Shown in pieces: positions 1 to 64,000 of a stretch of 64,000 nucleotides of DNA. The stretch is taken from assembly GCF_021653975.1 (NCBI RefSeq), contig NZ_JAJKFK010000001.1, positions 62,001-126,000 of the forward strand, given 5' to 3'. The position numbers and the translations under genes are program-made. How positions within the stretch are numbered: the first letter of the stretch is position 1; each line of letters opens with the position of its first letter. The DNA comes from Amycolatopsis sp. GM8. Lineage in GTDB: Bacteria; Actinomycetota; Actinomycetes; Mycobacteriales; Pseudonocardiaceae. The notes below the pieces were generated by a model that searched no databases, was not told the origin of the DNA, and was given only the letters and a program-made list of their open reading frames with translations.

Positions 1-1
1 C

Positions 2-670
2 GAGCGCCCGGTCCCTATCGTGACCGGCTGGGGCTCGACCGAAGTCGGCCCTGGCGCGACGATGGTGCACGCACACGGGGTGGCGCCCGACTGCATCGGG
101 ACTCCGCTGCCGGGCGTGGAAATCGGGCTGCGACCCGTCGGGGGCAAGTACGAACTCCTCGTCCGCGGGCCCTGTGTCGCCGACGGGTACTGGCACCAGC
201 CAGGCCCCAGCCGGGCCGCGTTCACCGCCGACGGCTGGTACTACTCCGGTGACGCGGGCGAACTCATCGATGCCGATCACCCCGAGCGCGGGTTGCGCTT
301 CGCCGGGCGGATCGCCGACGATTTCAAGCTGGCCAACGGAACCTGGGTCGACGCGGGCGGTATCCGCGCGAACCTGCTGGCCCGCGGCGGCGGCCGGTTG
401 CGCGACATCGTCGTGGCCGGTGCCGACCAATCCGCGCCCTGTGTGCTCGTCTGGGCCGCCGGGCCGTTCGGCGAGGAAGATCTGCGACTGCTGCTGGACG
501 CGTACAACCGGGAGAACACGAAGCCGAGCACCAGGATCCTCGACGGCGCGCTGCTGGAGCCCGAGGGCGACGAGGTGGGAAACAAGGGACAGCTCGTGCG
601 CGGTGCCGTATTGGCGCGGCGGCGACCGCTCATCGAGCGGATGTACGACCGGCAGAAAGCAGGATCGTGA
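2..670 (+). CDS. Feruloyl-CoA-synthetase-like acyl-CoA ligase, C-terminal part (truncated by window edge)
   Basis: This is the C-terminal part of an ANL-superfamily adenylate-forming CoA ligase; the gene starts left of the window. The reading frame is open from base 2 and ends at the TGA at 668-670. The adenylate-binding stretch TGWGSTEVGPGAT lies at the start, followed by GWYYSGD and GRIADDFKLANGTWV. The last motif is typical of feruloyl-CoA synthetase-like ligases, where DFKL.(T/N)GTWV replaces the usual hinge. The family activates aromatic or other carboxylic acids to CoA thioesters at the expense of ATP. Its stop overlaps the GTG start of the MaoC gene, so the two are translationally coupled. 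The substrate is unknown. Confidence 0.8.
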   Translation, partial: ERPVPIVTGWGSTEVGPGATMVHAHGVAPDCIGTPLPGVEIGLRPVGGKYELLVRGPCVADGYWHQPGPSRAAFTADGWYYSGDAGELIDADHPERGLRFAGRIADDFKLANGTWVDAGGIRANLLARGGGRLRDIVVAGADQSAPCVLVWAAGPFGEEDLRLLLDAYNRENTKPSTRILDGALLEPEGDEVGNKGQLVRGAVLARRRPLIERMYDRQKAGS

Positions 671-1152
671 AGATCGAAAACCCGGCCAGAACACTGGCCG
701 TCGGCAGCGCTGCCGACCTGCACGCCCATATCGGCAGCGAGATCGGGATCAGCGGTTGGGCGTCGCTCGAGCAGGACGACGTGCTCGGCTTCGCCGAACT
801 CACCCACGACCGGCATTGGATCCATACGGACCCGGCGCGTGCCCGCGACGAAGCCGGTCTGGAAGGCCTTCTGGCACACGGATTCCTGGTGCTCTCGACC
901 GTAACCGCGCTGGCGAACCAGTGCTACACCATCGCCGGCGCGAGCCGCTGGACGAACTACGGGCTGGAACGAATCCGTTTCACCGCACCGGTTTTCCCGG
1001 GTGACGAGTTCCGGTTGCGACTCACAGTGAACGCGGTCGAGCCGGGACCGGGCCCGACCACTCGGCTAGTTCTCGGCTGCCTGCTCGAACGTCGCGCCGG
1101 CGCCCGGCCCGCGCTGGCCGCGACCTGGATCGTCCTGGTGGAGGAAGCATGA
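667..1152 (+). CDS. MaoC-like hot-dog-fold hydratase/dehydratase
   Basis: A 161-residue MaoC-type protein, probably an enoyl-CoA hydratase or dehydratase. The family signature is visible: the hydratase stretch ELTHDRHWIHTDPARA (about residues 38-53) carries the expected Asp/His pair, followed by LLAHGFLVLS. The GTG start overlaps the stop of the CoA ligase (GTGA), and its own stop overlaps the ATG of the thioesterase-like gene (ATGA). The three genes therefore form a tight operon that activates an acid, hydrates an enoyl-CoA and possibly releases a product. The substrate is not evident. Confidence 0.8.
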   Translation: MKIENPARTLAVGSAADLHAHIGSEIGISGWASLEQDDVLGFAELTHDRHWIHTDPARARDEAGLEGLLAHGFLVLSTVTALANQCYTIAGASRWTNYGLERIRFTAPVFPGDEFRLRLTVNAVEPGPGPTTRLVLGCLLERRAGARPALAATWIVLVEEA

Positions 1153-1565
1153 GCGACGTTCCCGAAGGTTTCGTGCCGCTCGGGCAGGAAGGCACGTTCC
1201 TCGACCACGTCGGCGGCCTGAGGTGGCGGCGCGGCGCCGACCGGACGGAAGTGTGCGTGTCGCTGGCGCCGCATCATCTCAATCCCAATGGCACCGCACA
1301 CGGCGGCTTCCTGATGACCGTCCTCGACATCACCCTGGGCGCCACCGTCGAGTCATTTCTCGGCGTGGACCCGGATCGCCATCCCGTCACACTGCAGCTG
1401 TCGTGCTCGATGCTGGCACCCGCGCGTGGTGGTGAACTGCTCTTCGGCGAGGCGACGGTCGACCAGTCGACGCGGACGGTGACATTCGTGTCCGCCCGCC
1501 TCCACAGCGAAGGACGGACCGTCCTGACGGCGAGCGCGGTGTTCCGCAACCCACCATCGCGATAA
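1149..1565 (+). CDS. PaaI-type hot-dog thioesterase
   Basis: A 138-residue single hot-dog-domain protein resembling PaaI/YbgC-like acyl-CoA thioesterases. The core motif NGTAHGGFLMTVLDITLG (about residues 50-67) contains the HGG turn and the downstream Asp that support thioester hydrolysis in this family. The start ATG sits in an ATGA overlap with the preceding MaoC gene. It is probably a housekeeping or proofreading thioesterase for the CoA intermediates of the operon; the substrate cannot be deduced. Confidence 0.8.
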   Translation: MSDVPEGFVPLGQEGTFLDHVGGLRWRRGADRTEVCVSLAPHHLNPNGTAHGGFLMTVLDITLGATVESFLGVDPDRHPVTLQLSCSMLAPARGGELLFGEATVDQSTRTVTFVSARLHSEGRTVLTASAVFRNPPSR

Positions 1566-1630
1566 CCCGCGCCGGGTTCACCTTTCCCCGGCGAACTCGG
1601 CGCGTATCGCACCGACCCTGAGGAATGCGT

Positions 1631-2134
1631 TCATGGCTGCTCGCTTTCCGGGTGCGCGGTCGTCGGTTCGGCGAGGGCGTCGATGGCGTGGATGAGTTCC
1701 CGCAGCGCGGGCAGGGACGCGGTGAGCAGCTGTTGCCAGGCGGGGTGCAGCTCGGTCAGGGCGCTGCGCAGGATGGCGGCGTTGGTCGTGTGCCAGTGCG
1801 CCACGGCCTGTTCACCGGTGACGGTCAGGGTGAGCGAGACGGTACGGCGATCCGGACCGCCGCCGGCGCGGGTGATCAGGTTCCGGGTTCGCAGTCCGTT
1901 GACCAGGGTGGTGACGGAGTTGGGGGCCAGGCGCAGCAGGCGGGCGAGCTGGCTGGGGCGGGCGCCGGGGTTTTCGGCCAGGCAGGACAGCAGTTCCAGT
2001 TGCGCGACGGAAAGAGCGTTGTCGGGGTCACTGGCGCGGGCGGCACGGCGCATCGCCCGCCGGAGCCGGGCGATCACGTCGGCCAGCGCCATCTCGTCCC
2101 GCGCCGGTGCCGCCTGTGCTGGGCCGGTGGTCAT
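1631..2134 (-). CDS. MarR-family transcriptional regulator
   Basis: A 167-residue winged-helix regulator. The recognition region LARLLRLAPNSVTTLVNGL (about residues 63-81) and the wing PDRRTVSLTLTVTG follow the MarR pattern. The ATG at 2134 overlaps the stop of the upstream MFS exporter gene (ATGA), so regulator and transporter are co-transcribed and coupled. MarR proteins of this arrangement usually repress their own operon and release on ligand binding. The candidate operator is the palindrome at 3548-3564. The gene is convergent with the thioesterase gene on its other side. Confidence 0.9.
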   Translation of the reverse strand: MTTGPAQAAPARDEMALADVIARLRRAMRRAARASDPDNALSVAQLELLSCLAENPGARPSQLARLLRLAPNSVTTLVNGLRTRNLITRAGGGPDRRTVSLTLTVTGEQAVAHWHTTNAAILRSALTELHPAWQQLLTASLPALRELIHAIDALAEPTTAHPESEQP

Positions 2135-3519
2135 GGCGTCCTTTCCTGGGGCCGCGCGGCGACCGCGGTCGCGGCGGCCGCGACCCCGAACAGGAGCAGC
2201 GCGGCGACGGCGAGCCGCGGGCCGGTGCTGGGCGCGCCGCTGGTCTCGGCGACGTGCAGGGACAAGGTAACGACCGCGACGCCGAGTGCGGTACCCAGGC
2301 CGCGGGCCATGTTGACCAGGCCGCCGCCGGTGGCGGACATGCGGGCGGGGATCGCGCCCATGATGGCGGAGTTGTTGACGGGGATGAACACCCCCAGCCC
2401 GACGCCGAGGACGAGCAGCCACGCGGCCACCCACACCGTCGTGGTCGGCGCCACCGTCAGTCCCCCGGCCGCGACGACGCAGGCGATCGCACCGATGAGG
2501 CCACGCGTGCGAGCGCCCCAACTCCGGGGCATGAGCCGTTCGGCGGCGAGCGCGGAGAGGGCGAATCCGGCTGGCAGGGCGGTGAGGACGAGTCCGGCCA
2601 TCCCGTGGGCGCCCAGTACCTGCGGGAACAGCGTGAGAGGCCCGAAGAGTACGAGGTAGGCGCACAACGCGCCGAGCAGCCCGATCGACACCGCCCTCGG
2701 GCGCAGCACCGACAGGTCCACGAGCGGGCTCGCCGCCTGCCGTTCCCGCAGGACGAACCCGGCGAACCCGATCGCCGACGCGGTGACGAGCCCGGCCGGG
2801 GCCCACACCGGCAGTGGCAGCCCGGAGAATCCCGAAACACCGAGCAGTAGTGTTGTCGTCGCGGCGCCCAGCAAGACGAGTCCAGGCCAGTCGAACCGGC
2901 CGAGCCGGGTGCGCTGGCGGGTCCGGGGCAGCAGGTAGCGGCCAGCGACCAGGGCCACGACGCCAACAGGGACGTTGACCCAGAACACCCACTGCCAGCC
3001 GACCGAGTCCACGAGCACCCCGCCCAGTGCCGGCCCCAGCGCCAGCCCGAGCGCCTGCGCGGCGGCCTGCACGCCGAGCGCGGCGCGCATTTTGTCCTTC
3101 GGGACGCTGGTGACGACCAGCGCGACGCTGTTGGCCTGCAGCATCGCCGCGCCGATGGCCTGGACGACCCGGAATACCACCAGCCACACCAGTCCCGGTG
3201 CGAGTGCGCACGCCGCGGACGCCGCGGTGAACACCGCGAACCCGTAGAGGTAGATCAGCTTGCGCCCGGCCGCGTCCGCGATCCGCCCGGCGGCGGCGAC
3301 CAGGCCGACCAGGGCGAGCAGGTAGGACAGCGATACCCACTCCACCGCGGCCAGCGGCGCCCCGAACTGTTCCTGCAGGGCCGGGAAGGTGAGCGTGACG
3401 ATGCTGGCGTCCAACTGGCCCATGAACGCGCCGAAACACACCGTCGCGACCGCCAACCAGCCCGCCCACCGATGTTCGCGCACCACCCGCGGTCGCGCCG
3501 GCTCCACCAGCATGATCAC
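2131..3519 (-). CDS. MFS transporter, DHA2/EmrB-QacA type
   Basis: A 462-residue polytopic membrane protein of the major facilitator superfamily, multidrug-exporter branch. Motif A is seen as GRIADAAGRKLIYLYG after the second hydrophobic segment. A motif-C-like stretch ALGLALGPALGG lies in the fifth. The length and hydrophobic spacing fit a 14-helix DHA2 exporter driven by proton motive force. The start is the GTG at 3517-3519, or the ATG two codons downstream. Being in one operon with a MarR repressor suggests inducible export of a toxic small molecule, perhaps an antibiotic or self-made metabolite; this is inference. Confidence 0.88.
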   Translation of the reverse strand: MIMLVEPARPRVVREHRWAGWLAVATVCFGAFMGQLDASIVTLTFPALQEQFGAPLAAVEWVSLSYLLALVGLVAAAGRIADAAGRKLIYLYGFAVFTAASAACALAPGLVWLVVFRVVQAIGAAMLQANSVALVVTSVPKDKMRAALGVQAAAQALGLALGPALGGVLVDSVGWQWVFWVNVPVGVVALVAGRYLLPRTRQRTRLGRFDWPGLVLLGAATTTLLLGVSGFSGLPLPVWAPAGLVTASAIGFAGFVLRERQAASPLVDLSVLRPRAVSIGLLGALCAYLVLFGPLTLFPQVLGAHGMAGLVLTALPAGFALSALAAERLMPRSWGARTRGLIGAIACVVAAGGLTVAPTTTVWVAAWLLVLGVGLGVFIPVNNSAIMGAIPARMSATGGGLVNMARGLGTALGVAVVTLSLHVAETSGAPSTGPRLAVAALLLFGVAAAATAVAARPQERTP

Positions 3520-3547
3520 ATCCGCATCCTCATCGCTCGGCTCTACT

Positions 3548-3564
3548 TGTTCTGTTCCAGAACA
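3548..3564. promoter_or_regulatory. Candidate MarR operator palindrome
   Basis: The perfect palindrome TGTTCTGTTCCAGAACA (7-bp arms, 3-bp centre) lies 29 bp upstream of the MFS start. Position and symmetry suit an operator for the co-transcribed MarR protein. Binding is inferred only. Confidence 0.45.
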
Positions 3565-3680
3565 TCCTATGCTCGTGGAGCTACGGGGCGACAGCGCAGT
3601 ATCGAGATTTTGGTTGCTGGATACTTCTCAGGAAGAATGACTTTGTAGAGGCGTCCGCGGGTGCAATACGGTGCGGTAGG

Positions 3681-3692
3681 CGTTACGTAACG
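3681..3692. promoter_or_regulatory. 12-bp perfect palindrome upstream of the sigma factor gene
   Basis: CGTTACGTAACG is a perfect 12-bp palindrome ending 9 bp before the GTG start at 3702. No clear Shine-Dalgarno sequence separates them, so it could be an operator at or near a short-leader start site. Its regulator is unknown. Confidence 0.3.
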
Positions 3693-3701
3693 CGGGATGG
3701 T

Positions 3702-5051
3702 GTGACGATCGGGAGTCAGGTCTTGGGTGTGGGGGCATGTGGGGTCTGCGGCCGGCCGCTGCCGGCACGGAACCGTGGCCGGGGTGCGGTGTACTGCTCG
3801 GCCGCGTGCCGGCAGCGGGCGTACCGAGCGAGGCGGACCGGGGCCGGGGAGCAGGCCGTGACGGAGCTGGTCACGACCATCGAGCGGCAGGTGAAGGACC
3901 TGGCGCTCAGCCCGCCGGACACGTTCTACGCGGGCGTCAACGCCCTGTCGTCGCAGGTTGGGCGGCTGCGCCGGATCGCCCGGCTGGCGAGCGAGGCGGC
4001 GCGGGCGGAAAACGTCACGCCGGCCGGTGTGACGGAATCGCGTCCCGCGCTGGCCGTGGACGAGGGGACGTTCGCCGGGCTGGTGGAGCCGTACCGCGCG
4101 GAATTGCGGGTGCACTGCTACCGGATGGTGTCCTCATACGACGACGCCGAGGACCTGGTGCAGGAGACCCTGCTCAAGGCGTGGCGCAACCGAGAGGCAT
4201 TCGAGGGCCGCGCGTCGGTGCGCACGTGGCTGTACCGGATCGCCACCAACACCTGCCTGGACTTCCTGCGCCGCCACACCCGGCGGCCCCAGCGCTACGA
4301 GCCGGTGCCCGGGATCGACTCGGGCGAGGGCACGCCACCGCCCCGGCTCGCCTGGCTGCAGCCCTACCCCGACGAACTGCTGGACCAGGTCCCCGCCGAT
4401 GACGTCGGGCCGGACCTGGCGGCCGTGTCCCGCGAAACGATCGAGCTGGTCTTCCTGGCCGCGATCCAGTTCCTGCCGTCCCGGCAGCGCGCGGTCCTGA
4501 TCATGCGCGACGTGCTCGGCTGGCCGGCCGAGGACACCGCGAACACCCTGGGGATGACCGTGGCAGGGGTCAACAGCGCGCTGCAACGCGCGCGGCCCAC
4601 GCTGCGGGAACGGCTGCCCGAGCGGGGCACCGACTGGACGCCACAGCAGGTCAGCGCGGATGAGCGTGCGACGTTGCGGCGCTACATGGCGGCGGCCGAG
4701 GCGGCTGACGCAGCCGCGATGGTGGGGATGCTGCGTGAGGACGCGGTGCTGACCATGCCGCCCAACCCGGTGTGGTTCGTCGGCCGCGACGCGATCATGC
4801 GGCAGGTCGGGCCGGTGTTCGACCCGTCGTCGCCGAGGTACTTCGGGCAATGGCGGTACCTGCCGGTACAGGCGAACCGGATGCCGGCCGCGGCCGGCTA
4901 TGTGCGGCGCCCGGGCACGGCGGTGTACCGGGCGCAATTGTTGGACGTGCTGCGCATCGAGGGCGGGCGGATCGTGGAGATCACGACGTTCGAGTCGCAC
5001 CTGCTGCCGGCGTTCGGCCTGCCGCTGACCCTGCCGGGGGCCGGCCGATGA
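3702..5051 (+). CDS. ECF sigma factor (SigG/SigX5 type) with N-terminal zinc-ribbon-like segment and C-terminal SnoaL-like domain
   Basis: A 449-residue protein. Residues 11-42 hold CGVCG and YCSAACRQRAYRARR, with Cys13, Cys16, Cys32 and Cys36 spaced like a small zinc ribbon. A helical linker follows. Sigma region 2 (YDDAEDLVQETLLKAW and SVRTWLYRIATNTCLDFLRR) starts near residue 125. Region 4 (LPSRQRAVLIMRDVLGWPAEDTA) follows, then a SnoaL/NTF2-like C-terminal domain from about residue 325. The sigma part matches the SigG-like group with a fused NTF2-fold tail. The N-terminal cysteine segment is not part of the usual family. Start at 3702 is GTG without a strong ribosome site; a shorter form starting inside is possible. 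The SRPBCC gene downstream is probably in the same transcript. Confidence 0.85.
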   Translation: MTIGSQVLGVGACGVCGRPLPARNRGRGAVYCSAACRQRAYRARRTGAGEQAVTELVTTIERQVKDLALSPPDTFYAGVNALSSQVGRLRRIARLASEAARAENVTPAGVTESRPALAVDEGTFAGLVEPYRAELRVHCYRMVSSYDDAEDLVQETLLKAWRNREAFEGRASVRTWLYRIATNTCLDFLRRHTRRPQRYEPVPGIDSGEGTPPPRLAWLQPYPDELLDQVPADDVGPDLAAVSRETIELVFLAAIQFLPSRQRAVLIMRDVLGWPAEDTANTLGMTVAGVNSALQRARPTLRERLPERGTDWTPQQVSADERATLRRYMAAAEAADAAAMVGMLREDAVLTMPPNPVWFVGRDAIMRQVGPVFDPSSPRYFGQWRYLPVQANRMPAAAGYVRRPGTAVYRAQLLDVLRIEGGRIVEITTFESHLLPAFGLPLTLPGAGR

Positions 5052-5112
5052 GCCCGCCGGTCCCCGTGCGTCGGTATGGGCGACACGATCGACGCAACGA
5101 ACAGGAGCCGAC

Positions 5113-5601
5113 ATGACCAGCAAATCCGAGTCGCCGATCCAGATCCACCGCACCTACGCCGCGCCAGTGGAGCGGGTGTGGGAACTGTGGACGACCGGGG
5201 CGGGCATCCAGCAGTGGTGGGCGCCGGACGGCTTCACCGTCCGCGTCGACAAGCTCGACCTGCGCCCGGACGGCGAACTCATCTACACCATGACCGCCAC
5301 CGCGGCGGAACAGGTCGAGTTCATGCGCACCAACGGCCTACCGCTGGAAACCCGGTCACACAAGACGTTCACCGAGGTCACACCGACCAGTCGCCTCTGC
5401 TACACAACCCTGGTCGACTTCGTACCCGACGTGGCTGCCTACGAAGTCCTCACCGAGGTCGACCTGCACCCCACCGACAACGGTACCGAAGTCACGATGA
5501 CCATCGAACCCATGCACGACACGGAATGGACACAACGACTCGTCATGGGACGAAAAAACGAAATGGACAACCTGACAAAACTGGTCGACCAGACTCACTG
5601 A
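5113..5601 (+). CDS. SRPBCC (AHSA1-like) domain protein
   Basis: A 162-residue single-domain protein of the SRPBCC/AHSA1 helix-grip fold. It opens with the family's typical PIQIHRTYAAPVERVWELWT, followed by the QQWWAPDGF turn and later strands ending in VTMTIEPMHD. The ATG at 5113 has a good ribosome site (AGGAG, 9 bp upstream). It follows the sigma factor by 61 bp. AHSA1-like proteins often accompany SigG-type sigma factors, so a shared stress or solute-binding role is likely. The ligand is unknown. Confidence 0.82.
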   Translation: MTSKSESPIQIHRTYAAPVERVWELWTTGAGIQQWWAPDGFTVRVDKLDLRPDGELIYTMTATAAEQVEFMRTNGLPLETRSHKTFTEVTPTSRLCYTTLVDFVPDVAAYEVLTEVDLHPTDNGTEVTMTIEPMHDTEWTQRLVMGRKNEMDNLTKLVDQTH

Positions 5602-5619
5602 CCAACCACAATGGACACG

Positions 5620-6333
5620 TCAGCCCGCGGCATCACCACTGGTGCGCAAGCCCAGTCCGCCCAGCCACTCGATCAGGTTCGCGCGCTGAGTGCCGTGGCT
5701 TGACGCCACGTCGATCAGGGTGCCGCGGCCGTATTCTGGCGTGAACGTCAGATCAGCGCCGAGCCCGACCAGACGTTCGGCTGCGCGGCGCTGTCCGCCG
5801 GCGCAGGCATGCCACAGCGCCTGATCGAGCGTGTCCTGCGCGGGTGCGCCGTGGGCAACCAGTTCCTCGAGGCGGTCGAGCAGGCCAAGGGCAGCCGCGT
5901 GCCACAACTTCTCCACACGTGCACCCCGCTCCACCAACAGGCGCGCGACATTCCAACACCCGTAGCCCACCGCGTTGTCCAGCGGTGTGCCGATCGATCC
6001 GTCGGGCGCCTCGATGTCGGCGCCGCCGTCGATCAGCACTCGCGCGACGGCGGCGTCATCACTGCTGGCCGCCCAGTGCAGCGGAGCCTCCCCACCGTCC
6101 GGGCGCGCATTGACGTCGGCCCCACTGGCGATCAGCAGCTCGGCGACGAGCGGTCCGTTCGGGAAGTAGCCCGGCCAGTCACTGACGACGTGCAGCGGCG
6201 TGCGCCCCCGGGCCGGTCCGCCCAGCCGACATTGGGCCAGCTCGGGCTGTGCCCGCAGCAACTCCGACAGTGTCTCTACGTCACCGGCCCGGATTGCGAC
6301 ATAGGTATTCAGCTGGTCCTCGTCCGTCAGCAC
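5620..6333 (-). CDS. Ankyrin-repeat protein
   Basis: A 237-residue soluble protein built of ankyrin repeats. Recognisable units include GRTPLHVVSDWPG, VAELLIASGADVNARPDGG, APLHWAASSDDAAVARVLID and TPLDNAVGYGCWNVARLLVE. Such proteins mediate protein-protein contacts and no catalytic motif is seen. The start ATG at 6333 overlaps the end of the upstream COG4705 membrane gene by 7 bp, so both are in one operon. The partner protein is not known. Confidence 0.85.
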   Translation of the reverse strand: MLTDEDQLNTYVAIRAGDVETLSELLRAQPELAQCRLGGPARGRTPLHVVSDWPGYFPNGPLVAELLIASGADVNARPDGGEAPLHWAASSDDAAVARVLIDGGADIEAPDGSIGTPLDNAVGYGCWNVARLLVERGARVEKLWHAAALGLLDRLEELVAHGAPAQDTLDQALWHACAGGQRRAAERLVGLGADLTFTPEYGRGTLIDVASSHGTQRANLIEWLGGLGLRTSGDAAG

Positions 6334-7106
6334 CGCAACTCCTCTCCCCGCTGGACGTCTTTCCTTGTCACCGAAAGATAAACGACCAGGCCGGCGATCG
6401 CGGTCGCGAGTACCAGGCTCACCGGTCCCCCGCCGACACCGACACCGCCCTCTGGCGTCGGTTTGCCCAGCCAGTCAGCGATCGAGGCACCGAGCGGCCG
6501 GGTCACCACATAGGCGAACCAGAAGCAGAACACTCCGTTCCACCGCAACCACCGGTACCCCGCGGCGGGAATCAGGATCACCACCGCGAACACCACGATC
6601 GACAGGAAATAGCCCAAACCCAGCGTGGTCGCCGCCAGATCACCGGCCGACGTGCCGAGCGCGAACGTCGCCACGACGGCCGCCCAGTAGAACACTTCCC
6701 GCCGGCCCGAGTCGATCGCGTGGATCGACAGCGTCCCCTCGGCGCGGCGCCACACGAGGTACACCCCGGCCAGCACGACACCGAACAGCACCGTCGACGC
6801 CACATAAGGCACACCGAAGCCGACATGCAGGACATCGGCCGCCATCGTCCCGAAAACGCCGACCATCACGACCGCGCACCAATAGGCCCACGTCACGTAC
6901 CGCCGTTTGGTGAACTGGACGGCGAGCGCCGCGACGAAAGCGAGAAAACCGAGAGCGACCGCCGGAATGGGCGTCAGCACCCGCACGAGATAGTCCGACG
7001 CCGACTCGCCCAAAGCGGTCGAAAGACCTTTCAGGACCCAGAAAAAAGCGGTGATCTCGGGAACTCGAAGACGCCGGGAAACCGGGGCGGAAAGGCCTTG
7101 AGACAT
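6327..7106 (-). CDS. COG4705-family polytopic membrane protein
   Basis: A 259-residue membrane protein with about seven hydrophobic segments. It carries the conserved signatures of the uncharacterised COG4705 membrane-anchored family: PEITAFFWVLKGLSTALGES near the N-terminus, GTMAADVLHV, TLSIHAIDSGRREVFYW, TFALGTSAGDLAA and AYVVTRPLGASIADWLGKP. The biochemical role of this family is unknown. I chose the ATG at 7106 because the family starts just before PEITAFFWV. It is co-transcribed with the ankyrin gene. Confidence 0.82.
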   Translation of the reverse strand: MSQGLSAPVSRRLRVPEITAFFWVLKGLSTALGESASDYLVRVLTPIPAVALGFLAFVAALAVQFTKRRYVTWAYWCAVVMVGVFGTMAADVLHVGFGVPYVASTVLFGVVLAGVYLVWRRAEGTLSIHAIDSGRREVFYWAAVVATFALGTSAGDLAATTLGLGYFLSIVVFAVVILIPAAGYRWLRWNGVFCFWFAYVVTRPLGASIADWLGKPTPEGGVGVGGGPVSLVLATAIAGLVVYLSVTRKDVQRGEELRC

Positions 7107-7458
7107 GCCGTGCAGTCTGCCACGGCGAACGAACACCCTTTTCCTGCCCCGAATTCCGAAGTTCGTGCGAATAGTCTCGAACCAACGGACGGTAAAATCC
7201 ACCGCGGTGACGCTGCCACGAACAGTTTCGAACAAGGTACACGGAAGCCATTCGACGGCCGTCGTTCGGATGGTGAGTTACCCACTGCCAACAGGTCATT
7301 CCGGACGAATTGTCCGGCATCACCTCATTCGCTCAGTGGATCTCCTGACGCTTCAGCTTCCGTTCACGAGAGGTTTCCCCGCGGGGCCAGGTGCGGGTGA
7401 TGCCATTCGCAGCGGCCCCGCGATTGTGGGGATCCACTCGCGAGAAGGAGACCTGCAT
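7107..7458. other. Intergenic region between divergent genes
   Basis: About 350 bp separate the COG4705 gene (leftward) from the secreted-protein gene (rightward). It is less GC-rich than its neighbours and must hold both promoters, but I see no convincing inverted repeat or gene in it. A ribosome site, GAGAAGGAG, precedes the ATG at 7459. Confidence 0.5.
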
Positions 7459-9111
7459 ATGTTCGATCGTTCCCATCGCCCGATGAGCCGCAACAGACGC
7501 GGCGCGCTCGGGGTCGCGGCCTCGTTCGCGATCGGCGCCTGCGTGGTGGGCGCGTCCGGCGTCCCGGCGCAGGCCGACGCCGGGGGCAAGACCGCGCTGA
7601 TTCCGGGAGACTTGCTGGTGAGCCGGGTCCACTACACGGGGACCGCCGGCCTGATCACGCCCGGTGTCACGGTGCTGCCGACCGGTGCGGTCGCGGTCGC
7701 GGACGGCTCGTTCGCGCACGTCTGGGACAACGTCTCGGTCGACGGGAACTTCGGGGTCACCGCGCCGATCTACCTCGACCAGATCACCCCGTCCGGTACC
7801 CCGGCCGGCTCGATCGCCGCGCCGGACGGCACGCCCAGTGCCTCCAGCCGCGGGCACGACCTGCTGATGGGCAGCTTCTCGTCCAAGTCGGAGCTGGCGC
7901 TCAACCTTTCCAGCGGAGGCAATGCGGTCACGTTCATGGGCTACGTCGCCCCGGCGAACACACTCGACGCGTCCAACAGCAACACCCCTGGCGTGGTGGA
8001 CCCGACCAACCCCGACGCCCAGTCGGTCTACCGCGCGGTCGCCCAGCTCGACGCCAACGGCAAGTTCGAGATCACCGAGACCAACGCCTACAGCGGCGAC
8101 AACGGCCGCGCGGCGATCCTCGACGAGACCACCGGCAAGTACTATCTCGCCGGAAACTCCAACAATGGCACCGGAACCTCGGTGCCGGGCTTGATCTACG
8201 GTACGGGCGCGCAGCTGGCCACCCCGGCCCACACACCCGAGCAGGCACAGAACCCTGGCCAGCCAACCCCGGTCGGCGGATTCAGCGTGACCCAGCTGCC
8301 CGGTGTCACCAAGGCCGACAAGCTCGGTAAGGACACCAACTTCGCCGGCGTCGCGCTGCACGACGGCGTTCTGTACTACACCAAGGGATCCGGCAGCAAC
8401 GGCGTCAACACGGTGTACTTCGTCGACACCACCGGCACCGCGTGCCCGAACGGCGTCGGCACACCCGCCCCGGGCGCGCCGCTGCCCACCATGGCCGACA
8501 CCTACAACGCCGAGACCGGGCAGCCGGCCGGCAACATGTGCGTCCTGGCAGGGTTCCCGACCGCGCTCGCCAAGTCCATCAAAACCCCGGACACGGGCGC
8601 CCCGAGCAACACCTCCAGCCTCGGCGCGATCTGGTTCGCCAACCCCACCACGATGTACGTCGCCGACTCCGGCAATGGCAACGACACCTACTCGGGCGGC
8701 ACCTTCACCGCCGCCGCGGCCCAGAACCTCGCGGGCATCCAGAAATGGTCGCTGGTCAACGGAACCTGGGCCTACGACTACACCCTCAACGCGGGCCTCG
8801 GCCTCGGCGTGCCCTACACCGTCCCCGGTCTGCCCACCGGCATCAACCCGGTCACCGGCACTCCCTGGACCCCGGCCGTCGACGGCATCCGCAACTTCAC
8901 CGGTAGGACCAACCCCGACGGGACCGTGACCCTCTACGGCGTCACCACCTCCATCGGTGGCGTGTCCGACTACGGCGCCGACCCCAACAAGCTCGTGACC
9001 GTCACCGACACCGTGGCGGCCACCAGCCTGCCTGCCGGCGAGAAGTACACCACCCTGGAGACCGCGTCCGCGGGCGACGTCCTGCGCGGCGTCTCCACCA
9101 CCCCCCGCTGA
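7459..9111 (+). CDS. Secreted protein of unknown function, probably beta-propeller-like
   Basis: A 550-residue exported protein. The N-terminus has SRNRRGALGVAASFAIGA and ends at PAQADA, fitting a Sec or Tat signal peptide with cleavage near residue 42. The rest is rich in Gly, Thr, Asn and Asp and lacks membrane segments. Repeated strand-like units (AVADGSFAHVWDN, GVLYYTKGSGSNGVNTVYFV, LGAIWFANPTTMYVADSGNG, GTVTLYGVTTSIGG) suggest a beta-propeller or similar all-beta fold. No catalytic motif can be named. The ATG at 7459 follows a strong ribosome site. It is a single-gene unit closed by the terminator at 9122. Confidence 0.75.
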   Translation: MFDRSHRPMSRNRRGALGVAASFAIGACVVGASGVPAQADAGGKTALIPGDLLVSRVHYTGTAGLITPGVTVLPTGAVAVADGSFAHVWDNVSVDGNFGVTAPIYLDQITPSGTPAGSIAAPDGTPSASSRGHDLLMGSFSSKSELALNLSSGGNAVTFMGYVAPANTLDASNSNTPGVVDPTNPDAQSVYRAVAQLDANGKFEITETNAYSGDNGRAAILDETTGKYYLAGNSNNGTGTSVPGLIYGTGAQLATPAHTPEQAQNPGQPTPVGGFSVTQLPGVTKADKLGKDTNFAGVALHDGVLYYTKGSGSNGVNTVYFVDTTGTACPNGVGTPAPGAPLPTMADTYNAETGQPAGNMCVLAGFPTALAKSIKTPDTGAPSNTSSLGAIWFANPTTMYVADSGNGNDTYSGGTFTAAAAQNLAGIQKWSLVNGTWAYDYTLNAGLGLGVPYTVPGLPTGINPVTGTPWTPAVDGIRNFTGRTNPDGTVTLYGVTTSIGGVSDYGADPNKLVTVTDTVAATSLPAGEKYTTLETASAGDVLRGVSTTPR

Positions 9112-9121
9112 CGCACGACAA

Positions 9122-9162
9122 GTCGGCGGGCGCGAGCGTGTTATGGCTCCGCGCCCGCCGAC
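9122..9162 (+). terminator. Strong hairpin terminator
   Basis: A perfect 13-bp stem (GTCGGCGGGCGCG, 15-nt loop, CGCGCCCGCCGAC) begins 11 bp after the stop of the secreted-protein gene. There is no U-tract, which is usual in actinomycetes. Confidence 0.8.
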
Positions 9163-9481
9163 AGTGCGGCACCGATCGGCGGATTGGTTTCAAGACGAAG
9201 GTAAGATTGCTGATTTTCCGACTGCCGAACCATAGTGTCGCGGGCGTCGAGCACATTTCGCCCCGGTCGCGCGTTACCGGTTTCCGTGATGGTTCTTGTC
9301 ACATATTTGCTCATTGCACCCTGTCGCCCGAATGGGGGACGATCAGCGCTGCTTCCGGCGCGTAGCGACGACCCATAACCACCGAGAGTCCTTGCTGTTG
9401 CGCCGAATGGAGTATCACAACACGGCACGCGGGGGTGCCGGTAATCGTAGGTGTGGTCGAGGCTGGGGCAGGCAAGTAACG
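9163..9481 (+). other. Leader and promoter region of the cslA locus
   Basis: About 320 bp with lower GC content precede the cslA start chosen at 9482. The same reading frame is open upstream from 9296, but that stretch has no similarity to synthase N-termini. I see no operator or RNA element here. Confidence 0.4.
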
Positions 9482-11257
9482 ATGGGCGATTCTCGTTCCG
9501 GCGGCGGTCGTGCGCGGGAGTGGCGCGATTTCAGCGAAATCGCGGGTCCGATTTCCGAGGTCGATGATTCGGCGCCGTACCGGGTGCGCTTCACGAACCT
9601 GCAGGCGGCCGACGGCAAGGCGCGATTCGCGCGGTCCATCGTGATCGCGGTCGCCAATCTGCTGCTGGAGGTCGTGTTCTTCGCCTGGCTGCTGCAGCCG
9701 GCGCACCTGCCGCCGTTCGGCGGGAACGGCTGGATCGTGGCGGCGGACGTGTTCGTGATCAGCGCGATCGCGCTGATGGAGTTGCTGCGGCTGGTCAACG
9801 TGGTGTCGCTGTCGCTGGCGTCGATCGTGGCGCGGGACCCGGTTCCCGTTGCGCCGCAACAGGGTCTGCGGGTGGCGTTCGTGACGACCATCGTGCCGTC
9901 CAAGGAACCCATCGACATGGTGGAGCGCACGCTGGTGGCGGCGAAGCGCATCCGGTACCAGGGGCGGCTGGACGTGTGGCTGCTCGACGAGGGTGACGAC
10001 CCGCAGGTGCGCGCGATGTGCGCGCGGCTGGGCGTGCACCATTTCAGCCGCAAGGGGCAGCAGGGGTTCAACCGGAAACGCGGACCGTTCAAGGCGAAGA
10101 CCAAGCACGGCAACTACAACTCGTGGTTGCAGGTCCACGGGGCGCGCTATGCCGTGATGATGTCGGTCGACCCGGACCATCTGCCGTTGTCGAACTACGC
10201 GGAACGCATCCTGGGCTACTTCCGCGACCCGAATGTGGCGTACGTGGTGGGCCCGCAGTGTTACGCCAACTGCGACAACCTGGTCACGAAAGCGGCGGAG
10301 TCCCAGCAGTTCCCGTTCCACAGCGTCATCCAGCGCGCCGCGAACCGGTACGGGGTGGCGATGCTGGTGGGCACCAACAACGCGATCCGGATCAGCGCGA
10401 TCCAGGGCGTGGGCGGGCTGTCGGACTCCGTCACCGAGGACATGGCGACCGGGCTGAAGATCCACACCGCGCGCAACCCGGAAACCGGGCGGCGGTGGCG
10501 TTCGGTGTACACGCCGGATGTGCTGGCCATCGGCGAGGGGCCCTCGTCGTGGAGCGACTACTTCAGCCAGCAACTGCGGTGGTCCCGCGGCACGTTCGAG
10601 GTGCTGCTCGGCGACTTCTGGCGGCGCTGCTGGCGACTTTCGCCCGGCAGGCTGCTGCACTATGCCCTGATCACCACGTTCTACCCGTCGATGGCGCTGG
10701 GGTGGATCCTCGGCGGCATCAACGCGGTGCTGTTCCTGGCTTTCGGGGTGCACGGCATCGACGTGCCGGTCCAGCTGTGGCTGGCGCTCTACACCGACGC
10801 GTCGGCGTTCCAGGTATGGCTGTACGTCCGCAACCGCCGCCACAACGTCAGCCCATCCGAACTGGAGGGCAGCAGCGGAGCTCGCGGGATGCTGATGTCG
10901 GTGCTGACCTCGCCGATGTACGCGTCGTCGCTGATCGCCGCCCTGTTGCGCCGCCCGGCGAGGTTCGTGGTGACCGCCAAGGGCAGCTCGACCAGCACCG
11001 ACACGTGGCTGACCTTCCGCCGCCACCTCCAGTGGGCGGTGGTGCTCGTGGCCGCGCTGATCACCTCCCTGGTGCTGGGCTACGCCACGCTCGAGTCCTG
11101 CCTGTGGCCGGCGCTGTCGCTGCTGGTGTGCCTGGTCCCGATCGCGTTGTGGCAGTACGAGCGACGGCGGCCCACCACCGCCGAACCACAGCGCGGCACG
11201 CCGACCCGTACCGAATTGATGAGACAGGAAACCAAGATCGTGGAGGCCATCCGATGA
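9482..11257 (+). CDS. cslA: CslA-like membrane glycosyltransferase family 2 (cellulose-synthase-like)
   Basis: A 591-residue processive glycosyltransferase. Two N-terminal membrane helices (about residues 46-65 and 80-110) precede the catalytic domain. The key acidic and product-site motifs are present: VWLLDEGDD near 165, SVDPDHLPLSNY near 228, the TED motif in VTEDMATGLKIH near 318 and QQLRW (Q-x-x-R-W) near 363. C-terminal membrane helices follow. In Streptomyces CslA makes a beta-glucan-type polymer at hyphal tips and works with GlxA and CslZ. The next two genes here are exactly those partners, with 4-bp overlaps. The start at 9482 (ATG) is uncertain because the frame extends upstream. 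Confidence 0.9.
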   Translation: MGDSRSGGGRAREWRDFSEIAGPISEVDDSAPYRVRFTNLQAADGKARFARSIVIAVANLLLEVVFFAWLLQPAHLPPFGGNGWIVAADVFVISAIALMELLRLVNVVSLSLASIVARDPVPVAPQQGLRVAFVTTIVPSKEPIDMVERTLVAAKRIRYQGRLDVWLLDEGDDPQVRAMCARLGVHHFSRKGQQGFNRKRGPFKAKTKHGNYNSWLQVHGARYAVMMSVDPDHLPLSNYAERILGYFRDPNVAYVVGPQCYANCDNLVTKAAESQQFPFHSVIQRAANRYGVAMLVGTNNAIRISAIQGVGGLSDSVTEDMATGLKIHTARNPETGRRWRSVYTPDVLAIGEGPSSWSDYFSQQLRWSRGTFEVLLGDFWRRCWRLSPGRLLHYALITTFYPSMALGWILGGINAVLFLAFGVHGIDVPVQLWLALYTDASAFQVWLYVRNRRHNVSPSELEGSSGARGMLMSVLTSPMYASSLIAALLRRPARFVVTAKGSSTSTDTWLTFRRHLQWAVVLVAALITSLVLGYATLESCLWPALSLLVCLVPIALWQYERRRPTTAEPQRGTPTRTELMRQETKIVEAIR

Positions 11258-13188
11258 AGCCGGCGTCTGTGTTGCGGCGCTACAAGCGCACCTTGATCAC
11301 CATAGGCGCGCTGGCGTTCGTCGCGGGCGTCAATGCCGGGCCGGCGTGGACGTTCGTGGCCGAGTACGAGCACGAGCAGCTGATCAACAGCGACGACTAC
11401 AAGCGCCAGTACGGACATTGGGACGTCATCGACCTGCCCGCCGACGTGCGCGTGAACGCCATCCACGCCGCGCTGCTCAAGACCGGCAAGCTGCTCATCG
11501 TCGCGGGTTCGGGCAACGACGAGACCCAGTTCAACGCCGGCACCTTCAAGACCCTGCTCTACGACCCCGCGACCGGCGGGGTCCGGCTGATCCCGACCCC
11601 GGCCGACCTGTTCTGCGGCGGGCACGCGTTCCTGCCCGACGGCAAGCTCCTCGTCGCCGGTGGCACGCTGCGCTATGAGGTGCTGCAGGACAAGGTCACG
11701 AACGCCGCCGGCACCATCACCGTCAAGAACGAGTCGCCCGACGGCGGCCCGCGGACGTTCCCCAAAGGCATCGAGTTCGTCGCGCCCAACGGACAGAAGT
11801 ACCGCGCCGGAGCGGACTTCACGGTCGTGCCCGCACACAAGGTGGAGAAGGCGGGCAAGGTCACCATCACCGCCAGCGAGCAGGCGGTGTGGGTCGAAGC
11901 GGAGCAGGCCGGCCCCGGCGCGGTGACCTACCAGCCCGCGCACTACACGATCACCGGGCTGACCGGGGACGATCAGCACAACCTGTACGGCCTCGGCGGC
12001 AACATGACCCTGGACAAGCAGGACTACCACGGGATCAAGGACAGCTACGAGTTCGACCCCGTCACCGAGCGGTACGAGAAGGTGGCCGATCTCAACAACA
12101 GCCGCTGGTACCCGACCCTCACCGGGCTGCCCAATGGCGACGTGCTCGCGGTGTCCGGTTTGGACGGTAGCGGCAACGTGCTCAACGGGGACAACGAGAT
12201 CTACGACCCGGCCAGCAAGACCTGGACCACCCGGCCCGACCTCAAACACTACTTCCCGACCTACCCCGCGCTGTTCCAGACCGCGAGCGCGAACACGCTG
12301 TTCTTCTCCGGCTCCAACTCCGGCTACGGCCCTGCCAACAAAGGTCGCGACCCCGGCCTGTGGGACCTGTCCACCAACCACTTCACCCCCGTGCCCGGGC
12401 TGCGCGACCCGGATCAGCTGGAGACCAGCGGTTCCGCGTGGATCGGGCCGGTGCAGGACCAGCGGATGATGGTCGTGGGCGGCGGTGGCGTCGGTGAGTC
12501 CGACAAGGCCACCTCCCGCATCGACGTGATCGACCTGAAGGACCCACACCCGCATTTCACCGCGGGCCCGGACCTGCCCGATGGCACCCGCTACCCGAGC
12601 GTGGTGAACCTGCCCGACGACACCACGCTGATCACGGGCGGATCGCGCTACTACCGCGGCCGCGACGCCAGCGATAACCACACCGCGCGGATCTACCACT
12701 CCGACAGCAACACGCTGACCGTGGCCGCCGACCCCACCGTCGGCCGCGACTACCACAGCGAAGCGCTGCTGCTCCCGGACGGCCGGGTCATCACCCTCGG
12801 CGGAAACCCGCTGTTCTCCGACGAGAAGAACACCATCAGCGCGCCATTCGAGCAGCGCATCGAGATCTACACCCCGCCCTACCTCTACCACGGCGCCCGG
12901 CCGGCGATCACCGACGGGCCCGCCGTCGTGCAACGGGGCCAGACCGCGCAGTTCACCACACCGGACGCGTCCCGCATCGCCACCGCACGCCTGATCAGGC
13001 CGAGCGCCGTCACGCACGTGACCAATGTGGAGCAACGCTCGATCGCTCTTGGACTGTCCACAACAGACGGTCAGATTTCGGTGACCGTGCCCGGCAACCC
13101 GGCGGTCGTGCCACCCGGCAACTACATGCTGTTCGTCACCGATCGCGCCGGCGTGCCGTCCGTGGCCAGGTGGGTCCAGATACCGTGA
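11254..13188 (+). CDS. glxA: GlxA-like radical copper oxidase (galactose-oxidase/kelch fold)
   Basis: A 644-residue protein, nearly the same length as Streptomyces GlxA. It has one N-terminal membrane helix (about 12-33) and a seven-bladed kelch propeller with a C-terminal Ig-like domain. Radical-copper-oxidase residues are visible: Cys121 in FCGGHAF and Tyr286 in RWYPT, the probable pair for the Tyr-Cys cofactor; Tyr500-His501 in RDYHSEALLLPDG; and His588 in RPSAVTHVTNVEQRS. GlxA matures an extracellular glycan made by CslA in Streptomyces. The ATG overlaps the cslA stop (ATGA), so the pair is coupled. Assignment of the exact ligand residues is by motif, not alignment. Confidence 0.92.
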   Translation: MKPASVLRRYKRTLITIGALAFVAGVNAGPAWTFVAEYEHEQLINSDDYKRQYGHWDVIDLPADVRVNAIHAALLKTGKLLIVAGSGNDETQFNAGTFKTLLYDPATGGVRLIPTPADLFCGGHAFLPDGKLLVAGGTLRYEVLQDKVTNAAGTITVKNESPDGGPRTFPKGIEFVAPNGQKYRAGADFTVVPAHKVEKAGKVTITASEQAVWVEAEQAGPGAVTYQPAHYTITGLTGDDQHNLYGLGGNMTLDKQDYHGIKDSYEFDPVTERYEKVADLNNSRWYPTLTGLPNGDVLAVSGLDGSGNVLNGDNEIYDPASKTWTTRPDLKHYFPTYPALFQTASANTLFFSGSNSGYGPANKGRDPGLWDLSTNHFTPVPGLRDPDQLETSGSAWIGPVQDQRMMVVGGGGVGESDKATSRIDVIDLKDPHPHFTAGPDLPDGTRYPSVVNLPDDTTLITGGSRYYRGRDASDNHTARIYHSDSNTLTVAADPTVGRDYHSEALLLPDGRVITLGGNPLFSDEKNTISAPFEQRIEIYTPPYLYHGARPAITDGPAVVQRGQTAQFTTPDASRIATARLIRPSAVTHVTNVEQRSIALGLSTTDGQISVTVPGNPAVVPPGNYMLFVTDRAGVPSVARWVQIP

Positions 13189-14165
13189 CCAGGATGCGCG
13201 CCCTCGTGGCGGGTATCGCGCTGCTCCTGGCCGGGTGCGCGGCGCCGAGCCCCGTCGACGTGGACAGTGCCGCTGTGCAGAGTGCGGACGGCTTCTACCT
13301 CGACCGCGACTCACCCGCCACGCGCCAGGAAGCCGCATGGCGAGCAGCCGGCCGCTGGGCCGACGCCAACGAGATCGACAAGATCGCCCGCCGCCCGCAG
13401 GCGGTCTGGGTCAGCACCGATCTCACGCAGGTGGAAACCCAGACCCGCGACCTGATCACCCGGGCCGCCGCCGCACACCAGACCGCGATCCTGGTCGCCT
13501 ACGACATCCCGCACCGCGACTGCGACGGCTATTCCGCCGGCGGCGCCCGCGACGCGACCACGTACCGCGCCTGGATCGCCGCGCTCCTGCGAGGCATCGG
13601 CGAATCACGACCGGTGGTGATCCTCGAACCGGACGCCGTGCCCGCGGCGCTCGGCCGCTGCCTCTCCGCGGCCCAGCGCACCGAACGGTTCGGGCTGCTG
13701 GCCGAGTCCGGCGCGGCCCTCGCCGGCCACGGCGCGCGGGTCTACCTCGATGCGGGCCACCCCGGCTGGATCACCGACACCACGGCGCTCGCCGACACGC
13801 TGCGGCAGGCGGGAATCGCCCAGCTGGCCGGTTTCTCCCTCAATGTGTCCAACTTCTACAGCACCGCCGACGTCACCCGCTACGGCCACGACCTGTCGGC
13901 CAGACTCGGCGGCGCCCACTTCGTCATCGACACCAGCCGCAACGGCAACGGTCCCGCACCCACCGACGGCACCCCCGCCTGGTGCAACCCGCCCGGCCGC
14001 GCCCTCGGCCAGGCACCCACCACAACCACCGGCGACCCTGCCATCGATGCCTTCCTGTGGATCAAAAACCCCGGCACCTCCGACGGCGCCTGCCGCGCCG
14101 GAGCACCCCCTGCCGGTCAGTGGTGGGCCGACTACGCCCTGCGCCTCGCACAGCAATCACCCTGA
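13185..14165 (+). CDS. cslZ: CslZ-like GH6 endoglucanase lipoprotein
   Basis: A 326-residue glycoside hydrolase family 6 protein. The N-terminus VTRMRALVAGIALLLAGCAA has a lipobox (LAGC), so it is probably a membrane-anchored lipoprotein. GH6 motifs are YDIPHRDCDGYSAGG near residue 106, the catalytic-acid stretch VVILEPDAVPA with Asp150, YLDAGHPGW, and the substrate-side stretch FLWIKNPGTSDG. The GTG start overlaps the glxA stop (GTGA). In Streptomyces, CslZ cuts or edits the CslA polymer, so this is the third member of the same glycan system. Confidence 0.88.
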   Translation: MTRMRALVAGIALLLAGCAAPSPVDVDSAAVQSADGFYLDRDSPATRQEAAWRAAGRWADANEIDKIARRPQAVWVSTDLTQVETQTRDLITRAAAAHQTAILVAYDIPHRDCDGYSAGGARDATTYRAWIAALLRGIGESRPVVILEPDAVPAALGRCLSAAQRTERFGLLAESGAALAGHGARVYLDAGHPGWITDTTALADTLRQAGIAQLAGFSLNVSNFYSTADVTRYGHDLSARLGGAHFVIDTSRNGNGPAPTDGTPAWCNPPGRALGQAPTTTTGDPAIDAFLWIKNPGTSDGACRAGAPPAGQWWADYALRLAQQSP

Positions 14166-14320
14166 AGCGCGCCACACCGGCCTTTTTCGGTCAACCGACG
14201 GCAAATTCCCGCCCCGGAACAGCCACGTGATGCGCACCCCGGTCGTGGGTTACCATCTCCGCGCTCGCCGTGATCCGGCCGGACGCCCACAAGTTCGGGC
14301 TTCGCATCGAAGGGGTACGC

Positions 14321-15484
14321 ATGCTTCGGGGACGAGCCGGGATCACCGCCGCCGCACTCGCCCTCGCGGTGGGCCTCGTGTTGTCGCTGCCAGTACCGTC
14401 CGGCGCGGCGAGCACGGTGGTGTACCAGGAAAAAACCGAGGGCTACGACTGTTTCCGGGTGCCCGCGGTCGTTCAGGCGCGCAACAAGGACCTGCTGGCG
14501 TTCGCCGAGGGACGCCGGGGCGGGTCGAGGTTCTGCGCGGACGCCGGGAACATCGACATCGTGGTGAAGCGCTCGACCGACGGCGGCCACACCTGGGGGC
14601 CACTCCAGGTCGTCGTCCGGGGCGACGGTGACACCCGGGGCAACCCCACGCCGATCGTGCTCCCGTCGACCGGGCGGATCGTGCTGTTGTCCACGGCGGA
14701 ATGCGTCCGGCGGCACCCGTGCGGGCGGGCCCCGCAGGTCCAGGACAGCGATGACAACGGCCACAGCTGGATGACGCCGCACCCGATCACCAGTGAGCTC
14801 GGGTTCACCCGGCCGCCCGGCTGGCTCGCGACCGGCCCGGGGCACGGGATCGTGCTCGATCACGGCCCGCACGCCGGGCGGCTGCTGGCCGGGCTCAGCT
14901 ACAACCTCGGCATGCGCTACACCGGTGCGGTCATCTACAGCGATGACCAGGGCGCCACCTGGCGGACAGGCGCGACTACCACCAGCGAAAGCCCGGCACT
15001 GCAACCACAAGAGCTCAGCCTCGCCGAACTGCCCGGCGACCGCGTCTACGTGGCCGCCCGCAACCAGGCCGGTTGGGCCGAGCAGTGCCTGGCCGGTGGC
15101 ACCCGCAACCGAGCCGACACCGTCGCCACCGACGGCGGCACCCGGTTCGCCCGCGGTTTCGCCTTCAATCCGGGTCTGGTCACGCCGACGGTGCAGGCGC
15201 CGGTACTCGGCCTGGGAGCGGTGGTCGTGTTCGCGGGGCCGAGCGTGTGCGGAGCCCGCGCACGGCTCACCGTCCGGTCCTCCATCGACGACGGGGCACA
15301 CTGGCGGACCGAAGAAATGGTGTGGCCACAGGCCGCGGCCTATTCCGACCTGGTCGCGCTCGGCCCGGATGACGTCGGCCTGCTCTACGAAGCGGGCCCG
15401 GCCGGCCGGCCCAACGCGACGATCCGGTGGTCCACAGTAGACACTCCGGAACCGGTGCCGGACGAGGACGAGCCACTGGCCTGA
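14321..15484 (+). CDS. Secreted exo-sialidase (GH33-like)
   Basis: A 387-residue exported protein with a signal peptide (residues 1-29, ending SGAAS). The mature part is a six-bladed-propeller sialidase by motif. FRVP (about 47-50) stands for the FRIP arginine motif. Asp boxes STDGGHTW, SDDNGHSW, SDDQGATW and SIDDGAHW recur along the chain. Family members cleave terminal sialic acids or related sugars from glycans. The ATG at 14321 follows GAAGGGG. It lies 155 bp after cslZ in the same direction but probably has its own promoter. A related substrate such as a KDN- or legionaminate-type sugar is possible. Confidence 0.82.
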   Translation: MLRGRAGITAAALALAVGLVLSLPVPSGAASTVVYQEKTEGYDCFRVPAVVQARNKDLLAFAEGRRGGSRFCADAGNIDIVVKRSTDGGHTWGPLQVVVRGDGDTRGNPTPIVLPSTGRIVLLSTAECVRRHPCGRAPQVQDSDDNGHSWMTPHPITSELGFTRPPGWLATGPGHGIVLDHGPHAGRLLAGLSYNLGMRYTGAVIYSDDQGATWRTGATTTSESPALQPQELSLAELPGDRVYVAARNQAGWAEQCLAGGTRNRADTVATDGGTRFARGFAFNPGLVTPTVQAPVLGLGAVVVFAGPSVCGARARLTVRSSIDDGAHWRTEEMVWPQAAAYSDLVALGPDDVGLLYEAGPAGRPNATIRWSTVDTPEPVPDEDEPLA

Positions 15485-15540
15485 TCGCGTCGCGGTCAGG
15501 CGGCAGCGCGACGCCCCAAGGCAAGCGGACGGTTAAAACC

Positions 15541-15573
15541 AAGGCTCACCTATTTGAGGTGAGCCTTACCTGA
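15541..15573 (+). promoter_or_regulatory. DtxR/IdeR-like iron box overlapping an inverted repeat
   Basis: TGAGGTGAGCCTTACCTGA (15555-15573) agrees with the actinobacterial iron-box consensus at 14 of 19 positions. It overlaps the perfect repeat AAGGCTCACCT-N5-AGGTGAGCCTT (15541-15567), giving a second half-site. It lies 45 bp before the ZIP transporter start. Iron- or manganese-dependent repression by a DtxR-family protein is inferred. The repeat could also act as the sialidase terminator. Confidence 0.6.
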
Positions 15574-15617
15574 GTTAGCGTCGGGTACCAGCTCGACACA
15601 TCCCGGGAGCCCGCGCC

Positions 15618-16424
15618 ATGTCCTCCGCCCAGATCGCCCTGCTCGGTGCCATCGCCGGCATCACCATTTTCCTCGGCCTGCCGTTCGGGCGGCTGCGCAC
15701 ACCGATGCCGAAGCTCAAGGCCCTGCTCAACGCGACGGCGACCGGCATCCTGATTTTCCTGCTCTGGGATGTGCTCGCGCACGCCTGGGAACCGGTCGAC
15801 ACCGCGCTGAGCCAGAACCACCTCGGCCCGACGCTCGGGAACGGCGCTGTGCTCGCGGTGACGGTGGGCATCGGCCTGCTCGGGCTCGTCTACTTCGACC
15901 GGTCCACGCGCCCGCGCGCCCATGGCCCGGGTGCCGCCGCTGTGGGCGAGCTGGGCCCCGCGATCGTGCGAGAACCCGGACGGCGGCTGGCCCTGATGAT
16001 CGCCGTCGGGATCGGGCTGCACAACTTCGCCGAGGGCCTGACCATCGGCAGTTCGGCCGCGCGTGGCGAGCTCAGCCTCGCCGTCCTGCTGGTGATCGGG
16101 TTCGGGCTGCACAACGCGACCGAGGGTTTCGGGATCGTCGCGCCGCTCACCGGCCGCCGCCCCTCGTGGGGTTACCTCGCCCTGCTCGGCGTGATCGGCG
16201 GCGGCCCCACCTTCGTGGGCACCCTCGTCGGCCAGAGCTTCACCAACGACACGGTGTCGATCGCGTTCCTCGGCCTGGCCGCCGGTTCCATCCTTTACGT
16301 CGTCATCGAACTGCTCGCCGTCGCCCGCACCGCGAACCTCAAGACGATCACCACCTGGGGCCTGTTCCTCGGACTCGTCCTCGGCTTCGCCACCGACGCG
16401 ATCATCACCGCCGCCGGCGCGTAA
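15618..16424 (+). CDS. ZIP-family metal transporter
   Basis: A 268-residue protein with about eight membrane helices and the two ZIP metal-site helices, GIGLHNFAEGLTIGSS (about residues 132-147) and GFGLHNATEGFGI (about 160-172). ZIP proteins move Zn, Fe or Mn into the cytoplasm. The iron box just upstream suggests the metal is iron or that expression follows iron status. The ATG at 15618 is preceded by CCGGGAG. It is monocistronic as far as can be seen. Confidence 0.9.
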   Translation: MSSAQIALLGAIAGITIFLGLPFGRLRTPMPKLKALLNATATGILIFLLWDVLAHAWEPVDTALSQNHLGPTLGNGAVLAVTVGIGLLGLVYFDRSTRPRAHGPGAAAVGELGPAIVREPGRRLALMIAVGIGLHNFAEGLTIGSSAARGELSLAVLLVIGFGLHNATEGFGIVAPLTGRRPSWGYLALLGVIGGGPTFVGTLVGQSFTNDTVSIAFLGLAAGSILYVVIELLAVARTANLKTITTWGLFLGLVLGFATDAIITAAGA

Positions 16425-17116
16425 GGCCGGAATCCGGCCATCGGCACTGGTCTCCAAGCTGTACCGAATGTCCACTGTGGACATCGCCGCCTCGCCGGTG
16501 CCACCGTCGCGCTGACGCCACTGCCGGTCAGACGCCCGGCGCACCTCAGCGGCGGCGTGCTCGTCCTAGCGTGTGGCCATCCCGCGCCACGACCGGCCAC
16601 CCGCCGAGCCCTTGGCTTTCCGCGCGGTGATCTGGTCATGCTGTTCGGGGATCGGTTGATCCGGCGTCGACGCAGTTCGCCTTGTCCGCCAACAACCGGA
16701 CAAACAGTGCCCGCGCGGCGGCGTATGCGACGGACGGGGCGCGCCCTCGGCTCGGGCGGCGGCACCGAAGGCCAGACGAACCAGAAGGGCGCCGCAGGCG
16801 GGCCTGGGGCAGCACCCCAACCCGATGTGTCCACTGTGGACATCTATCCGCGCGGTGACGCCCCGCTGCCGCCCGGCGCGTCCATTGGAAGCACTGTGCC
16901 TTACCTCCGTTCGCCACTACGACACGCGGATCGGCGAGCCGGGAATCCGGTCACGCCGGGCTTGTACGCGTTTCGTGGCGTATGCACGATTTTCCCTTGT
17001 CATGGCACAGAACTGCGTCCGCAGGTCGGTTCCAGTTCGCCGAACGTTCAGCGGATTCGCTCCTCCGCGTTACATGTCGTCCTTAAGTTCCTCACAGGTT
17101 GCGAAACGAGGAATTC
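16425..17116. other. 690-bp intergenic region without a supported gene
   Basis: Several open frames cross this region, but none shows a protein-like composition or known motif. It contains two copies of a 15-bp palindrome, listed separately. The right end, less GC-rich, must hold the promoter of the ABC operon at 17117. Confidence 0.5.
16469..16842. repeat. Two copies of the palindrome TGTCCACTGTGGACA
   Basis: TGTCCACTGTGGACA occurs at 16469-16483 and again at 16828-16842, 359 bp apart, both followed by TC. The arms are perfect (7 bp around one base). They could be paired operators for DNA looping or copies of a small dispersed repeat. Confidence 0.5.
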
Positions 17117-18049
17117 ATGGACATCACGGTCGCGGTCCGGGCCCGCGGGATCACCAAGTGTTTCGGCGATGTCGTCGCCCTCGACGGTGTCGATCTGGAT
17201 GTCGCGCAGGGCCAGATCCACGGCCTGGTCGGCCCGAACGGTGCCGGGAAGACAACCCTGCTGGGCCTGTTGCTGGGGCTGGCGGTCGCCGATGAAGGCA
17301 CGCTCGAAATCCTGGGTATGCCGGTCGGCCGGGCGCTCGCGGCTCCCGAGGGCGTCGGCGGTTTCGTGGACGGACCTGGTCTGTACCCCTCGCTCACCGC
17401 CCGGCAGAACCTCGCCGCGCTGGCCGCGCTTCGCGGTCAGGCCGCGGACCTCGACGACGTGCTCCACCAGGTGGGCCTGACCGACGTCGCCGACGACCGG
17501 GTCCGCGGTTTCTCCCTCGGCATGCGGCAGCGGCTCGGGCTCGCCGCGGCCCTGCTGACGACGCCCCGGCTGCTGGTGCTCGACGAGCCGTCCAACGGTC
17601 TGGACCCGGCCGGCAAGAAGCACGTGTACGGGGTCCTCAAGCGCCTCGCGGCGGACGGGACCACCGTGATCGTCTCCAGCCACCGGATGGACGACGTCGA
17701 GTCGCTGTGCAGCGAGGTCACCATCCTCGCCACCGGGCGGATCGCCTTCTCCGGGCCGCTGAGCAAACTGTCCGCCGAGAACCGCGAACTCGACTACCGG
17801 ATCCGCACCTCCGACCCGGAGGCCGCCCGCACACTGGCACTCGACGCGCCCAGGGTGCGCGTCGTCGACGACCCGGGTATGCGGCAGGACAACGAAATCC
17901 TGGTCGTACGCACGCTAGTGCCCGCCCTCGACGAACTGGTGGCCCGGCTGGTGCGCGCCGGCATCGCGGTGCGCGAACTGGCGCCCGTGGTGTCGCCCCT
18001 CGAGGCCGCGTTCCTCGCCCTCACCGAGCAAGAGGAGGTCAGCCGATGA
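17117..18049 (+). CDS. ABC transporter ATP-binding protein
   Basis: A 310-residue nucleotide-binding subunit. Walker A GPNGAGKTT lies near residue 39, the signature FSLGMRQRLGLA near 132 and Walker B LLVLDEPSNGLDP near 153, followed by the switch SSHRMDDV. The C-terminal 90 residues are typical of ABC-2 exporters of the DrrA/CcmA kind. The ATG at 17117 has GAGGA five bases upstream; a TTG start at 17099 is less likely. The stop overlaps the permease start (ATGA). It drives export through the next gene product. Confidence 0.92.
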   Translation: MDITVAVRARGITKCFGDVVALDGVDLDVAQGQIHGLVGPNGAGKTTLLGLLLGLAVADEGTLEILGMPVGRALAAPEGVGGFVDGPGLYPSLTARQNLAALAALRGQAADLDDVLHQVGLTDVADDRVRGFSLGMRQRLGLAAALLTTPRLLVLDEPSNGLDPAGKKHVYGVLKRLAADGTTVIVSSHRMDDVESLCSEVTILATGRIAFSGPLSKLSAENRELDYRIRTSDPEAARTLALDAPRVRVVDDPGMRQDNEILVVRTLVPALDELVARLVRAGIAVRELAPVVSPLEAAFLALTEQEEVSR

Positions 18050-19401
18050 CCGCGACCGTCGCCGATGCCCCGGTCACCGCGGCCCGCCCGGTCTCGGTGG
18101 GCCGCGGCTACCGCTTCGAACTGGTCAAGCTGCTCGCCCAGTGGCGCGTCCGGCTGCTGATCCTCGCCTGCTGGATCGCGCCGGCGATCTTCGTCGCGCT
18201 GGTGAGCCAGCAGAGTTCTCTGCCCACCGACACGACTTTCGGCCGCTGGATGAACGCCACCGGCTGGGCCGGTGCGCTGGTGCTGCTCGGTTTCGCCGGT
18301 AGCTACGCGTTGCCGTTGCTCACCTCGCTGGTCGCCGGGGACGTGTTCGCGTCCGAGGACCGGCTCGGCACCTGGCGCCACCTGCTGGTCGCGGTCCGGT
18401 CCTACCGGCGGATCTTCGCGGCGAAAGCGCTTGCCAGCCTCACCGTCATCCTGCTGCTCGTCGCCGGGCTCGCCGTTTCCGGCATCGTCGGTGGGCTCGC
18501 GGCTGTCGGCGACCAGCCACTGCCAGGCCTGGACGGGCATCTGCTGGGCTCGGGGGACGCAGCGGGGAAGGTCCTGCTCGCCTGGCTCTGCGTGCTCGCG
18601 CCGACGCTGTCGCTCGCCGGGATCGGGCTCCTCGGGTCCGTCGCGTTCGGCCGGTCGCCGATGGGCCTGCTGCTGCCGGTCGTGGTCGCGTTCGTACTGG
18701 AACTGGCCCAGATGCTGCCGCTGCCCGTCGCGGTGCGGCTCGCGTTGCCGAGCTACGCGTTCATCGCCTGGATCGGCCTGTTCACCAGCCCGGTGCAGGT
18801 CGGACCGCTGCTGATCAGCGTCACGGTCAGCCTGGCGTGGGCCGTGCTCGCGACCGTGCTGGCGTACGTGCTGTTCCTTCGCCGCGACTTCACCAATCTC
18901 AGCTACGACGGTTCGGGGCGGCGCGCGCTCACTCTCGGCGCCCTGCCGCTGGCCGGGCTGCTGGCCGTCACGATCGGGATCGTCGCCGTGTCGACCCCGG
19001 CCATGGGCCCGGGAATCGACCAGGACAAGGTGCAGGGCTCGCTCGCCACGGCGTTCGGGCATCTCTACCGCCTGCAGACCCGGCAACTCAACCGGCCCGA
19101 CGTCACCGAGGAGCAACTGGGCTCCACGGCGGCGTGCACCAAGGGCGATGGCCTGGTCGCGCCGGAAGGCGCGGGCAACGACTGGCGGTGCGTCGTCTCG
19201 TGGCATGTGCCCGGCGTCGCGACCACCGGCCAGGCCATCTACCAGCTCGATGTCACCTCGGACGGGCGGTACGTCGCCGACGGCGACGGACCGAAGGAAG
19301 TGAACGGCTACTTCCAGGTGCGGACTCCCGCTGGAGACCAACCCAACCCCCTTTGGCAGTTCGACGGCAACGTCGATCTGCTTCCCACCACGAAGGGATA
19401 G
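18046..19401 (+). CDS. ABC-2 type permease with an extra C-terminal extracytoplasmic domain
   Basis: A 451-residue membrane subunit coupled to the preceding ATPase by an ATGA overlap. Six hydrophobic segments lie between about residues 40 and 320. A hydrophilic tail of roughly 120 residues then follows, with two cysteines (AACTKGD and WRCVVSW) that could form a disulfide. That tail is not part of standard ABC-2 permeases and probably lies outside the membrane. The following phosphatase/propeller gene starts 4 bp after its stop, suggesting the exporter works with that surface protein. Substrate unknown. Confidence 0.85.
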   Translation: MTATVADAPVTAARPVSVGRGYRFELVKLLAQWRVRLLILACWIAPAIFVALVSQQSSLPTDTTFGRWMNATGWAGALVLLGFAGSYALPLLTSLVAGDVFASEDRLGTWRHLLVAVRSYRRIFAAKALASLTVILLLVAGLAVSGIVGGLAAVGDQPLPGLDGHLLGSGDAAGKVLLAWLCVLAPTLSLAGIGLLGSVAFGRSPMGLLLPVVVAFVLELAQMLPLPVAVRLALPSYAFIAWIGLFTSPVQVGPLLISVTVSLAWAVLATVLAYVLFLRRDFTNLSYDGSGRRALTLGALPLAGLLAVTIGIVAVSTPAMGPGIDQDKVQGSLATAFGHLYRLQTRQLNRPDVTEEQLGSTAACTKGDGLVAPEGAGNDWRCVVSWHVPGVATTGQAIYQLDVTSDGRYVADGDGPKEVNGYFQVRTPAGDQPNPLWQFDGNVDLLPTTKG

Positions 19402-19405
19402 TTCG

Positions 19406-22165
19406 ATGCAGGTAACACGCCGCAGACGGCGTGCCGGGAAGGGCCGGTTCGTCCTTCTCAGCACACGTAGTGGCCGCAAAGTACGCCTGGCGACAGCCGG
19501 TACCGCCACGCTCGCGCTCGTCGCGACGGGCACGGGCATCGGTTTCGCCTCGACGCAGCAGTTCGGCACCGACCACGTCGGCCAGCAGACCGACAAGGGC
19601 GAGGTCGTTTCCAGCGACCAGTACCTCGACCCGATCGGTGACCGCCTGGTCGTCAACAACGGCAAGATCATGGCGTCGTCGGTCAGCCCGGACGGCAGCC
19701 ACCTCGCGGCGCTCACCACCGACGGCGGGATCGCGCTCACCATCGTCGACCTGAAGAACTGGAAGGTGCAGCAGCTCGTCGGCAACTCGGCGACCGCGAA
19801 CCTCAAGATCACCGGGAACGACGTGGGCCAGGAAGGCCCGACGTACTCCCCCGACGGCAAGTCGCTGTGGATGGCGCAGACCGACGGGTACACCCGGTTC
19901 TCGGTGCTCCCCGACGGCACCGTGGCCAACCCGACGTCTATCAAGATCCCCGCGGACGGGCCGAAGCACGCGCTGGTGGCACAGGCGGTGTTCACGCCGG
20001 ACGGGTCCACTGTGTACTCCGCGGTCAACGGCCAGAACCGGGTCGTCGCGATCGACGCCGCGACCGGCGCCATCAAGCAGAGCTGGGCCGTCGGCAACGC
20101 CCCGCGCGACCTGGTCCGCGTCGGCAACCGGCTCTACGTCAGCAACGAGGGCGGCCGCCCGGCAGGGCCCGGTGACTCGACGCTGAACTCCTACAACACC
20201 CAGGTGCCCGCGAGCCCGGTCACCGGTGCCACCACGACCGGCACGGTCAGCGTCATCGACCTGGCGAACCCGGCCGCCGCGGTGCGGAGCATCGACGTCG
20301 GGCTGCACCCGACCGCCGTGTACGCCAAGAACGGCACGGTGTTCGTCGCCAACACCAACAGCAACGACGTGTCCGTCATCGACACGGCCCACGACAAGGT
20401 GGTCCAGACCATCGCGACCCAGCCGTGGCCGGAGGCCTCGGTCGGGTACGAGCCCGACGGCATCACCCTCACCGACGACGGGCACCTGCTGGTGACGCTG
20501 GGCCGCGCCAACGCGGTCGCCGTCTACCGCTACACCAGGCCGCAGGAGCCGGTCAGCTACGTCGGCCTGCTGCCCACGGACTACTTCCCGACGGCGATCA
20601 GCACCGTCGGCAAGGACATCGTGGTGTCCAACACCCGCGGGATCGACGCGCTGCGCCCGACGACGGCGGCCGGGCACGGCACGCACGACACGACGGCCAG
20701 CGTGCAGCGGTTCCAGCTGCCGGACGATCGCGCCATCCGCGGCTACACCGCCAAGGTCTTCCAGCAGAACGGGTGGACCCCCAACTCGGTCCAGCTGGCG
20801 CAGGACAACCGGAACAGGCCGCAGCCGGTGCCGGTCCCGCAGCGCCTCGGTGACCCGTCGACGATCAAGCACGTGTTCCTGATCGTCAAGGAGAACCGGA
20901 CCTACGACCAGGTCTTCGGTGACGACTCGCGCGGCAACGGCGACCCGGCGGTGAACCAGTTCGGCGAGAACGTGACGCCGAACCAGCACGCGCTGGAGCA
21001 GCAGTTCGGGTTGTACGACAACACTTACGACATCGGCACGAACTCCGCCGAGGGGCACAACTGGCTGATGCAGGCCGACGACCCGGAGTACACCGAATCC
21101 TCGGCCGGCGAGTACCTGCGCAGCTACGACACCGAGGACGACGCGCTCGGCCACCAGAAGTCCGGCTTCATCTGGACCGGCGCCCAGGCGGCCGGCAAGT
21201 CGGTGCGCGACTTCGGTGAGTTCCAGCAGTTCCTGACCAAACCGGCCGACGCGACCTGGCAGAACCTGTACTGCGACACCAAGAACATGGCGGCGACCGG
21301 TCAGAACACCGCGTACCCGCTGGTGTCGTCCTCGCCGATCCCGTCGCTCAACAACGTGTCGGTGCCGGGCTTCCCGAAGTTCGACACCAGCGTCCCGGAC
21401 ATCTACCGGGAGCAGATCTGGAAGCAGGACTTCGAGAAGAACGGCCCCGCCAACCTCAACATGTTCTGGCTGTCCAGTGACCACACCGGCGGCCCGCCGA
21501 ACCCGGCCGCCCAGGTCGCCGACAACGACCTCGCGACCGGCCAGATCGTCGACACCATCTCGCACAGCCCGTACTGGAAGGACTCCGCGATCTTCGTGGT
21601 CGAGGACGACTCCCAGGCTGGTCTGGACCACGTCGACGGGCACCGGGCGCCGATCCAGATCATCAGCCCCTATGCGAAGCACGGTGTGGTGGACAGCCAC
21701 TACTACTCGCAGATCACGATGATCCGGACCATCGAGCAGATCCTCGGCATCCAGCCGATGAACCAGAAGGACAGCGCGGCCACGCCGATGGCCGCGGCGT
21801 TCACGCAGAGGCCCGACTTCACGCCGTACACCGCGGTGCCGAACCGGACTTCGCTGACCCTGGGCCTGACGCAGCAGCCCTCCTGCGGCCCGGATGTCGT
21901 GGCGCCGCAGTTCGCCGCAACGGCGCCGTCGACCACGGTGCCGCCGGACAAGCAGCAACTGGCGGATCAGTGGCAGGCTTGGAAGAGCCACCAGCGCCTG
22001 ACCGGTCCGGACGCCGTGCCGGACTACGCCAATCCCGAGCAGATGAACCACCTCACGTGGTACGAGACGCACGGGTGGACGCAGCCCTATCCGGGTGAGG
22101 ACAAGGTCGTCGCACCGGACCAGGTGCCCGGCGCGTACATCCCGTCCTCGGACCACGACGGCTGA
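19406..22165 (+). CDS. Bifunctional YncE-like beta-propeller / phosphoesterase (alkaline-phosphatase superfamily), exported
   Basis: A 919-residue protein. An Arg/Lys-rich N-terminus precedes a hydrophobic signal segment (about 29-50). Residues about 75-410 form a YVTN/YncE-type propeller (repeats such as SVIDLANPAAAVRSIDVG and NDVSVIDTAHDKVVQTIA). The phosphoesterase domain begins near 487 with KHVFLIVKENRTYDQVFGD. Its metal-site and fold motifs NSAEGHNWL and EDDSQAGLDHVDGHRAP follow. The family includes acid phosphatases and phospholipase-C-like enzymes. It is the last gene of the ABC operon and is closed by a strong terminator. The true substrate is unknown. Confidence 0.85.
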   Translation: MQVTRRRRRAGKGRFVLLSTRSGRKVRLATAGTATLALVATGTGIGFASTQQFGTDHVGQQTDKGEVVSSDQYLDPIGDRLVVNNGKIMASSVSPDGSHLAALTTDGGIALTIVDLKNWKVQQLVGNSATANLKITGNDVGQEGPTYSPDGKSLWMAQTDGYTRFSVLPDGTVANPTSIKIPADGPKHALVAQAVFTPDGSTVYSAVNGQNRVVAIDAATGAIKQSWAVGNAPRDLVRVGNRLYVSNEGGRPAGPGDSTLNSYNTQVPASPVTGATTTGTVSVIDLANPAAAVRSIDVGLHPTAVYAKNGTVFVANTNSNDVSVIDTAHDKVVQTIATQPWPEASVGYEPDGITLTDDGHLLVTLGRANAVAVYRYTRPQEPVSYVGLLPTDYFPTAISTVGKDIVVSNTRGIDALRPTTAAGHGTHDTTASVQRFQLPDDRAIRGYTAKVFQQNGWTPNSVQLAQDNRNRPQPVPVPQRLGDPSTIKHVFLIVKENRTYDQVFGDDSRGNGDPAVNQFGENVTPNQHALEQQFGLYDNTYDIGTNSAEGHNWLMQADDPEYTESSAGEYLRSYDTEDDALGHQKSGFIWTGAQAAGKSVRDFGEFQQFLTKPADATWQNLYCDTKNMAATGQNTAYPLVSSSPIPSLNNVSVPGFPKFDTSVPDIYREQIWKQDFEKNGPANLNMFWLSSDHTGGPPNPAAQVADNDLATGQIVDTISHSPYWKDSAIFVVEDDSQAGLDHVDGHRAPIQIISPYAKHGVVDSHYYSQITMIRTIEQILGIQPMNQKDSAATPMAAAFTQRPDFTPYTAVPNRTSLTLGLTQQPSCGPDVVAPQFAATAPSTTVPPDKQQLADQWQAWKSHQRLTGPDAVPDYANPEQMNHLTWYETHGWTQPYPGEDKVVAPDQVPGAYIPSSDHDG

Positions 22166-22178
22166 CAGCCTGACTGGG

Positions 22179-22214
22179 AAAGGGCCTCTGACCGGTGCCG
22201 GTCAGAGGCCCTTT
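22179..22214 (+). terminator. Intrinsic terminator
   Basis: A perfect 17-bp stem, AAAGGGCCTCTGACCGG and its complement, closes over a 2-nt gap (tighter pairs open in vivo) and ends in TTTT. It ends the ABC/phosphatase operon. Confidence 0.9.
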
Positions 22215-22365
22215 TCAGCGGGTGGGATCGTGTGCCGCCGGGCGCGCACCACGCCGAGGCGAGATAGCCCCCGGAGACCGGCGTGGCTCGAAAACCTTGC
22301 CCCCCAACGGATCCTGCCGTCGGCGAGCCATGCCACCAGCCACGGCCGCGCGCACGATCACCCCG

Positions 22366-22488
22366 CCGCCATTCCTCATCCAGCTACTGCGTGCCTACCT
22401 CGACACCCACAACCACCCGCACATGTTCGTCACCGCCGAACACCAACTGCTACGCCGGTCCACCTTCGCCGGCTTCGGCGTGCATGAT
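22366..22488 (+). pseudogene. Possible remnant of a tyrosine-recombinase-like or similar gene
   Basis: One frame of this gap reads PPFLIQLLRAYLDTHNHPH and then FVTAEHQLLRRSTFAGFG. The pattern LL..(H/Y)L..H....(F/V)FT....LLRRS.F recalls a segment of actinobacterial phage-type integrases, and some NUDIX-family C-termini have a similar ending. There are no upstream or downstream integrase motifs and no start codon with a ribosome site, so if real it is a decayed fragment. Confidence 0.3.
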
Positions 22489-22494
22489 GGCCGC

Positions 22495-22836
22495 GTGAGT
22501 TTCGATCTTGTAGTGCTGGCGGCGGAGGATGCCGACGATGCCGCGATCCGCGAGATGGTCGATCGGTGTAGCGAACCGAACCACACCGAAGGCGAGTTGG
22601 ACGAGCGGGTTGCCGGATTCTACGAGCGGCTCCGCGGCCGATTCCCCGACGACGGCGAGGTCGGCGCCGACTCGCCATGGATGTCGACGCCACTGTCGGT
22701 CGGGATCGACCACGTGTTCATGAGCATGAGCTGGTCGGAGCGCGGCTCGCCGGCGATCGAGGCGGTCGTCGCACTCGCCGGCGAGTTCGGTCTCGTGGTG
22801 TTCGATCCGCAATCCGGGCACGTAGTGCGACCGTGA
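22495..22836 (+). CDS. Small protein of unknown function
   Basis: A 113-residue acidic soluble protein starting at a GTG (VSFDLVVLAAEDADDAAIREM). It is rich in Asp and Glu with one Trp-Ser-Glu-Arg turn near the C-terminus (FMSMSWSERGSPAIEAVVAL). No domain is recognised. The alternating hydrophobic pattern and lack of membrane segments fit a small alpha/beta protein. The start is weakly supported, because the frame is open upstream through the recombinase-like remnant. Confidence 0.55.
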   Translation: MSFDLVVLAAEDADDAAIREMVDRCSEPNHTEGELDERVAGFYERLRGRFPDDGEVGADSPWMSTPLSVGIDHVFMSMSWSERGSPAIEAVVALAGEFGLVVFDPQSGHVVRP

Positions 22837-22890
22837 TCCGCGGAGCAGGGTCAGCGACTCGCCGGTTCCGCGCGCCGTGGCCAAGTCGCC

Positions 22891-23868
22891 TCAGGTCGCG
22901 CCGCCCAGCGCTTCGCGGCTCTTGATGGTGTCAGGGTGTTCCTCACCGAGCACGCGCGTCCGGGCGCCGAGCACGGCTCGGTGGGCGGCCATCGCGGCAG
23001 CGGAATCGCCGAGTCGGTGCCGCAGTTTGGCCGTCTCGAAGCGGATGTCCAGTGTCCGCGGGTGTTCCTCGCCATACCGTTTCACAAACTGAGGAAGCAG
23101 CTCGGTCCGCTGGTGCAGAGCGTCCTCGTGCCGCCCCCGTTCGGTCGCCGCCGCGGCCAATGTGGAGCGGAATGTCAGCGTCGCTTCCACGCCCGATTCC
23201 GCGGCTGCGTAGGCGGGCGCGATCGCGACAAGCTCGCGCTCAGCCTCGTCGAGGCGACCGGCCCTGATGAGGGTGTCGGCGAGCGCGACACGCAGATACG
23301 CGACGTGCTTGGGCCTGATCCCCACTACGCGAGCGCTGCAGTCGATCACCTGCTGCCGCAGGGTCACCGCTTCATCAACAGATCCAGCGACAGCCAGCGC
23401 TTCAGCGAGGACGAAGCGAGCGAGAAGGGTATGCGGGCTCGCGTCTCCCCACCGTTCGTGGCATTCCAACGCGATCGAGCGCAACTCGCCAACAGATTCG
23501 GTGTACTCGCCGCGATGCAGCCTCACGTGCGCTAGCTCGCGCCGAGTCTGGAGCAAGCCCACCCGAAACGGCGGGCTCGCCTGGTCGTACGCGGCGACCA
23601 TGTCACAGAGCAGTCGTTCCGCGCCTGCCCAATCGCCTCGCTCGAAACGAGTGAGGTACAGCCCTGTTCCCGCGGCGAGCGCCACGCCTTGATCCGAACC
23701 GGTCGGCTTGCGCTGCTCGCGGAGCAGTGCTTGGTACGCATCCTCAGCCTCGTCGAAATGGCCCGACTGGTACCCGGCCGGCGTCCAAAGCAGACAGATA
23801 AATGGCCTGGAACCGGCAAAGTGAGACAATTCCGCCGTTTTCGGCCCGGGCGCGGCTCTTGTCCACAA
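22891..23868 (-). CDS. TPR-repeat protein, probably N-terminally truncated
   Basis: About 325 residues of tetratricopeptide repeats. Units such as GHFDEAEDAYQALL, GSVDEAVTLRQQVI, GRLDEAERELVAI and the closing VLGEEHPDTIKSREALG are typical of the C-terminal part of large NB-ARC/TPR or kinesin-light-chain-like actinobacterial proteins. Those proteins have an N-terminal NTPase or effector domain that is absent here. The only start codon is a TTG at 23868 in a poor context, directly beside a terminator. I read it as the surviving tail of a longer gene at the edge of the catabolic island. A short functional TPR adaptor is the alternative. Confidence 0.55.
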   Translation of the reverse strand: MWTRAAPGPKTAELSHFAGSRPFICLLWTPAGYQSGHFDEAEDAYQALLREQRKPTGSDQGVALAAGTGLYLTRFERGDWAGAERLLCDMVAAYDQASPPFRVGLLQTRRELAHVRLHRGEYTESVGELRSIALECHERWGDASPHTLLARFVLAEALAVAGSVDEAVTLRQQVIDCSARVVGIRPKHVAYLRVALADTLIRAGRLDEAERELVAIAPAYAAAESGVEATLTFRSTLAAAATERGRHEDALHQRTELLPQFVKRYGEEHPRTLDIRFETAKLRHRLGDSAAAMAAHRAVLGARTRVLGEEHPDTIKSREALGGAT

Positions 23869-23875
23869 TAGATAA

Positions 23876-23905
23876 AGCGGGACGGACCCGAGGGCCCGTC
23901 CCGCT
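23876..23905 (-). terminator. Terminator of the first amidohydrolase gene
   Basis: Inverted repeat AGCGGGACGG...CCGTCCCGCT (10-bp arms) 14 bp after the amidohydrolase stop on the minus strand, followed by TTATCTATT in that direction. Confidence 0.75.
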
Positions 23906-23918
23906 CAGTTCGCCGGAA

Positions 23919-25217
23919 TCACCAAGCCGACAGCAGCGGCTTGTGCACATCCCCGCGCGGGAACCATTCCTTCGTCGGTTCCCGCAGCAGCGTCGAGATC
24001 GGCGTGCCGATCCGATCGGCGACCGCGCGCAGAGCCGTGCCGTCGAGGTGGAACGTCTCGAGTGCGTTCCCGCCCAGCATCTTGCGCGCGTCCTCCACCG
24101 GAACGCGAGCCGCGCCCAGGGTGGCCTGCATGTACTCCGTCGTGCCCGGGCCCGCACCCCACGTGCCTTCGTGGTGCGGGTAGTCCGAGCCGATCAGGAT
24201 CTTGTGCACGCCGATGTCCGCGCGCGCCTCGGCCTCCGCCTTGGAGAACAGCGAAGAGCCCATGTGCACCTGGCGCTCGTAGTACACCGACGGCTTCTCC
24301 TTGACGACCTTCCGGACGTCGCGGCGCAGATAGCTCTGGCCCCACGAGTAGTCCCAGCCGCGCACGGCGCCGATGACCCAGCCCGAACCCTGCTCGGTCA
24401 GCACGAGGTGCAGGCCCGGGTGCCGCTCGAGGACCCCGCCCCACACCGCGTGGCCCAGGATCTGCTGCGTGAAGAAGAACGCCTGCGCGGTCATCAGCGG
24501 CGCGGCGCACGCGGGGTCCGGCACCGCTTGCAGCATCGCGGCGGGCAGATGGTCGCTGATCGACGAGATCGCGGTGTGCGTCGACACCGGCAGTTCGGTC
24601 TCCTCCAGCGCGCTCCACACCGGATCGAAGTCGCGATGGAACAGCGGGCGCGCCTCGCTGAAGGCCGGCAGGACGATGCCCTTCAGGCCGTTTTCCTTGG
24701 CCCAGTGGATTTCCTTGATCGTCTCCTCGACATCCGCGAAGGACACCACGGCCAGGCCGTGCAGCCGCTCCGGGGCGGTGCCGCAGAAGTCGACGAGCCA
24801 CCGGTTGTAGGCCCGGTTCGCGGCCTCGACCTGTGCGGGCGTGCGCTGGTAGCCGAGAATGGCGGCGACCAGGGGCGGGTGCAGCTCCCACGGCAGACCG
24901 AAGTCGGGGAAGATGATCTCCGCGGAGATGCCCTCGTGGTCGAGTTCCTTGAGCCGGCGCTCCGGATCGTGCTGGCCGGCGAGCCGGCCGGTCTCGATGA
25001 CCGTGTCGATCCATTCCTGGACCAACTCCGGATCGATGCGGTTGGCGAGGCTCTTGGGGTTGACCGTGGTCATGCCTTCGCGGTCGAACACATCGCAGAA
25101 CGCCTCGAACTCCGCGCGCATCGCGGGATCGATGTAGGGGATGTACTCCCGCATCTGCGCCGTCGCGTGGCCGTCCGACGAGACGAGGAGCGCCCGCTCG
25201 CCACTGAGCTGCGTCAT
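23919..25217 (-). CDS. Amidohydrolase-2 family protein (paralogue A)
   Basis: A 432-residue TIM-barrel metal-dependent hydrolase of the amidohydrolase-2/ACMSD group. The N-terminal metal motif is SSDGH (residues 13-17). Later ligands appear as VSTHTAISS, LTEQGSGW and LIGSDYPHHEGTWG. The family hydrolyses or decarboxylates ring-derived acids; a C-C bond hydrolase or hydratase role fits a catabolic island. Four paralogues occur in this window. It is a single-gene unit with its own promoter: TTGACT, 17 bp, TAACGT. The shared operator (25275-25292) overlaps the -35. The start ATG has GGAGG upstream. Confidence 0.85.
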   Translation of the reverse strand: MTQLSGERALLVSSDGHATAQMREYIPYIDPAMRAEFEAFCDVFDREGMTTVNPKSLANRIDPELVQEWIDTVIETGRLAGQHDPERRLKELDHEGISAEIIFPDFGLPWELHPPLVAAILGYQRTPAQVEAANRAYNRWLVDFCGTAPERLHGLAVVSFADVEETIKEIHWAKENGLKGIVLPAFSEARPLFHRDFDPVWSALEETELPVSTHTAISSISDHLPAAMLQAVPDPACAAPLMTAQAFFFTQQILGHAVWGGVLERHPGLHLVLTEQGSGWVIGAVRGWDYSWGQSYLRRDVRKVVKEKPSVYYERQVHMGSSLFSKAEAEARADIGVHKILIGSDYPHHEGTWGAGPGTTEYMQATLGAARVPVEDARKMLGGNALETFHLDGTALRAVADRIGTPISTLLREPTKEWFPRGDVHKPLLSAW

Positions 25218-25274
25218 CGGTACCTCCAGGGGAGAAGAGCAGGTGTGTTCACGTTAGGTCGTGCACGGACTCTA

Positions 25275-25292
25275 GTCAACATCAGAGTTGAC
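25275..25292. promoter_or_regulatory. Island operator GTCAAC-N6-GTTGAC (amidohydrolase A promoter)
   Basis: GTCAACATCAGAGTTGAC is a perfect match to both arms. It spans the stop codon of the P450 gene and lies 58 bp upstream of amidohydrolase A. On the minus strand its half forms the -35 TTGACT, with TAACGT 17 bp downstream (25251-25256). Confidence 0.75.
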
Positions 25293-26496
25293 GGCCGGTC
25301 CAGACGGCCACGTTCTCCTTCTGCCCCTTGGGGAACTGGATGGGGCACTTGATGACGCCCTGCACCTGGGCGTTCGACCACTGCGCCCGCGCGCCCGGCT
25401 GCGGGGTGAACTCCGGGATGCGGCGGAGCCATTCCTCCAGCAGCACACGGAGTTCGACGCGCGCGACGTGGATGCCGAGGCACTTGTGGATGTAGTGGCC
25501 GAAGGCGAGGTGCTTGGTGCTGTTGGCCCGGTCCAGCCGGAACTCGGTGGCATTGGGGAAGGTGCGCTCGTCGCGGCCCGCCGCGCCCAGCAGCAGGAGC
25601 ATCTGCTCGCCCGCCTTGATCGGGCAGCCGGCGACCTCGGTGTCCTGGGCGACCTTGCGGGTCCCGATCACCGGCGAGTACAGGCGCAGGAACTCCTCGA
25701 CCGCGGCACCGGCCTGGTCGCGGTCGGCGGCGAGCCCGGCGAGCAGCCCGGGATCGTTGGCCAGGCGCCAGAACATCGAGCCGATGACCTTCTGGCTGGT
25801 GTCGATGCTGGCCAGCAGCAGGAACAGCGCGAACCCGAGCAGCTGCTCCTGGGTCAGCTTCTCGCCCTCGATCTCGGCGCGGCAGATGATCGAGATGAGG
25901 TCGTCGCCGTCGGAACCGGCGCGCTCGGCGAACAGGCCACCGAAGTAGGTGTAGATCTGCGTGACCGCTTCGATGGCGGCTTCGGGGCGGCTGGTGGTCT
26001 CGTGCACCAGGGCGTGGATCCACTGCTGCAACCGCTGGCCGTCCTCCAGCGGGACGCCGAGGAACACCGTCGCGAGCAGCGCCGGCAGTGGCACGGCCAT
26101 CGACTCGAAGGCGTCGCACTCGCCGTCCTCGATGAACTCGTCAATGAGGTCGTTGACGATCTTCCGCAGCGGCTCTTCGTAGGACTGGGCGCGCTTCGGC
26201 GAGAAGGGCTCGGCCACGAGTGCCCGGTACCGCTGGTGGTCCGGCGGGTCGATCTCGACCGGGATCATCTTGTTGGGCTGCGGGAACGACGGGAAGCTCG
26301 CCGGGTAGGAGGAGAACACGGCCGGGTCGCGCATGATCTTGACCTGCTCTTCGTAGCCGGTCACGACCCACATGCCGCCGTGCGCGTCGCTGTGCCCGAC
26401 CGGACACTTGTCGAGCATATCGGCCCAGTGCTCGAAAACGGTGTCGTAGGACTCGTTCAAAGCGTGGTGGTCGTAGTTCTTGTACTCCGCGGTCAT
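25282..26496 (-). CDS. Cytochrome P450 with atypical heme signature (P450 A)
   Basis: A 404-residue bacterial class-I type P450. The ExxR helix is EEFLRLYSP. The Cys-ligand loop reads FGHYIHKCLG, where Tyr replaces the second Gly of FGxGxHxCxG. The I-helix is LLASIDTSQ, with Ser in place of the usual Gly of AGxDT. The Thr and Asp of the oxygen-activation motif are kept. It probably hydroxylates the island's substrate, receiving electrons from a ferredoxin. It lies between the ADH/AveC-like operon and amidohydrolase A. The ATG at 26496 has no strong ribosome site. Confidence 0.9.
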   Translation of the reverse strand: MTAEYKNYDHHALNESYDTVFEHWADMLDKCPVGHSDAHGGMWVVTGYEEQVKIMRDPAVFSSYPASFPSFPQPNKMIPVEIDPPDHQRYRALVAEPFSPKRAQSYEEPLRKIVNDLIDEFIEDGECDAFESMAVPLPALLATVFLGVPLEDGQRLQQWIHALVHETTSRPEAAIEAVTQIYTYFGGLFAERAGSDGDDLISIICRAEIEGEKLTQEQLLGFALFLLLASIDTSQKVIGSMFWRLANDPGLLAGLAADRDQAGAAVEEFLRLYSPVIGTRKVAQDTEVAGCPIKAGEQMLLLLGAAGRDERTFPNATEFRLDRANSTKHLAFGHYIHKCLGIHVARVELRVLLEEWLRRIPEFTPQPGARAQWSNAQVQGVIKCPIQFPKGQKENVAVWTGRQL

Positions 26497-26587
26497 TGCG
26501 GTGCCTCGATTCGTGAAGCGTGGACCCAGTCAAGTTCAGAGCGAATCAATCCGTGCGGTTTCGGTCACGAGTAGCGACTACTCCCCG

Positions 26588-26620
26588 CACCACCGGTGTC
26601 CACACAGGACACCGGTGGTG
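26588..26620 (-). terminator. Terminator between the ADH operon and the P450 A gene
   Basis: A perfect 14-bp stem, CACCACCGGTGTCC with a 5-nt loop and its complement, lies 6 bp beyond the stop of the AveC-like gene on the minus strand. Confidence 0.8.
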
Positions 26621-26625
26621 ACTAC

Positions 26626-27489
26626 TCAGCCGCCGCCCGGCAGCGTGCGCACGCCGTTTTCCGCCGTGGCGCCGAACTGCCGCACATCGCCGGAAACCCG
26701 TTGCCTCGGCAGCAGGGTGTCCGTGCGGCCGCGCCGGGGGACGAGCCCCAGGATGGCCGCGACGCACGCGACCGCGATCACCGTGGCGGCCGCGCCCGAG
26801 AGCCACAGCTGTGCCGTGCTCGGGTTGTCGCCCTTGAGCGCGGTGATCATCGGCCAGCTGGACCCGACCAGGTAACCGCCGATCAGGACCGGCCCGAACC
26901 CGATCAGCGGCCACACCCGCCAGCCGGTGATGCCCCGGCTGATCCGGGACGCGCCGACCGCGATCGTCAGGCAGATCGCGACGTTGGCCGCCGAGATCCA
27001 GATCGGGAAGGACGCGATCTGCCACGGCTGGTCACCGTAGTAGGCGTACAGGCCGATCCCGACCAGCACGATCTCGGTCACGATGAAGACGACGTAGATC
27101 GCCAGGCCGTACAACGCCAGCGTCAACCGGGAAGCGCCGCGCTCGATCAGGTACCAGCCGAGAATGCCCAGCCCGCCGTAGAACGGGATGTACGAGCCGG
27201 CCGCCCACGCGGGCACCTGCCTGCCCCAGCTGGTGATCAGCTCGTGCGCTCCCGGTGCGTAGTACCAGAAATTGGCCGTGGTGTTGAACAACAGCTCGAC
27301 ACCGCTGCCGAAGCCGGTCGCGATGACGATGACCAGGCCGAGCCAGGTGCCCCAGCGCTGCCGCACCCGCACGCCGACGTAGAGCATCAGGACGACGGCG
27401 ACCGCGACGGCGATCTCCAAGACGAGCTGGCTGGTCTGGTTGGCGGGCCGGTTCGCGATATCCGGCCCGGGAAGCGGGATGCCGGGCAT
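26626..27489 (-). CDS. Polytopic membrane protein resembling the AveC (spirocyclase) family
   Basis: A 287-residue protein with about seven hydrophobic helices. Stretches NTTANFWYYAPGAHELITSW, AGSYIPFYGGLG and TEIVLVGIGLYAYYGDQPW recall the layout of AveC: an aromatic/Asn-rich loop, then an acidic residue before GxYxYxG. AveC is the avermectin dehydratase/spirocyclase, and related actinobacterial proteins are often next to oxidative catabolic genes. The match is from memory of motifs and is moderate. The ATG at 27489 has GAGGAG upstream and lies 10 bp after the alcohol dehydrogenase stop, so both are one operon. Confidence 0.5.
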   Translation of the reverse strand: MPGIPLPGPDIANRPANQTSQLVLEIAVAVAVVLMLYVGVRVRQRWGTWLGLVIVIATGFGSGVELLFNTTANFWYYAPGAHELITSWGRQVPAWAAGSYIPFYGGLGILGWYLIERGASRLTLALYGLAIYVVFIVTEIVLVGIGLYAYYGDQPWQIASFPIWISAANVAICLTIAVGASRISRGITGWRVWPLIGFGPVLIGGYLVGSSWPMITALKGDNPSTAQLWLSGAAATVIAVACVAAILGLVPRRGRTDTLLPRQRVSGDVRQFGATAENGVRTLPGGG

Positions 27490-27499
27490 GACCGTCTCC

Positions 27500-28576
27500 T
27501 CAGGCCAGGACACCGCGGAGCACCTCGCCGGCCGCGGTGGCCCGGAAGGCCTCGTTGACGTCGTCGAGCTTGAACTCGCGCGAAACCATGTTGCGCAGGT
27601 CCAGCTGACCGGACTCGACGAGCGAGACGTACTTCGGGAAGTCGCGGCTCGGGATGGACGAGCCACCGAAGCTGCTCACGACGCTCTTCCCGCTGTAGAT
27701 GAAGGAAAGCCCGTGCAGCGAGATGTTCTCGGTCGGCTTCATGACGCCGACGACGACCGCGGTGCCGGCCGAGCGCACCGAGTCAACGGTCGCGCTGACA
27801 GTCGCGGGCGAGCCGACCACCTCGAAGCCGTAGTCGGCGCCACGGCCGTCGGTGAGCTCCTTGACGACCTCCGCCACCTCGGCGTCGCCCGGGTCGACGA
27901 CATCGGTCGCGCCCAGCCGCAGCGCGGCCTTCCGCTTGAGGTCGACCGGGTCGACCGCGATGATCCGCTCGGCGCCCGCGATCCGGGCCCCCTGGATGAC
28001 CGACTGGCCCACGCCACCCGCACCGAACACGACGACCGACGAGCCGGGTTGCACTTTGGCGGTGTTGAGCACCGCGCCGACGCCGGTGGTGATCGCGCAG
28101 CCGATCAGCGCCAGCTGGGTGTCGGGCAGATCCGACTCGACCGGCACCACGAGCCGCTCGTCGACCGTCATCGTCTCGGCCATCGTGCCGAGGCCGCCGA
28201 GGCAGGGCAGGTGCGTGCCGTCGCCGCGCAGCGCGTGGGGCTTGGCGTGGAACTGCATGGTCTCGGCGCAGACGAACGCCATTCCGTTGCGACAATGCCA
28301 GCACTCGCCACAGGAGACGATGAACGAGCTGATCACCCGCTGGCCGGCCTTGACGGTGCTGACGTCCTCGCCGACGGCCTCGACGATGCCCGCGCCCTCG
28401 TGGCCGAGTACCGCCGGGGGCGGGAAGGGCAGGGTACCGTCCACGAGGGACAGGTCGGAGTGACACACCCCGGACGCGGTGATGCGGACGAGGATGTCAC
28501 GGGGACCCAGCGGCAGCGGCTCGACCTCCTCGACCGAGATGGGCTCGTTCACTCCGACGAACAGGGCTGCTTTCAT
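27500..28576 (-). CDS. Zinc-dependent alcohol dehydrogenase (MDR superfamily)
   Basis: A 358-residue medium-chain dehydrogenase. Catalytic-zinc residues lie in ASGVCHSD (about 35-42) and GHEGAG (about 58-63), and the structural-zinc cysteines in CGECWHCRNGMAFVC. The Rossmann motif is VVVFGAGGVGQS near 180. It probably oxidises an alcohol produced by P450 hydroxylation to an aldehyde or ketone using NAD, or a tightly bound cofactor as in mycofactocin-linked relatives. The ATG at 28576 follows GGGAGAC. It is divergent from the LAL regulator gene and co-transcribed with the AveC-like gene. Confidence 0.9.
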   Translation of the reverse strand: MKAALFVGVNEPISVEEVEPLPLGPRDILVRITASGVCHSDLSLVDGTLPFPPPAVLGHEGAGIVEAVGEDVSTVKAGQRVISSFIVSCGECWHCRNGMAFVCAETMQFHAKPHALRGDGTHLPCLGGLGTMAETMTVDERLVVPVESDLPDTQLALIGCAITTGVGAVLNTAKVQPGSSVVVFGAGGVGQSVIQGARIAGAERIIAVDPVDLKRKAALRLGATDVVDPGDAEVAEVVKELTDGRGADYGFEVVGSPATVSATVDSVRSAGTAVVVGVMKPTENISLHGLSFIYSGKSVVSSFGGSSIPSRDFPKYVSLVESGQLDLRNMVSREFKLDDVNEAFRATAAGEVLRGVLA

Positions 28577-28700
28577 CTGCTGTCTCCCTCCACGGGCTTC
28601 ATTGATCGCTCTGGCGGATTCCACCCGTCACGTGGCGTGGGGCACAGGAGTACCGACTACTTCGCTTGCGCGGCCGGCGGCACGGGGTAGACCTTGGGAT

Positions 28701-28756
28701 TTGGTGTGACGGCGCCCACGTCCTATGATCCGAGGGTTGTCAGCACCGACGTTGAC
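28701..28756 (+). promoter_or_regulatory. Promoter and operator of the LAL regulator gene
   Basis: A -35 TTGGTG (28701-28706), 17-bp spacer and -10 TATGAT (28724-28729) predict a start near 28736. The operator GTCAGCACCGACGTTGAC (28739-28756; one arm mismatch) lies just after it, a classic repression position. The gene starts at GTG 28776. Confidence 0.6.
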
Positions 28757-28775
28757 GCAAGGGAGCCGAGGCACC

Positions 28776-31433
28776 GTGAGTCGCGGATCGACGACCATCA
28801 GCGCTGAATGGCCGTTTGTGGGACGCAGCAGTGAACTCGACCGGATCCGGGAACTCATCGGTGACCCCGACTGCCGCGGCGCGGTGATCGCCGGGCCGCC
28901 CGGGGTCGGCAAGACCCGCCTGGCCGTCGAATGCCTGAACCTCGCCGCCGGCGAGGACTACGAGGTCGCCAGAGCGACGGCCACCGGGGCGCAGTCGCAG
29001 ATCCCGCTGGCCGCGCTGTCGCACCTGCTCTCCTCCACCAGACTGAAGAGCAATCTCGGCGCCGCGCCCGACCAGCCCGAAGCCCTGCTGCGGGCCCGCC
29101 GTGCCATCGCGTCGCTCGCGGCCGGCGGGCGGCTCGTGCTGATGATCGACGACGCGCACCTGCTCGACGAGACGAGCGCGACGGTGATCTACCAGCTCAT
29201 CGCCGCGAACGAGGCGTTCGTGCTGCTCACCGTCCGTGCCGAGGAACCGTCGCCGGAGGTGCTGGTCACCGCCTGGAAGGACGACCAGATCACGCGCATC
29301 GAGCTGGCCGGGCTCGCCACCGAGGCGGTCGGCGAGCTGCTCGGCGAGGTGCTCGGGCACGTCGATCCCGACGCGGTCGAGGTCTTCGCCGACCACGCCG
29401 AGCAGAACGCGCTGGTGCTGCGCGAACTTGTCCTCGGCGCGGTCCGCGACGGTGCCCTGACCTGCGCCGAAGGCATGTGGCGGCTGCGCGGCGAGCTGAC
29501 CCCGTCGGCCCGGCTGATCGAGCTGATCGAGACCCGGCTGCGCACCCTCGACGACGACGACCGCGCGCTGGCCGAGGTGATCGCGGTCGGCGAACCGTTG
29601 ACGCTGACCGAACTCGCCGCGCTCGGCGATCTGCGCCGCGCGGAAAAGCTGGAGCGGCAAGGAATCGTGGGCTGCGAACGGGTCGGTGCCGTCGTCATCG
29701 CGCGGCTCGCGCACCCGGTGTACGCGGAGGTGCTGCGCGCCCGGCTGCCGATGCTGCGGGTGCAGGCGATCGCGGACCAGCTCGCCGACAGCATCGGGGC
29801 CCCGACCGAACCCGCGGCGATGCTGCGGCTGGGCCGGTTGCTGCTGCTGAGCGGGCGCCGGGATCCGGAACGGCTGCTGGCGGCGGCGCGCACGGCGCGC
29901 TGGAGCTACGCGATCGGGCTCGCCGAGGAGCTCGTCAACGCCTCGCTGCAGTTCGAGCGATGTTTCGAGGCCGAACTGTTCGCGGCGGGTCTCGCGGGGC
30001 TGCGCGGCCGGTGGCAGGAGGCGGACGACCAGCTCGCCCGGCTGATGGCCGAGGCGTCCGACGACGGGCAGCGCGCCCGGGTCACCATTGCCGCGATGGA
30101 CAACTGCCTGTACGCGGGACTTCCGGAGAAGCAGCTGGCGCTGGCCGAGGCCGGGCGCACCGAGGTGGCCGATCCGGTGTGGCGCGACGAGATCCTCGCC
30201 CGCAGCTCCCCCGTGCTGGTCATGTCGCGCGGCCCGGAGGCGACCTGGTCCGCGGTCGAGGACCTGCTCTACCGCGCGTCCGGCGCGACCTTCGTCTGGG
30301 CGTCGCTGACCGGCGCCCACGCCCAAGGCCGCCGCGGCGGGACCCAGCGGGCGCTCGAACTGACCTACCGCGGGCACACGGCGCAGCTCGCGCTGGCCGA
30401 GCCGATCGCCTGGTACCCGTGGTTCCACCACTACAACCGCTGCGAAATCCTGCTGATGACCGGCCGCTGCGCCGAGGCCGAGGCGCTCGCGCAAGACGAG
30501 CACCGGCGGGCCGTGCGGGTGCACTCCGCGGAGGCTCAGGCGTCGTTCGCGTCGCAGCTCGCGCTGATCCTGACGGCGCAGGGCCGGGTGCGCACGGCGG
30601 CGAAGTACGCGCGCGAGTCGATCGCGATCTTCGCCGACCTCGGGCGGCCGATGTTCCACCGGCAGAGCGCGCAGCGGCTCGCGATGGCACTGGCCCTGGG
30701 CGGTGAGGTCGCCGAGGCCGAAGAGGTGCTGGAGCAGTGCGCGGACGAGTCCGATCCGGCGTACCTCTACAACGCCTCCGACGTGCTGCACACGCACGCG
30801 TGGGTCGCCGCCGCGGGCGGGCGGCTGGCGAAGGCCCGCGCCTGGCTCGACGAGATGCTGGCGCTGACCGAAAACATCGGTGACCGGGTGGGACAGTCGG
30901 TCGCGCTGCATTCGCTGGTCCGCCTGATGGACGGGCAGCGCACCGACGAGCTGCTCGCCCGTTTCGAGGCGCTCGGCGAGCATCTGGACGGCGAGTTCTA
31001 CGCGGCCCGGCTGCTGCACGTCCAGGGCCTGCACTCCGGTGACCCGGCGACACTGGAGAAGGCCGCGCACGAGTTCGCGTCGGCGGGGGCGTTCGCGCTG
31101 GCGGTCGAGGCCGCGGCGGACGCGGCGACCCGGTGGGAGAAGCACGGCGAACCGCGCCGCCGCACCGCGGTCAGTCACCTGGCGCGCAACTATCTGGCGC
31201 AGTGCGAGGGAATCACGCCGACGCTGCGGTCGATCTCCAGCCGGTCGGCGCTGACGGCGGCCGAGCGGGCGACCGCGGAACTGGCGGCACGCGGGTATTC
31301 GAACCGGGCGATCGCCGACGAGCTGGTGTTGTCCGTGCGCAGCATCGAAAACCGGCTGCAGCGCGCGTACGAGAAGCTCGCCATCAACAGGCGTGAGGAA
31401 CTGGCCGAGGCGCTCAAGTTCGAGCCGACCTGA
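28776..31433 (+). CDS. LAL-family (large ATP-binding LuxR-type) transcriptional activator
   Basis: An 885-residue regulator of the MalT/LAL type. Walker A GPPGVGKTR begins near residue 40, and Walker B LMIDDAHLLDE lies near 125. A long helical TPR-like region follows. The C-terminal LuxR helix-turn-helix is ARGYSNRAIADELVLSVRSI (about 845-864). LAL proteins bind ATP and an inducer and activate catabolic or antibiotic genes. I chose the GTG at 28776 because it has AGGGAGCCGAG upstream; the ATG at 28725 would place the operator inside the gene. It likely activates part of this island. Confidence 0.9.
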   Translation: MSRGSTTISAEWPFVGRSSELDRIRELIGDPDCRGAVIAGPPGVGKTRLAVECLNLAAGEDYEVARATATGAQSQIPLAALSHLLSSTRLKSNLGAAPDQPEALLRARRAIASLAAGGRLVLMIDDAHLLDETSATVIYQLIAANEAFVLLTVRAEEPSPEVLVTAWKDDQITRIELAGLATEAVGELLGEVLGHVDPDAVEVFADHAEQNALVLRELVLGAVRDGALTCAEGMWRLRGELTPSARLIELIETRLRTLDDDDRALAEVIAVGEPLTLTELAALGDLRRAEKLERQGIVGCERVGAVVIARLAHPVYAEVLRARLPMLRVQAIADQLADSIGAPTEPAAMLRLGRLLLLSGRRDPERLLAAARTARWSYAIGLAEELVNASLQFERCFEAELFAAGLAGLRGRWQEADDQLARLMAEASDDGQRARVTIAAMDNCLYAGLPEKQLALAEAGRTEVADPVWRDEILARSSPVLVMSRGPEATWSAVEDLLYRASGATFVWASLTGAHAQGRRGGTQRALELTYRGHTAQLALAEPIAWYPWFHHYNRCEILLMTGRCAEAEALAQDEHRRAVRVHSAEAQASFASQLALILTAQGRVRTAAKYARESIAIFADLGRPMFHRQSAQRLAMALALGGEVAEAEEVLEQCADESDPAYLYNASDVLHTHAWVAAAGGRLAKARAWLDEMLALTENIGDRVGQSVALHSLVRLMDGQRTDELLARFEALGEHLDGEFYAARLLHVQGLHSGDPATLEKAAHEFASAGAFALAVEAAADAATRWEKHGEPRRRTAVSHLARNYLAQCEGITPTLRSISSRSALTAAERATAELAARGYSNRAIADELVLSVRSIENRLQRAYEKLAINRREELAEALKFEPT

Positions 31434-31450
31434 TCAACGGACTCGTTGAT
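31433..31450. promoter_or_regulatory. Island operator copy after the LAL gene
   Basis: ATCAACGGACTCGTTGAT has perfect symmetric arms (20 bp if the flanking G/C pair is counted) and begins at the LAL stop codon. It precedes a decayed gene, so it may be a leftover promoter or part of a terminator. Confidence 0.5.
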
Positions 31451-31504
31451 CGACGGCCTGATCGAGTCAACTTCGGCCAGCTCGTCGAGGTCTTCGCGGG
31501 ATAG

Positions 31505-31768
31505 AAGGCGAGGTGCGGGACGCCGGCGACCACGTGCTGGTGCTGGACGGGCGGCTCGCTGACCACGCCGCTGCGCCACGCCGACCTCATCCGGCCGTAC
31601 CTGGAGCGGCTCGCGGAACGGTTCGGCTGCCGGTGCCTCGCGGGCGCGCACACCGGGGACGACGTCGTCATCGTTTCCGGTGCCGGGCGGTCCCAGGACG
31701 ACACGGACACCGCGACGCTCGCCGGCCGGTGGGTGCCGTGCCTGCCGCCGAGCGGATCGGCGGTGTGA
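31505..31768 (+). pseudogene. Probable remnant of an IclR-family regulator
   Basis: The frame ending at the TGA 31766-31768 reads TPLRHADLIRPYLERLAERF, then GDDVVIVSGAG, then GRWVPCLPPSGSAV. This order resembles an IclR effector domain: linker with TPL.HA.LI.PYL..LA..F, then the GxxxPLxPPSGxV strand. There is no DNA-binding domain or start codon, and the frame is closed upstream at 31502. It is most likely a truncated regulator gene. The remainder of the 500-bp gap holds the TetR promoter. Confidence 0.4.
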
Positions 31769-31919
31769 CACCCGACCGGGCGAGTGCCGTCCCGACCGGC
31801 TGAGACCGGCGTGCCCCTCCGCACCGTTACCGTCCGGGCGCTACGCTTCGGTGTTAGCCTGTGATCGTCTGTCGATTCGTGCCGTTCCGGCCATTCGACC
31901 GGGACACGAAAACGTGCGA

Positions 31920-31937
31920 ATCAACGGAGGGGTTGTA
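31920..31937. promoter_or_regulatory. Island operator over the TetR ribosome site
   Basis: ATCAACGGAGGGGTTGTA covers the Shine-Dalgarno GGAGGGG and the A of the TetR start codon. It matches the island operator with two arm mismatches and suggests autoregulation. Because the purine core is also a ribosome site, chance cannot be excluded. Confidence 0.5.
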
Positions 31938-32578
31938 TGGCCAAGAGCGGGATCGATGCCCGCCGCAAGGCGGCGTTGGAGGAGGGCAGCGCCGGCTACC
32001 TGGCACGCCGCGCCGAGATCATCAGCGTCGCGGCCGATGTGTTCCGCAAGCACGGATTCGAGTCGGCGACGCTGCTCGACGTGGCCAACGCGCTGGGCAC
32101 CGACCGCGCCTCGCTGTACTACTACGTGGGCAGCAAGGAAGAGCTGCTGCAGGAGATCGTCCGGCACGCGCTGAAGAACGTCGGCGACGTCGCGGAGCGG
32201 ATCAAGCGCGGCCGCAAGAGCACGCCGGACAAGATCCGGGCACTCATCGACTCGATGGTCGGCAACTACGTCGAGAACTACCCGCACATGAGCATCTACA
32301 CCGAGGATCTCGGCCGGATCTCCCGCCAGGACAGCGAGTGGGCGGTCGACGTGATCGACCAGACCCGCCGGTACGAGAAGGTGGTGCGCTCGATCATCGC
32401 GAAGGGACAGCGCGACGGCACGCTGCGCACCGACGTGCCGCTGGACCTCGCGGTGCTGTCACTGTTCGGGATGATCAACTGGATGCACCGGTGGTACCGC
32501 CCCGAGCTCAAGTACGACGCCGACGAGCTTTCGGCGACGTTCGCGCGGGTCTTCCTGGAGGGCAACGCCACGCGGTAG
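31937..32578 (+). CDS. TetR-family regulator, probable master repressor of the island
   Basis: A 213-residue TetR protein. The DNA-binding helices read AADVFRKHGFESATLLDVAN and LGTDRASLYYYVGSKEELL (about residues 34-75). The C-terminal ligand domain resembles those of KstR/FadR-like lipid and CoA-thioester sensors in actinobacteria. The start ATG at 31937 sits in a perfect ribosome-site context. An operator-like repeat overlaps that site, and copies of the same repeat lie at almost all island promoters. It is the natural candidate for their repressor, with an acyl-CoA or related intermediate as inducer. This link is inference. Confidence 0.88.
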   Translation: MAKSGIDARRKAALEEGSAGYLARRAEIISVAADVFRKHGFESATLLDVANALGTDRASLYYYVGSKEELLQEIVRHALKNVGDVAERIKRGRKSTPDKIRALIDSMVGNYVENYPHMSIYTEDLGRISRQDSEWAVDVIDQTRRYEKVVRSIIAKGQRDGTLRTDVPLDLAVLSLFGMINWMHRWYRPELKYDADELSATFARVFLEGNATR

Positions 32579-32591
32579 TCGTTTTTCCTTC

Positions 32592-32628
32592 CCGCCCGTG
32601 GTCAACGTACGCGTTGGCCGCGGGCGTT
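32592..32628 (+). terminator. Terminator of the TetR gene, containing an operator-like sequence
   Basis: CGCCCGTGGTCAACG and CGTTGGCCGCGGGCG pair with a few G-U contacts around a short loop and are followed by TTTT. The loop region also reads GTCAACGTACGCGTTGGC (32601-32618), but the hairpin explains the symmetry. Confidence 0.65.
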
Positions 32629-32675
32629 TTCGTGTGCGCGCCGGCCGAATGTGACGCGATCGGACCGTGTTCGCC

Positions 32676-32727
32676 TTGCACCGGCCCGTGGCGGCGGGCT
32701 AATCTCGGAATCAACATGGACGTTGAC
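32676..32727 (+). promoter_or_regulatory. Promoter and operator of ribBA
   Basis: A -35 TTGCAC (32676-32681), 18-bp spacer and -10 TAATCT (32700-32705) predict a start near 32712. That is inside the operator ATCAACATGGACGTTGAC (32710-32727), which has one mismatch in the outer base. Confidence 0.6.
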
Positions 32728-32745
32728 GAGGCGAGGAAGAGGACG

Positions 32746-34014
32746 ATGTCTACCGAGCTGGCTACCACGGACTTCACCGCATCCGGCACCCTCGCCGGCG
32801 TCGACACGCTCGACCGGGCGGTCGCGGCGCTCGCGGAGGGCCGGATGGTGGTGGTCGTCGACGACGACCAGCGGGAGAACGAATGCGATCTCGTGGTCGG
32901 GGCGGAGGACATCACCGTCGAGCAGATGGCGTTCATGGTGCGGCACGGCACGGGCATCGTGTGCGTGCCGATGGAGGGCGAGCGGCTCGACCAGCTGCGC
33001 CTGCCGCCGATGTCGCCGACGAACACCGAGGCGCATCACACCGCGTTCAGCGTTTCCGTTGACCACGCCGGCACCAGCACGGGCGTGTCGGCGGCGGACC
33101 GGGTGGCGACGGTGCGCGCGCTGGCCGACCCCGCGACCGGGCCGTCCGATCTGCGGCGGCCAGGGCACATCTTCCCGCTGCGCTACTGCGAAGGCGGCAC
33201 GGTGCGCCGCGCGGGCCACACCGAGGCGGCCGTCGACCTGTTAAAGATGGCGGGCAAGTCCCCGGTCGGCGTCATCTGCGAGCTGGTGAACGACGACGGG
33301 ACGATGTGCCGCCCGGGGGATCTCGCCCAGTTCGCCCGCGAGCACGACCTGCCCGTGGTGACGGTGGCGGACCTGGTGCGCTACCGGCGCGCGACGGAGC
33401 GGCTGGTGGTCGAGACCGGGACGGCGCTGCTGCCGACCACGTACGGGATCTGCCGGGCCACGGCGTTCCGTTCGCTGCTGGACGACGAAGAGCACGTGGC
33501 GCTGGTGTTCGGCGACGTCACCGCGACCGGCCCGGACGACCCGGGCGTGCTGGTCCGGGTGCACAGCGAATGCCTGACGGGGGACGCGTTCGGCTCGCTG
33601 AAGTGCGACTGCGGTACGCAGCTCGACCAGGCGATGGAGATGATCGCCGCGGAGGGGCGCGGGATCGTGGTGTACCTGCGCGGGCACGAGGGTCGCGGGA
33701 TCGGGCTGGGGCACAAGCTGCGGGCGTACGCGCTGCAGGAGCGGGGCCGGGACACGGTCGACGCGAACCGGGATCTGGGGCTGCCGGTGGACAAGCGGCA
33801 GTACGGCGTGGGCGCGACGATCGTCGCCGCGCTGGGCGCCCGCAGGATCCGCCTGATCACCAACAACCCGGCGAAGTACGGCGGTTTGCAGGGCTTCGAC
33901 CTGGAGATCGCGGGGCGGGTGGACATCCCGCCGGTGGTGACTTCGGAGAACCTGTCGTACCTGCGCACGAAGCGCGACCGCATGGGCCACGACATCCGCC
34001 TGACGGGAAGCTGA
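32746..34014 (+). CDS. ribBA: Bifunctional riboflavin enzyme RibBA (DHBP synthase / GTP cyclohydrolase II)
   Basis: A 422-residue fusion. The N-terminal half is 3,4-dihydroxy-2-butanone-4-phosphate synthase; its acidic loop reads DDDQRENECDL instead of the common DDxDRENEGDL, and GHTEAAVDLLKMAGKSPVGV is normal. The C-terminal half is GTP cyclohydrolase II with the zinc cysteines in HSECLTGDAFGSLKCDCGTQ and RGHEGRGIGLGHKLRAYALQ. Together they make the two precursors of riboflavin, and the GTP branch also feeds F420. The start ATG at 32746 has GAGGAAGAGG upstream; an in-frame ATG at 32716 lies inside the operator. Its place in a catabolic island is unusual. Confidence 0.92.
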   Translation: MSTELATTDFTASGTLAGVDTLDRAVAALAEGRMVVVVDDDQRENECDLVVGAEDITVEQMAFMVRHGTGIVCVPMEGERLDQLRLPPMSPTNTEAHHTAFSVSVDHAGTSTGVSAADRVATVRALADPATGPSDLRRPGHIFPLRYCEGGTVRRAGHTEAAVDLLKMAGKSPVGVICELVNDDGTMCRPGDLAQFAREHDLPVVTVADLVRYRRATERLVVETGTALLPTTYGICRATAFRSLLDDEEHVALVFGDVTATGPDDPGVLVRVHSECLTGDAFGSLKCDCGTQLDQAMEMIAAEGRGIVVYLRGHEGRGIGLGHKLRAYALQERGRDTVDANRDLGLPVDKRQYGVGATIVAALGARRIRLITNNPAKYGGLQGFDLEIAGRVDIPPVVTSENLSYLRTKRDRMGHDIRLTGS

Positions 34015-34769
34015 CCTCGCGGGGGTCCGGGTGCGGCCGGGTGGGGTGGCGATGTGCTGCCTCGCCTGGCCGCGCTTCTTTGGGCCGAGAAAACGGCCAC
34101 GAGGCCAAGAAAGTGCATGTGGGGATGGCCGCGGTCGGTGGCCGAGCGCATCGCGCTCCCCTGCCGAGCGCGGAGAAGCGCCGAGCGCCGGAGGAACGGC
34201 GCCCGCGGACCAGCCGCAGCCGGCGGCAAACCCGCCCCCTCACCGCCGAGCATGATCGAGGCCGGCCCCGGTTTCCGGGCGGGCCAACGGCGGCGAGGGC
34301 ACCGAACTTGCCCGCTTCGCGCCGCATCCGGACGCGACCCCGTGGAATCCGAACCACCGCCGTGGCCCGGCATCGGCCCGCCCGGCATGACCGGGCCGGC
34401 CGGGCGAAAGGCATGGCCAACCGCGGCCCCGGAACGGCGTGGTCGCGTGCCGGGTGCGGCCGGGGTGATCGGACGCGGCCAAGGGCCCGAGGCACCGCCA
34501 CCAACTGCCAACGGCGCGAGGCGCCCCCCGACTGCCAGGGCGTTCCACCTCGTGGTCGGGGCAGGAGCCCGAGCGGATGCCGAAATGGGTGTTCCATTCC
34601 GCGGGGTAGCCGGAGGTGATGGCGCTCGCCGGATCGACGACATCCAGATATCGCAACGGATTCACGCCCGGCCGCCCACGCAGGAGATCCAGGGCCGCGA
34701 CGACGTCCGGCCTGCGGCACACCGAGAAGCGCGTGTTCGCCGGTGTAGCGCAAGCCGGTGGGTGGCCGC
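34015..34769. other. 750-bp region without a supported intact gene
   Basis: Open frames here are long but composition-driven. One minus-strand stretch (about 34560-34740) reads ALDLLRGRPGVNPLRYLDVV and YPAEWNTHFGIRSGSCPDHE, which looks protein-like. It has no start, is fused to low-complexity sequence and matches no domain I know. It may be a decayed gene or a dispersed repeat. No operator copy was found. The mycofactocin SDR ends at 34770. Confidence 0.45.
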
Positions 34770-35600
34770 CTACTTCGTGTAGTTGCCGCAGTCGACGGTC
34801 AGGGTCAGGCCGGTCGTCCGCTTCGACTCGTCGGACGCGAGGAACAGCACCGCGTTCGCCACGTCCTCCGGCAGCACGTCCGGGCTCGGCAGCAGGTGCA
34901 TGCCCTGGAACCGCGGCGCGACCTGTTCCCACGTCGGGTTCTCCAGGTCCGGCGCGAACAGGTGGTAGGTCGTCTCGTTGTGGATCAGGTCGGTGCGCAC
35001 GTTGGACGGGTTCACCGTGTTGACCCGGATGGAGAACTCGCCGAGCTCGACCGCGGCCGTGCGCATGAGCCCGACGACGCCGTGCTTCGCCGCGACGTAC
35101 GGGCTGCAGTGCGCGTACGCCTTCAGCCCGGCGACCGAGCTGGTCAGGATGATCGACCCGCCCTTGCCGCCCGCCTTGAGATGCGGCACGGCCGCGCGGA
35201 CCGTGTGCCAGACGCCGGTCAGGTTGATGTCGAGGATCGTGTTCCAGGCCTCGAGCGGGATCTCCTCGACCAGTCCGTAGGACCACATACCGGCGTTGCC
35301 GACGACGATGTCCAGCCCGCCGAGCGCCGCTACGCCTTCGTCCAGGCCGGCCTTGAGCGCGGCGAAGTCGCGCACGTCGCCCTGGAAGGTGTGCACGCGG
35401 CCGCCCGCCTTTTCGACCAGCCGCGCGGTCTCGGCGAGGTCCTCCGGCGTCGCGGGCTTCGCGACGGAGGTGTCGATCGGACCGCAGATGTCCATGGCGA
35501 TGATGTCCGCGCCCTCTTCGGCCAGCCGCACGGCGTGCGCGCGGCCCTGGCCCCGGGCCGCCCCGGTGATGAACGCGATCTTGCCCGCTACCCGTCCCAC
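34770..35600 (-). CDS. Mycofactocin-coupled SDR oxidoreductase
   Basis: A 276-residue short-chain dehydrogenase. The cofactor motif is TGAARGQGRAHAVRLAEEGA. An insert after the second strand (DICGPIDTSVAKPATPEDLA) and the later FAPDLENPTWEQ are hallmarks of the mycofactocin-associated SDR group, which holds a non-exchangeable nicotinamide. The catalytic Ser and Tyr-x-x-x-Lys lie in SSVAGLKAYAHCSPYVAAKH. It probably oxidises an alcohol intermediate and passes electrons to mycofactocin. It is the last gene of the binding-protein/ALDH operon, 12 bp after ALDH A. Confidence 0.88.
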   Translation of the reverse strand: MGRVAGKIAFITGAARGQGRAHAVRLAEEGADIIAMDICGPIDTSVAKPATPEDLAETARLVEKAGGRVHTFQGDVRDFAALKAGLDEGVAALGGLDIVVGNAGMWSYGLVEEIPLEAWNTILDINLTGVWHTVRAAVPHLKAGGKGGSIILTSSVAGLKAYAHCSPYVAAKHGVVGLMRTAAVELGEFSIRVNTVNPSNVRTDLIHNETTYHLFAPDLENPTWEQVAPRFQGMHLLPSPDVLPEDVANAVLFLASDESKRTTGLTLTVDCGNYTK

Positions 35601-35612
35601 TTCGGTTTCTCC

Positions 35613-37091
35613 TTACGCGTTGGTCGTGGCCGGCGTGGAAATCGCCTTGGCCTGCAAGAACTCCAGGAACCCTTCGACGCCGCGTTCGCGGCCGATCCCG
35701 CTCGCGCCGTACCCACCGAACGGGGTGTCGGGCGCGACCCAGAACGACGGCCCGATCGCGACGCCGCCCGAACGCAGCGCGTTCGCGATCTCGCGGGCGC
35801 GCCCGGCGTCGGTGCTCTGCACGAACCCGCCGAGGCCGTACCGGGTCGCGTTGGCGATGCGCACGGCCTCCTCGTCGCGGCCGTCGTAGCGCAGCACGGT
35901 CAGCACCGGGCCGAACACCTCGGTCTGTGCGATCTCCGCGGTTTCGTCCACATCGGTCACGACGGTGGGCCGGTACCAGTGGCCCTTCTCGAAATCCGGA
36001 TGGCCGCTGGTGCCACCGGTCGCGATCGTCGCGCCGGCCTCGCGGGCCCGGTCGACAAGTCCGGCCATCCGCTCGACCTGGCCGCGGCGGATGATCGGGC
36101 CGACCAGGGTCTGCTCGGCGCGCGGGTCACCCCACGGCATCGCCTCGGCAACCGCGACGACCCGTTGGAGCACCTCGTCGTAGAGGTTGCCGGGCACCAG
36201 GATCCGCGTGGGCAGCAGGCAGCCCTGGCCGCTGTTGTACATGCACATGCCGACGCTGTACGGGATCGCGGTGTCGAGGTCGGCGTCGTCGAGGATGATG
36301 TTGGCCGACTTGCCGCCCAGTTCCAGCACCACCTTGCGGAAGCCGACCGCGGCGCGGCTCGCGATGCGCTGGCCGACCGCGGTGGATCCGGTGAAGTGGA
36401 ACATGTTCACGCGCGGGTCGCCGGTGAGCGCGTCGCCGCCGACGGCGTTGTCGTTCGAGGTGATCAGGTTGAACACGCCCGGCGGGATGTCGGTCTCCGC
36501 GATGACCTCGGCCAGCAGCACCGCGGACAGCGGGGTGTCCGGCGCGGGTTTGAGCACCACCGTGTTGCCCGCGGCGAGCGCGGGCGCGGTCTTGCCGACG
36601 TTCATCCCGGTCGGCGCGTTCCACGGGGTGATCGCGCCGACCACGCCGCGCGGCTCCTGCCGCACCACCCGCGAGCTGCTCATGCCGAGCATTTCGGCGG
36701 CGGGCAGGGTCACCTCCCAGCCGAACCGGTCCATCAGCCCGGCCGTCCAGGCGACCTCCTCGATGACCGAGTCGATGAGGTTCGCCTGGTTCGCCGGGAT
36801 GCCCGCCTCGCGGGTCGCCATGCCGGCGAGCTCGGCCTTGACCTTGCCGAGGCCCTCTTCCAGCTGCCGCAGGCAGTGCTTGCGGAAGTCGACGTCGGTC
36901 GGCCAGGTCGTGGTGTCGAACGCGGTCCGCGCCGCGCCCACCGCGTCCGCCACGTCCCGCCCGGTCGCGTCCGCCGCCGTGCCGACGAGCGATTCGTCGA
37001 ACGGGTTCCGCACCTCGAACGTGGCCCCGTTCGCGGCTTCCCGCCAGGCACCGTCGATGTAGAGGCGTCCGGTTTTGTTGGTGTCGCTCAT
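35613..37091 (-). CDS. Aldehyde dehydrogenase (ALDH A)
   Basis: A 492-residue NAD(P)-dependent aldehyde dehydrogenase. The NAD-site motif is GAITPWNAP, the general base Glu lies in LELGGKSAN (about 270) and the nucleophile Cys in NSGQGCLLPTR (about 304). It would oxidise the aldehyde made by the island's alcohol dehydrogenases to an acid ready for CoA activation. It starts 19 bp after the solute-binding-protein stop and 12 bp before the mycofactocin SDR. A second ALDH lies at 59149. Confidence 0.92.
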   Translation of the reverse strand: MSDTNKTGRLYIDGAWREAANGATFEVRNPFDESLVGTAADATGRDVADAVGAARTAFDTTTWPTDVDFRKHCLRQLEEGLGKVKAELAGMATREAGIPANQANLIDSVIEEVAWTAGLMDRFGWEVTLPAAEMLGMSSSRVVRQEPRGVVGAITPWNAPTGMNVGKTAPALAAGNTVVLKPAPDTPLSAVLLAEVIAETDIPPGVFNLITSNDNAVGGDALTGDPRVNMFHFTGSTAVGQRIASRAAVGFRKVVLELGGKSANIILDDADLDTAIPYSVGMCMYNSGQGCLLPTRILVPGNLYDEVLQRVVAVAEAMPWGDPRAEQTLVGPIIRRGQVERMAGLVDRAREAGATIATGGTSGHPDFEKGHWYRPTVVTDVDETAEIAQTEVFGPVLTVLRYDGRDEEAVRIANATRYGLGGFVQSTDAGRAREIANALRSGGVAIGPSFWVAPDTPFGGYGASGIGRERGVEGFLEFLQAKAISTPATTNA

Positions 37092-37110
37092 TTCCCGCCT
37101 TCCCCGGGCC

Positions 37111-38244
37111 TCAGCCCGCGACCTTCCACAGCTTCTTGAACTGGCCCGCGAAATCGGCCGGCAGGTCGTAGGAGTCCCTCGGCGTGCCGATGTTGTCCTT
37201 GGTCAGCAGCGTGACCGGTGCGGCGTGGTCGCCCGCGGGGACCGGCAGGCCCATGACCTTGCGGACGGCGATGTCGACGTCCTGCCAGCCGCCCATCTCC
37301 AGCTGGCTGTTCATCGTCGCGAGCTGGGTGCCGGCGAGCACGTTCTGCTGGTCGCGCGAGATCCCGGTGCCGCTGATGAGCTTGAACTTGCCGTCGAGGC
37401 CCGCGCCCTTGAGCGCCTGCGGCAGCTGCGCGGTGAACGAGCCGTTGACGGCGACGATGTACTTGACGCCCGGGGTCCGCTTGGCCGCGGAGACGACCGC
37501 CGGCACGAGCTGGCCGCCGAGCAGCTGCGGCAGTGTCACGTTGACGTCGGTGACCTTGCACGACGGGCAGGACTTGGCGATCACGTCGTGGTAGGCCTGC
37601 GCGGTCGGGTTGAACACCGGGTAGTCCGGGACGCTCACCAGCAGCGAGTTGGCTGCCTGGCCGCCCGAATCCGCGAGCTGTGCGTTGGCCGCGACCCGGC
37701 CGACCTCCTGCGCGTGGTCGTCGTAGCCGTGCCCGGCCTCGATCCCGGCACCGCTCGGTGCCGGGATGACGTAGCTGTCCGTGATGTAGGAGCCGGCGGC
37801 GGCGTACTCGGCCTGCACGCTCGACCACACCGCCTGCGGGACGCCCGAGAAGTAGACCCCGACAGGCTTGTACTGCAGCGCCGTGCGCAGCGCCGCGACG
37901 AGGGTCGCCGGGTCGGATGCCTTGAAGTTCAGCGTCTTGAGGTCCCAGCCGATGGCCTGGGTGGCGGCCCGCATCCCTTCGCCCTCGTGGTGGCACTCCT
38001 GCTGCTCACACTGCAGGAAGACCAGGGTCTTGCCGGCCGGCGGCCGCGACGGCAGCGGTTCGGTCACCGGGATGCTGGTGGGGAAGGTCGACGCCTTGGC
38101 GACGACGTCCTTCGCCGCCGAGACCTGCGCCGCATCGACGACAGCGCCACCACCGGAATCCGTGGTGGTGGCCGACGAGGCACACGCGGCGGGTACCAGC
38201 AGCGCGGCGACGAGCGCGCCACGGACGAGCTTCTTGAGGACCAC
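37111..38244 (-). CDS. Ribose-type ABC transporter substrate-binding lipoprotein
   Basis: A 377-residue type-1 periplasmic-binding-protein homologue. The signal VRGALVAALLVPAACASS ends in a lipobox with the lipidated Cys near residue 21. Two sugar-binding-type lobes follow. The GTG at 38244 has AAGGAGA upstream. The ATPase and permease genes of the same importer lie 3.5 kb away on the same strand (40577-43170), so binding protein and channel are expressed from separate promoters, each with an operator copy. The ligand may be a polar compound rather than ribose. Confidence 0.85.
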   Translation of the reverse strand: MVLKKLVRGALVAALLVPAACASSATTTDSGGGAVVDAAQVSAAKDVVAKASTFPTSIPVTEPLPSRPPAGKTLVFLQCEQQECHHEGEGMRAATQAIGWDLKTLNFKASDPATLVAALRTALQYKPVGVYFSGVPQAVWSSVQAEYAAAGSYITDSYVIPAPSGAGIEAGHGYDDHAQEVGRVAANAQLADSGGQAANSLLVSVPDYPVFNPTAQAYHDVIAKSCPSCKVTDVNVTLPQLLGGQLVPAVVSAAKRTPGVKYIVAVNGSFTAQLPQALKGAGLDGKFKLISGTGISRDQQNVLAGTQLATMNSQLEMGGWQDVDIAVRKVMGLPVPAGDHAAPVTLLTKDNIGTPRDSYDLPADFAGQFKKLWKVAG

Positions 38245-38313
38245 GTTGTCTCCTTGTTCCCGGTGGAATTCCCCCCGAGCCGGAACCCGCCGTCCGCCGA
38301 TTCCGTTTTCAAC

Positions 38314-38331
38314 GTCAACGTCGACGTTGTC
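38314..38331. promoter_or_regulatory. Island operator upstream of the binding-protein operon
   Basis: GTCAACGTCGACGTTGTC (one mismatch, in the right arm) lies 70 bp before the GTG start at 38244, in the divergent promoter region shared with amidohydrolase B. Confidence 0.65.
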
Positions 38332-38397
38332 CCGGCAACGGTAAGTCCAGGCCGAAAGGGCTGTCAAGGTGGAAATCAAGTGCCATCATCGCCAACG

Positions 38398-38448
38398 TTG
38401 ACAGCCGGAGAGAACCATTCCCATACTGGAGAAAACACCGACGTTGAC
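38398..38448 (+). promoter_or_regulatory. Promoter and weak operator of amidohydrolase B
   Basis: A -35 TTGACA (38398-38403), 18-bp spacer and -10-like CATACT (38422-38427) predict a start near 38434. The operator-like GAAAACACCGACGTTGAC (38431-38448) overlaps it; the left arm is weak and the right arm perfect. Confidence 0.5.
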
Positions 38449-38467
38449 CCACTAGGGAGTGCCGACG

Positions 38468-39679
38468 ATGCCCGCTCCGTCCCCGCTACTCGACCGCGTT
38501 CTGGACGCCGACAGCCATGAGATGGCACCGCTGCATTTCTGGGGGCGGACCTTCGGCCCGGCGGCCGGCGAGATCGCCGAGCAGGTCACCGGCTCGATGA
38601 AACTCCAGAAGGGCAACGACTTCTACGCACCCGAACTGGCCGGCGACGTCACCGAGATCAACCACGACTCGGTGTGGAACCTCAAGGGCACCAGCGCACC
38701 CGGCGCGTTCGACTTCCAGCGCCGGCTTCAGGTGATGGACGAAATGGGCGTCGCGCGGCAGCTGGTGTTCCCGAGCTTCGCCATCTTCGCGAGCATGCTC
38801 AAGATCGGCGACGAGTTCAAGGTGCACAACTTCCTCGGCATGAAGGGCACCATCGACGAGATCCGCGAACTCGGTGACACCGGCCTGAACGAGTACAACG
38901 ACTGGGCCGCGGCGACCACCAGGGCGAACCCGGACCGCATCCGCTGCGTCGCCTACGTCATGGACAACGGCACCGTGGACGACCTGGTCGCGCGGACGGA
39001 ATCGTTGATCCGCAAGGGAGTTCGCGCGGTCAACATCCCGCACGGCGTGCCGCCGGCCGGTGTGAGCCCGGCCGACCCGGCGATGGACGAGTTCTGGGGC
39101 CTGCTGGAGAAGCACAACGTCCCGCTGGTCACGCACGTCGGCAACGAGGACGGCCTGTTCGCGTCGTCGGTGTGGAAGAAGAACGTGCCGGCGTTCGCGC
39201 TGGGCAAGACGCGGAGCATCGAACTCGGCCTCGAGCCGTACTCGTTCGCCACCCTGCACTACACCGCGGGCCATTTCCTGGCCGTGCTGACACTCGGCGG
39301 CGTCTTCGAGCGGTTCCCGGGCCTGCGGCTCGGGATGATCGAGCAGGGCTCGTCGTGGCTCGGCCCGGCCGCGGAAAACCTCGACATGTGGGCGCGGGAC
39401 GTCTACCACAACCGGCTGAAGAACCACATTTCGATGCTGCCGTCGGAGTACATCAACCGGAACGTGCGCGTCACCCCGTTCAACGACTTCGAGCCGGTCG
39501 CACAGGACTTCCGGCGCTACCCCAACGTCGCCGACAGCTACTGCTACGCGACCGACTACCCACATGTCGAGGGCGGCAAGGAGTCGAAGCAGAAGATGTA
39601 CGACCAGATCGCGCCGCTCGGCGCGGAAATCGCCGAGAAGTTCTTCGTCACCAACTCGGAACTGCTGATGCCCAACTGA
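38468..39679 (+). CDS. Amidohydrolase-2 family protein (paralogue B)
   Basis: A 403-residue TIM-barrel hydrolase. The first metal motif is LDADSHEMAP (about 9-18). VTHVGNEDGLF, GMIEQGSSWLGP and YATDYPHVEGGKE follow. It is a different subgroup from paralogue A but has the same D-x-H, H and D-Y-P-H layout. The ATG at 38468 is eight bases after AGGGAG; a GTG three codons upstream is less likely. It is transcribed alone, divergent from the binding-protein operon and convergent with SDR B. Confidence 0.83.
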   Translation: MPAPSPLLDRVLDADSHEMAPLHFWGRTFGPAAGEIAEQVTGSMKLQKGNDFYAPELAGDVTEINHDSVWNLKGTSAPGAFDFQRRLQVMDEMGVARQLVFPSFAIFASMLKIGDEFKVHNFLGMKGTIDEIRELGDTGLNEYNDWAAATTRANPDRIRCVAYVMDNGTVDDLVARTESLIRKGVRAVNIPHGVPPAGVSPADPAMDEFWGLLEKHNVPLVTHVGNEDGLFASSVWKKNVPAFALGKTRSIELGLEPYSFATLHYTAGHFLAVLTLGGVFERFPGLRLGMIEQGSSWLGPAAENLDMWARDVYHNRLKNHISMLPSEYINRNVRVTPFNDFEPVAQDFRRYPNVADSYCYATDYPHVEGGKESKQKMYDQIAPLGAEIAEKFFVTNSELLMPN

Positions 39680-39684
39680 CACCA

Positions 39685-39726
39685 CGGAAAAGGGGCGGGC
39701 GATGCGAGATCGCCCGCCCTTTTCCG
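39685..39726. terminator. Bidirectional terminator
   Basis: CGGAAAAGGG(G)CGGGCGAT and ATCGCCCGCCCTTTTCCG form an 18-bp stem with one bulged G between the convergent amidohydrolase B and SDR B genes. Confidence 0.85.
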
Positions 39727-39731
39727 GGTCG

Positions 39732-40544
39732 TCAGCCCGCGACGTTCGGCGGGATATTGGGCAGTGGCAACGGGAACCGGGACGTCAGCGAGCCGTCTGC
39801 GGTCAGGTTCTGGCCGCTGATGTAGGACGCGTACGGAGACGCGAGGAACACGACCGCGGCCGCGATCTCCTCCGGCCGTCCGGGCCGTCCCGCCGGGACC
39901 CGCTCCGCTAGCCCGCCGCCGTCCGGGAAGTTCGCCTGCTGCGCCTCGGTCGCGATCACCCCGCACGACACCACGTTCATCCGGATGTCCTGCGAGCCGT
40001 ACTCGACCGACACCGACTTCGCGAGGTTCGTCAGCCCCGCCTTCGCCGCCCCGTACGCGGCGCCGTACGGGCTCGCCACATTGCCCGAGATGGACCCGAT
40101 GCTCACGATCGACCCGCCGGTTCCCTGGTCCAGGAACACCTTCAACGTCTCGCGCGCGAACCGCATCACGTAGGTCAGGTTCAGGTCCATGATCAGGTTC
40201 CACTGGTCGTCGGACACCTCGGCCAGCGGGGTCCACGGCGTGAACAGCGAATACCCGCCGACCACCGTGACCAGCGCGTCGATCCCGCCCATCCGGCCGG
40301 CCGCGTCGGCCACCAGACGCTCCACATCGGACTGCACCCGAACGTCGCCGACGAGCCCGTGGGCCTTGCCGCCCCGCTCGGTGATGTCGTCGACGGCCTC
40401 GGTGACCCGGTCCGGGTTGATGTCGACCAGCGCGACCTGGGCACCCGCCTCCGCGACGCCCCGCCCGATCGCGCGGCCGTTGCCCATGCCGCCGCCACCG
40501 ACCACGATGACCCGCCGGTCCCGCAGCAACCGCCCTGCCTCCAT
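39732..40544 (-). CDS. SDR-family oxidoreductase (SDR B)
   Basis: A 270-residue short-chain dehydrogenase. The dinucleotide motif is VVGGGGMGNGRAI, an uncommon GGGGMGxG version of TGxxxGxG. The catalytic Ser lies in SIGSISGNVASPYGAAYGAAKAG, with the Tyr and Lys in YGAAK. It resembles SDR D (46302-47123), with the same VTVVGG loop. The ATG at 40544 follows GAGGAGGAAG. It is the last gene of the importer operon, 32 bp after the permease stop, so it probably acts early on the imported compound. Confidence 0.87.
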   Translation of the reverse strand: MEAGRLLRDRRVIVVGGGGMGNGRAIGRGVAEAGAQVALVDINPDRVTEAVDDITERGGKAHGLVGDVRVQSDVERLVADAAGRMGGIDALVTVVGGYSLFTPWTPLAEVSDDQWNLIMDLNLTYVMRFARETLKVFLDQGTGGSIVSIGSISGNVASPYGAAYGAAKAGLTNLAKSVSVEYGSQDIRMNVVSCGVIATEAQQANFPDGGGLAERVPAGRPGRPEEIAAAVVFLASPYASYISGQNLTADGSLTSRFPLPLPNIPPNVAG

Positions 40545-40576
40545 GGATACTTCCTCCTCCTCGACAGTCCGGCCGG

Positions 40577-41596
40577 TCAGCTCCGGATCAGTTTTTCCTC
40601 CGGGTCTTCTTCGAAGTCCGCGAGTTTCTCCTCGACCGTCGCCGCTCGCAGGCGCCGGGCCTTCAGCACCGGCGAGAGCGAGGCGAACGCGACCGCCAGT
40701 ACCAGCGCGACCCCGTTGAACATGTCGCCGAGCCACTGCACGCCGGTGACGTACTGCAACCCCTGGATGCCGGTGGCCAGCACGTAGACGGCGATGACCG
40801 TACCCCAGATGTTGAACCGGCCCGGTCTGATCTGGGTGGAGCCGAGGAACGCGGCGGCGTAGGCGGGCAGCAGCAGCGCGGCGCCGAAGGTCAGCGACGG
40901 GCCGGACAGCGAGCAGTACAGCACGCCCGCGACGCCGGACAGGGTCGCGGAGATGACCAGCGACAGCCACCGCCACTTGTCCACGTTGACGCCGGAAAGC
41001 CTTGCCGCGTCGGGGTTTCCGCCGGACGCGTAGAGCTGGCGGCCCATCGGCGTGTGCTCCAGCAGCCACCAGAAGAACACCGCGATCACCACCAGGTAGA
41101 GCACGACGATCTGGAACCCGCCGAGGATCGTGGTCTGCGTGAGGTTGTTCCACAGGTCCGAGTCCGGCGGCAGCGGTTGCGTCTGCTTGGACACGATGGT
41201 CTGGAAGGCGCCGATGATCGTGCCGGTGCCGAGCGTCGCGATCAGCGCCCCGACGCGCAGTTTGACCACGATGAACCCGTTGATCACGCCGATCCCGGCG
41301 CACACGCCGACCGCGACGCCGATCGACTGCCACACGCCCCAGCCGTTGCGCACCTGCAGCACGGCGACGATCACCGCGGACAGGTTGACCACCGCGCCGA
41401 CCGACAGGTCGAACACGCCGGTGGCGAGCGGGACGATGACCGCGATCGCCATGATCGCGCTGATCGCCTGTGACGACGCGATCGTGTGGACGGTGGACGA
41501 GGTCAGGAACAGGTCCGGGGTCCAGATCCCGAACACGAGGATGAAGATCGCACCGAGGTAGAAGGCGCTGAACCGGTCGAAACCCAGTCTGTTCAT
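40577..41596 (-). CDS. Ribose-type ABC transporter permease
   Basis: A 339-residue membrane subunit of the RbsC/BPD-2 type with about nine helices. The family stretch GVFDLSVGAVVNLSAVIVAV and the coupling loop ASGGNPDAARLSGVNVDKW are present. The start overlaps the ATPase stop (ATGA). Together with the ATPase and the binding lipoprotein it forms an importer. A charged C-terminal tail of about 30 residues (EEKLADFEEDPEEK) extends into the cytoplasm. Confidence 0.9.
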   Translation of the reverse strand: MNRLGFDRFSAFYLGAIFILVFGIWTPDLFLTSSTVHTIASSQAISAIMAIAVIVPLATGVFDLSVGAVVNLSAVIVAVLQVRNGWGVWQSIGVAVGVCAGIGVINGFIVVKLRVGALIATLGTGTIIGAFQTIVSKQTQPLPPDSDLWNNLTQTTILGGFQIVVLYLVVIAVFFWWLLEHTPMGRQLYASGGNPDAARLSGVNVDKWRWLSLVISATLSGVAGVLYCSLSGPSLTFGAALLLPAYAAAFLGSTQIRPGRFNIWGTVIAVYVLATGIQGLQYVTGVQWLGDMFNGVALVLAVAFASLSPVLKARRLRAATVEEKLADFEEDPEEKLIRS

Positions 41597-43170
41597 GCCG
41601 CCTCCTCCGTTCTGGCGCCCAGCGACAGATGGGACATGTTGAGCACCGTCTTGTCCTTTCCGCTGAGCGTTCCGGCGATCCGGCCGTGGCGCATCACGAG
41701 GATGCGGTGGCAGACCGCGATGAGCTCCTCGGTGTCCGAGGAGCTGACGACCACGCCCGCGCCCGCTTCGGCCGCGGCCAGGATTTCCTTGTGCAGCAAG
41801 GCTTTCGTCGCGATGTCCACGCCCTGCGACGGTTCGTCCAGCAGCAGCACCTTCGGCGCGGTGCGCAGCCACTTGCCGAACAGGACCTTCTGCTGGTTGC
41901 CGCCGCTGAACGCGGACAGCGGGCGTTCGGCGTCGGGCGGGCGCACGGCGAGCCGGGAGAACCAGCCCGCGCACTCCGTCCGTTCGCGTTTGCGCGACAG
42001 CCGCGGCCAGCGCCAGTGCTTACGCAGGTCCGCGAGCATCAGGTTCTCCCGGGCCGTCAGGTCGATCACGGCGCCGGAGACCTTGCGGTCGGGCGGCAGG
42101 TAGGCGACACCGGCACCGATCGCGAGGTCCGGACGGCCGGGCCGCAGCGCCGCGCCGCCGACGCGCACCGTGCCGACTTCGCGCGGGACGCCGCCGAAGA
42201 TCGTGGACAGCAGGGTTTCCCGGCCGGAGCCGGTGATCCCGGCGATGCCGACCACTTCGCCTTGGCGCACTTCGAGGTCGATCGCGGTCACCTCCACCGA
42301 CGTGAGGTTCTCGACGCTGAGCAACACCGGCGCACCGGCGCCCGGCTGCGCGCTGTGCTCGGCGTCGACCGCGTCGAGTTCACCGCCGACGAGCAGGTCC
42401 ACCAGCGCGGGCCGGTCGAGGTCGGCGACGGCGCGGGTGGCGACCTTGCGCCCGTCCCGCAGCACGGTCACCGTCTCGGCGACGGCGAACACCTCCTCGA
42501 TGCGGTGCGTCACGTAGATGACCGCGACGCCGGCGCGTGCGACGGAGCGCACGATGTCCAGCAGCTGCGCGACTTCCTTCTGCGGCAGGCGCGCGGTGGG
42601 TTCGTCCAGCACGAGCAGGCGCGGCTGCCCGCTGTCGTCGGGCCGCAGCGCGCGGGCAACGGCGACCGCGGTCTGCCGCGCGGGCGACAGCGTCGAGACG
42701 ACGCGCTTCGGGTCGATGTCGACGCCCGCGCGTTCGAGGTCGGCGAGCGCCGTGCGGCGGGCGGCCCGGCCGTCGATCGTGCCGAGCACCGTGCGGTACC
42801 CGCCGCCGAGGTTGAGGTTGTCGAGTACGGTCTCGGTGCCGATCAGGCCGAGGTCCTGGTGCACGAAACGGCAGCCCAGCGCGTGCGAGGACGCCGCCGA
42901 GCCCGGGGTGAGCCGCCGCCCGCCGACGTGGACCTCGCCGCCGTCGGGTTTGTGGTAGCCCGACAGGCACTTGATGAACGTCGACTTGCCGGAGCCGTTC
43001 TCGCCGAGGAGCGCGTGCACCTCGCCGGGGCGGATGTCCAGGTCGATCGGCTGAAGGGCCTTCGTGGGCCCGAAGGACTTGCTCATCCCCCGCACGGACA
43101 GCGCCGGCGCGTCGCCGGTCTCCCGCGCGGCCGCGTCGGTGACCGCGACGGTCGTTTCGCCATTCGCCAC
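41593..43170 (-). CDS. Ribose-type ABC transporter ATPase with two nucleotide-binding domains
   Basis: A 525-residue RbsA/MglA-type protein. The first domain has Walker A GENGSGKST and Walker B LLVLDEPTARL. The second has the usual degenerate Walker A GITGSGRET, signature FSGGNQQKVLFGKW and Walker B LLLDEPSQGVD. It powers the importer. The first gene of the operon, it is preceded by two operator copies and a promoter: TTGACT, 16 bp, TAACAC on the minus strand. The operon order is ATPase, permease, SDR B. Confidence 0.92.
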   Translation of the reverse strand: MANGETTVAVTDAAARETGDAPALSVRGMSKSFGPTKALQPIDLDIRPGEVHALLGENGSGKSTFIKCLSGYHKPDGGEVHVGGRRLTPGSAASSHALGCRFVHQDLGLIGTETVLDNLNLGGGYRTVLGTIDGRAARRTALADLERAGVDIDPKRVVSTLSPARQTAVAVARALRPDDSGQPRLLVLDEPTARLPQKEVAQLLDIVRSVARAGVAVIYVTHRIEEVFAVAETVTVLRDGRKVATRAVADLDRPALVDLLVGGELDAVDAEHSAQPGAGAPVLLSVENLTSVEVTAIDLEVRQGEVVGIAGITGSGRETLLSTIFGGVPREVGTVRVGGAALRPGRPDLAIGAGVAYLPPDRKVSGAVIDLTARENLMLADLRKHWRWPRLSRKRERTECAGWFSRLAVRPPDAERPLSAFSGGNQQKVLFGKWLRTAPKVLLLDEPSQGVDIATKALLHKEILAAAEAGAGVVVSSSDTEELIAVCHRILVMRHGRIAGTLSGKDKTVLNMSHLSLGARTEEAA

Positions 43171-43265
43171 GTTCGGCCATCCTCACCGGATCTCGGCGGT
43201 CGGGGACGTGCCTCGCTGCACGCCCGCCCCGCTCTCGATGGAGTGTTACACGGCACACATGCCGA

Positions 43266-43318
43266 GTCAACGATTACGTTGACCAGGCACCGTTCACGTC
43301 GGCAACGCGCGCGTTGAT
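43266..43318. promoter_or_regulatory. Two island operators upstream of the importer operon
   Basis: GTCAACGATTACGTTGAC (43266-43283) is a perfect copy whose minus-strand half forms the -35 TTGACT. GGCAACGCGCGCGTTGAT (43301-43318) is a weaker second copy 35 bp upstream in the transcription sense. Confidence 0.7.
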
Positions 43319-43332
43319 CGAGCGCGCGGGGC

Positions 43333-43380
43333 GCAAACTCACCGTCGCCGCGAGCAAACTCACCGACGTGGCGCGCAAAC
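43333..43380. repeat. Three 21-bp-phased direct repeats of GCAAAC
   Basis: GCAAACTCACCG begins at 43333 and 43354, and GCAAACAC at 43375, exactly 21 bp apart (two helical turns). They lie upstream of the importer operators and could be sites for an activator. There is no supported gene in this 250-bp gap. Confidence 0.45.
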
Positions 43381-43419
43381 ACGGCTGTCGGACGAGAGGC
43401 GCGGCTTCGTCCGGCATAG

Positions 43420-44808
43420 CTAGGCGAAAGTGCCGGTTTCGCGGAAGGCGCCGTTGCGGCCGCGCGGGATCTCCGCCTCCGTCAGCGGTGTCGCGACCTC
43501 CTGCGGCGTCGGGCCGATTTGCCGCGCCACCGGCCACAGCCGGTCACGATCGAGGCCGTAGACGACGCACGCGGTTTCGCCGAGGATGAGGCGTGTCTCG
43601 TCCTCGGGCACGTCGTGGAAGGTGTGCCGGATGGACTCCGGCGTATGCGGCCAGGTGCCTTCCAGATGCGGGTAGTCCGTGCCCCACAACAGCTGGTTCA
43701 GCCCCACCTCATGCCGGTACGCGACCTCGTACGGCGCCAGGAAACTCCCCGACAGCACGCAGTTCTGCCGCCAGTAGAAGCTCGGCTTCTCCGGCAGCGC
43801 CTCGGGGCTGCGCGGGTCCTCGTCGATGTCGCTGCCCGAGTACAGGAACGGCGCCGCCGGGTACACGCCCGGCCCCTGCCGCTCGGCGCGGGTGCCCGCG
43901 TCGTAAACCGTGTCGAGGTGCGTCACGAGGTCGGGCGCGAACTCGGTGCGCTGCTCGGTGAGCACATAGGTCAGTGCCGGATGGCGGTGGAAGACCCCGC
44001 CGAAGATCAGCTGCGCGAGCGCGCGGTTGCCGAGCCAGTGGTTCTCCGCGATGTGCAGGAAACGCCCCCGCCGCGCGGCGGCACCGATCGGTTCCTCACC
44101 GCCGCCGCTGTGCGTGACCAGCACGGTGCCGGTCTCCTCGCACACCGCCCAGAGCCGGTCGTAGACGTGGTCGGTGTACGGCGTGAGGTCGTGGCGCGGC
44201 GCGGGCAGATTCAGCACGCGCAGGCCGCGCGACGCACCCCACTCAGTCTCCTTGATCGCGAGATCGACGTCCCACACGGGATTCTGCAGCACGCCGACCA
44301 GCCGGTCCGGATTCACGCTGATGTGGTCGGCGAGCCACCGGTTCCAGATCACCTGGGCGGCCGAGCGCAGTTCCGTGGAAACCCCGGCAAGCCCGGCGTT
44401 CCAGCCCTTGCCCAGGAACGGCAGCTCTTCGAAGTTCTGCCCGCCGGCGAAGACGACCTCGGCGGCCACGCCCGAGCTGTCCATGTGCGCCAGGCGGACG
44501 TGCGGATCCCAGTGCCCGGCGCATTCGACGCACTCCGCGGTACCTTCAAGGCCCAGCTCGCGCAGCGTCGCGCCGGGCTTGTTCCGCGCGCGGCCCGCGT
44601 CGACGAGTTCGCGCATCTTTTCCGCGTGCACGCGGGCCTGCGCGCAGTACTCGTCGAAATCGCGAACGTACTTTTCCGGGCAGTACGGCCGCAGGTATTT
44701 CTCCGGCGGCGGTCCCGCGTGCGAATCGCTGGAAACGATCAGATAGCGCTCGCCGCGCAACGCGGCCATTTCGCGCAGTGCCGGCCTGGCCTTCCGAGGT
44801 GGGGTCAT
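43420..44808 (-). CDS. Amidohydrolase-2 family protein (paralogue C)
   Basis: A 462-residue TIM-barrel hydrolase starting at the ATG 44808 behind GGAGGACG. Motifs are SSDSHAGPPPEKYL (about 25-38), VTHSGGGEEP, YVLTEQRTEF and LLWGTDYPHLEGTWPHTPES. It is closest in layout to paralogue A, sharing the TEQ and DYPH-EGTW stretches. The gene is transcribed alone, divergent from SDR C, with the operator at 44867-44884 between them. Probably hydrolyses or decarboxylates a ring-derived intermediate. Confidence 0.85.
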   Translation of the reverse strand: MTPPRKARPALREMAALRGERYLIVSSDSHAGPPPEKYLRPYCPEKYVRDFDEYCAQARVHAEKMRELVDAGRARNKPGATLRELGLEGTAECVECAGHWDPHVRLAHMDSSGVAAEVVFAGGQNFEELPFLGKGWNAGLAGVSTELRSAAQVIWNRWLADHISVNPDRLVGVLQNPVWDVDLAIKETEWGASRGLRVLNLPAPRHDLTPYTDHVYDRLWAVCEETGTVLVTHSGGGEEPIGAAARRGRFLHIAENHWLGNRALAQLIFGGVFHRHPALTYVLTEQRTEFAPDLVTHLDTVYDAGTRAERQGPGVYPAAPFLYSGSDIDEDPRSPEALPEKPSFYWRQNCVLSGSFLAPYEVAYRHEVGLNQLLWGTDYPHLEGTWPHTPESIRHTFHDVPEDETRLILGETACVVYGLDRDRLWPVARQIGPTPQEVATPLTEAEIPRGRNGAFRETGTFA

Positions 44809-44866
44809 CGACGTCCTCCGCTCGACAGCGCTCGGACCTCCGACGCTAGGGCGAGAAACAAGAGTA

Positions 44867-44884
44867 GTCAACCGCAACGTTGAC
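44867..44884. promoter_or_regulatory. Island operator between amidohydrolase C and SDR C
   Basis: GTCAACCGCAACGTTGAC has perfect arms. It lies 17 bp before the SDR C start. TAGGGT (44889-44894) seven bases before the ATG could be a -10 giving a leaderless transcript. Confidence 0.7.
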
Positions 44885-44901
44885 TGGGTAGGGTTACCGG
44901 A

Positions 44902-45789
44902 ATGGACAGTCTCGACGGCAAAGTCGCCGTGATCACCGGTGCCGGCAACGGCATCGGCCGGGCCGAAGCGGTGCTGCTCGCCGAACGCGGCGCGGCGGTC
45001 GTCGTCAACGACGTCGGCCGGGACCTCGCGGACGAAGTGGTCGCGGAAATCGTCGCGGCTGGTGGCCGCGCCGAGGCGAACTACGCGGATGTCTCGGACT
45101 GGAAATCGGGTCACGAAATGGTCCGGCAGGCGGTGGAGAATTTCGGCGGGCTCGACGTTGTGGTCACGAACGCCGGGCTGGTGCGGCGCGCACCGATCAC
45201 CGAGGTCACCGAAACCGAACTCGACACCCAGATGTCGGTGCTGTTCAAGGGAACCTACGGGTTGATCCACCACGCCGCCGCGTACTGGAAGCGCGAATCG
45301 GAGGCGGGCCGGCACGCGCATCGCACGATCGTCGCGACGTCGTCCAGCGCCGGGGTTCCCGGTGGCGTGCGGGAATTCTCGGTCTACGGCGCGATGAAGG
45401 CCGGTATCGCCGCGCTCGTCCTCGGTGCGGCGCTGGAGTTCCGGCCGTTCGGCGTCACGGTCAACGCGATCCTGCCGCACGCGGCCACCCGGATGGACGC
45501 GCTCGCGAAAGGCCTCGCCGAGCCGGGACCCTACGCCCCGGACGATCCCGATCCGCTGAATCCACGGCATGTCGCGAACGTCGTCGGCTACCTCGCGTCC
45601 GCGCGCGCCGCCTGGCTGTCCGGCCAGGTTTTCGAGATCACCGGAACCCAGGTGCGCCAGTGGGTCCCGTGGAGCGTCGCGGCCGAGGTGGACGACGACG
45701 TCGCATGGACCGGCGAGGCACTCGACACCGCACTGGCCACCCGCGTCTACGGCACCCTGCCGGGCGGACGCGTCATCCCGAAGAGGTGA
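44902..45789 (+). CDS. SDR-family oxidoreductase (SDR C, 17beta-HSD4-like)
   Basis: A 295-residue short-chain dehydrogenase resembling the dehydrogenase domain of multifunctional hydroxyacyl-CoA enzymes. Motifs are VITGAGNGIGRAEAVLLAER, NDVGRD, VTNAG and the catalytic SSSAGVPGGVREFSVYGAMK. Such enzymes oxidise 3-hydroxyacyl-CoA or cyclic alcohols. The start has no ribosome site and may be leaderless. The stop is 5 bp before the SnoaL-like gene, so both form an operon. Confidence 0.87.
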   Translation: MDSLDGKVAVITGAGNGIGRAEAVLLAERGAAVVVNDVGRDLADEVVAEIVAAGGRAEANYADVSDWKSGHEMVRQAVENFGGLDVVVTNAGLVRRAPITEVTETELDTQMSVLFKGTYGLIHHAAAYWKRESEAGRHAHRTIVATSSSAGVPGGVREFSVYGAMKAGIAALVLGAALEFRPFGVTVNAILPHAATRMDALAKGLAEPGPYAPDDPDPLNPRHVANVVGYLASARAAWLSGQVFEITGTQVRQWVPWSVAAEVDDDVAWTGEALDTALATRVYGTLPGGRVIPKR

Positions 45790-45794
45790 GCACC

Positions 45795-46286
45795 ATGTCC
45801 GACCAGGCCGAGATCATCGCCCTGTGCCAGCGTCCACACTGGATCTACGACCACGACCTGTGGGACGAGGTCGACGACGTGTTCACCGACCCCCTCGCCA
45901 TGCCGACCGCCGCCGAAGCGGCGTCCGCCGGATTCGACCAGAACACCTACCTGAGCGGCTACCGGCGCTCGCGCGACGACGTGAAGCGCGGGCTGGCGAC
46001 GTTCAAGGCCGGGCTGCTCACCCAGCACCTGGTGGCCGGACACCACGTGACGCTGGACGGCGACACGGCTGTGTGCCGCGCGCATTCGATCAACATCCAC
46101 CTGCCCGCCGCGAAGCCCGACGGGGACGCGCTTCTCGCGCACGGCAACGAATACCGCTTCGACTGCGTCCGCACGCCGGCCGGCTGGCGGATCCGCGGTT
46201 TCGTGGCGTGGGTGCTGTGGAGCCGCGGGGACGAGAGCACGCACGACGCGACGGCGAAGCAGGCCGCCTGGCTCGCGTCGAAGTGA
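45795..46286 (+). CDS. SnoaL/NTF2-fold protein
   Basis: A 163-residue protein of the SnoaL-like/NTF2 fold: an N-terminal helix with the active-site-type HWIYDHDLWDEVDDVFTD, then beta strands QHLVAGHHVTLDGD and GWRIRGFVAWVLW. Family members are isomerases, cyclases, dehydratases or hydrolases of polyketides and steroids. The ATG at 45795 overlaps a GAGGTGAG site provided by the end of SDR C. A ring isomerisation or hydration step next to SDR C is plausible but unproven. Confidence 0.75.
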   Translation: MSDQAEIIALCQRPHWIYDHDLWDEVDDVFTDPLAMPTAAEAASAGFDQNTYLSGYRRSRDDVKRGLATFKAGLLTQHLVAGHHVTLDGDTAVCRAHSINIHLPAAKPDGDALLAHGNEYRFDCVRTPAGWRIRGFVAWVLWSRGDESTHDATAKQAAWLASK

Positions 46287-46301
46287 CCTTTGTGGACGGT
46301 C

Positions 46302-47123
46302 CTACTTCGTGCCGATGACCGACAGGTCCGGCATCGGGCTCTCGACGCTGACCCCGCCGTCGACGCCCAGGATCTGTCCCGTGACGTGCCGCGCCAGCGG
46401 CGAGGCGAGGAACACGACCGCGTTCGCGATGTCCTCCGGCTTTCCGCGGCGCCGCAAGGGAATCGTCGCGTTCATCGCCGCGACGGTGGCTGCCGGGAGC
46501 GCGGCCGTCGCGGCGGTTTCGGTGGCACCAGGAGAAACCATGTTCATCCGGATGCCGTCCTTGCCGTACTCGCACGCGATCGACTTGACCAGATGCGCGA
46601 GACCGGCTTTGGCGGCACCATAGGCGACCATGTTGGGCGAGCCGTGCCCGGCGGTGCCCGCGTCCGAGCCGATGCTCACGATCGCGCCGCCGGTGCCCTG
46701 CTCCACCATGATCTTCAGGGTCGCCTTCAGCGCACGGTAGACGTAGCGGATGTTGACATCGAAGACGAAGTCCCACTCGTCGTCGGTCCAGGTGTCGAGC
46801 CGGTCGAAGGGCATCCCGAACGCCATCAGTCCACCGACGACGGTCACCAGGGCGTCGATCCCGCCCAGCCCGTCGCGCGCCCGCGCCACCGCGCGCTCGA
46901 TGTCCGCGCCGTCCCGGATGTCGGCGACCACCGGGACGCCGCGGCGGCCCTGCGCCGCCACGCTGTCCGCGGCGGCCTTGGCCCGTGCCTCGTCGACGTC
47001 GACCACGGCGACGTCCGCTCCCGCGGCGGCGAGGCCCGCGGTGATCGCGGCGCCGATGCCACCGCCACCACCGCCGATCACGAGCACCCGGAGTCCGGGC
47101 ATGATGTCGCGCGCCGTCGGCAT
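46302..47123 (-). CDS. SDR-family oxidoreductase (SDR D)
   Basis: A 273-residue short-chain dehydrogenase. The cofactor motif is VIGGGGGGIGAAI, then DALVTVVGGLMAF and the catalytic SIGSDAGTAGHGSPNMVAYGAAKAG. The ATG at 47123 lies 2 bp after the PrpD-family stop, so the genes are one operon. It is a paralogue of SDR B, sharing the VTVVGG turn. Its substrate is likely an alcohol or hydroxyacyl-CoA of the same pathway. Confidence 0.87.
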   Translation of the reverse strand: MPTARDIMPGLRVLVIGGGGGGIGAAITAGLAAAGADVAVVDVDEARAKAAADSVAAQGRRGVPVVADIRDGADIERAVARARDGLGGIDALVTVVGGLMAFGMPFDRLDTWTDDEWDFVFDVNIRYVYRALKATLKIMVEQGTGGAIVSIGSDAGTAGHGSPNMVAYGAAKAGLAHLVKSIACEYGKDGIRMNMVSPGATETAATAALPAATVAAMNATIPLRRRGKPEDIANAVVFLASPLARHVTGQILGVDGGVSVESPMPDLSVIGTK

Positions 47124-47125
47124 GG

Positions 47126-48502
47126 CTAGTTGGTGAGCGCGGTGATGTCGCCGACCGTGTGCTTCTCCAGGTTCAGCACCACGTCGACGACCTGGTCGGC
47201 CTTGGCGCCCAAGGACTTCGCGGTGTTGGCGAACATCGCGACGCGCTCGTCGAGCGTGTACGTGGTGTCCTCCAGGCTGGAGACGACCTTCGTGAGCACG
47301 CGGCCGTCGTCGAGGGTCATGGTGACCGTCTGGTCGGCGAACCCGCGGACGCTCTCGCCCTCGGTGACGGTCACGGTGACGCGCTCGCGCGCCGCGACGT
47401 ACCGCGGGTCGCGGGCGGCCTTGTCGTCGAACGCGTGCGTGTACGGCAGCTCGGGGATTCCGCCGACCAGCAGGCCCGCCACGCCCTGACGGATGCTGAA
47501 CTTGGCTTGCTCGCCGCTGACGGGGTCGCGGAAGGGCGCGATGCGGTCGGCCCACGGCGGCACGACCAGTTCGATGTGCGCGATGTCCCCGGGCTCGACA
47601 CCGTGCTCCCGCATCAGCTCGATCGTGCCGTAGATGGTCTGGTGCGTCAGGCCGCACGAACCGTACCGCTTCGGCGCGATGCCCTGGCTCACCAGGAAAA
47701 GCTCGCCGCCGAGGCCCGCCGTCAGCTTGTCCGCGTCGTACGGGCGCGAACCGTCGAGGCCCGCGTACTGCATGCCCCACGAGTGGGCGCCGTCGAGGAA
47801 GTCGACGCAGCTGGTGAAGCCGCGCGCGGCCATCTGTGCGGCGAGCACGCCGGTGCGGGTGGGCACGCCCGCCTCGTGCACGTGTGCCATCGAGCCACAG
47901 CCGCGGGTGCTGCCGTTGCCGAGCGGGAGCGCGGTGCCGAGCGCGTTCCGCAGCCGGTCGGCGTCGAGTGCGAAGAGCCTGCCACCGGTCACCGCGGCGG
48001 CCGCGGGCCCGACGAGCGAGATCCCCATGAAACCGCGGTCGCACGCGCCGATCCCGGACAGGCCGAGCCTGCCCTGCATCTCGACGCCGGCCACCACGGC
48101 GGCGATGTAGTCGCGGCCGGAGGAGTTCTTGAAGTCGCCGACGGCCAGCCCCGCCGCGATGGGCGGCACCAGGCCCGAGCCGGGGACGGTCCCGTAGGAC
48201 TCCAGCTCGTCGGCGTGGGCCAGCGAGCCGTTGACGTACGCGGCCTCGGCGACCGACGTCTTGAAACCGCCGCCGATGATCTGTGCCTGCGGCACCGCGC
48301 CCAGCTCGCGAGCGTACTCGACGAGCATCTTGCTGACCGGCTGGTTGTGCGCGAGCACCATGTGCCCGACGGCCTCCAGGGTGAAGATCTTGACGATCTC
48401 CACCGCCCGGTCCGGCAGATCCTCGAACCTCAGTCCGACCAGGTACTCCGACAGGGCCCGGGTGATCCCGCCCTTGTCCAGGGCGACAGTGCCAGCAGTC
48501 AT
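47126..48502 (-). CDS. MmgE/PrpD-family protein
   Basis: A 458-residue member of the 2-methylcitrate dehydratase (PrpD) family. Motifs include AAYVNGSLAHADELESYGTV (about 91-110), HEAGVPTRTGVLAAQMAARG (about 205-224) and KRYGSCGLTHQTI. PrpD-like proteins dehydrate or isomerise hydroxy-carboxylic acids without an iron-sulfur cluster. First gene of an operon with SDR D. The promoter is TTGACT, 18 bp, TAACGT (minus strand, -10 at 48510-48515), seven bases before the ATG, so the message is probably leaderless. Confidence 0.87.
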   Translation of the reverse strand: MTAGTVALDKGGITRALSEYLVGLRFEDLPDRAVEIVKIFTLEAVGHMVLAHNQPVSKMLVEYARELGAVPQAQIIGGGFKTSVAEAAYVNGSLAHADELESYGTVPGSGLVPPIAAGLAVGDFKNSSGRDYIAAVVAGVEMQGRLGLSGIGACDRGFMGISLVGPAAAAVTGGRLFALDADRLRNALGTALPLGNGSTRGCGSMAHVHEAGVPTRTGVLAAQMAARGFTSCVDFLDGAHSWGMQYAGLDGSRPYDADKLTAGLGGELFLVSQGIAPKRYGSCGLTHQTIYGTIELMREHGVEPGDIAHIELVVPPWADRIAPFRDPVSGEQAKFSIRQGVAGLLVGGIPELPYTHAFDDKAARDPRYVAARERVTVTVTEGESVRGFADQTVTMTLDDGRVLTKVVSSLEDTTYTLDERVAMFANTAKSLGAKADQVVDVVLNLEKHTVGDITALTN

Positions 48503-48509
48503 ATCAGCG

Positions 48510-48611
48510 ACGTTAGCCCGGCCCCGACCAGCTAGTCAACATCCGTGTTGCACTCCGGGTGACAGCTATGCAACACGCGCGTTGACTGGACCCGGCGCCG
48601 GATTCTACTGT
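48510..48611. promoter_or_regulatory. Divergent promoter pair with two island operators
   Basis: GTCAACATCCGTGTTGCA (48535-48552) overlaps the leftward -35 of the PrpD gene. TGCAACACGCGCGTTGAC (48569-48586) overlaps the rightward -35 TTGACT (48582-48587) of the CaiB gene, whose -10 is TACTGT (48606-48611). Both genes appear leaderless. Confidence 0.7.
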
Positions 48612-48618
48612 GGGTTCC

Positions 48619-51195
48619 ATGCCAGACGAATCAGCTTCCGCCGGGGTTCTGCACGGTGTCCAGGTGGTCGAACTCGCCGACGAGCAGGCGGCGCACACCG
48701 GCCTCGAACTCGCCGGCCTCGGCGCGGACGTGGTCAAGGTCGAGCCGCCGCGGGGCAGCTCGACCCGCCGCATCGGCCCGTTCCACGGCGAGTCCCCCGA
48801 CCCGGAGAAGTCGATCTTCTTCTGGCAGCACAACCGCGGCAAGCGCTCGCTCGTGGTCGACCCGGCGAGCGCGGACGACGTCGCGACGCTGCGCGCCCTG
48901 ATCGCGCGCGCCGACGTGCTGCTGGTGTCCGGCGCCGAGGCCGCGCTGCTGGAGGCGATCCCGGGCCTGAGCAAGGACGAACTGCTACGCGACCACCCGC
49001 GGCTGGTCATCGCGCGCATGACGCCCTTCGGCGACGACGGCCCGTGGGCCGGCTACCGCGCCAACGATCTCGTTCACCTCGCGCTCGGCGGGCCGGTCAT
49101 GAACTGCGGCTACGACCCGCAGCCCGACGGCCACTACGACCTGGCGCCGGTCGCGCCCGCCGCGTGGCATTCGTACATCATCGCCGGAGAGCAGCTCCTG
49201 ATCGCCGTGCTCGCGGCGCTGCGCCACCAGCAGCGCACGGGCGAGGGCCAGTACGTCTCGTGCGCGGTGCACGAGGCCGTCGCCAAGAGCACCGAGCTGG
49301 ACCTGATGAACTGGGTGATGCGCCGCAGCCCGCTGCACCGGCAGACCTGCCGGCACGCCGCGGAGAAGGTGTCGACGGTGCCGTCGATCGCCCAGACCAA
49401 GGACGGCCGCTACCTGATGACCACGCCGCTCGGCGCGAAGAACGAGGCGAAGATCCTCGAATACCTCGCCGGGCACGGTGTCGTGGGCGATCTCGGCGAG
49501 GGCGGCAACGACGCCGGAAAGCGCGCCATTCCGGGCAGTTCGGCGGTCAGCGAGCGCAACGCCCGGGTGTTGGAGCTGATCCAGCGGTTCGTGCGCAAGT
49601 ACAGCTACGAAAACCTCCCCTGGCTCGAAATGCAGGCCGCCGGGATCGTCTGCTCGCCGGTGCGCAAACCGCACGAGAACGCGCTCGACGAGCACTGGCA
49701 GAAGCGGGACACGTTCGCCGAGGTCGAGCACCCCGAAGAGGGCCGCGAATTCACTTACGCCGTCCGGAAATGGCTCTCCACCGGGCCCGACTGGGTCACC
49801 GGGCGCCGCGCGCCGCGGCTGGGCGAGGACGGCGATGCGCTCCGGGCCGAGCTGGCGAGCGGCCCGGCCGCGCCCGCGACCACGTCGCCGCGCGCGACCG
49901 GCGCGTCGCCGGATGTGCTTTCGGCGCACGGGAAACCGATGCCGCTGGCCGGGGTCCGGGTCTTCGACTTCAGCTGGTTCCTCGCCTCGGCGGGCGGCAC
50001 GCGGTTCCTGTCCGCGCTCGGCGCCGAGGTGATCAAGGTCGAGTGGAAGGCCAACCCGGACACCCGGATGGCGGCGATGGCGCCGGTCGGCGGGCGGGCG
50101 GCGCGCGCGGCCGCGACGGAGCCGCTGCCCGGGGTGACCGACCCCAACATGGGCGGGCAGTTCAACAACAAGAACCCCGGCAAGCGCGGGCTTTCGCTCA
50201 ACGTCCGGCACCCGGAGGGACTGGCGATCGCGAAGGCGCTGATCGCGAAGTCCGACATCGTCGCCGAGGGCTTCTCCCCCGGCGTGCTGGACCGGTGGGG
50301 GCTCGGCTGGGACGAGCTGCGGCGGGTCAAACCGGACATCATCTACGCGCAGCAGTCGGGCATGGGCACGGCGGGCACGTACGGGCGGCTGCGCGCGGTC
50401 GGCCCGATCGCCGGGGCGCTGTCGGGGGTCACGGAGATGTCCGGGCTGCCCGACCCCGCGATGCCGGCCGGGTGGGGTTACTCCTATTTGGACTGGATCG
50501 GCGCGTACAGCTTCGCGACGGCGATGCTGGCGGCGCTGCACCACCGCGAGGTCACCGGCGAAGGCCAGTGGATCGACGCGTCGCAGACCGAGTCGGGCAT
50601 CTACATCGCGGGCGGCGCGATCCTGGAATGGTCGTCGACCGGCCGCGGCTGGACGCGCACGGGGAACCACTCGCCGACCGCCGCGGCGGCGCCGCACGCG
50701 ATCTACCGCACCGCGGGCGACGACCGCTGGATCGCCATCGCGTGCACGACGGACGAGCAGTGGCAGGAGCTGGCGCGGCTGATCGGCGAACCGTGGACGT
50801 CGCGGTTCGCGACCCTCGCCGACCGGTTGAGCCACCAGGAGGAACTGGACCGGCTCGTCGAGGCGTGGACGCGGTCGCGGGACGGTTACGCGCTGATGGA
50901 ACTGCTGCAGTCGCACGGTATCGCGGCGGGCGTGTGCCAGACGGCGGGCGACCGGGTGGACGGCGATCCGCAGCTGGCGCACCTGAAGTGGCTGACGGAG
51001 GTGGAGGGCACGAAGATCGGCCGGTGGCCGGTGGCGGAGTTCCCGGTGAAACTGGAGTGCACCCCGGCACACGCGGGCGGCCCCATCGACCGCGGCGCGC
51101 CCTGCTATGGCGAAGACAACGAGTGGGTGCTCGGGGAGCTGCTGGGCATGAGCAAGTCGGAAATCGCCCGGCTGGCGGAGGAAGACGTCATCTGA
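48619..51195 (+). CDS. Tandem (fused) CaiB/BaiF class-III CoA-transferase
   Basis: An 858-residue protein made of two CaiB/BaiF units (about 1-410 and 430-858), each with the opening GADVVKVEPPRG / GAEVIKVEWKAN and the later TGEGQYV / TGEGQWI. The catalytic Asp of the family aligns with Asp625 in SYLDWIGAYSFATAML of the second half. The first half has Tyr186 there (WHSYIIAGEQL), so only the second unit is likely catalytic. The family moves CoA between acids through a glutamyl/aspartyl thioester. Start ATG 48619 is at the predicted transcript start; a GTG at 48610 is the alternative. Confidence 0.85.
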   Translation: MPDESASAGVLHGVQVVELADEQAAHTGLELAGLGADVVKVEPPRGSSTRRIGPFHGESPDPEKSIFFWQHNRGKRSLVVDPASADDVATLRALIARADVLLVSGAEAALLEAIPGLSKDELLRDHPRLVIARMTPFGDDGPWAGYRANDLVHLALGGPVMNCGYDPQPDGHYDLAPVAPAAWHSYIIAGEQLLIAVLAALRHQQRTGEGQYVSCAVHEAVAKSTELDLMNWVMRRSPLHRQTCRHAAEKVSTVPSIAQTKDGRYLMTTPLGAKNEAKILEYLAGHGVVGDLGEGGNDAGKRAIPGSSAVSERNARVLELIQRFVRKYSYENLPWLEMQAAGIVCSPVRKPHENALDEHWQKRDTFAEVEHPEEGREFTYAVRKWLSTGPDWVTGRRAPRLGEDGDALRAELASGPAAPATTSPRATGASPDVLSAHGKPMPLAGVRVFDFSWFLASAGGTRFLSALGAEVIKVEWKANPDTRMAAMAPVGGRAARAAATEPLPGVTDPNMGGQFNNKNPGKRGLSLNVRHPEGLAIAKALIAKSDIVAEGFSPGVLDRWGLGWDELRRVKPDIIYAQQSGMGTAGTYGRLRAVGPIAGALSGVTEMSGLPDPAMPAGWGYSYLDWIGAYSFATAMLAALHHREVTGEGQWIDASQTESGIYIAGGAILEWSSTGRGWTRTGNHSPTAAAAPHAIYRTAGDDRWIAIACTTDEQWQELARLIGEPWTSRFATLADRLSHQEELDRLVEAWTRSRDGYALMELLQSHGIAAGVCQTAGDRVDGDPQLAHLKWLTEVEGTKIGRWPVAEFPVKLECTPAHAGGPIDRGAPCYGEDNEWVLGELLGMSKSEIARLAEEDVI

Positions 51196-51236
51196 GCGGT
51201 GGCCGACCAAGACCGCATCCGAGCGGGTGGTGGAAA

Positions 51237-51274
51237 GAAGCGGGCGGGCCGGAACTTCTCGGCCCGCCCGCTTC
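51237..51274. terminator. Bidirectional terminator
   Basis: A perfect 14-bp stem, GAAGCGGGCGGGCC and GGCCCGCCCGCTTC, with a 10-nt loop separates the convergent CoA-transferase and DUF35 genes. Confidence 0.9.
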
Positions 51275-51289
51275 ACGTCTGTGCGGCCC

Positions 51290-51685
51290 TCAGGCCAGGC
51301 GCCACCGCACCGTCGGGACGCCGTCGAGGTCGAGGAACTCCGCCGTCACGCGGTCGCCCACGGCGGGCTTCCGCTCCCCCTGCTCCAGGCGCCCCACCAG
51401 GTACGGGCCCTCGTCGAGCTGGACCATCGCCACCGTGTAGGGAATCTGGTCCCGCAAGGACTTCTGGAAGGCCCGGTGGTACACCACGAAACTCCAGATC
51501 GTGCCGACCGGCGTGACCTCGATCCAGGTGGTCTCCCGCCCGCGGCACTCCGGGCACGAAGGCAGCGGCGGCCACCGCAGCGCGCCGCAGCCGTCGCAGC
51601 GCTGCACGGACAACTTCCCGTCAGCGGCCGCGTCGAAGAACGGCTGCGAGAGCTGGTCCTTCACCGGGGCCTGTTTGTCGGTCAT
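51290..51685 (-). CDS. DUF35/ChsH2-like OB-fold protein with zinc ribbon
   Basis: A 131-residue DUF35 protein. A rubredoxin-like zinc ribbon (CDGCGALRWPPLPSCPEC, about residues 30-47) precedes an OB-fold acyl-CoA-binding domain. DUF35 proteins form complexes with SCP2-type thiolases and are needed for retro-aldol cleavage, as with Ltp2-ChsH2 in steroid side-chain degradation. The ATG overlaps the thiolase stop (ATGA), so the two are coupled and presumably a complex. It is the last gene of the operon. Confidence 0.87.
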   Translation of the reverse strand: MTDKQAPVKDQLSQPFFDAAADGKLSVQRCDGCGALRWPPLPSCPECRGRETTWIEVTPVGTIWSFVVYHRAFQKSLRDQIPYTVAMVQLDEGPYLVGRLEQGERKPAVGDRVTAEFLDLDGVPTVRWRLA

Positions 51686-52833
51686 GCGCCCGCCTCCGGG
51701 TCGGTGGACAGTACGGACGCGGCGGCCTTGAAGAACCCGTGGCTCGACAGGTACGCGGCGAGCTTCGGCGAGTCGAGCTGGCGCTCGTCCGCCTGCCCGC
51801 GCAGCTGCCGCACCGCCTCGACCAGATGCATCCAGCCCCACGTGTAGCTCTCCGACAGCTGCCCGCCGTGCGTGTTCAGCGGCAGATCGCCACCCGGCAG
51901 CGTGTGCCCCTCCGCCAGGAACGGCCCGCCCTCGCCGATTCCGCAGAACCCGTAGTACTCCAGCATCTGCAGCGACCACAGCGCGGTCGGGTCCTGGATG
52001 TACAGAGCGTCCACATCGGACGGTTCGAGACCGGTGGTCCGCCAGATCGCCTGCGCGGAGTCCTTGAGCCACGGGCGCATCAGGTTCTCCGGGTTGTGCT
52101 CGCCGCGGATCCCGGCGTACTCGGACATCCCCGCGAGGTACACCGCTTTCTGCGGCAGATCCGCGGCCCGCTCGGCGGAGGTGACGACGAACGCGACGCC
52201 ACCGTCGGAGATCATCGTGATGTCCGCGCGCCGCAACGGGTCGACCAGGTACGGCTCGGCGAGGTAGTCCTCCATTGTCATGGGTTTGCGGAAGATCGCC
52301 AGCGGATTCTTCCGCGCCCACTGCCGCTGCCCGACCGCGAGCATGCCGAACTGCTCGTCCGTGGTGCCGTACAACGCCTTGTGCCGCCGCAGCGCGAGCC
52401 CCGCGCGGCCGGCGATGTGCACGAGACCCGCGGCTTCGGCCATGTCGGTGCCGTACATGGGCTGCCCGAAGTCGAACTTGCCGCTGCGCGCGTTCGCGCC
52501 GTACGTCAGCAGCACGGTGCTCGCCATCCCGGACAGGATCGCCATCGCCGCGAGGTGCAGCGAGAAGTTGCACGTGCCGTAGTTGAGGGTCTGCACGTAC
52601 GGCAGGTTCAGCCCGAGGACCGGCCCCAGCGTCGTGTCCGCCCCCGACCCCTGCACGGACTTGCACGCGACGAGGCCGTCCAGGTCGTCGAAGCCGAGCC
52701 CGGCGTCAGCGACGGCGTTGACCGCCGCCTCGACCGCGATCTCCTCCACGGTCCGCCCGGGCAGCTCGCCCTGCGCGGTGTGCCCGAGGCCGACGATCGC
52801 GACCTTTCCCGCCACCGGATTGCGGTCAGCCAT
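51682..52833 (-). CDS. SCP2/Ltp2-type thiolase-fold protein (probable aldolase or thiolase)
   Basis: A 383-residue thiolase-superfamily protein. The nucleophile-position Cys is in LNYGTCNFSLHLAAM (about 85). The second half has NTHGGQLSESYTWGWMHLVE, where the usual NxHGG.(S/G)xGHP becomes SESYTWG, lacking the classical CxG Cys loop of biosynthetic thiolases. This is the pattern of lipid-transfer-type aldolases (Ltp2). With the coupled DUF35 protein it probably cleaves a beta-hydroxy-acyl-CoA side chain into a ketone and a short acyl-CoA. Substrate unknown. Confidence 0.85.
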   Translation of the reverse strand: MADRNPVAGKVAIVGLGHTAQGELPGRTVEEIAVEAAVNAVADAGLGFDDLDGLVACKSVQGSGADTTLGPVLGLNLPYVQTLNYGTCNFSLHLAAMAILSGMASTVLLTYGANARSGKFDFGQPMYGTDMAEAAGLVHIAGRAGLALRRHKALYGTTDEQFGMLAVGQRQWARKNPLAIFRKPMTMEDYLAEPYLVDPLRRADITMISDGGVAFVVTSAERAADLPQKAVYLAGMSEYAGIRGEHNPENLMRPWLKDSAQAIWRTTGLEPSDVDALYIQDPTALWSLQMLEYYGFCGIGEGGPFLAEGHTLPGGDLPLNTHGGQLSESYTWGWMHLVEAVRQLRGQADERQLDSPKLAAYLSSHGFFKAAASVLSTDPEAGA

Positions 52834-52851
52834 TGCACCAGCCCCGTTCCA

Positions 52852-54087
52852 TCACAGCCCCATTTCCGCCGCGGCCTTGCGGAGTTTCTCCCGCTGTTCC
52901 GGCGCCGCGATCTCGATGACGCGCCGCGCGCGTTCCGCCGCCGACTGCCCGCGAACCTCCGCGACGCCGTGTTCGGTGGTGATCACGTCGACGTCGCTGC
53001 CCAGCGCGGTCACCGTCTCGACGCGCGGCACGATCCGCGAACGCCCCTTGGACGTCGCCGCGGGCAGCGCCACCACCGACCGGCCGCCGGGCGCGGCGAC
53101 CGAGGCGCGCAGGAAGTCCACGCTGCCCCCGATCGCGCCGACGTAGCGGCCCCCGGCGGTCTCGCTGTTGACCTGGCCGAGCAGGTCCACTTCGAGGGCC
53201 GAGTTGACGCATACGAAGTCCGGCAGCGCGGCGATCCGCGCCGGGTCGTGGGTCTGCTCGATCGAGAGGATGCGCAGGTTCTGCTCTCGCGCGGCGAGTG
53301 CGAGCCCCCGCGACGAGCCGAGAACGGACCCGGCCACCGCGAGCCCGCGGTCGGCGTCCTTGGCGGCATTGGTGATCACACCGTCGCGCATCATCTCGAG
53401 CATCGTGTCGCCGATCATGCCCGAGTGCACGCCGAGATCGCGGCGGTCGGCGACGGCGGTCAGCACGGCCTCGCCGAGCTTGCCGATGCCGACCTGGACG
53501 CAGCTGCCGTCGTGGATGTAGCGCGCCACGTTCGCGGCGATCCGCAGTTCGAGCCCGGTCGGCGTCGCGCGCTGGTATCCGGGCAGCGGGCGGCTGGTGC
53601 GGACCGTGCAGGCGAACCGGTCGACGTGCACCCGAGTGTCCCCGGCGATCACCGGCACGTTCTCGTTGACCTCGGCCAGCACCACGCGCGCCGACGAGAG
53701 GATGGTCCACGCGTAGTCGGCGGTGACGCCGAGGCTGCACCAGCCGTCGGCGTCGGGCGGGCTCACCATGACCAGCGCGACGTCGGGCCGCAGCGGGCCG
53801 GTCTCGCCGAGCGCCCACGGCAGCTGCGACATGTGCAGCGGCACCAGGTCCATCCGCCCGCTCGCGATGAGCCCCGAGTTCGGGGCCATCCCCACGGTCG
53901 AGACGAGACCGACGTTCGCGGGCACCCGGGTGAGCACGTCGCTGACGCTCATCCCGGTGAACAGGCGGACGCCTTCGAGCGAGGGCGCCGCCGCCAGCAG
54001 CTCGTCGACGAGTGCGGTGGGCTCGCCGAGAACCTGGGCTACGGCAACGAGATCGTGCGGGCGCACGTGGTCGGGAATCCGGCTCAC
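52852..54087 (-). CDS. Acetate/4-hydroxybutyrate-type CoA-transferase or acetyl-CoA hydrolase
   Basis: A 411-residue class-I-like CoA-transferase. The catalytic-Glu region is CVNSALEVDLLGQVNSETAGG (family glutamate in the NSALEVDL stretch), followed by GAIGGSVDFLRAS. It would load CoA onto a small acid from the pathway or release acetyl-CoA. The GTG start at 54087 follows AAGGA very closely. It heads the operon with the thiolase and DUF35, divergent from the acyl-CoA ligase. Two overlapping operators lie between them. Confidence 0.85.
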   Translation of the reverse strand: MSRIPDHVRPHDLVAVAQVLGEPTALVDELLAAAPSLEGVRLFTGMSVSDVLTRVPANVGLVSTVGMAPNSGLIASGRMDLVPLHMSQLPWALGETGPLRPDVALVMVSPPDADGWCSLGVTADYAWTILSSARVVLAEVNENVPVIAGDTRVHVDRFACTVRTSRPLPGYQRATPTGLELRIAANVARYIHDGSCVQVGIGKLGEAVLTAVADRRDLGVHSGMIGDTMLEMMRDGVITNAAKDADRGLAVAGSVLGSSRGLALAAREQNLRILSIEQTHDPARIAALPDFVCVNSALEVDLLGQVNSETAGGRYVGAIGGSVDFLRASVAAPGGRSVVALPAATSKGRSRIVPRVETVTALGSDVDVITTEHGVAEVRGQSAAERARRVIEIAAPEQREKLRKAAAEMGL

Positions 54088-54090
54088 TCC

Positions 54091-54135
54091 TTGACTCTCG
54101 CAATCAACAGTGGTGTTGTCAACGTATGTGTTGGA
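54091..54135. promoter_or_regulatory. Two overlapping island operators at the acyl-CoA ligase start
   Basis: ATCAACAGTGGTGTTGTC (54103-54120) and GTCAACGTATGTGTTGGA (54118-54135) overlap by 3 bp. A -35 TTGACT (54091-54096), 17-bp spacer and -10 TGTTGT (54114-54119) predict a leaderless start at the ATG 54126. Confidence 0.65.
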
Positions 54136-55577
54136 AGAATCGACACACCACGCCCGCTGTGCTGGCCGCGGTCGCGCGAGAGCATCCGGACCGGACGTTC
54201 GTCATCGCCGAGGACGGCGAGCTGACCTACGGTATGACGGCGCGGCGGGTGCACGAACTCGCCCGGCACTTCGCCGCACTCGGTCTGCGGCCGGGCGAAC
54301 GCGTCGGCCTGCTGCTGCCGAACGGGGCGCGCTGGATCATCAGCTATCTCGCCGCGCACGCCGCCGGACTCGTCGTGGTCCCGCTCAACACCTGGTACCG
54401 CGAGGCCGAACTCGCCAAGGTGACCGAACGCGCGGAACTGCGCCTGATCGTCACCGAGGACTACCTCGCAACGCTGGACCCTGAAGCACCGGACGGCGAC
54501 CCCCTGGAGGCGCTGGAAAACGCGCCGGTCACCGGGGACGACGACGCGCTGGTGCTGTTCACCAGCGGCAGCTCCGCCGAACCCAAGGCCGTGCGGCTCA
54601 CCCAGCGCGGGATCGTCACCAACGCGTACGCCGTCGGGGAACGGCAGGGCGTGCGCGAGGGCGACCGGATCTGGTTCGGCTCGCCGCTGTTCTTCGTCTA
54701 CGGCTGCGCCAACGCCATCGTCAACACGCTGACCCACGCGATCACCTTGTGCGTGCAGGAACGCTTCGAGGCCGCCGCCGCGCTCGCGTTCATCGAACGG
54801 CACCGGTGCACGGTGTACTACGGCGTCGCGCCGATCACCCGCGCGCTCGCCGCGTGCGAGGACCTGGCGCGCCGGGACATCTCGTCGCTGCGCACCGGAA
54901 CCGGGAACGCGACGCCGGAAGACCTGCGCCTGACCATCGAGGTGCTGGGCGTGCGCGAGGTCTGCAACGCCTACGGCCTCACCGAGGGCTACGGGCATTC
55001 CACGATCACCGCCCACACCGACCCGCCCGAAGTGCGGATGACGTCGCAGGGCACGGCCCTGCCCACGCAGGAAATCCGGATCGTCGCCGACGGCGGCCCG
55101 GCCGGCGCGGACGTGCCGGGCGAGATCCAGATCCGCGGCACCGTCACCCCCGGCTACCTCGACTCCCCGGGCGCCTTCACCGGGGACGGCTGGTTCCGCA
55201 CCGGCGACGTCGGGAGTCTCGGCGCCGCCGGGCGGTTGACTTATGCCGGCCGGGCCAACGAGATGATGAAGGTCAAGGGCATCAACATCTCCCCGGTCGA
55301 AGTGGAGCTGGTGCTGGCCGGGCACCCCGGCGTCGACGACGCGTACGTGTTCGGCGTCCCGACGCCCGAGGGCGACGAGGAGGTCGGCTGCGTGCTCGTC
55401 TCGACGGTGCCGCGGACCGAGCACGGCGTGCTGGTGGCCGAGGTCCAGGAGTTCGTGCGTGCCCACGCGGCGTCCTACAAGGTGCCGACGAACGTCCGGG
55501 TACTCACGGCCGACCAGCTGCCGCTCACCGCGACCGGCAAGGTCTCCCGGCGCGCGCTGAAGGAGGGCGCGCGCTGA
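54126..55577 (+). CDS. Acyl-CoA synthetase (AMP-forming)
   Basis: A 483-residue ANL ligase. The ATP loop is LFTSGSSAEPKAV (about 143-155), the adenylate motif YGLTEGYGHS (about 285) and GWFRTGD. The hinge is GRANEMMKVKGINISPVEVE, and the catalytic Lys lies in TATGKVSRRAL at the end. It is shorter than most long-chain ligases and fits cyclic or aromatic acids. It would activate the acid made by the aldehyde dehydrogenases. The start ATG 54126 lies inside an operator and is probably leaderless. Confidence 0.88.
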   Translation: MCWKNRHTTPAVLAAVAREHPDRTFVIAEDGELTYGMTARRVHELARHFAALGLRPGERVGLLLPNGARWIISYLAAHAAGLVVVPLNTWYREAELAKVTERAELRLIVTEDYLATLDPEAPDGDPLEALENAPVTGDDDALVLFTSGSSAEPKAVRLTQRGIVTNAYAVGERQGVREGDRIWFGSPLFFVYGCANAIVNTLTHAITLCVQERFEAAAALAFIERHRCTVYYGVAPITRALAACEDLARRDISSLRTGTGNATPEDLRLTIEVLGVREVCNAYGLTEGYGHSTITAHTDPPEVRMTSQGTALPTQEIRIVADGGPAGADVPGEIQIRGTVTPGYLDSPGAFTGDGWFRTGDVGSLGAAGRLTYAGRANEMMKVKGINISPVEVELVLAGHPGVDDAYVFGVPTPEGDEEVGCVLVSTVPRTEHGVLVAEVQEFVRAHAASYKVPTNVRVLTADQLPLTATGKVSRRALKEGAR

Positions 55578-55588
55578 ACGCGCGCCGG

Positions 55589-56008
55589 TCAGGAATCCTC
55601 GAAGATCGCGGCCACCGGATGCTCCAGCCACGCCACGCCCACCCGGGGGCGGCGTGCACGGCGGGCCTCGTCCGGCAGCGCCTCGTGCAGGCCGTTGTGC
55701 TCCGCGAGCCAGCCCGACAGGTCGCGCGGGCCGAGGCGCTGCGACTTCAGGAGAGCGCCGGCCATGGCCAGCGCCTCCGCCTGCGTGACATCGCCGTCCA
55801 GCGGGTCGACGTCCTTGCGCACGACCGAGCTCACGCCGCCGTAGAGGCGGATGGCCGTGCTCACGAGCAGCCGCAGATCGCCGACCTCGACGACCGCCGG
55901 CTGCTCGCTGGCCAGTACCTCGTCGACGAGGTGCGAAAGGGCGCGCGTGAGATGGCCGAGCGCGGCGGCGGCGTGCCCGGTGTTCGGCGGCTCGTCGAAC
56001 GACTCCAC
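55589..56008 (-). CDS. Conserved-looking protein of unknown function
   Basis: A 139-residue, mostly helical, acidic protein without membrane segments. A central stretch is VGDLRLLVSTAIRLYGGVSS, and the C-terminus is RPRVGVAWLEHPVAAIFEDS. No motif is recognised. It follows the P450 B stop by 26 bp in the same operon, so it may be a small accessory or regulatory subunit. Codon composition and position support a real gene. Confidence 0.55.
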   Translation of the reverse strand: MESFDEPPNTGHAAAALGHLTRALSHLVDEVLASEQPAVVEVGDLRLLVSTAIRLYGGVSSVVRKDVDPLDGDVTQAEALAMAGALLKSQRLGPRDLSGWLAEHNGLHEALPDEARRARRPRVGVAWLEHPVAAIFEDS

Positions 56009-56033
56009 AGACTTTTCCTCTCTCCGATGAGAG

Positions 56034-57329
56034 TTACCGGTCCACGATCACCGGGTACTTGATGTAACGCGGGATGTCCTCGACCTCGAACTTGCTCATG
56101 TCCTTCTCGAGGCCAACGGGCGGGTTGCCGGGGTCGGGGCGGACGCCGGCGGCCATCAGCTTGCGCAGCAGCTCGACGTGCGCGCCGCCCTTGCCGTCGT
56201 TGCCGACGACCACGCGCAGCCCGTAGCACTGGTGCGTGCCGAGGCCGAAACCCGCGCCGTAGCGGGGTGTGCCGTCCGCCGGGGTCGCGCGGTTCGGGTT
56301 GAACCCGTCCGCGTCCTCGCCGAAGATCTCCTTGTCCCGGTTGGCCTTGACCCACTCCATGTGCAGTTCCTGGCCCGGGAGGATGGTGGTGCCGTCCGAC
56401 AGGGTGTTCTCCCGCAGCGACAGCCGGGTCGTGTACGGCGAGAAGGGGGCCCGCATCCGGATGATCTCCTGCAGGCAGTTCAGCAGGAACGCGGGATCGG
56501 TGCGGCGCTCGCGGTCCTCGGGGTGCTCCACGAACCAGCTCTGCAGCAGGTCGATGGTGTGCACGATGGACTGCGTGCTGGTGCCGACCGAAGCCGCGAA
56601 CAGCAGCGTCGACTCGACGACGGCCTTCTCGTCGTCCTGCCACTCCGGCGTGGCACCCGCGGCGACGAGCTTGAGCAGGCTGCCCGGCACGTCGGAGTCT
56701 GCGATCTCGCCCGCCTCGACGCGAGCTCGCTGCTCGCGGTGCCACGCCAGCGAGGGCTTGAAGAACTCCTCGACGTAGCGCGCCTTCACCGCGAGCGCGC
56801 GCCGGTTCACCTCGGTGCGGTTCTGCAGGTAGGCGGAGCTGGTGCCCGCGGCCAGCGGCCCGGCGAACGACGCCATCAGCGCGAGGCGCTCGTCGTCGTC
56901 CATCCCGATGAGGCCGATCAGCTTGGCCGTGAAGTGGATGAAGACGCGTTCGAGGAACTCGACGAGATCCAGCCGGTACTTGCCGTCCGCGTCCGGCTCG
57001 GCGAGCCACAGCGACAGAAGCCGGTCGGCCTCCGGAAGCACGATGTCCTCGCGGATCCCTTGCAGCGCCTCGGCCCGCACCAGGGGGTTGAGCAGCTTGC
57101 GGCGCTTTCGGTGCGACTCGCCCTCGGTGTACATCATGGACGCGCCGAGGAACTCGCGGACGTTGATCTCTCCGTTGACCTCGTCCGACTTGCGCCCGGC
57201 GAACAGGTCGGCGCTGTGGGTGACCGCTTCGCGGGACCGCAGCAGCTTGCCCATGTCCTCCAACCGGTTCACGCGCGCGAAGGGGCACTCGGACCCGTCG
57301 ACGTTGGTTCGCTCAGGGGTCTCAGTCAT
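56034..57329 (-). CDS. Cytochrome P450 with unusual I-helix (P450 B)
   Basis: A 431-residue P450. The Cys-ligand loop FGLGTHQCYG is canonical, and the ExxR-type helix is CLQEIIRMRAPF. The I-helix reads LFAASVGTSTQSIVHTID, where the conserved acidic residue before Thr is Gly, so the proton-delivery pair is incomplete. It differs clearly from P450 A. Transcribed from the shared region with the divergent ferredoxin reductase, with an operator at 57388-57405 whose half gives a -35 TTGACA. It may act on a sterically or chemically activated substrate; function is open. Confidence 0.9.
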   Translation of the reverse strand: MTETPERTNVDGSECPFARVNRLEDMGKLLRSREAVTHSADLFAGRKSDEVNGEINVREFLGASMMYTEGESHRKRRKLLNPLVRAEALQGIREDIVLPEADRLLSLWLAEPDADGKYRLDLVEFLERVFIHFTAKLIGLIGMDDDERLALMASFAGPLAAGTSSAYLQNRTEVNRRALAVKARYVEEFFKPSLAWHREQRARVEAGEIADSDVPGSLLKLVAAGATPEWQDDEKAVVESTLLFAASVGTSTQSIVHTIDLLQSWFVEHPEDRERRTDPAFLLNCLQEIIRMRAPFSPYTTRLSLRENTLSDGTTILPGQELHMEWVKANRDKEIFGEDADGFNPNRATPADGTPRYGAGFGLGTHQCYGLRVVVGNDGKGGAHVELLRKLMAAGVRPDPGNPPVGLEKDMSKFEVEDIPRYIKYPVIVDR

Positions 57330-57387
57330 GTCGAGAACTCAACTCCTCTCTCACCTGCCATCAAGGTTCCACTCGCGACGGCCTACT

Positions 57388-57405
57388 GTCAACTGCTATG
57401 TTGAC
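57388..57405. promoter_or_regulatory. Island operator between P450 B and the ferredoxin reductase
   Basis: GTCAACTGCTATGTTGAC, a perfect copy. It covers the ATG at 57398 of the ferredoxin reductase. TACTGT (57384-57389) could be the rightward -10 giving a near-leaderless message. Confidence 0.75.
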
Positions 57406-58537
57406 TGGCGTGAATCAGCGCGAGACCGACCCTGTCGTCGTGGTCGGCGCCGGCCTCGCCGGCAGCCGGACCTGCACCGAACTGCGCAAGCGGGGCTACG
57501 GCGGGCCCATCGTCCTGATCGGCGACGAGGCCACGAAGCCGTACGACCGTCCTCCACTGTCCAAAGGCGTCATCCGTGGCAAGCGGGAACCCAAGCCGCT
57601 CAAGGCGGACTACGAGGGCCTGGACATCGACCTGCGCCTGGAAACGAAGGCCGAGTCGGTCGACCTCGCGGGACGCCGCGTGCTCACCAGCGGCGGGCCG
57701 ATCGCGTTCGGCAGCCTGGTGATCGCGACCGGCGCGACACCGGTGCGGCTGCCCGGCACCGGCGAACAACTGTTGCTGCGCACCGGAAACGACGCGCTGG
57801 CGCTGCGCGACCGGCTTGGGTCGGGCGCCCGGGTGGTCGTCATCGGCGCCGGGTGGATCGGCGCGGAGGTGGCGCACGCGGCGCTCGAACGCGGCTGCGC
57901 GGTCGTGGGGCTGGAGTACCAGAGCGCGCCGCTCGCGCAGGCGCTCGGCGCCGAGATCGGCGCTCGTTTCGCGGATTGGTGGGGCGGGACACTGCGCACG
58001 GGTGTGCGCGTCGCGGCCGTCGAACCGGACGGGGTGCACCTGGAAGGCGGCGAGGTGATCCCCGCGGACACCGTCGTCACCGGTGTCGGGGTGCGGCCCG
58101 CGACGGCGTGGCTGGCCGGGTCGGGACTGGAGCTGCTGCCCGCGGTCGCGGTCGACGAACGGCTCCGCGCGGGCGTTCCGGATGTGTACGCGCTCGGCGA
58201 CGCCGCGGCGTGGTGGTCGCCGCGCTTCGGCCGCCGGATGGACGTGCAACACTGGGACGACGCGTACAGCGCGCCTTCGGTGGTGGCGCAGGGCATCATC
58301 GGCGGCGAGGGCCCGGAGTCCGTGCACGATCCGGTGCCGTACTTCTGGAGCGACCAGTTCGGCCACCGTATCGAGTACGTCGGCCACCACAGCGCGGACG
58401 ACGCGCTCGCCGTGGACACCGTCGAGGGAGCCTGGTCGGCCCGCTGGACGGACGCGGAAGGGCGGCTCACCGCGGCACTGGCCGTCGACGCGCCGAAGCT
58501 CATTCCCGTGCTGCGCAAGGAGATCGCGGCCGTCTGA
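57398..58537 (+). CDS. NAD(P)H-dependent ferredoxin reductase (FAD, FNR/AlkT-like)
   Basis: A 379-residue flavoprotein with two Rossmann motifs: the FAD motif VVVVGAGLAGSRTCTELRKRG (N-terminus) and the NAD(P)H motif VVVIGAGWIGAEVAHAALERG (about 145-165). The FAD-closing GVPDVYALGDAAAW and the C-terminal dimer domain follow. These enzymes feed electrons to ferredoxins of P450 or Rieske systems. The start ATG 57398 lies in the operator; a GTG at 57410 is possible. It is divergent from P450 B, which it probably serves. Confidence 0.9.
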   Translation: MLTGVNQRETDPVVVVGAGLAGSRTCTELRKRGYGGPIVLIGDEATKPYDRPPLSKGVIRGKREPKPLKADYEGLDIDLRLETKAESVDLAGRRVLTSGGPIAFGSLVIATGATPVRLPGTGEQLLLRTGNDALALRDRLGSGARVVVIGAGWIGAEVAHAALERGCAVVGLEYQSAPLAQALGAEIGARFADWWGGTLRTGVRVAAVEPDGVHLEGGEVIPADTVVTGVGVRPATAWLAGSGLELLPAVAVDERLRAGVPDVYALGDAAAWWSPRFGRRMDVQHWDDAYSAPSVVAQGIIGGEGPESVHDPVPYFWSDQFGHRIEYVGHHSADDALAVDTVEGAWSARWTDAEGRLTAALAVDAPKLIPVLRKEIAAV

Positions 58538-58551
58538 GGGTGGACACGAAG

Positions 58552-58580
58552 AAACGGGGCAGGCGCCGCCGGCCCCGTTT
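58552..58580 (+). terminator. Intrinsic terminator of the ferredoxin reductase gene
   Basis: Stem AAACGGGGC/GCCCCGTTT followed by TTCC, 14 bp past the stop. The remaining 200 bp up to the Rieske gene hold no supported feature. Confidence 0.8.
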
Positions 58581-58776
58581 TCCGTTGTCTTGCCGGGCTT
58601 GTGTTTCCTCAGCGGCGGAGCCGCTTGCCGTGGGGCAAGCAACTCGCACCGCCGCGGGTTCTGAGGTGGTTCCTGGCGAGGACAGCGCCGCCGTGGTGTA
58701 CCGGCGTACATGAGAAGGCGATCCCGGAGCCAGGGGCCGCCACCCGCACCGCCACGCAAGCCTTGTCAAACAGTCT

Positions 58777-59103
58777 CTATTCCTGCGGTACCTCGACGAA
58801 GATCTCGCCGTCGGTGACCGACACCGGGTACGTGGCCACCGGCTCCTCGGCGGGCAGGCCGCTGACCTCACCGGTACGCACGTTGAAGCGCGACCCGTGC
58901 TCCGGGCACTCGACGTCCTCGCCGTCCAGGTCGCCCTCGCTCAGCTCGATCTCTTCGTGGCTGCACACGTCGCTGATCGCGAACACGTCGCCGCCGGCGA
59001 GGCGCGCCAGGCAGATCGGCAGGCCGCCCACCTCGACGCGCTTCAGCCCGGCCGGCTCGAGATCGGCCAGCTTGGCGACCGCGCACCGTGCTTTCGTGGC
59101 CAT
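58777..59103 (-). CDS. Rieske-type [2Fe-2S] ferredoxin
   Basis: A 108-residue small Rieske ferredoxin. The cluster ligands are CSHEE (CxH, about residues 45-49) and CPEHGSRF (CxxH, about 64-71). Such proteins pass electrons from a flavin reductase to a Rieske oxygenase or, less commonly, a P450. No Rieske oxygenase large subunit is present in the window, so the P450s are the likely acceptors. The start ATG is at 59103. It is the last gene of the amidohydrolase D operon. Confidence 0.88.
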   Translation of the reverse strand: MATKARCAVAKLADLEPAGLKRVEVGGLPICLARLAGGDVFAISDVCSHEEIELSEGDLDGEDVECPEHGSRFNVRTGEVSGLPAEEPVATYPVSVTDGEIFVEVPQE

Positions 59104-59148
59104 CGGTTGCTCGTCCCTTCTCATTTTTCTCCGGTTCGCGGCCGGGCC

Positions 59149-60606
59149 TCAGCCCGCCGCCTGGCGGTACCCCGCGGGCAACGCCATCGACTTCGGCCGC
59201 AGGAAGCTCTCCAGCCCCTCCACCGCGCGCTCGGCCCCGAGGCCGGACTGCTTGCGGCCCGCGAAGGGACCGCCGCCGCCCGCGGCCGGGCCGCCGTTCA
59301 CCTGCACCGTGCCGGTGACGATCCGCTCCGCGACGGCCAGCGCCTCCTCGGTGTCGTTGCCGAACACCGCGCCGCCGAGGCCGTACTTGCTGTCGTTCGC
59401 GATCGCCACGGCTTCGTCAACGTCAGCGTAGGTGATGACGGACAGCACCGGGCCGAAGATCTCCTCCTGCGCGATCTCCATCTTGTTGTCCACGTCCACG
59501 AACACGGTCGGCTCGACGTACCAGCCCTTGTCGTGCCCGGCGGGCCGTCCTCCGCCTGCCACGACCTTCGCGCCGCCGGCGAGTCCCGAGGCGATGAAGC
59601 GCTCGACGATGTCGCGCTGGCGCTCCGCCGCGACCGGCCCGAAGTCGGTGTCCGGCTCGTGCGGGTCGCCCACCTTCATCGCCGAGAGCCGCTCGACGAG
59701 CTGGCCGACGACCCGGTCGCGGTCGTCCTCGTGCACCACGACCCGGTTCGTGGACACGCAGATCTGCCCGCTGTTGCGCAGCGAGCCGCCGATCAGCGCG
59801 GGCACGTACGGCGTCATGTCGGTCCCGGGCAGCACGACCGCCGCCGACTTCCCGCCCAGTTCCAGCGTCACCCCGCGCAGCCGCGCGGCGCACGCGGCGG
59901 CGATCGCCCGCCCGCCGCCCGGGCTCCCGGTGAACGTCACGAAGTCGACGCCCTCGTGCTCGACGAGGTGGGCGCCGACTTCGACACCGCCGTTGACGAT
60001 ACTGATCAGGCCTTCGGGCAACCCGGCGTCGAGGGCGGCTTCGCCGATCAGATACGCGCTCAGCGGGCACTCCGGCGCCGGTTTCACCACGATCGGGCAG
60101 CCCATCAGCAGCGACGGGAAGATCTTCGACAGCTCGACCGCGATCGGCGAGTTCCACGGCGTCACGCCGGCGACCACGCCGACCGGTTCGAGGACGACGA
60201 CCACGTCGCCGACCACACCGTCGCGGACCTCGCGGAACTTGATCGTGCCCGCGTCGGAGATCAACCGCTCCAGCGACGGCCGGATCCCGTCGAAGTTCTC
60301 GACGGCGAACTTGCGGGTGGCGCCCATTTCGTCGGTCTGGAGCGTGATGGCCTGCTCGCGCCGGGTCTCGAGCGCGTCCACGAACCGGCGCAGGTACGCG
60401 GCGCGCTCGTCGAGGCTCAGCCGCGGCCAGTCGCCCTCGTCGAACGCACGCCGGGCGGCCGCGACCGCGGCATCGACCTCGCCGGTGGTGGCGACCGGAA
60501 CGCGGCCCACGATGTCCTCTGTGGACGGTGACACGACTTCGAGCACCTCGCTGCCCGCCGCCGGCAGCCAGGCGCCGCCGATGAAGTGGTCCTCGCGTTC
60601 GAACAT
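59149..60606 (-). CDS. Aldehyde dehydrogenase (ALDH B)
   Basis: A 485-residue aldehyde dehydrogenase. GVTPWNSPI is the NAD-binding loop, the general base Glu lies in LELGGKSAAVV and the nucleophile Cys in NSGQICVSTNR. It resembles geranial or cinnamaldehyde-type dehydrogenases by motif but no substrate can be set. It sits in the operon of amidohydrolase D, mycofactocin SDR and LLM enzyme, and starts 24 bp after the LLM stop. Confidence 0.92.
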   Translation of the reverse strand: MFEREDHFIGGAWLPAAGSEVLEVVSPSTEDIVGRVPVATTGEVDAAVAAARRAFDEGDWPRLSLDERAAYLRRFVDALETRREQAITLQTDEMGATRKFAVENFDGIRPSLERLISDAGTIKFREVRDGVVGDVVVVLEPVGVVAGVTPWNSPIAVELSKIFPSLLMGCPIVVKPAPECPLSAYLIGEAALDAGLPEGLISIVNGGVEVGAHLVEHEGVDFVTFTGSPGGGRAIAAACAARLRGVTLELGGKSAAVVLPGTDMTPYVPALIGGSLRNSGQICVSTNRVVVHEDDRDRVVGQLVERLSAMKVGDPHEPDTDFGPVAAERQRDIVERFIASGLAGGAKVVAGGGRPAGHDKGWYVEPTVFVDVDNKMEIAQEEIFGPVLSVITYADVDEAVAIANDSKYGLGGAVFGNDTEEALAVAERIVTGTVQVNGGPAAGGGGPFAGRKQSGLGAERAVEGLESFLRPKSMALPAGYRQAAG

Positions 60607-60630
60607 CCTCGCAGCCTTTCTCGGTGGGGA

Positions 60631-61551
60631 CTACGCCGCGCGCAGCGCTTCGAGCAGCCGGGCGAGGTCGGTCAGGTCGATCCCGTAGTAGCTCAGCGGG
60701 ACGGTGAAATGGGTGACGCCGACGCCCGTCAGGCGGCGCGCGCGCTCGATCGCCCGCTCGATGAGGTCGTCGGCCGACGTGGCCGAGTCCCAGTCGGCGG
60801 TGGCGGTGAGCGACACGCGGATCCCGACGCTCGCCGGGTCCCGCCCGTACTTCTCACACGCCGCGCGGATGGCCTCGGCCGATTCGGCCACCTCGTCGTA
60901 GTCCGCGGCCTCCCGGGCGAGCCAGCCCTCGCCGAGCGTCGCGACGCGACGCGCGGTCGGTTTGCTCCGCGCGTTGCCGCCCCACCACACCGGCACCCCG
61001 CCCGGCGTCGTCGGCGCGGGCTCGCAGATCACGTCCTTGAACTCGGTCCAGCGTCCCTGAAACGACGACAGGCCGGGCGACCACAGCTCCTGGCAGGCGC
61101 GGATGGTCTCCTCGGTGCGGGCGGCCCGTTCCCGCGGCGGGATGCCCATCTGCTCGAACTCGGCCGCGTTCCAGCCGCCGCCGACCCCGAGCACGAACCG
61201 GCCGCCGGAGATCACGTCGAGCGTCGCCGCCTGGCGGGCGAGCACCGCGAACGAATGCGCGGCCGCCAGGAGAATCCCGGAGAACATCTTGATCCTCGTC
61301 GTCCGCGCCGCGATGGCCGCGAACATCACGAGCGTGTCCGAGCGGTCCGATTGCTGCTCCACCCGGCCGTGGTGGAAGTTGCCCGAACCGCCCGGATGGT
61401 CCATCTCCGCCGCGTACAGGATGTGCTCGCCGTCCATCACGTCGTCGAACCCGATGCGCTCGAGTTCGGCGACGAAGGCCGGGATCTGCCGCAACGACGG
61501 GACGTAGGACGGGACCAGCCCGGGGAGTTTCACCCCGAAGGAGGCGTCCAT
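60631..61551 (-). CDS. LLM-class flavin- or F420-dependent oxidoreductase
   Basis: A 306-residue luciferase-like TIM-barrel enzyme. Motifs are GFDDVMDGEHI (about 33-43), FSGILLAAAHSFAVLARQAA, LDVISGGRFVLGVGGGWN and the closing VGVTHFTVPLSYYG. The bulge and GGR.xLGVGxGW stretch are typical of F420- or FMN-dependent members. It may catalyse an oxidation, a Baeyer-Villiger step or a reduction. It overlaps tightly with the mycofactocin SDR (3 bp gap). The co-regulated ribBA could support its flavin or F420 supply. Confidence 0.87.
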   Translation of the reverse strand: MDASFGVKLPGLVPSYVPSLRQIPAFVAELERIGFDDVMDGEHILYAAEMDHPGGSGNFHHGRVEQQSDRSDTLVMFAAIAARTTRIKMFSGILLAAAHSFAVLARQAATLDVISGGRFVLGVGGGWNAAEFEQMGIPPRERAARTEETIRACQELWSPGLSSFQGRWTEFKDVICEPAPTTPGGVPVWWGGNARSKPTARRVATLGEGWLAREAADYDEVAESAEAIRAACEKYGRDPASVGIRVSLTATADWDSATSADDLIERAIERARRLTGVGVTHFTVPLSYYGIDLTDLARLLEALRAA

Positions 61552-61554
61552 GTC

Positions 61555-62394
61555 TCAGTAGATCCCGCGGGCCGGCCCGAGCAGGCCGATCTCGGCGACC
61601 TGCCCGCTGATCAGCCCGCGGTCGGTCACCAGGTACAGGATCGTGCGGGACACGTCCTCCGGTTCCAGGTACCGCACCCCGTTGAGGCCGTAGTCGAGGT
61701 CGTCCAGCCGCTGCTGGAACTGCTCGCGGGTGGGGTTCTCCAGGTCCGGGCAGAAGATGTCGTACGTCGGCTGGTTGAAGAACAGGTCGGTGCCCACCGC
61801 ACCGGGGCAGATGGCGTTGACGGTGATGCCGTCGCCCGCCACCTCGAGCGCGGTGGTCTTGACCAGTCCGATGACGCCCCACTTGGCGGCGATGTAGTGC
61901 CCCAGGTTGGGCGCCGTCTGCCGCGCGCCCATCGAGGACGTCGCCACGATGCGGCCGTAGCGCTGCTCGCGCATGCGCGGGAGGACAGCCCGGATCGTCT
62001 TGAAGATCCCGGTCAGGTTGGTGTCGATGATCGTCGACCACGACTCGTCCGACGTCTTCTCCACCGTCGAGAAGTCGACGATCCCGTGGTTGGCCAGCAG
62101 GATGTCCAGCCGGCCGAACTCCGCGATCGTCCCTGCCACGGCGTCGTCGACCTGCGCGGTGTCCCGCGCGTCCATGACCACGCCCCGCGCCCGCACGCCC
62201 AGCTCTTCGACGAGCTTGACGGTCTCCGCCAGCTGTTCTTCGGTCGCCATCGGGTAGCCGAGCACCGGCACGTCCGCGCAGCTGTCGGCGACCACGATGT
62301 CCGCGCCCTCGGCGGCCAGCGCGAGCGCGTGCGCCCGCCCCTGGCCGCGCGCGCCGCCCGTGATGAACGCGACCCGCCCGTCGAGCTGTCCCAT
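61555..62394 (-). CDS. Mycofactocin-coupled SDR oxidoreductase
   Basis: A 279-residue SDR of the mycofactocin-associated group. TGGARGQGRAHALALAAEGA begins the fold. A long insert follows the second strand (DSCADVPVLGYPMATEEQLA), and FCPDLENPTREQFQ is the subgroup's signature. The catalytic stretch is TSSMGARQTAPNLGHYIAAK. It would oxidise an alcohol with electrons passed to mycofactocin. It follows the amidohydrolase D stop by 28 bp. Confidence 0.88.
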   Translation of the reverse strand: MGQLDGRVAFITGGARGQGRAHALALAAEGADIVVADSCADVPVLGYPMATEEQLAETVKLVEELGVRARGVVMDARDTAQVDDAVAGTIAEFGRLDILLANHGIVDFSTVEKTSDESWSTIIDTNLTGIFKTIRAVLPRMREQRYGRIVATSSMGARQTAPNLGHYIAAKWGVIGLVKTTALEVAGDGITVNAICPGAVGTDLFFNQPTYDIFCPDLENPTREQFQQRLDDLDYGLNGVRYLEPEDVSRTILYLVTDRGLISGQVAEIGLLGPARGIY

Positions 62395-62422
62395 TCCGGT
62401 CCTTCCCTCCGTGCCGCGCCGC

Positions 62423-63643
62423 TCAGACGTCGATCTTGTACAGCTTGGCCGCGTTGTCCTGCACGATCTTGCGGATGATGTGCGGCGGCAGGCCGTAGAG
62501 CTTCTCCTCCGACCGCTCGACCGGCGACGGGTAGAGGCTCGTCGGGTGCGGGAAGTCGGTCTCCCACAGGACGTTGTCCGCGCCGATGCGGTCCAGCAGC
62601 GCGAGCGGGCCCGCGTCCTCGAACCAGAAGGTGCCGAAGACGCCCTTGCCGAACATCTCCTTCGCCGGCGGCAGCTCCGGGTCCGAACCGCCGGGGAACT
62701 CCTCGCGGTACTCGTAGTCGATGCGCTCGAGGATGTAGGGGATCCAGCCGATGCCGGACTCCACGCTGACCCAGTTCAGCTTCGGGTACCGGATGAGCAC
62801 GTCGGAGGCGCACAGGTTCGACACGAAGCGCGAGTTCGACAGCTCGGTCTGGATCGAGCGGACCGGCTTGGCCGCACGCTCGGGCAGCGACGGCCACGCG
62901 GCGCCGCCCTGCTCGCCCTTCCAGTTCCGCGCGCCGATGTGGATGTTGATCGGCAGTTCGAGGTCGGAGAGCACCTCGTAGAGCGGGTACCAGTGCTCGG
63001 TGCCGAGGTCGGGCAGGCCGCCCTGGTGCGGCTCGCCGGCCATCAGCACGCCGGTGAGGCCGATGTCCTTGGCGCGCTTGGCCTCCGCGACCGACTGCTC
63101 GATGTCCCAGAACGGCAGCATGGCCTGTGGCAGCAGCCGCTCATCGCCTTCGGCCTGCCATTCGCGCATGGCGTCGTTGTAGATCTGGCAGATCACGTAG
63201 GACAGGTCCCGGTCCAGGTTCTGCACCATGGCCGGGGCGGCGAAGCCCATGATGTTGGGGTAGACGATCTGGGCGTAGACACCCATCTCGTCCATCAGCT
63301 CGACCCGCGGTTTGGCCTCGACGGCGGCGGCGTGGATCTCGTCCTTGCTGCCGCCGATCTGGCTCTTGTCGCGGTCGTACTCCTGCATGTCGGCGCCGTA
63401 GTACGGGATCTTCTCGCCGGCCTTGTTCACGAAGGCGATGCTGTTGTTCCTCGACAGCTTCTTGTCGCCGTCGACGAACCAGTAGCTCTGCCCATCGGTG
63501 TCAGTCCGCGTCTGGGGGACCCGGTCCGCGTACTTCGCCGGCGCCCGCGAGGTCCAGAGGTCCTCCGCCTCGGTGACGTGCGTGTCCGCGTCGATCAACT
63601 TGAGGCCTGCGAAGGGGCCACTCTGCCGCGGCTTGTAGGTCAT
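62423..63643 (-). CDS. Amidohydrolase-2 family protein (paralogue D)
   Basis: A 406-residue TIM-barrel hydrolase. The metal motif is IDADTHVTEAEDLW (about 17-30), with NIHIGARNW, WVSVESGIGWIP and LWETDFPHPTSLYP later. The TDFPHPTSLYP ending separates it from paralogues A-C. It is the first gene of a five-gene operon (amidohydrolase D, SDR, LLM, ALDH B, Rieske) whose leftward promoter overlaps the operator at 63708. It shares this region with the rightward gene at 63782. Confidence 0.85.
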   Translation of the reverse strand: MTYKPRQSGPFAGLKLIDADTHVTEAEDLWTSRAPAKYADRVPQTRTDTDGQSYWFVDGDKKLSRNNSIAFVNKAGEKIPYYGADMQEYDRDKSQIGGSKDEIHAAAVEAKPRVELMDEMGVYAQIVYPNIMGFAAPAMVQNLDRDLSYVICQIYNDAMREWQAEGDERLLPQAMLPFWDIEQSVAEAKRAKDIGLTGVLMAGEPHQGGLPDLGTEHWYPLYEVLSDLELPINIHIGARNWKGEQGGAAWPSLPERAAKPVRSIQTELSNSRFVSNLCASDVLIRYPKLNWVSVESGIGWIPYILERIDYEYREEFPGGSDPELPPAKEMFGKGVFGTFWFEDAGPLALLDRIGADNVLWETDFPHPTSLYPSPVERSEEKLYGLPPHIIRKIVQDNAAKLYKIDV

Positions 63644-63707
63644 CTGCCCGCCTTTCGACTACGGCGTCGGGGGTACCCGGATGACCGTGCCACCTGCGGC
63701 CCGACTT

Positions 63708-63749
63708 GTCAACATCAGTGTTTATCGCAGACTCAACGGCTCCGTTGAC
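63708..63749. promoter_or_regulatory. Two island operators in a divergent promoter region
   Basis: GTCAACATCAGTGTTTAT (63708-63725) and CTCAACGGCTCCGTTGAC (63732-63749). The second supplies a rightward -35 TTGACA; TACGTT (63769-63774), 18 bp downstream, is the -10, giving a leaderless start at 63782. Confidence 0.65.
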
Positions 63750-63781
63750 ACCCGGGTCGCACGCGCCGTACGTTGACCTTC

Positions 63782-64000
63782 ATGAAGGTCGTGATCGACG
63801 GGTCCGCGGCGAGCGTCGCGGTGGCCGATGCGGAAAATCTCCAGGGTCTGAGCGTCGAACTGCGGGACGTGACCCCCGAGCGGGCGGGCGAGCTGCTCGG
63901 CGACTGGGGGCGCGTCGACGGCGACCACGTCTGGCTCGACATCGCCACCCTGAAGGCGAAATGCCCCTTCCCCCGCAGCGCCGAATGGGACGAGCAGTTC
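63782..64000 (+). CDS. Small protein of unknown function, cut by the window edge
   Basis: The first 73 codons of a rightward gene are open to the window end. The product begins MKVVIDGSAASVAVADAENL and is acidic. No domain is recognised. It is preceded by a promoter with two operator copies and by no ribosome site, so the transcript is probably leaderless and co-regulated with the amidohydrolase D operon. Confidence 0.6.
   Translation, partial: MKVVIDGSAASVAVADAENLQGLSVELRDVTPERAGELLGDWGRVDGDHVWLDIATLKAKCPFPRSAEWDEQF

Follow-up and report, generated by a model that had tools for sequence, protein, structure and literature searches.

A shared 18-bp operator-like palindrome and a candidate TetR subfamily at the promoters of an Amycolatopsis gene island

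Described TetR systems and the Amycolatopsis palindrome

The operator of KstR is TnnAACnnGTTnnA. No perfect GTCAAC-GTTGAC copy at spacer 2 was found in the 76 loci considered below. KstR2 (Rv3557c) of Mycobacterium shares the TetR fold of the structure model of TetR B, one of the two candidate repressors treated here (4w1u, TMt 0.91), and resembles the present system in its divergent promoters, its operator near start codons and its set of degradation genes, which are those of cholesterol (PMC3068626, available part of the text). The ligands of KstR2 are CoA derivatives (PMC13176608, abridged text). However, its operator is AnCAAGnnCTTGnT, with an N2 centre as against a fixed N6 here, a difference in spacing that the initial annotation had already pointed out, and the available part of the same source gives it three sites per genome and places it in mycobacteria and rhodococci only (PMC3068626). 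By sequence, KstR2 is a distant match (E 4e-18 for TetR B, 1e-13 for TetR A), and other chains score better. PfmR of Thermus thermophilus (3vpr) is given as the nearest fold (TMt 0.90) and is the best PDB sequence match, but its recognition helix differs from the DRASLYYY of the candidates. AibR and Bacillus FadR, also close in fold, have isovaleryl-CoA or stearoyl-CoA in the titles of their structure entries, and their identity is about 17-23%.

Other systems are comparable in organization, as far as the available parts of the reports describe them. EdcR of the sphingomonad Caenibius tardaugens is a TetR repressor of a catabolic cluster with a promoter-overlapping palindrome, TnnCnnTACnAnTnGTAnnGnnA, which overlaps the -10 box, unlike the operator here (PMC8700777). 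SRTF1 belongs to a steroid-responsive gene island, where this TetR has several sites; its palindrome is 22 bp long, against 18 bp here (PMC7062782). SimR of Streptomyces antibioticus is a TetR with an N-terminal extension for minor-groove binding, to judge by the title of a reference in PMC5812520, but its target is an efflux pump, controlled through two operators. Among the matches listed in the open-access literature (titles and starts of abstracts), no operator like the present one is described, and the motif and helix strings were not found in open-access literature text. The operator is new and widely shared, and the kind of control is already known.

Clustering of the palindrome in one gene island

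The window is the whole 64-kb stretch of Amycolatopsis sp. GM8 DNA that was analyzed; positions refer to it unless prefixed by a contig (C1, C18). The initial annotation had proposed that one operator family, GTCAAC-N6-GTTGAC, controls the whole island from 15 positions. In a pattern scan, every one of these matched with 0-3 mismatches: the four described as perfect in both arms (25275, 43266, 44867 and 57388) are so, four carry one mismatch (28739, 32710, 38314 and 63732), six carry two (43301, 48535, 48569, 54103, 54118 and 63708), and 31920 is the sole copy with three. Copies at 31433, 32601, 38308 and 38385 can be added to that list. At three mismatches or fewer, the window holds 69 matches, compared with 24.8 +/- 5.1 in 100 shuffles (largest 39). 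The observation of a repeated 18-bp operator-like element at most island promoters is thus confirmed. Members of the family occur in ten or eleven of the window's intergenic regions and in a further four or five outside it, the cluster extending 10-13 kb past the right edge, whereas control of the whole island is something that we infer from the sites.

A genome scan with the motif, which had been suggested as a check, bore out the clustering. Seven perfect operator places were found in the whole genome, six of them within C1:87275-136314. With one mismatch or none, the count rises to 46, the reversed pattern giving 17; of the 46, 18 are in C1:87275-138604, one in the rest of the window and 27 in the rest of the genome. 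Nineteen of these 27 were inspected: 14 of them, the seventh perfect copy (C18:146120) among them, fall within reading frames, and the other five are in intergenic DNA or at a 5' end. A pair 3.5 kb apart (C1:312264 and C1:315733), which resembled an outlying target, was rejected because both of its copies are likewise within reading frames. A scoring matrix trained on 170 sites, all from other genomes, gave 22 matches at its cut of 15.5 or above in 120 kb (C1:42001-162000), every one within C1:87275-136386. According to a gene table drawn by hand, with some starts placed past operator sites, 21 of the 22 stand at gene borders (20 intergenic, plus 25275, which overlaps the end of a P450 frame). 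The other, 26140, lies inside the P450 frame and is one of three in-gene copies with one mismatch (26140, 27782 and 52705). Against this, seven matrix matches of at least 15.5 came from 107 kb of DNA off the island, a sample chosen for holding matches.

The sites can be followed along the window together with their genes (found by both pattern and matrix unless stated). An Amidohydro_2 protein (23919-25217, minus strand, start 25217) has operator 25275-25292 upstream, with a left -10, TAACGT, at spacer 17; a cytochrome P450 (25282-26496) and a zinc-type alcohol dehydrogenase (27500-28624) share its strand. Between the dehydrogenase and a LAL-type LuxR regulator, a possible second-tier regulator (28776-31433, plus strand, likely start 28776), lies 28739-28756. 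At the LAL end, upstream of TetR A (31937-32578, plus strand), an operator-like copy with two symmetric mismatches (31433-31450, matrix) has a score of 18.7. TetR A is followed by RibBA (DHBP synthase plus GTP cyclohydrolase II; 32746-34014, plus strand, likely start 32746), and the genome has one further DHBP synthase gene. An operator-like copy with one mismatch (32601-32618, pattern, under the matrix cut of 15.5) lies between the two, and 32710-32727 stands directly before RibBA. Upstream of the binding-protein gene in a group also encoding an aldehyde dehydrogenase and a mycofactocin-type SDR (34770-38244, minus strand) are two overlapping operators (38308 and 38314, spanning 38308-38331; pattern, 38308 also matrix), and a copy with two mismatches (38385-38402) lies between this gene and an Amidohydro_2 protein (38459-39679, plus strand).

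Further right, an ABC ATPase, a permease and an SDR (39732-43170, minus strand) have 43266-43283 upstream of the ATPase, with a second copy beside it (43301-43318, pattern, under the matrix cut). Operator 44867-44884, with a left -10, TAGCGT, separates an Amidohydro_2 protein (43420-44808, minus strand, start near 44808) from an SDR and a SnoaL-like protein (44902-46286, plus strand, SDR at 44902). Copies 48535-48552 and 48569-48586 occupy the divergent promoter region between a PrpD-like protein, encoded with an SDR (46302-48502, minus strand), and a CaiB-type CoA-transferase (48610-51195, plus strand), whose one strong CoA_transf_3 stretch (446-837) is accompanied by a second stretch. Two overlapping copies (54103 and 54118, spanning 54103-54135) lie between a group of CoA-transferase, thiolase and ChsH2-type OB-fold partner (51290-54087, minus strand; the CoA-transferase adjoins) and an acyl-CoA ligase (54126-55577, plus strand, start 54126 or 54159). 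Between a second cytochrome P450 (56034-57329, minus strand) and a ferredoxin reductase (57398-58537, plus strand), operator 57388-57405 overlaps the possible start codon 57398 and is the same at 18 of 18 bp in Mycolicibacterium sp. CBMA 234. The last group encodes an amidohydrolase, a mycofactocin-type SDR, an LLM oxidoreductase, an aldehyde dehydrogenase and a Rieske ferredoxin (58777-63643, minus strand); between its amidohydrolase and a PrpD-like gene on the plus strand lie 63708-63725, which has a Mycolicibacterium counterpart, and 63732-63749, with a right -10, TACGTT, at spacer 18. The island products probably degrade ring-shaped natural compounds, and the substrate would be cyclic or terpenoid-like. 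With regard to the origin of the island, no tRNA gene was found in 120 kb around it, and no marked shift in base composition was seen (G+C 66-71% in 5-kb steps).

Operator arms and promoter position

The operator arms appear to be -35 boxes. Outward of the arms, TANNNT occurs at spacers 16, 17 and 18 in 10, 29 and 25 of 378 arms, and in 0-5 of 378 at each of 15 other spacers. A preference for R7/Y12 was also seen outside the hexamers. Of 340 arms, 192 have an ORF start no more than 300 bp away, compared with 14% at random, but the presence of a -10 hardly predicts gene direction, since arms facing an ORF start make up 38 of 61 with a -10 and 154 of 279 without. A strict -10 at proper spacing accompanies only 3 of 19 sites (window plus right flank), and strict -10 boxes on both sides only 5 of 189. 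As some TetR-family members activate, for example FasR, the regulator might be an activator, or activator and repressor at once, rather than a simple repressor. This is unlikely given that the distance between arms and -10 boxes is that of a -35 box and that, where measured, sites either overlap likely start codons or are some 17 to 95 bp away from them, the usual position for a repressor.

Candidate regulators and the proposed control

A simple repressor has two candidates, TetR A (TetR_N plus TetR_C_24) and its paralog TetR B (C1:130422-131060, outside the window), which are 59% identical and both carry the helix DRASLYYY. PF00440 and PF17932 are above cut-off for both in the domain search. 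The structure model of TetR B (pLDDT 89.3) matched TetR chains in the fold comparison, and its gene has an operator copy with one mismatch 56 bp ahead of the start. TetR A had been ranked first among the possible repressors on account of a site of its own at 31920. That site was rejected: it is at chance level (about 25 such copies expected per 64 kb) and is absent from the 22 matrix matches. With TetR B also carrying the identical helix, the preference for 31937 is not supported, but a TetR of the kind encoded there is, to judge by sequence, most likely the regulator. The corresponding island of Mycolicibacterium sp. CBMA 234 has a single TetR of the A/B kind at 1e-30, which occupies the place of TetR B yet branches with the TetR A protein (tree support 97/91), so the two are tied as candidates. 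Both probably share the operator in the Amycolatopsis genome.

Pairing of operator and regulator was followed in 76 loci (L045-L120) of Actinomycetota and Pseudomonadota, retrieved by TetR similarity out of the top 79 among 313 relatives; these had been sought with peptide patterns including DRASLYYY, and some of the loci nearly duplicate one another. The 76 loci contain 171 sites with at most one mismatch, whereas 25 permuted versions of the arms gave 4.1 on average and 20 at the most. Among spacers of 0 to 13, spacer 6 has 69 perfect copies and none of the others more than one. At least one site with at most one mismatch is present in 66 loci, and four of the ten loci lacking one are under 14 kb. 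In three relatives whose helices differ (L121-L123), no operator sites were found. DRASLYYY is invariant across the 52-row alignment A2, a constancy partly built in because the search patterns include it. Two plasmid members have DRATIYYY and DRATLYYY, and perfect copies lie between annotated genes in all three plasmid loci retrieved (four records matched). Ten whole genomes, selected because their loci had already shown sites, have 38 perfect copies, 32 of them on the TetR-bearing contig, and two control matches. Among family genomes without the TetR at 1e-30, 49 of 143 still hold a perfect copy, so single copies mean little. Of 296 genomes searched across the phylum, the TetR passed 1e-45 in that of the window and no other, a cut that is probably too strict. 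By sequence comparison, the operator is associated with a TetR subfamily whose predicted recognition helix is DRASLYYY.

Another regulator might read the palindrome, namely LAL-LuxR (28776) or TetR C (C1:140970, just past the last operator site), both in or beside the island, the LAL being present, with a site adjoining, in the Mycolicibacterium island too. It is very improbable, since LAL has no homolog in the 79 retrieved loci (E 1e-15, half coverage; at most 10 kb per side, the Mycolicibacterium LAL lying beyond its retrieved locus), though sites are common there, TetR C has one in only two of them at the same threshold, and the recognition helix of TetR C differs from DRASLYYY. Least probable of all is that the repeats are merely back-to-back -35 boxes of strong promoters and no regulator's operator, which would account for TTGAC within the arms and -10 boxes at 16-18 bp, but would need neither a fixed N6 (69 perfect copies against at most one), nor R7/Y12 outside the hexamers, nor a tie to one TetR subfamily across phyla, and sits poorly with the rarity of strict -10 boxes on both sides.

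The palindrome is therefore best read, with a probability of roughly 0.8, as the operator of a DRA(S/T)(L/I)YYY TetR subfamily exerting effector-released repression of the island. The subfamily also has a conserved N-terminal arm, and the model of TetR B shows an N-terminal helix at residues 3-16. GTCAAC-R-N4-Y-GTTGAC (18 bp) would be recognized through the DRA(S/T)(L/I)YYY helix and occupied by a TetR dimer. Because the arms, containing TTGAC, would double as the -35 of outward-pointing promoters, the bound repressor would block RNA polymerase, often between divergent genes. A pathway intermediate, most likely an acyl-CoA thioester, would release the repressor and turn on about 15 intergenic promoter regions across roughly 50 kb. 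The induced products would comprise P450s and redox partners, SDRs, LLM flavin oxidoreductases, amidohydrolases, CoA ligases/transferases, beta-oxidation enzymes, an ABC transporter and the LAL regulator, with the spare RibBA induced for flavin supply. Fold neighbours of the TetR B model include KstR2, AibR and FadR, but also DarR, whose structures hold nucleotides, and the acyl-CoA effector is thus a guess. Membership in the acyl-CoA-responsive TetRs of the FadR, AibR and KstR2 kind is possible, as suggested by fold similarity and by CoA ligase/transferase genes among the targets.

Because regulator, operator and targets are readable side by side in two phyla, the operator may be used as a probe marking uncharacterized enzymes of one pathway. 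It ties together LLM oxidoreductases, amidohydrolases, P450s and a spare riboflavin gene, which are usually annotated apart. If binding is confirmed, the TetR-operator pair could serve as a portable promoter-repressor part. More tentatively, operator and repressor might form a portable cassette common to Actinomycetota and Pseudomonadota, in which a TetR operator combined with a double-headed -35 pair recruits divergent catabolic promoters (a riboflavin gene being among the operator-linked genes in three genomes) to a CoA-thioester-sensing repressor. If true, an uncharacterized network for cyclic-compound degradation would be findable in any genome by motif search.

The N6 centre of operator 25275 is identical in Mycolicibacterium, at a non-orthologous promoter, and may therefore match by chance. 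The Mycolicibacterium island holds 16 sites with at most one mismatch in 80 kb, and it has conserved promoter copies.

The palindrome in the island and the genome

All 15 positions listed in the initial annotation as copies of the palindrome GTCAAC-N6-GTTGAC match it, four without mismatch, four with one and six with two, and the copy at 31920 is the only one with three. At up to three mismatches, the window contains 69 matches where shuffles predict 24.8; weak copies by themselves are thus little proof, and the strong copies decide. In the 8.16-Mb genome of Amycolatopsis sp. GM8, where the window is C1:62001-126000, six of the seven perfect copies lie within 49 kb (C1:87275-136314) and 18 of the 46 places with at most one mismatch within C1:87275-138604 (the reversed pattern, as control, has 17 places in the whole genome), bearing out the clustering in the island rather than at unrelated loci. 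Of the 27 places that lie neither in the window nor in its right flank, 19 were inspected; 14 of these are inside reading frames and five are not.

A matrix was trained on 170 distinct sites with at most one mismatch from 76 TetR-bearing loci (L045-L120), none of them from GM8; L121-L123 were left out for their other helices. In C1:42001-162000 it gave 22 hits at a score of at least 15.5, all within C1:87275-136386, with none in the 45 kb to the left or the 25 kb to the right of this cluster. Judged by a manually drawn gene table, with some starts placed beyond sites, twenty of the 22 are intergenic; of the other two, 25275 overlaps a P450 frame at its end and 26140 is inside the same frame. 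In 107 kb of off-island DNA, fetched for containing matches, seven hits reached 15.5 and three of these 18.5.

Pairing with a TetR subfamily

An alignment search found 313 relatives of the window TetR (A, 31937-32578, plus strand) and its paralog (B, C1:130422-131060), the best of which yielded 79 loci; the peptide patterns used include DRASLYYY, so that loci were in part selected for the helix, but not for the DNA sites. Spanning 1.26 Mb, the 76 loci, some of which are near copies of one another and hence non-independent, contain 171 sites with at most one mismatch; 25 permuted arms averaged 4.1 such sites and reached 20 at most. Their perfect copies have a spacer of 6 in 69 cases, of 5 and 12 in one each, and of no other length from 0 to 13. 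Sites are present in 66 of the 76 loci and absent from 10, and in 39 one is close to the TetR gene, at most 450 bp upstream or 300 bp downstream of it.

In ten whole genomes chosen from loci with sites already seen, 32 of 38 perfect copies are on the TetR-bearing contig, against two control matches; in one of the ten, three of four are off it. Among 150 family genomes, six others have the TetR at 1e-30, and each of these has perfect copies (one to three; no control matches), in at least four of them, among the matches listed, on the TetR contig and within about 12 kb. A perfect copy is also contained in 49 of the 143 family genomes without this TetR at 1e-30. The exact 18-mer GTCAACCGATCGGTTGAC occurs in three of these (G143:C51:106847, G026:C18:58743 and G008:C18:88628), where it may be another regulator's site. 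Acrocarpospora macrocephala has three perfect copies (G152:C83:26674-45524) on a contig without a subfamily TetR at 1e-30. A plasmid search matched four records, and the three fetched (Rhodococcus ruber YC-YT1, Sphingobium xenophagum pSH1 and Sphingopyxis sp. FD7) all have perfect copies between annotated genes, their helices being DRASLYYY, DRATIYYY and DRATLYYY.

The operators of KstR2, as the initial annotation had held, and of EdcR differ from the palindrome, and none of the matches listed in open-access literature, where a description may exist, describes this operator or helix. The operator-TetR pair is a new, widely common case of a well-known control type, and its cross-phylum spread, together with a fixed N6 palindrome doubling as a promoter element, points to more than an ordinary local repressor.

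Candidate repressors and the promoter

A and B share 59% identity and an identical recognition helix; the third TetR, C, which lies further right, is distantly related and has a different helix. A had been favoured for the site at 31920 over its own gene, a preference that did not hold: that site is chance-level, as against the one-mismatch copy 56 bp before the start of B, and the only other copy ahead of A is a symmetric two-mismatch one at 31433, some 490 bp before its start. A matching island in Mycolicibacterium sp. CBMA 234 has only one such TetR at 1e-30. It takes B's place, downstream of the same amidohydrolase, but is grouped with A in the tree (support 97/91), so both stay candidates for the repressor, with evidence split between them. 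The two islands share LAL, RibBA, P450s, LLMs, amidohydrolases and more, with protein identities mostly of 45-89% and a few lower, and operator copies are retained where flanks diverge. The clearest case is 57388, with 24 identical bp, although this copy overlaps a possible start codon, and both copies are kept at the amidohydrolase/PrpD promoter.

Read outward, each arm is GTTGAC and contains TTGAC, which is a -35 box. Counted outward from the two arms of 189 sites (378 arms) at every spacer between 8 and 25, TANNNT was found in 10, 29 and 25 arms at spacers 16, 17 and 18, and in 0-5 at each of the other 15; the 64 arms with spacers 16-18 derive from 38 loci. Such a -10 lies on at least one side of 59 sites and on both sides of five, against at most one for shifted windows; among the window and right-flank sites, only three of 19 (25275, 44867 and 63732) have one at the right spacing. 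An ORF start within 300 bp is faced by 192 of 340 arms, against 14% of random places, with a small difference between arms with a -10 (38 of 61) and without (154 of 279). In the simplest reading, the putative operator-bound TetR would cover the -35 box of an outward promoter and thereby repress it.

A fold model (pLDDT 89.3) is nearest to PfmR and KstR2; its other neighbours include AibR and FadR. This likeness suggests an acyl-CoA effector, which is only a guess because DarR, a nucleotide binder, is also a neighbour. At the N terminus the model has an additional helix (residues 3-16) that contains near-invariant arginines. The arm modelled as this helix, ahead of the TetR domain, is conserved across the subfamily, with the consensus SGIGxRRxAAxxxGxxxYxxRR (L016:4422-5063, residues 1-25).

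Predicted targets

Sites in the window occupy ten or eleven intergenic regions serving about 17 units by gene orientation, in agreement with the at least ten transcription units proposed initially. Predicted products include P450s, ferredoxin and its reductase, mycofactocin-type SDRs, aldehyde dehydrogenases, LLM oxidoreductases, Amidohydro_2 proteins, a CoA ligase, CoA-transferases, a thiolase with a ChsH2-type partner, an ABC transporter, the LAL regulator (28776) and RibBA. In other loci, frequent neighbours are acyl-CoA and 3-hydroxyacyl-CoA dehydrogenases, SDR homologs and FMO-like (Baeyer-Villiger-type) monooxygenases. The largest non-TetR cluster spans 55 loci, and 18 of 24 members of the main FMO cluster have a 5'-end site. 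This gene content would fit a pathway acting on cyclic ketones or terpenoid-like compounds.

DHBP synthase is encoded twice in the genome, by the site-bearing island RibBA (32746-34014) and at C16:426388-426966; the domain of the latter has a one-mismatch copy about 156 bp upstream (C16:427122). RibBA adjoins a site in CBMA 234 as well, and in Sphingobium pSH1 a ribB comes second in a likely operon; this operon and the TetR have a divergent promoter and a perfect site in common. RibBA had no match in the remaining fetched loci, so the link is not general. On pSH1 the DUF2889-ribB pair lies opposite the TetR with the perfect operator between them (L135:7948-9986), and neighbouring P450, LLM and TonB-receptor genes have sites of their own.
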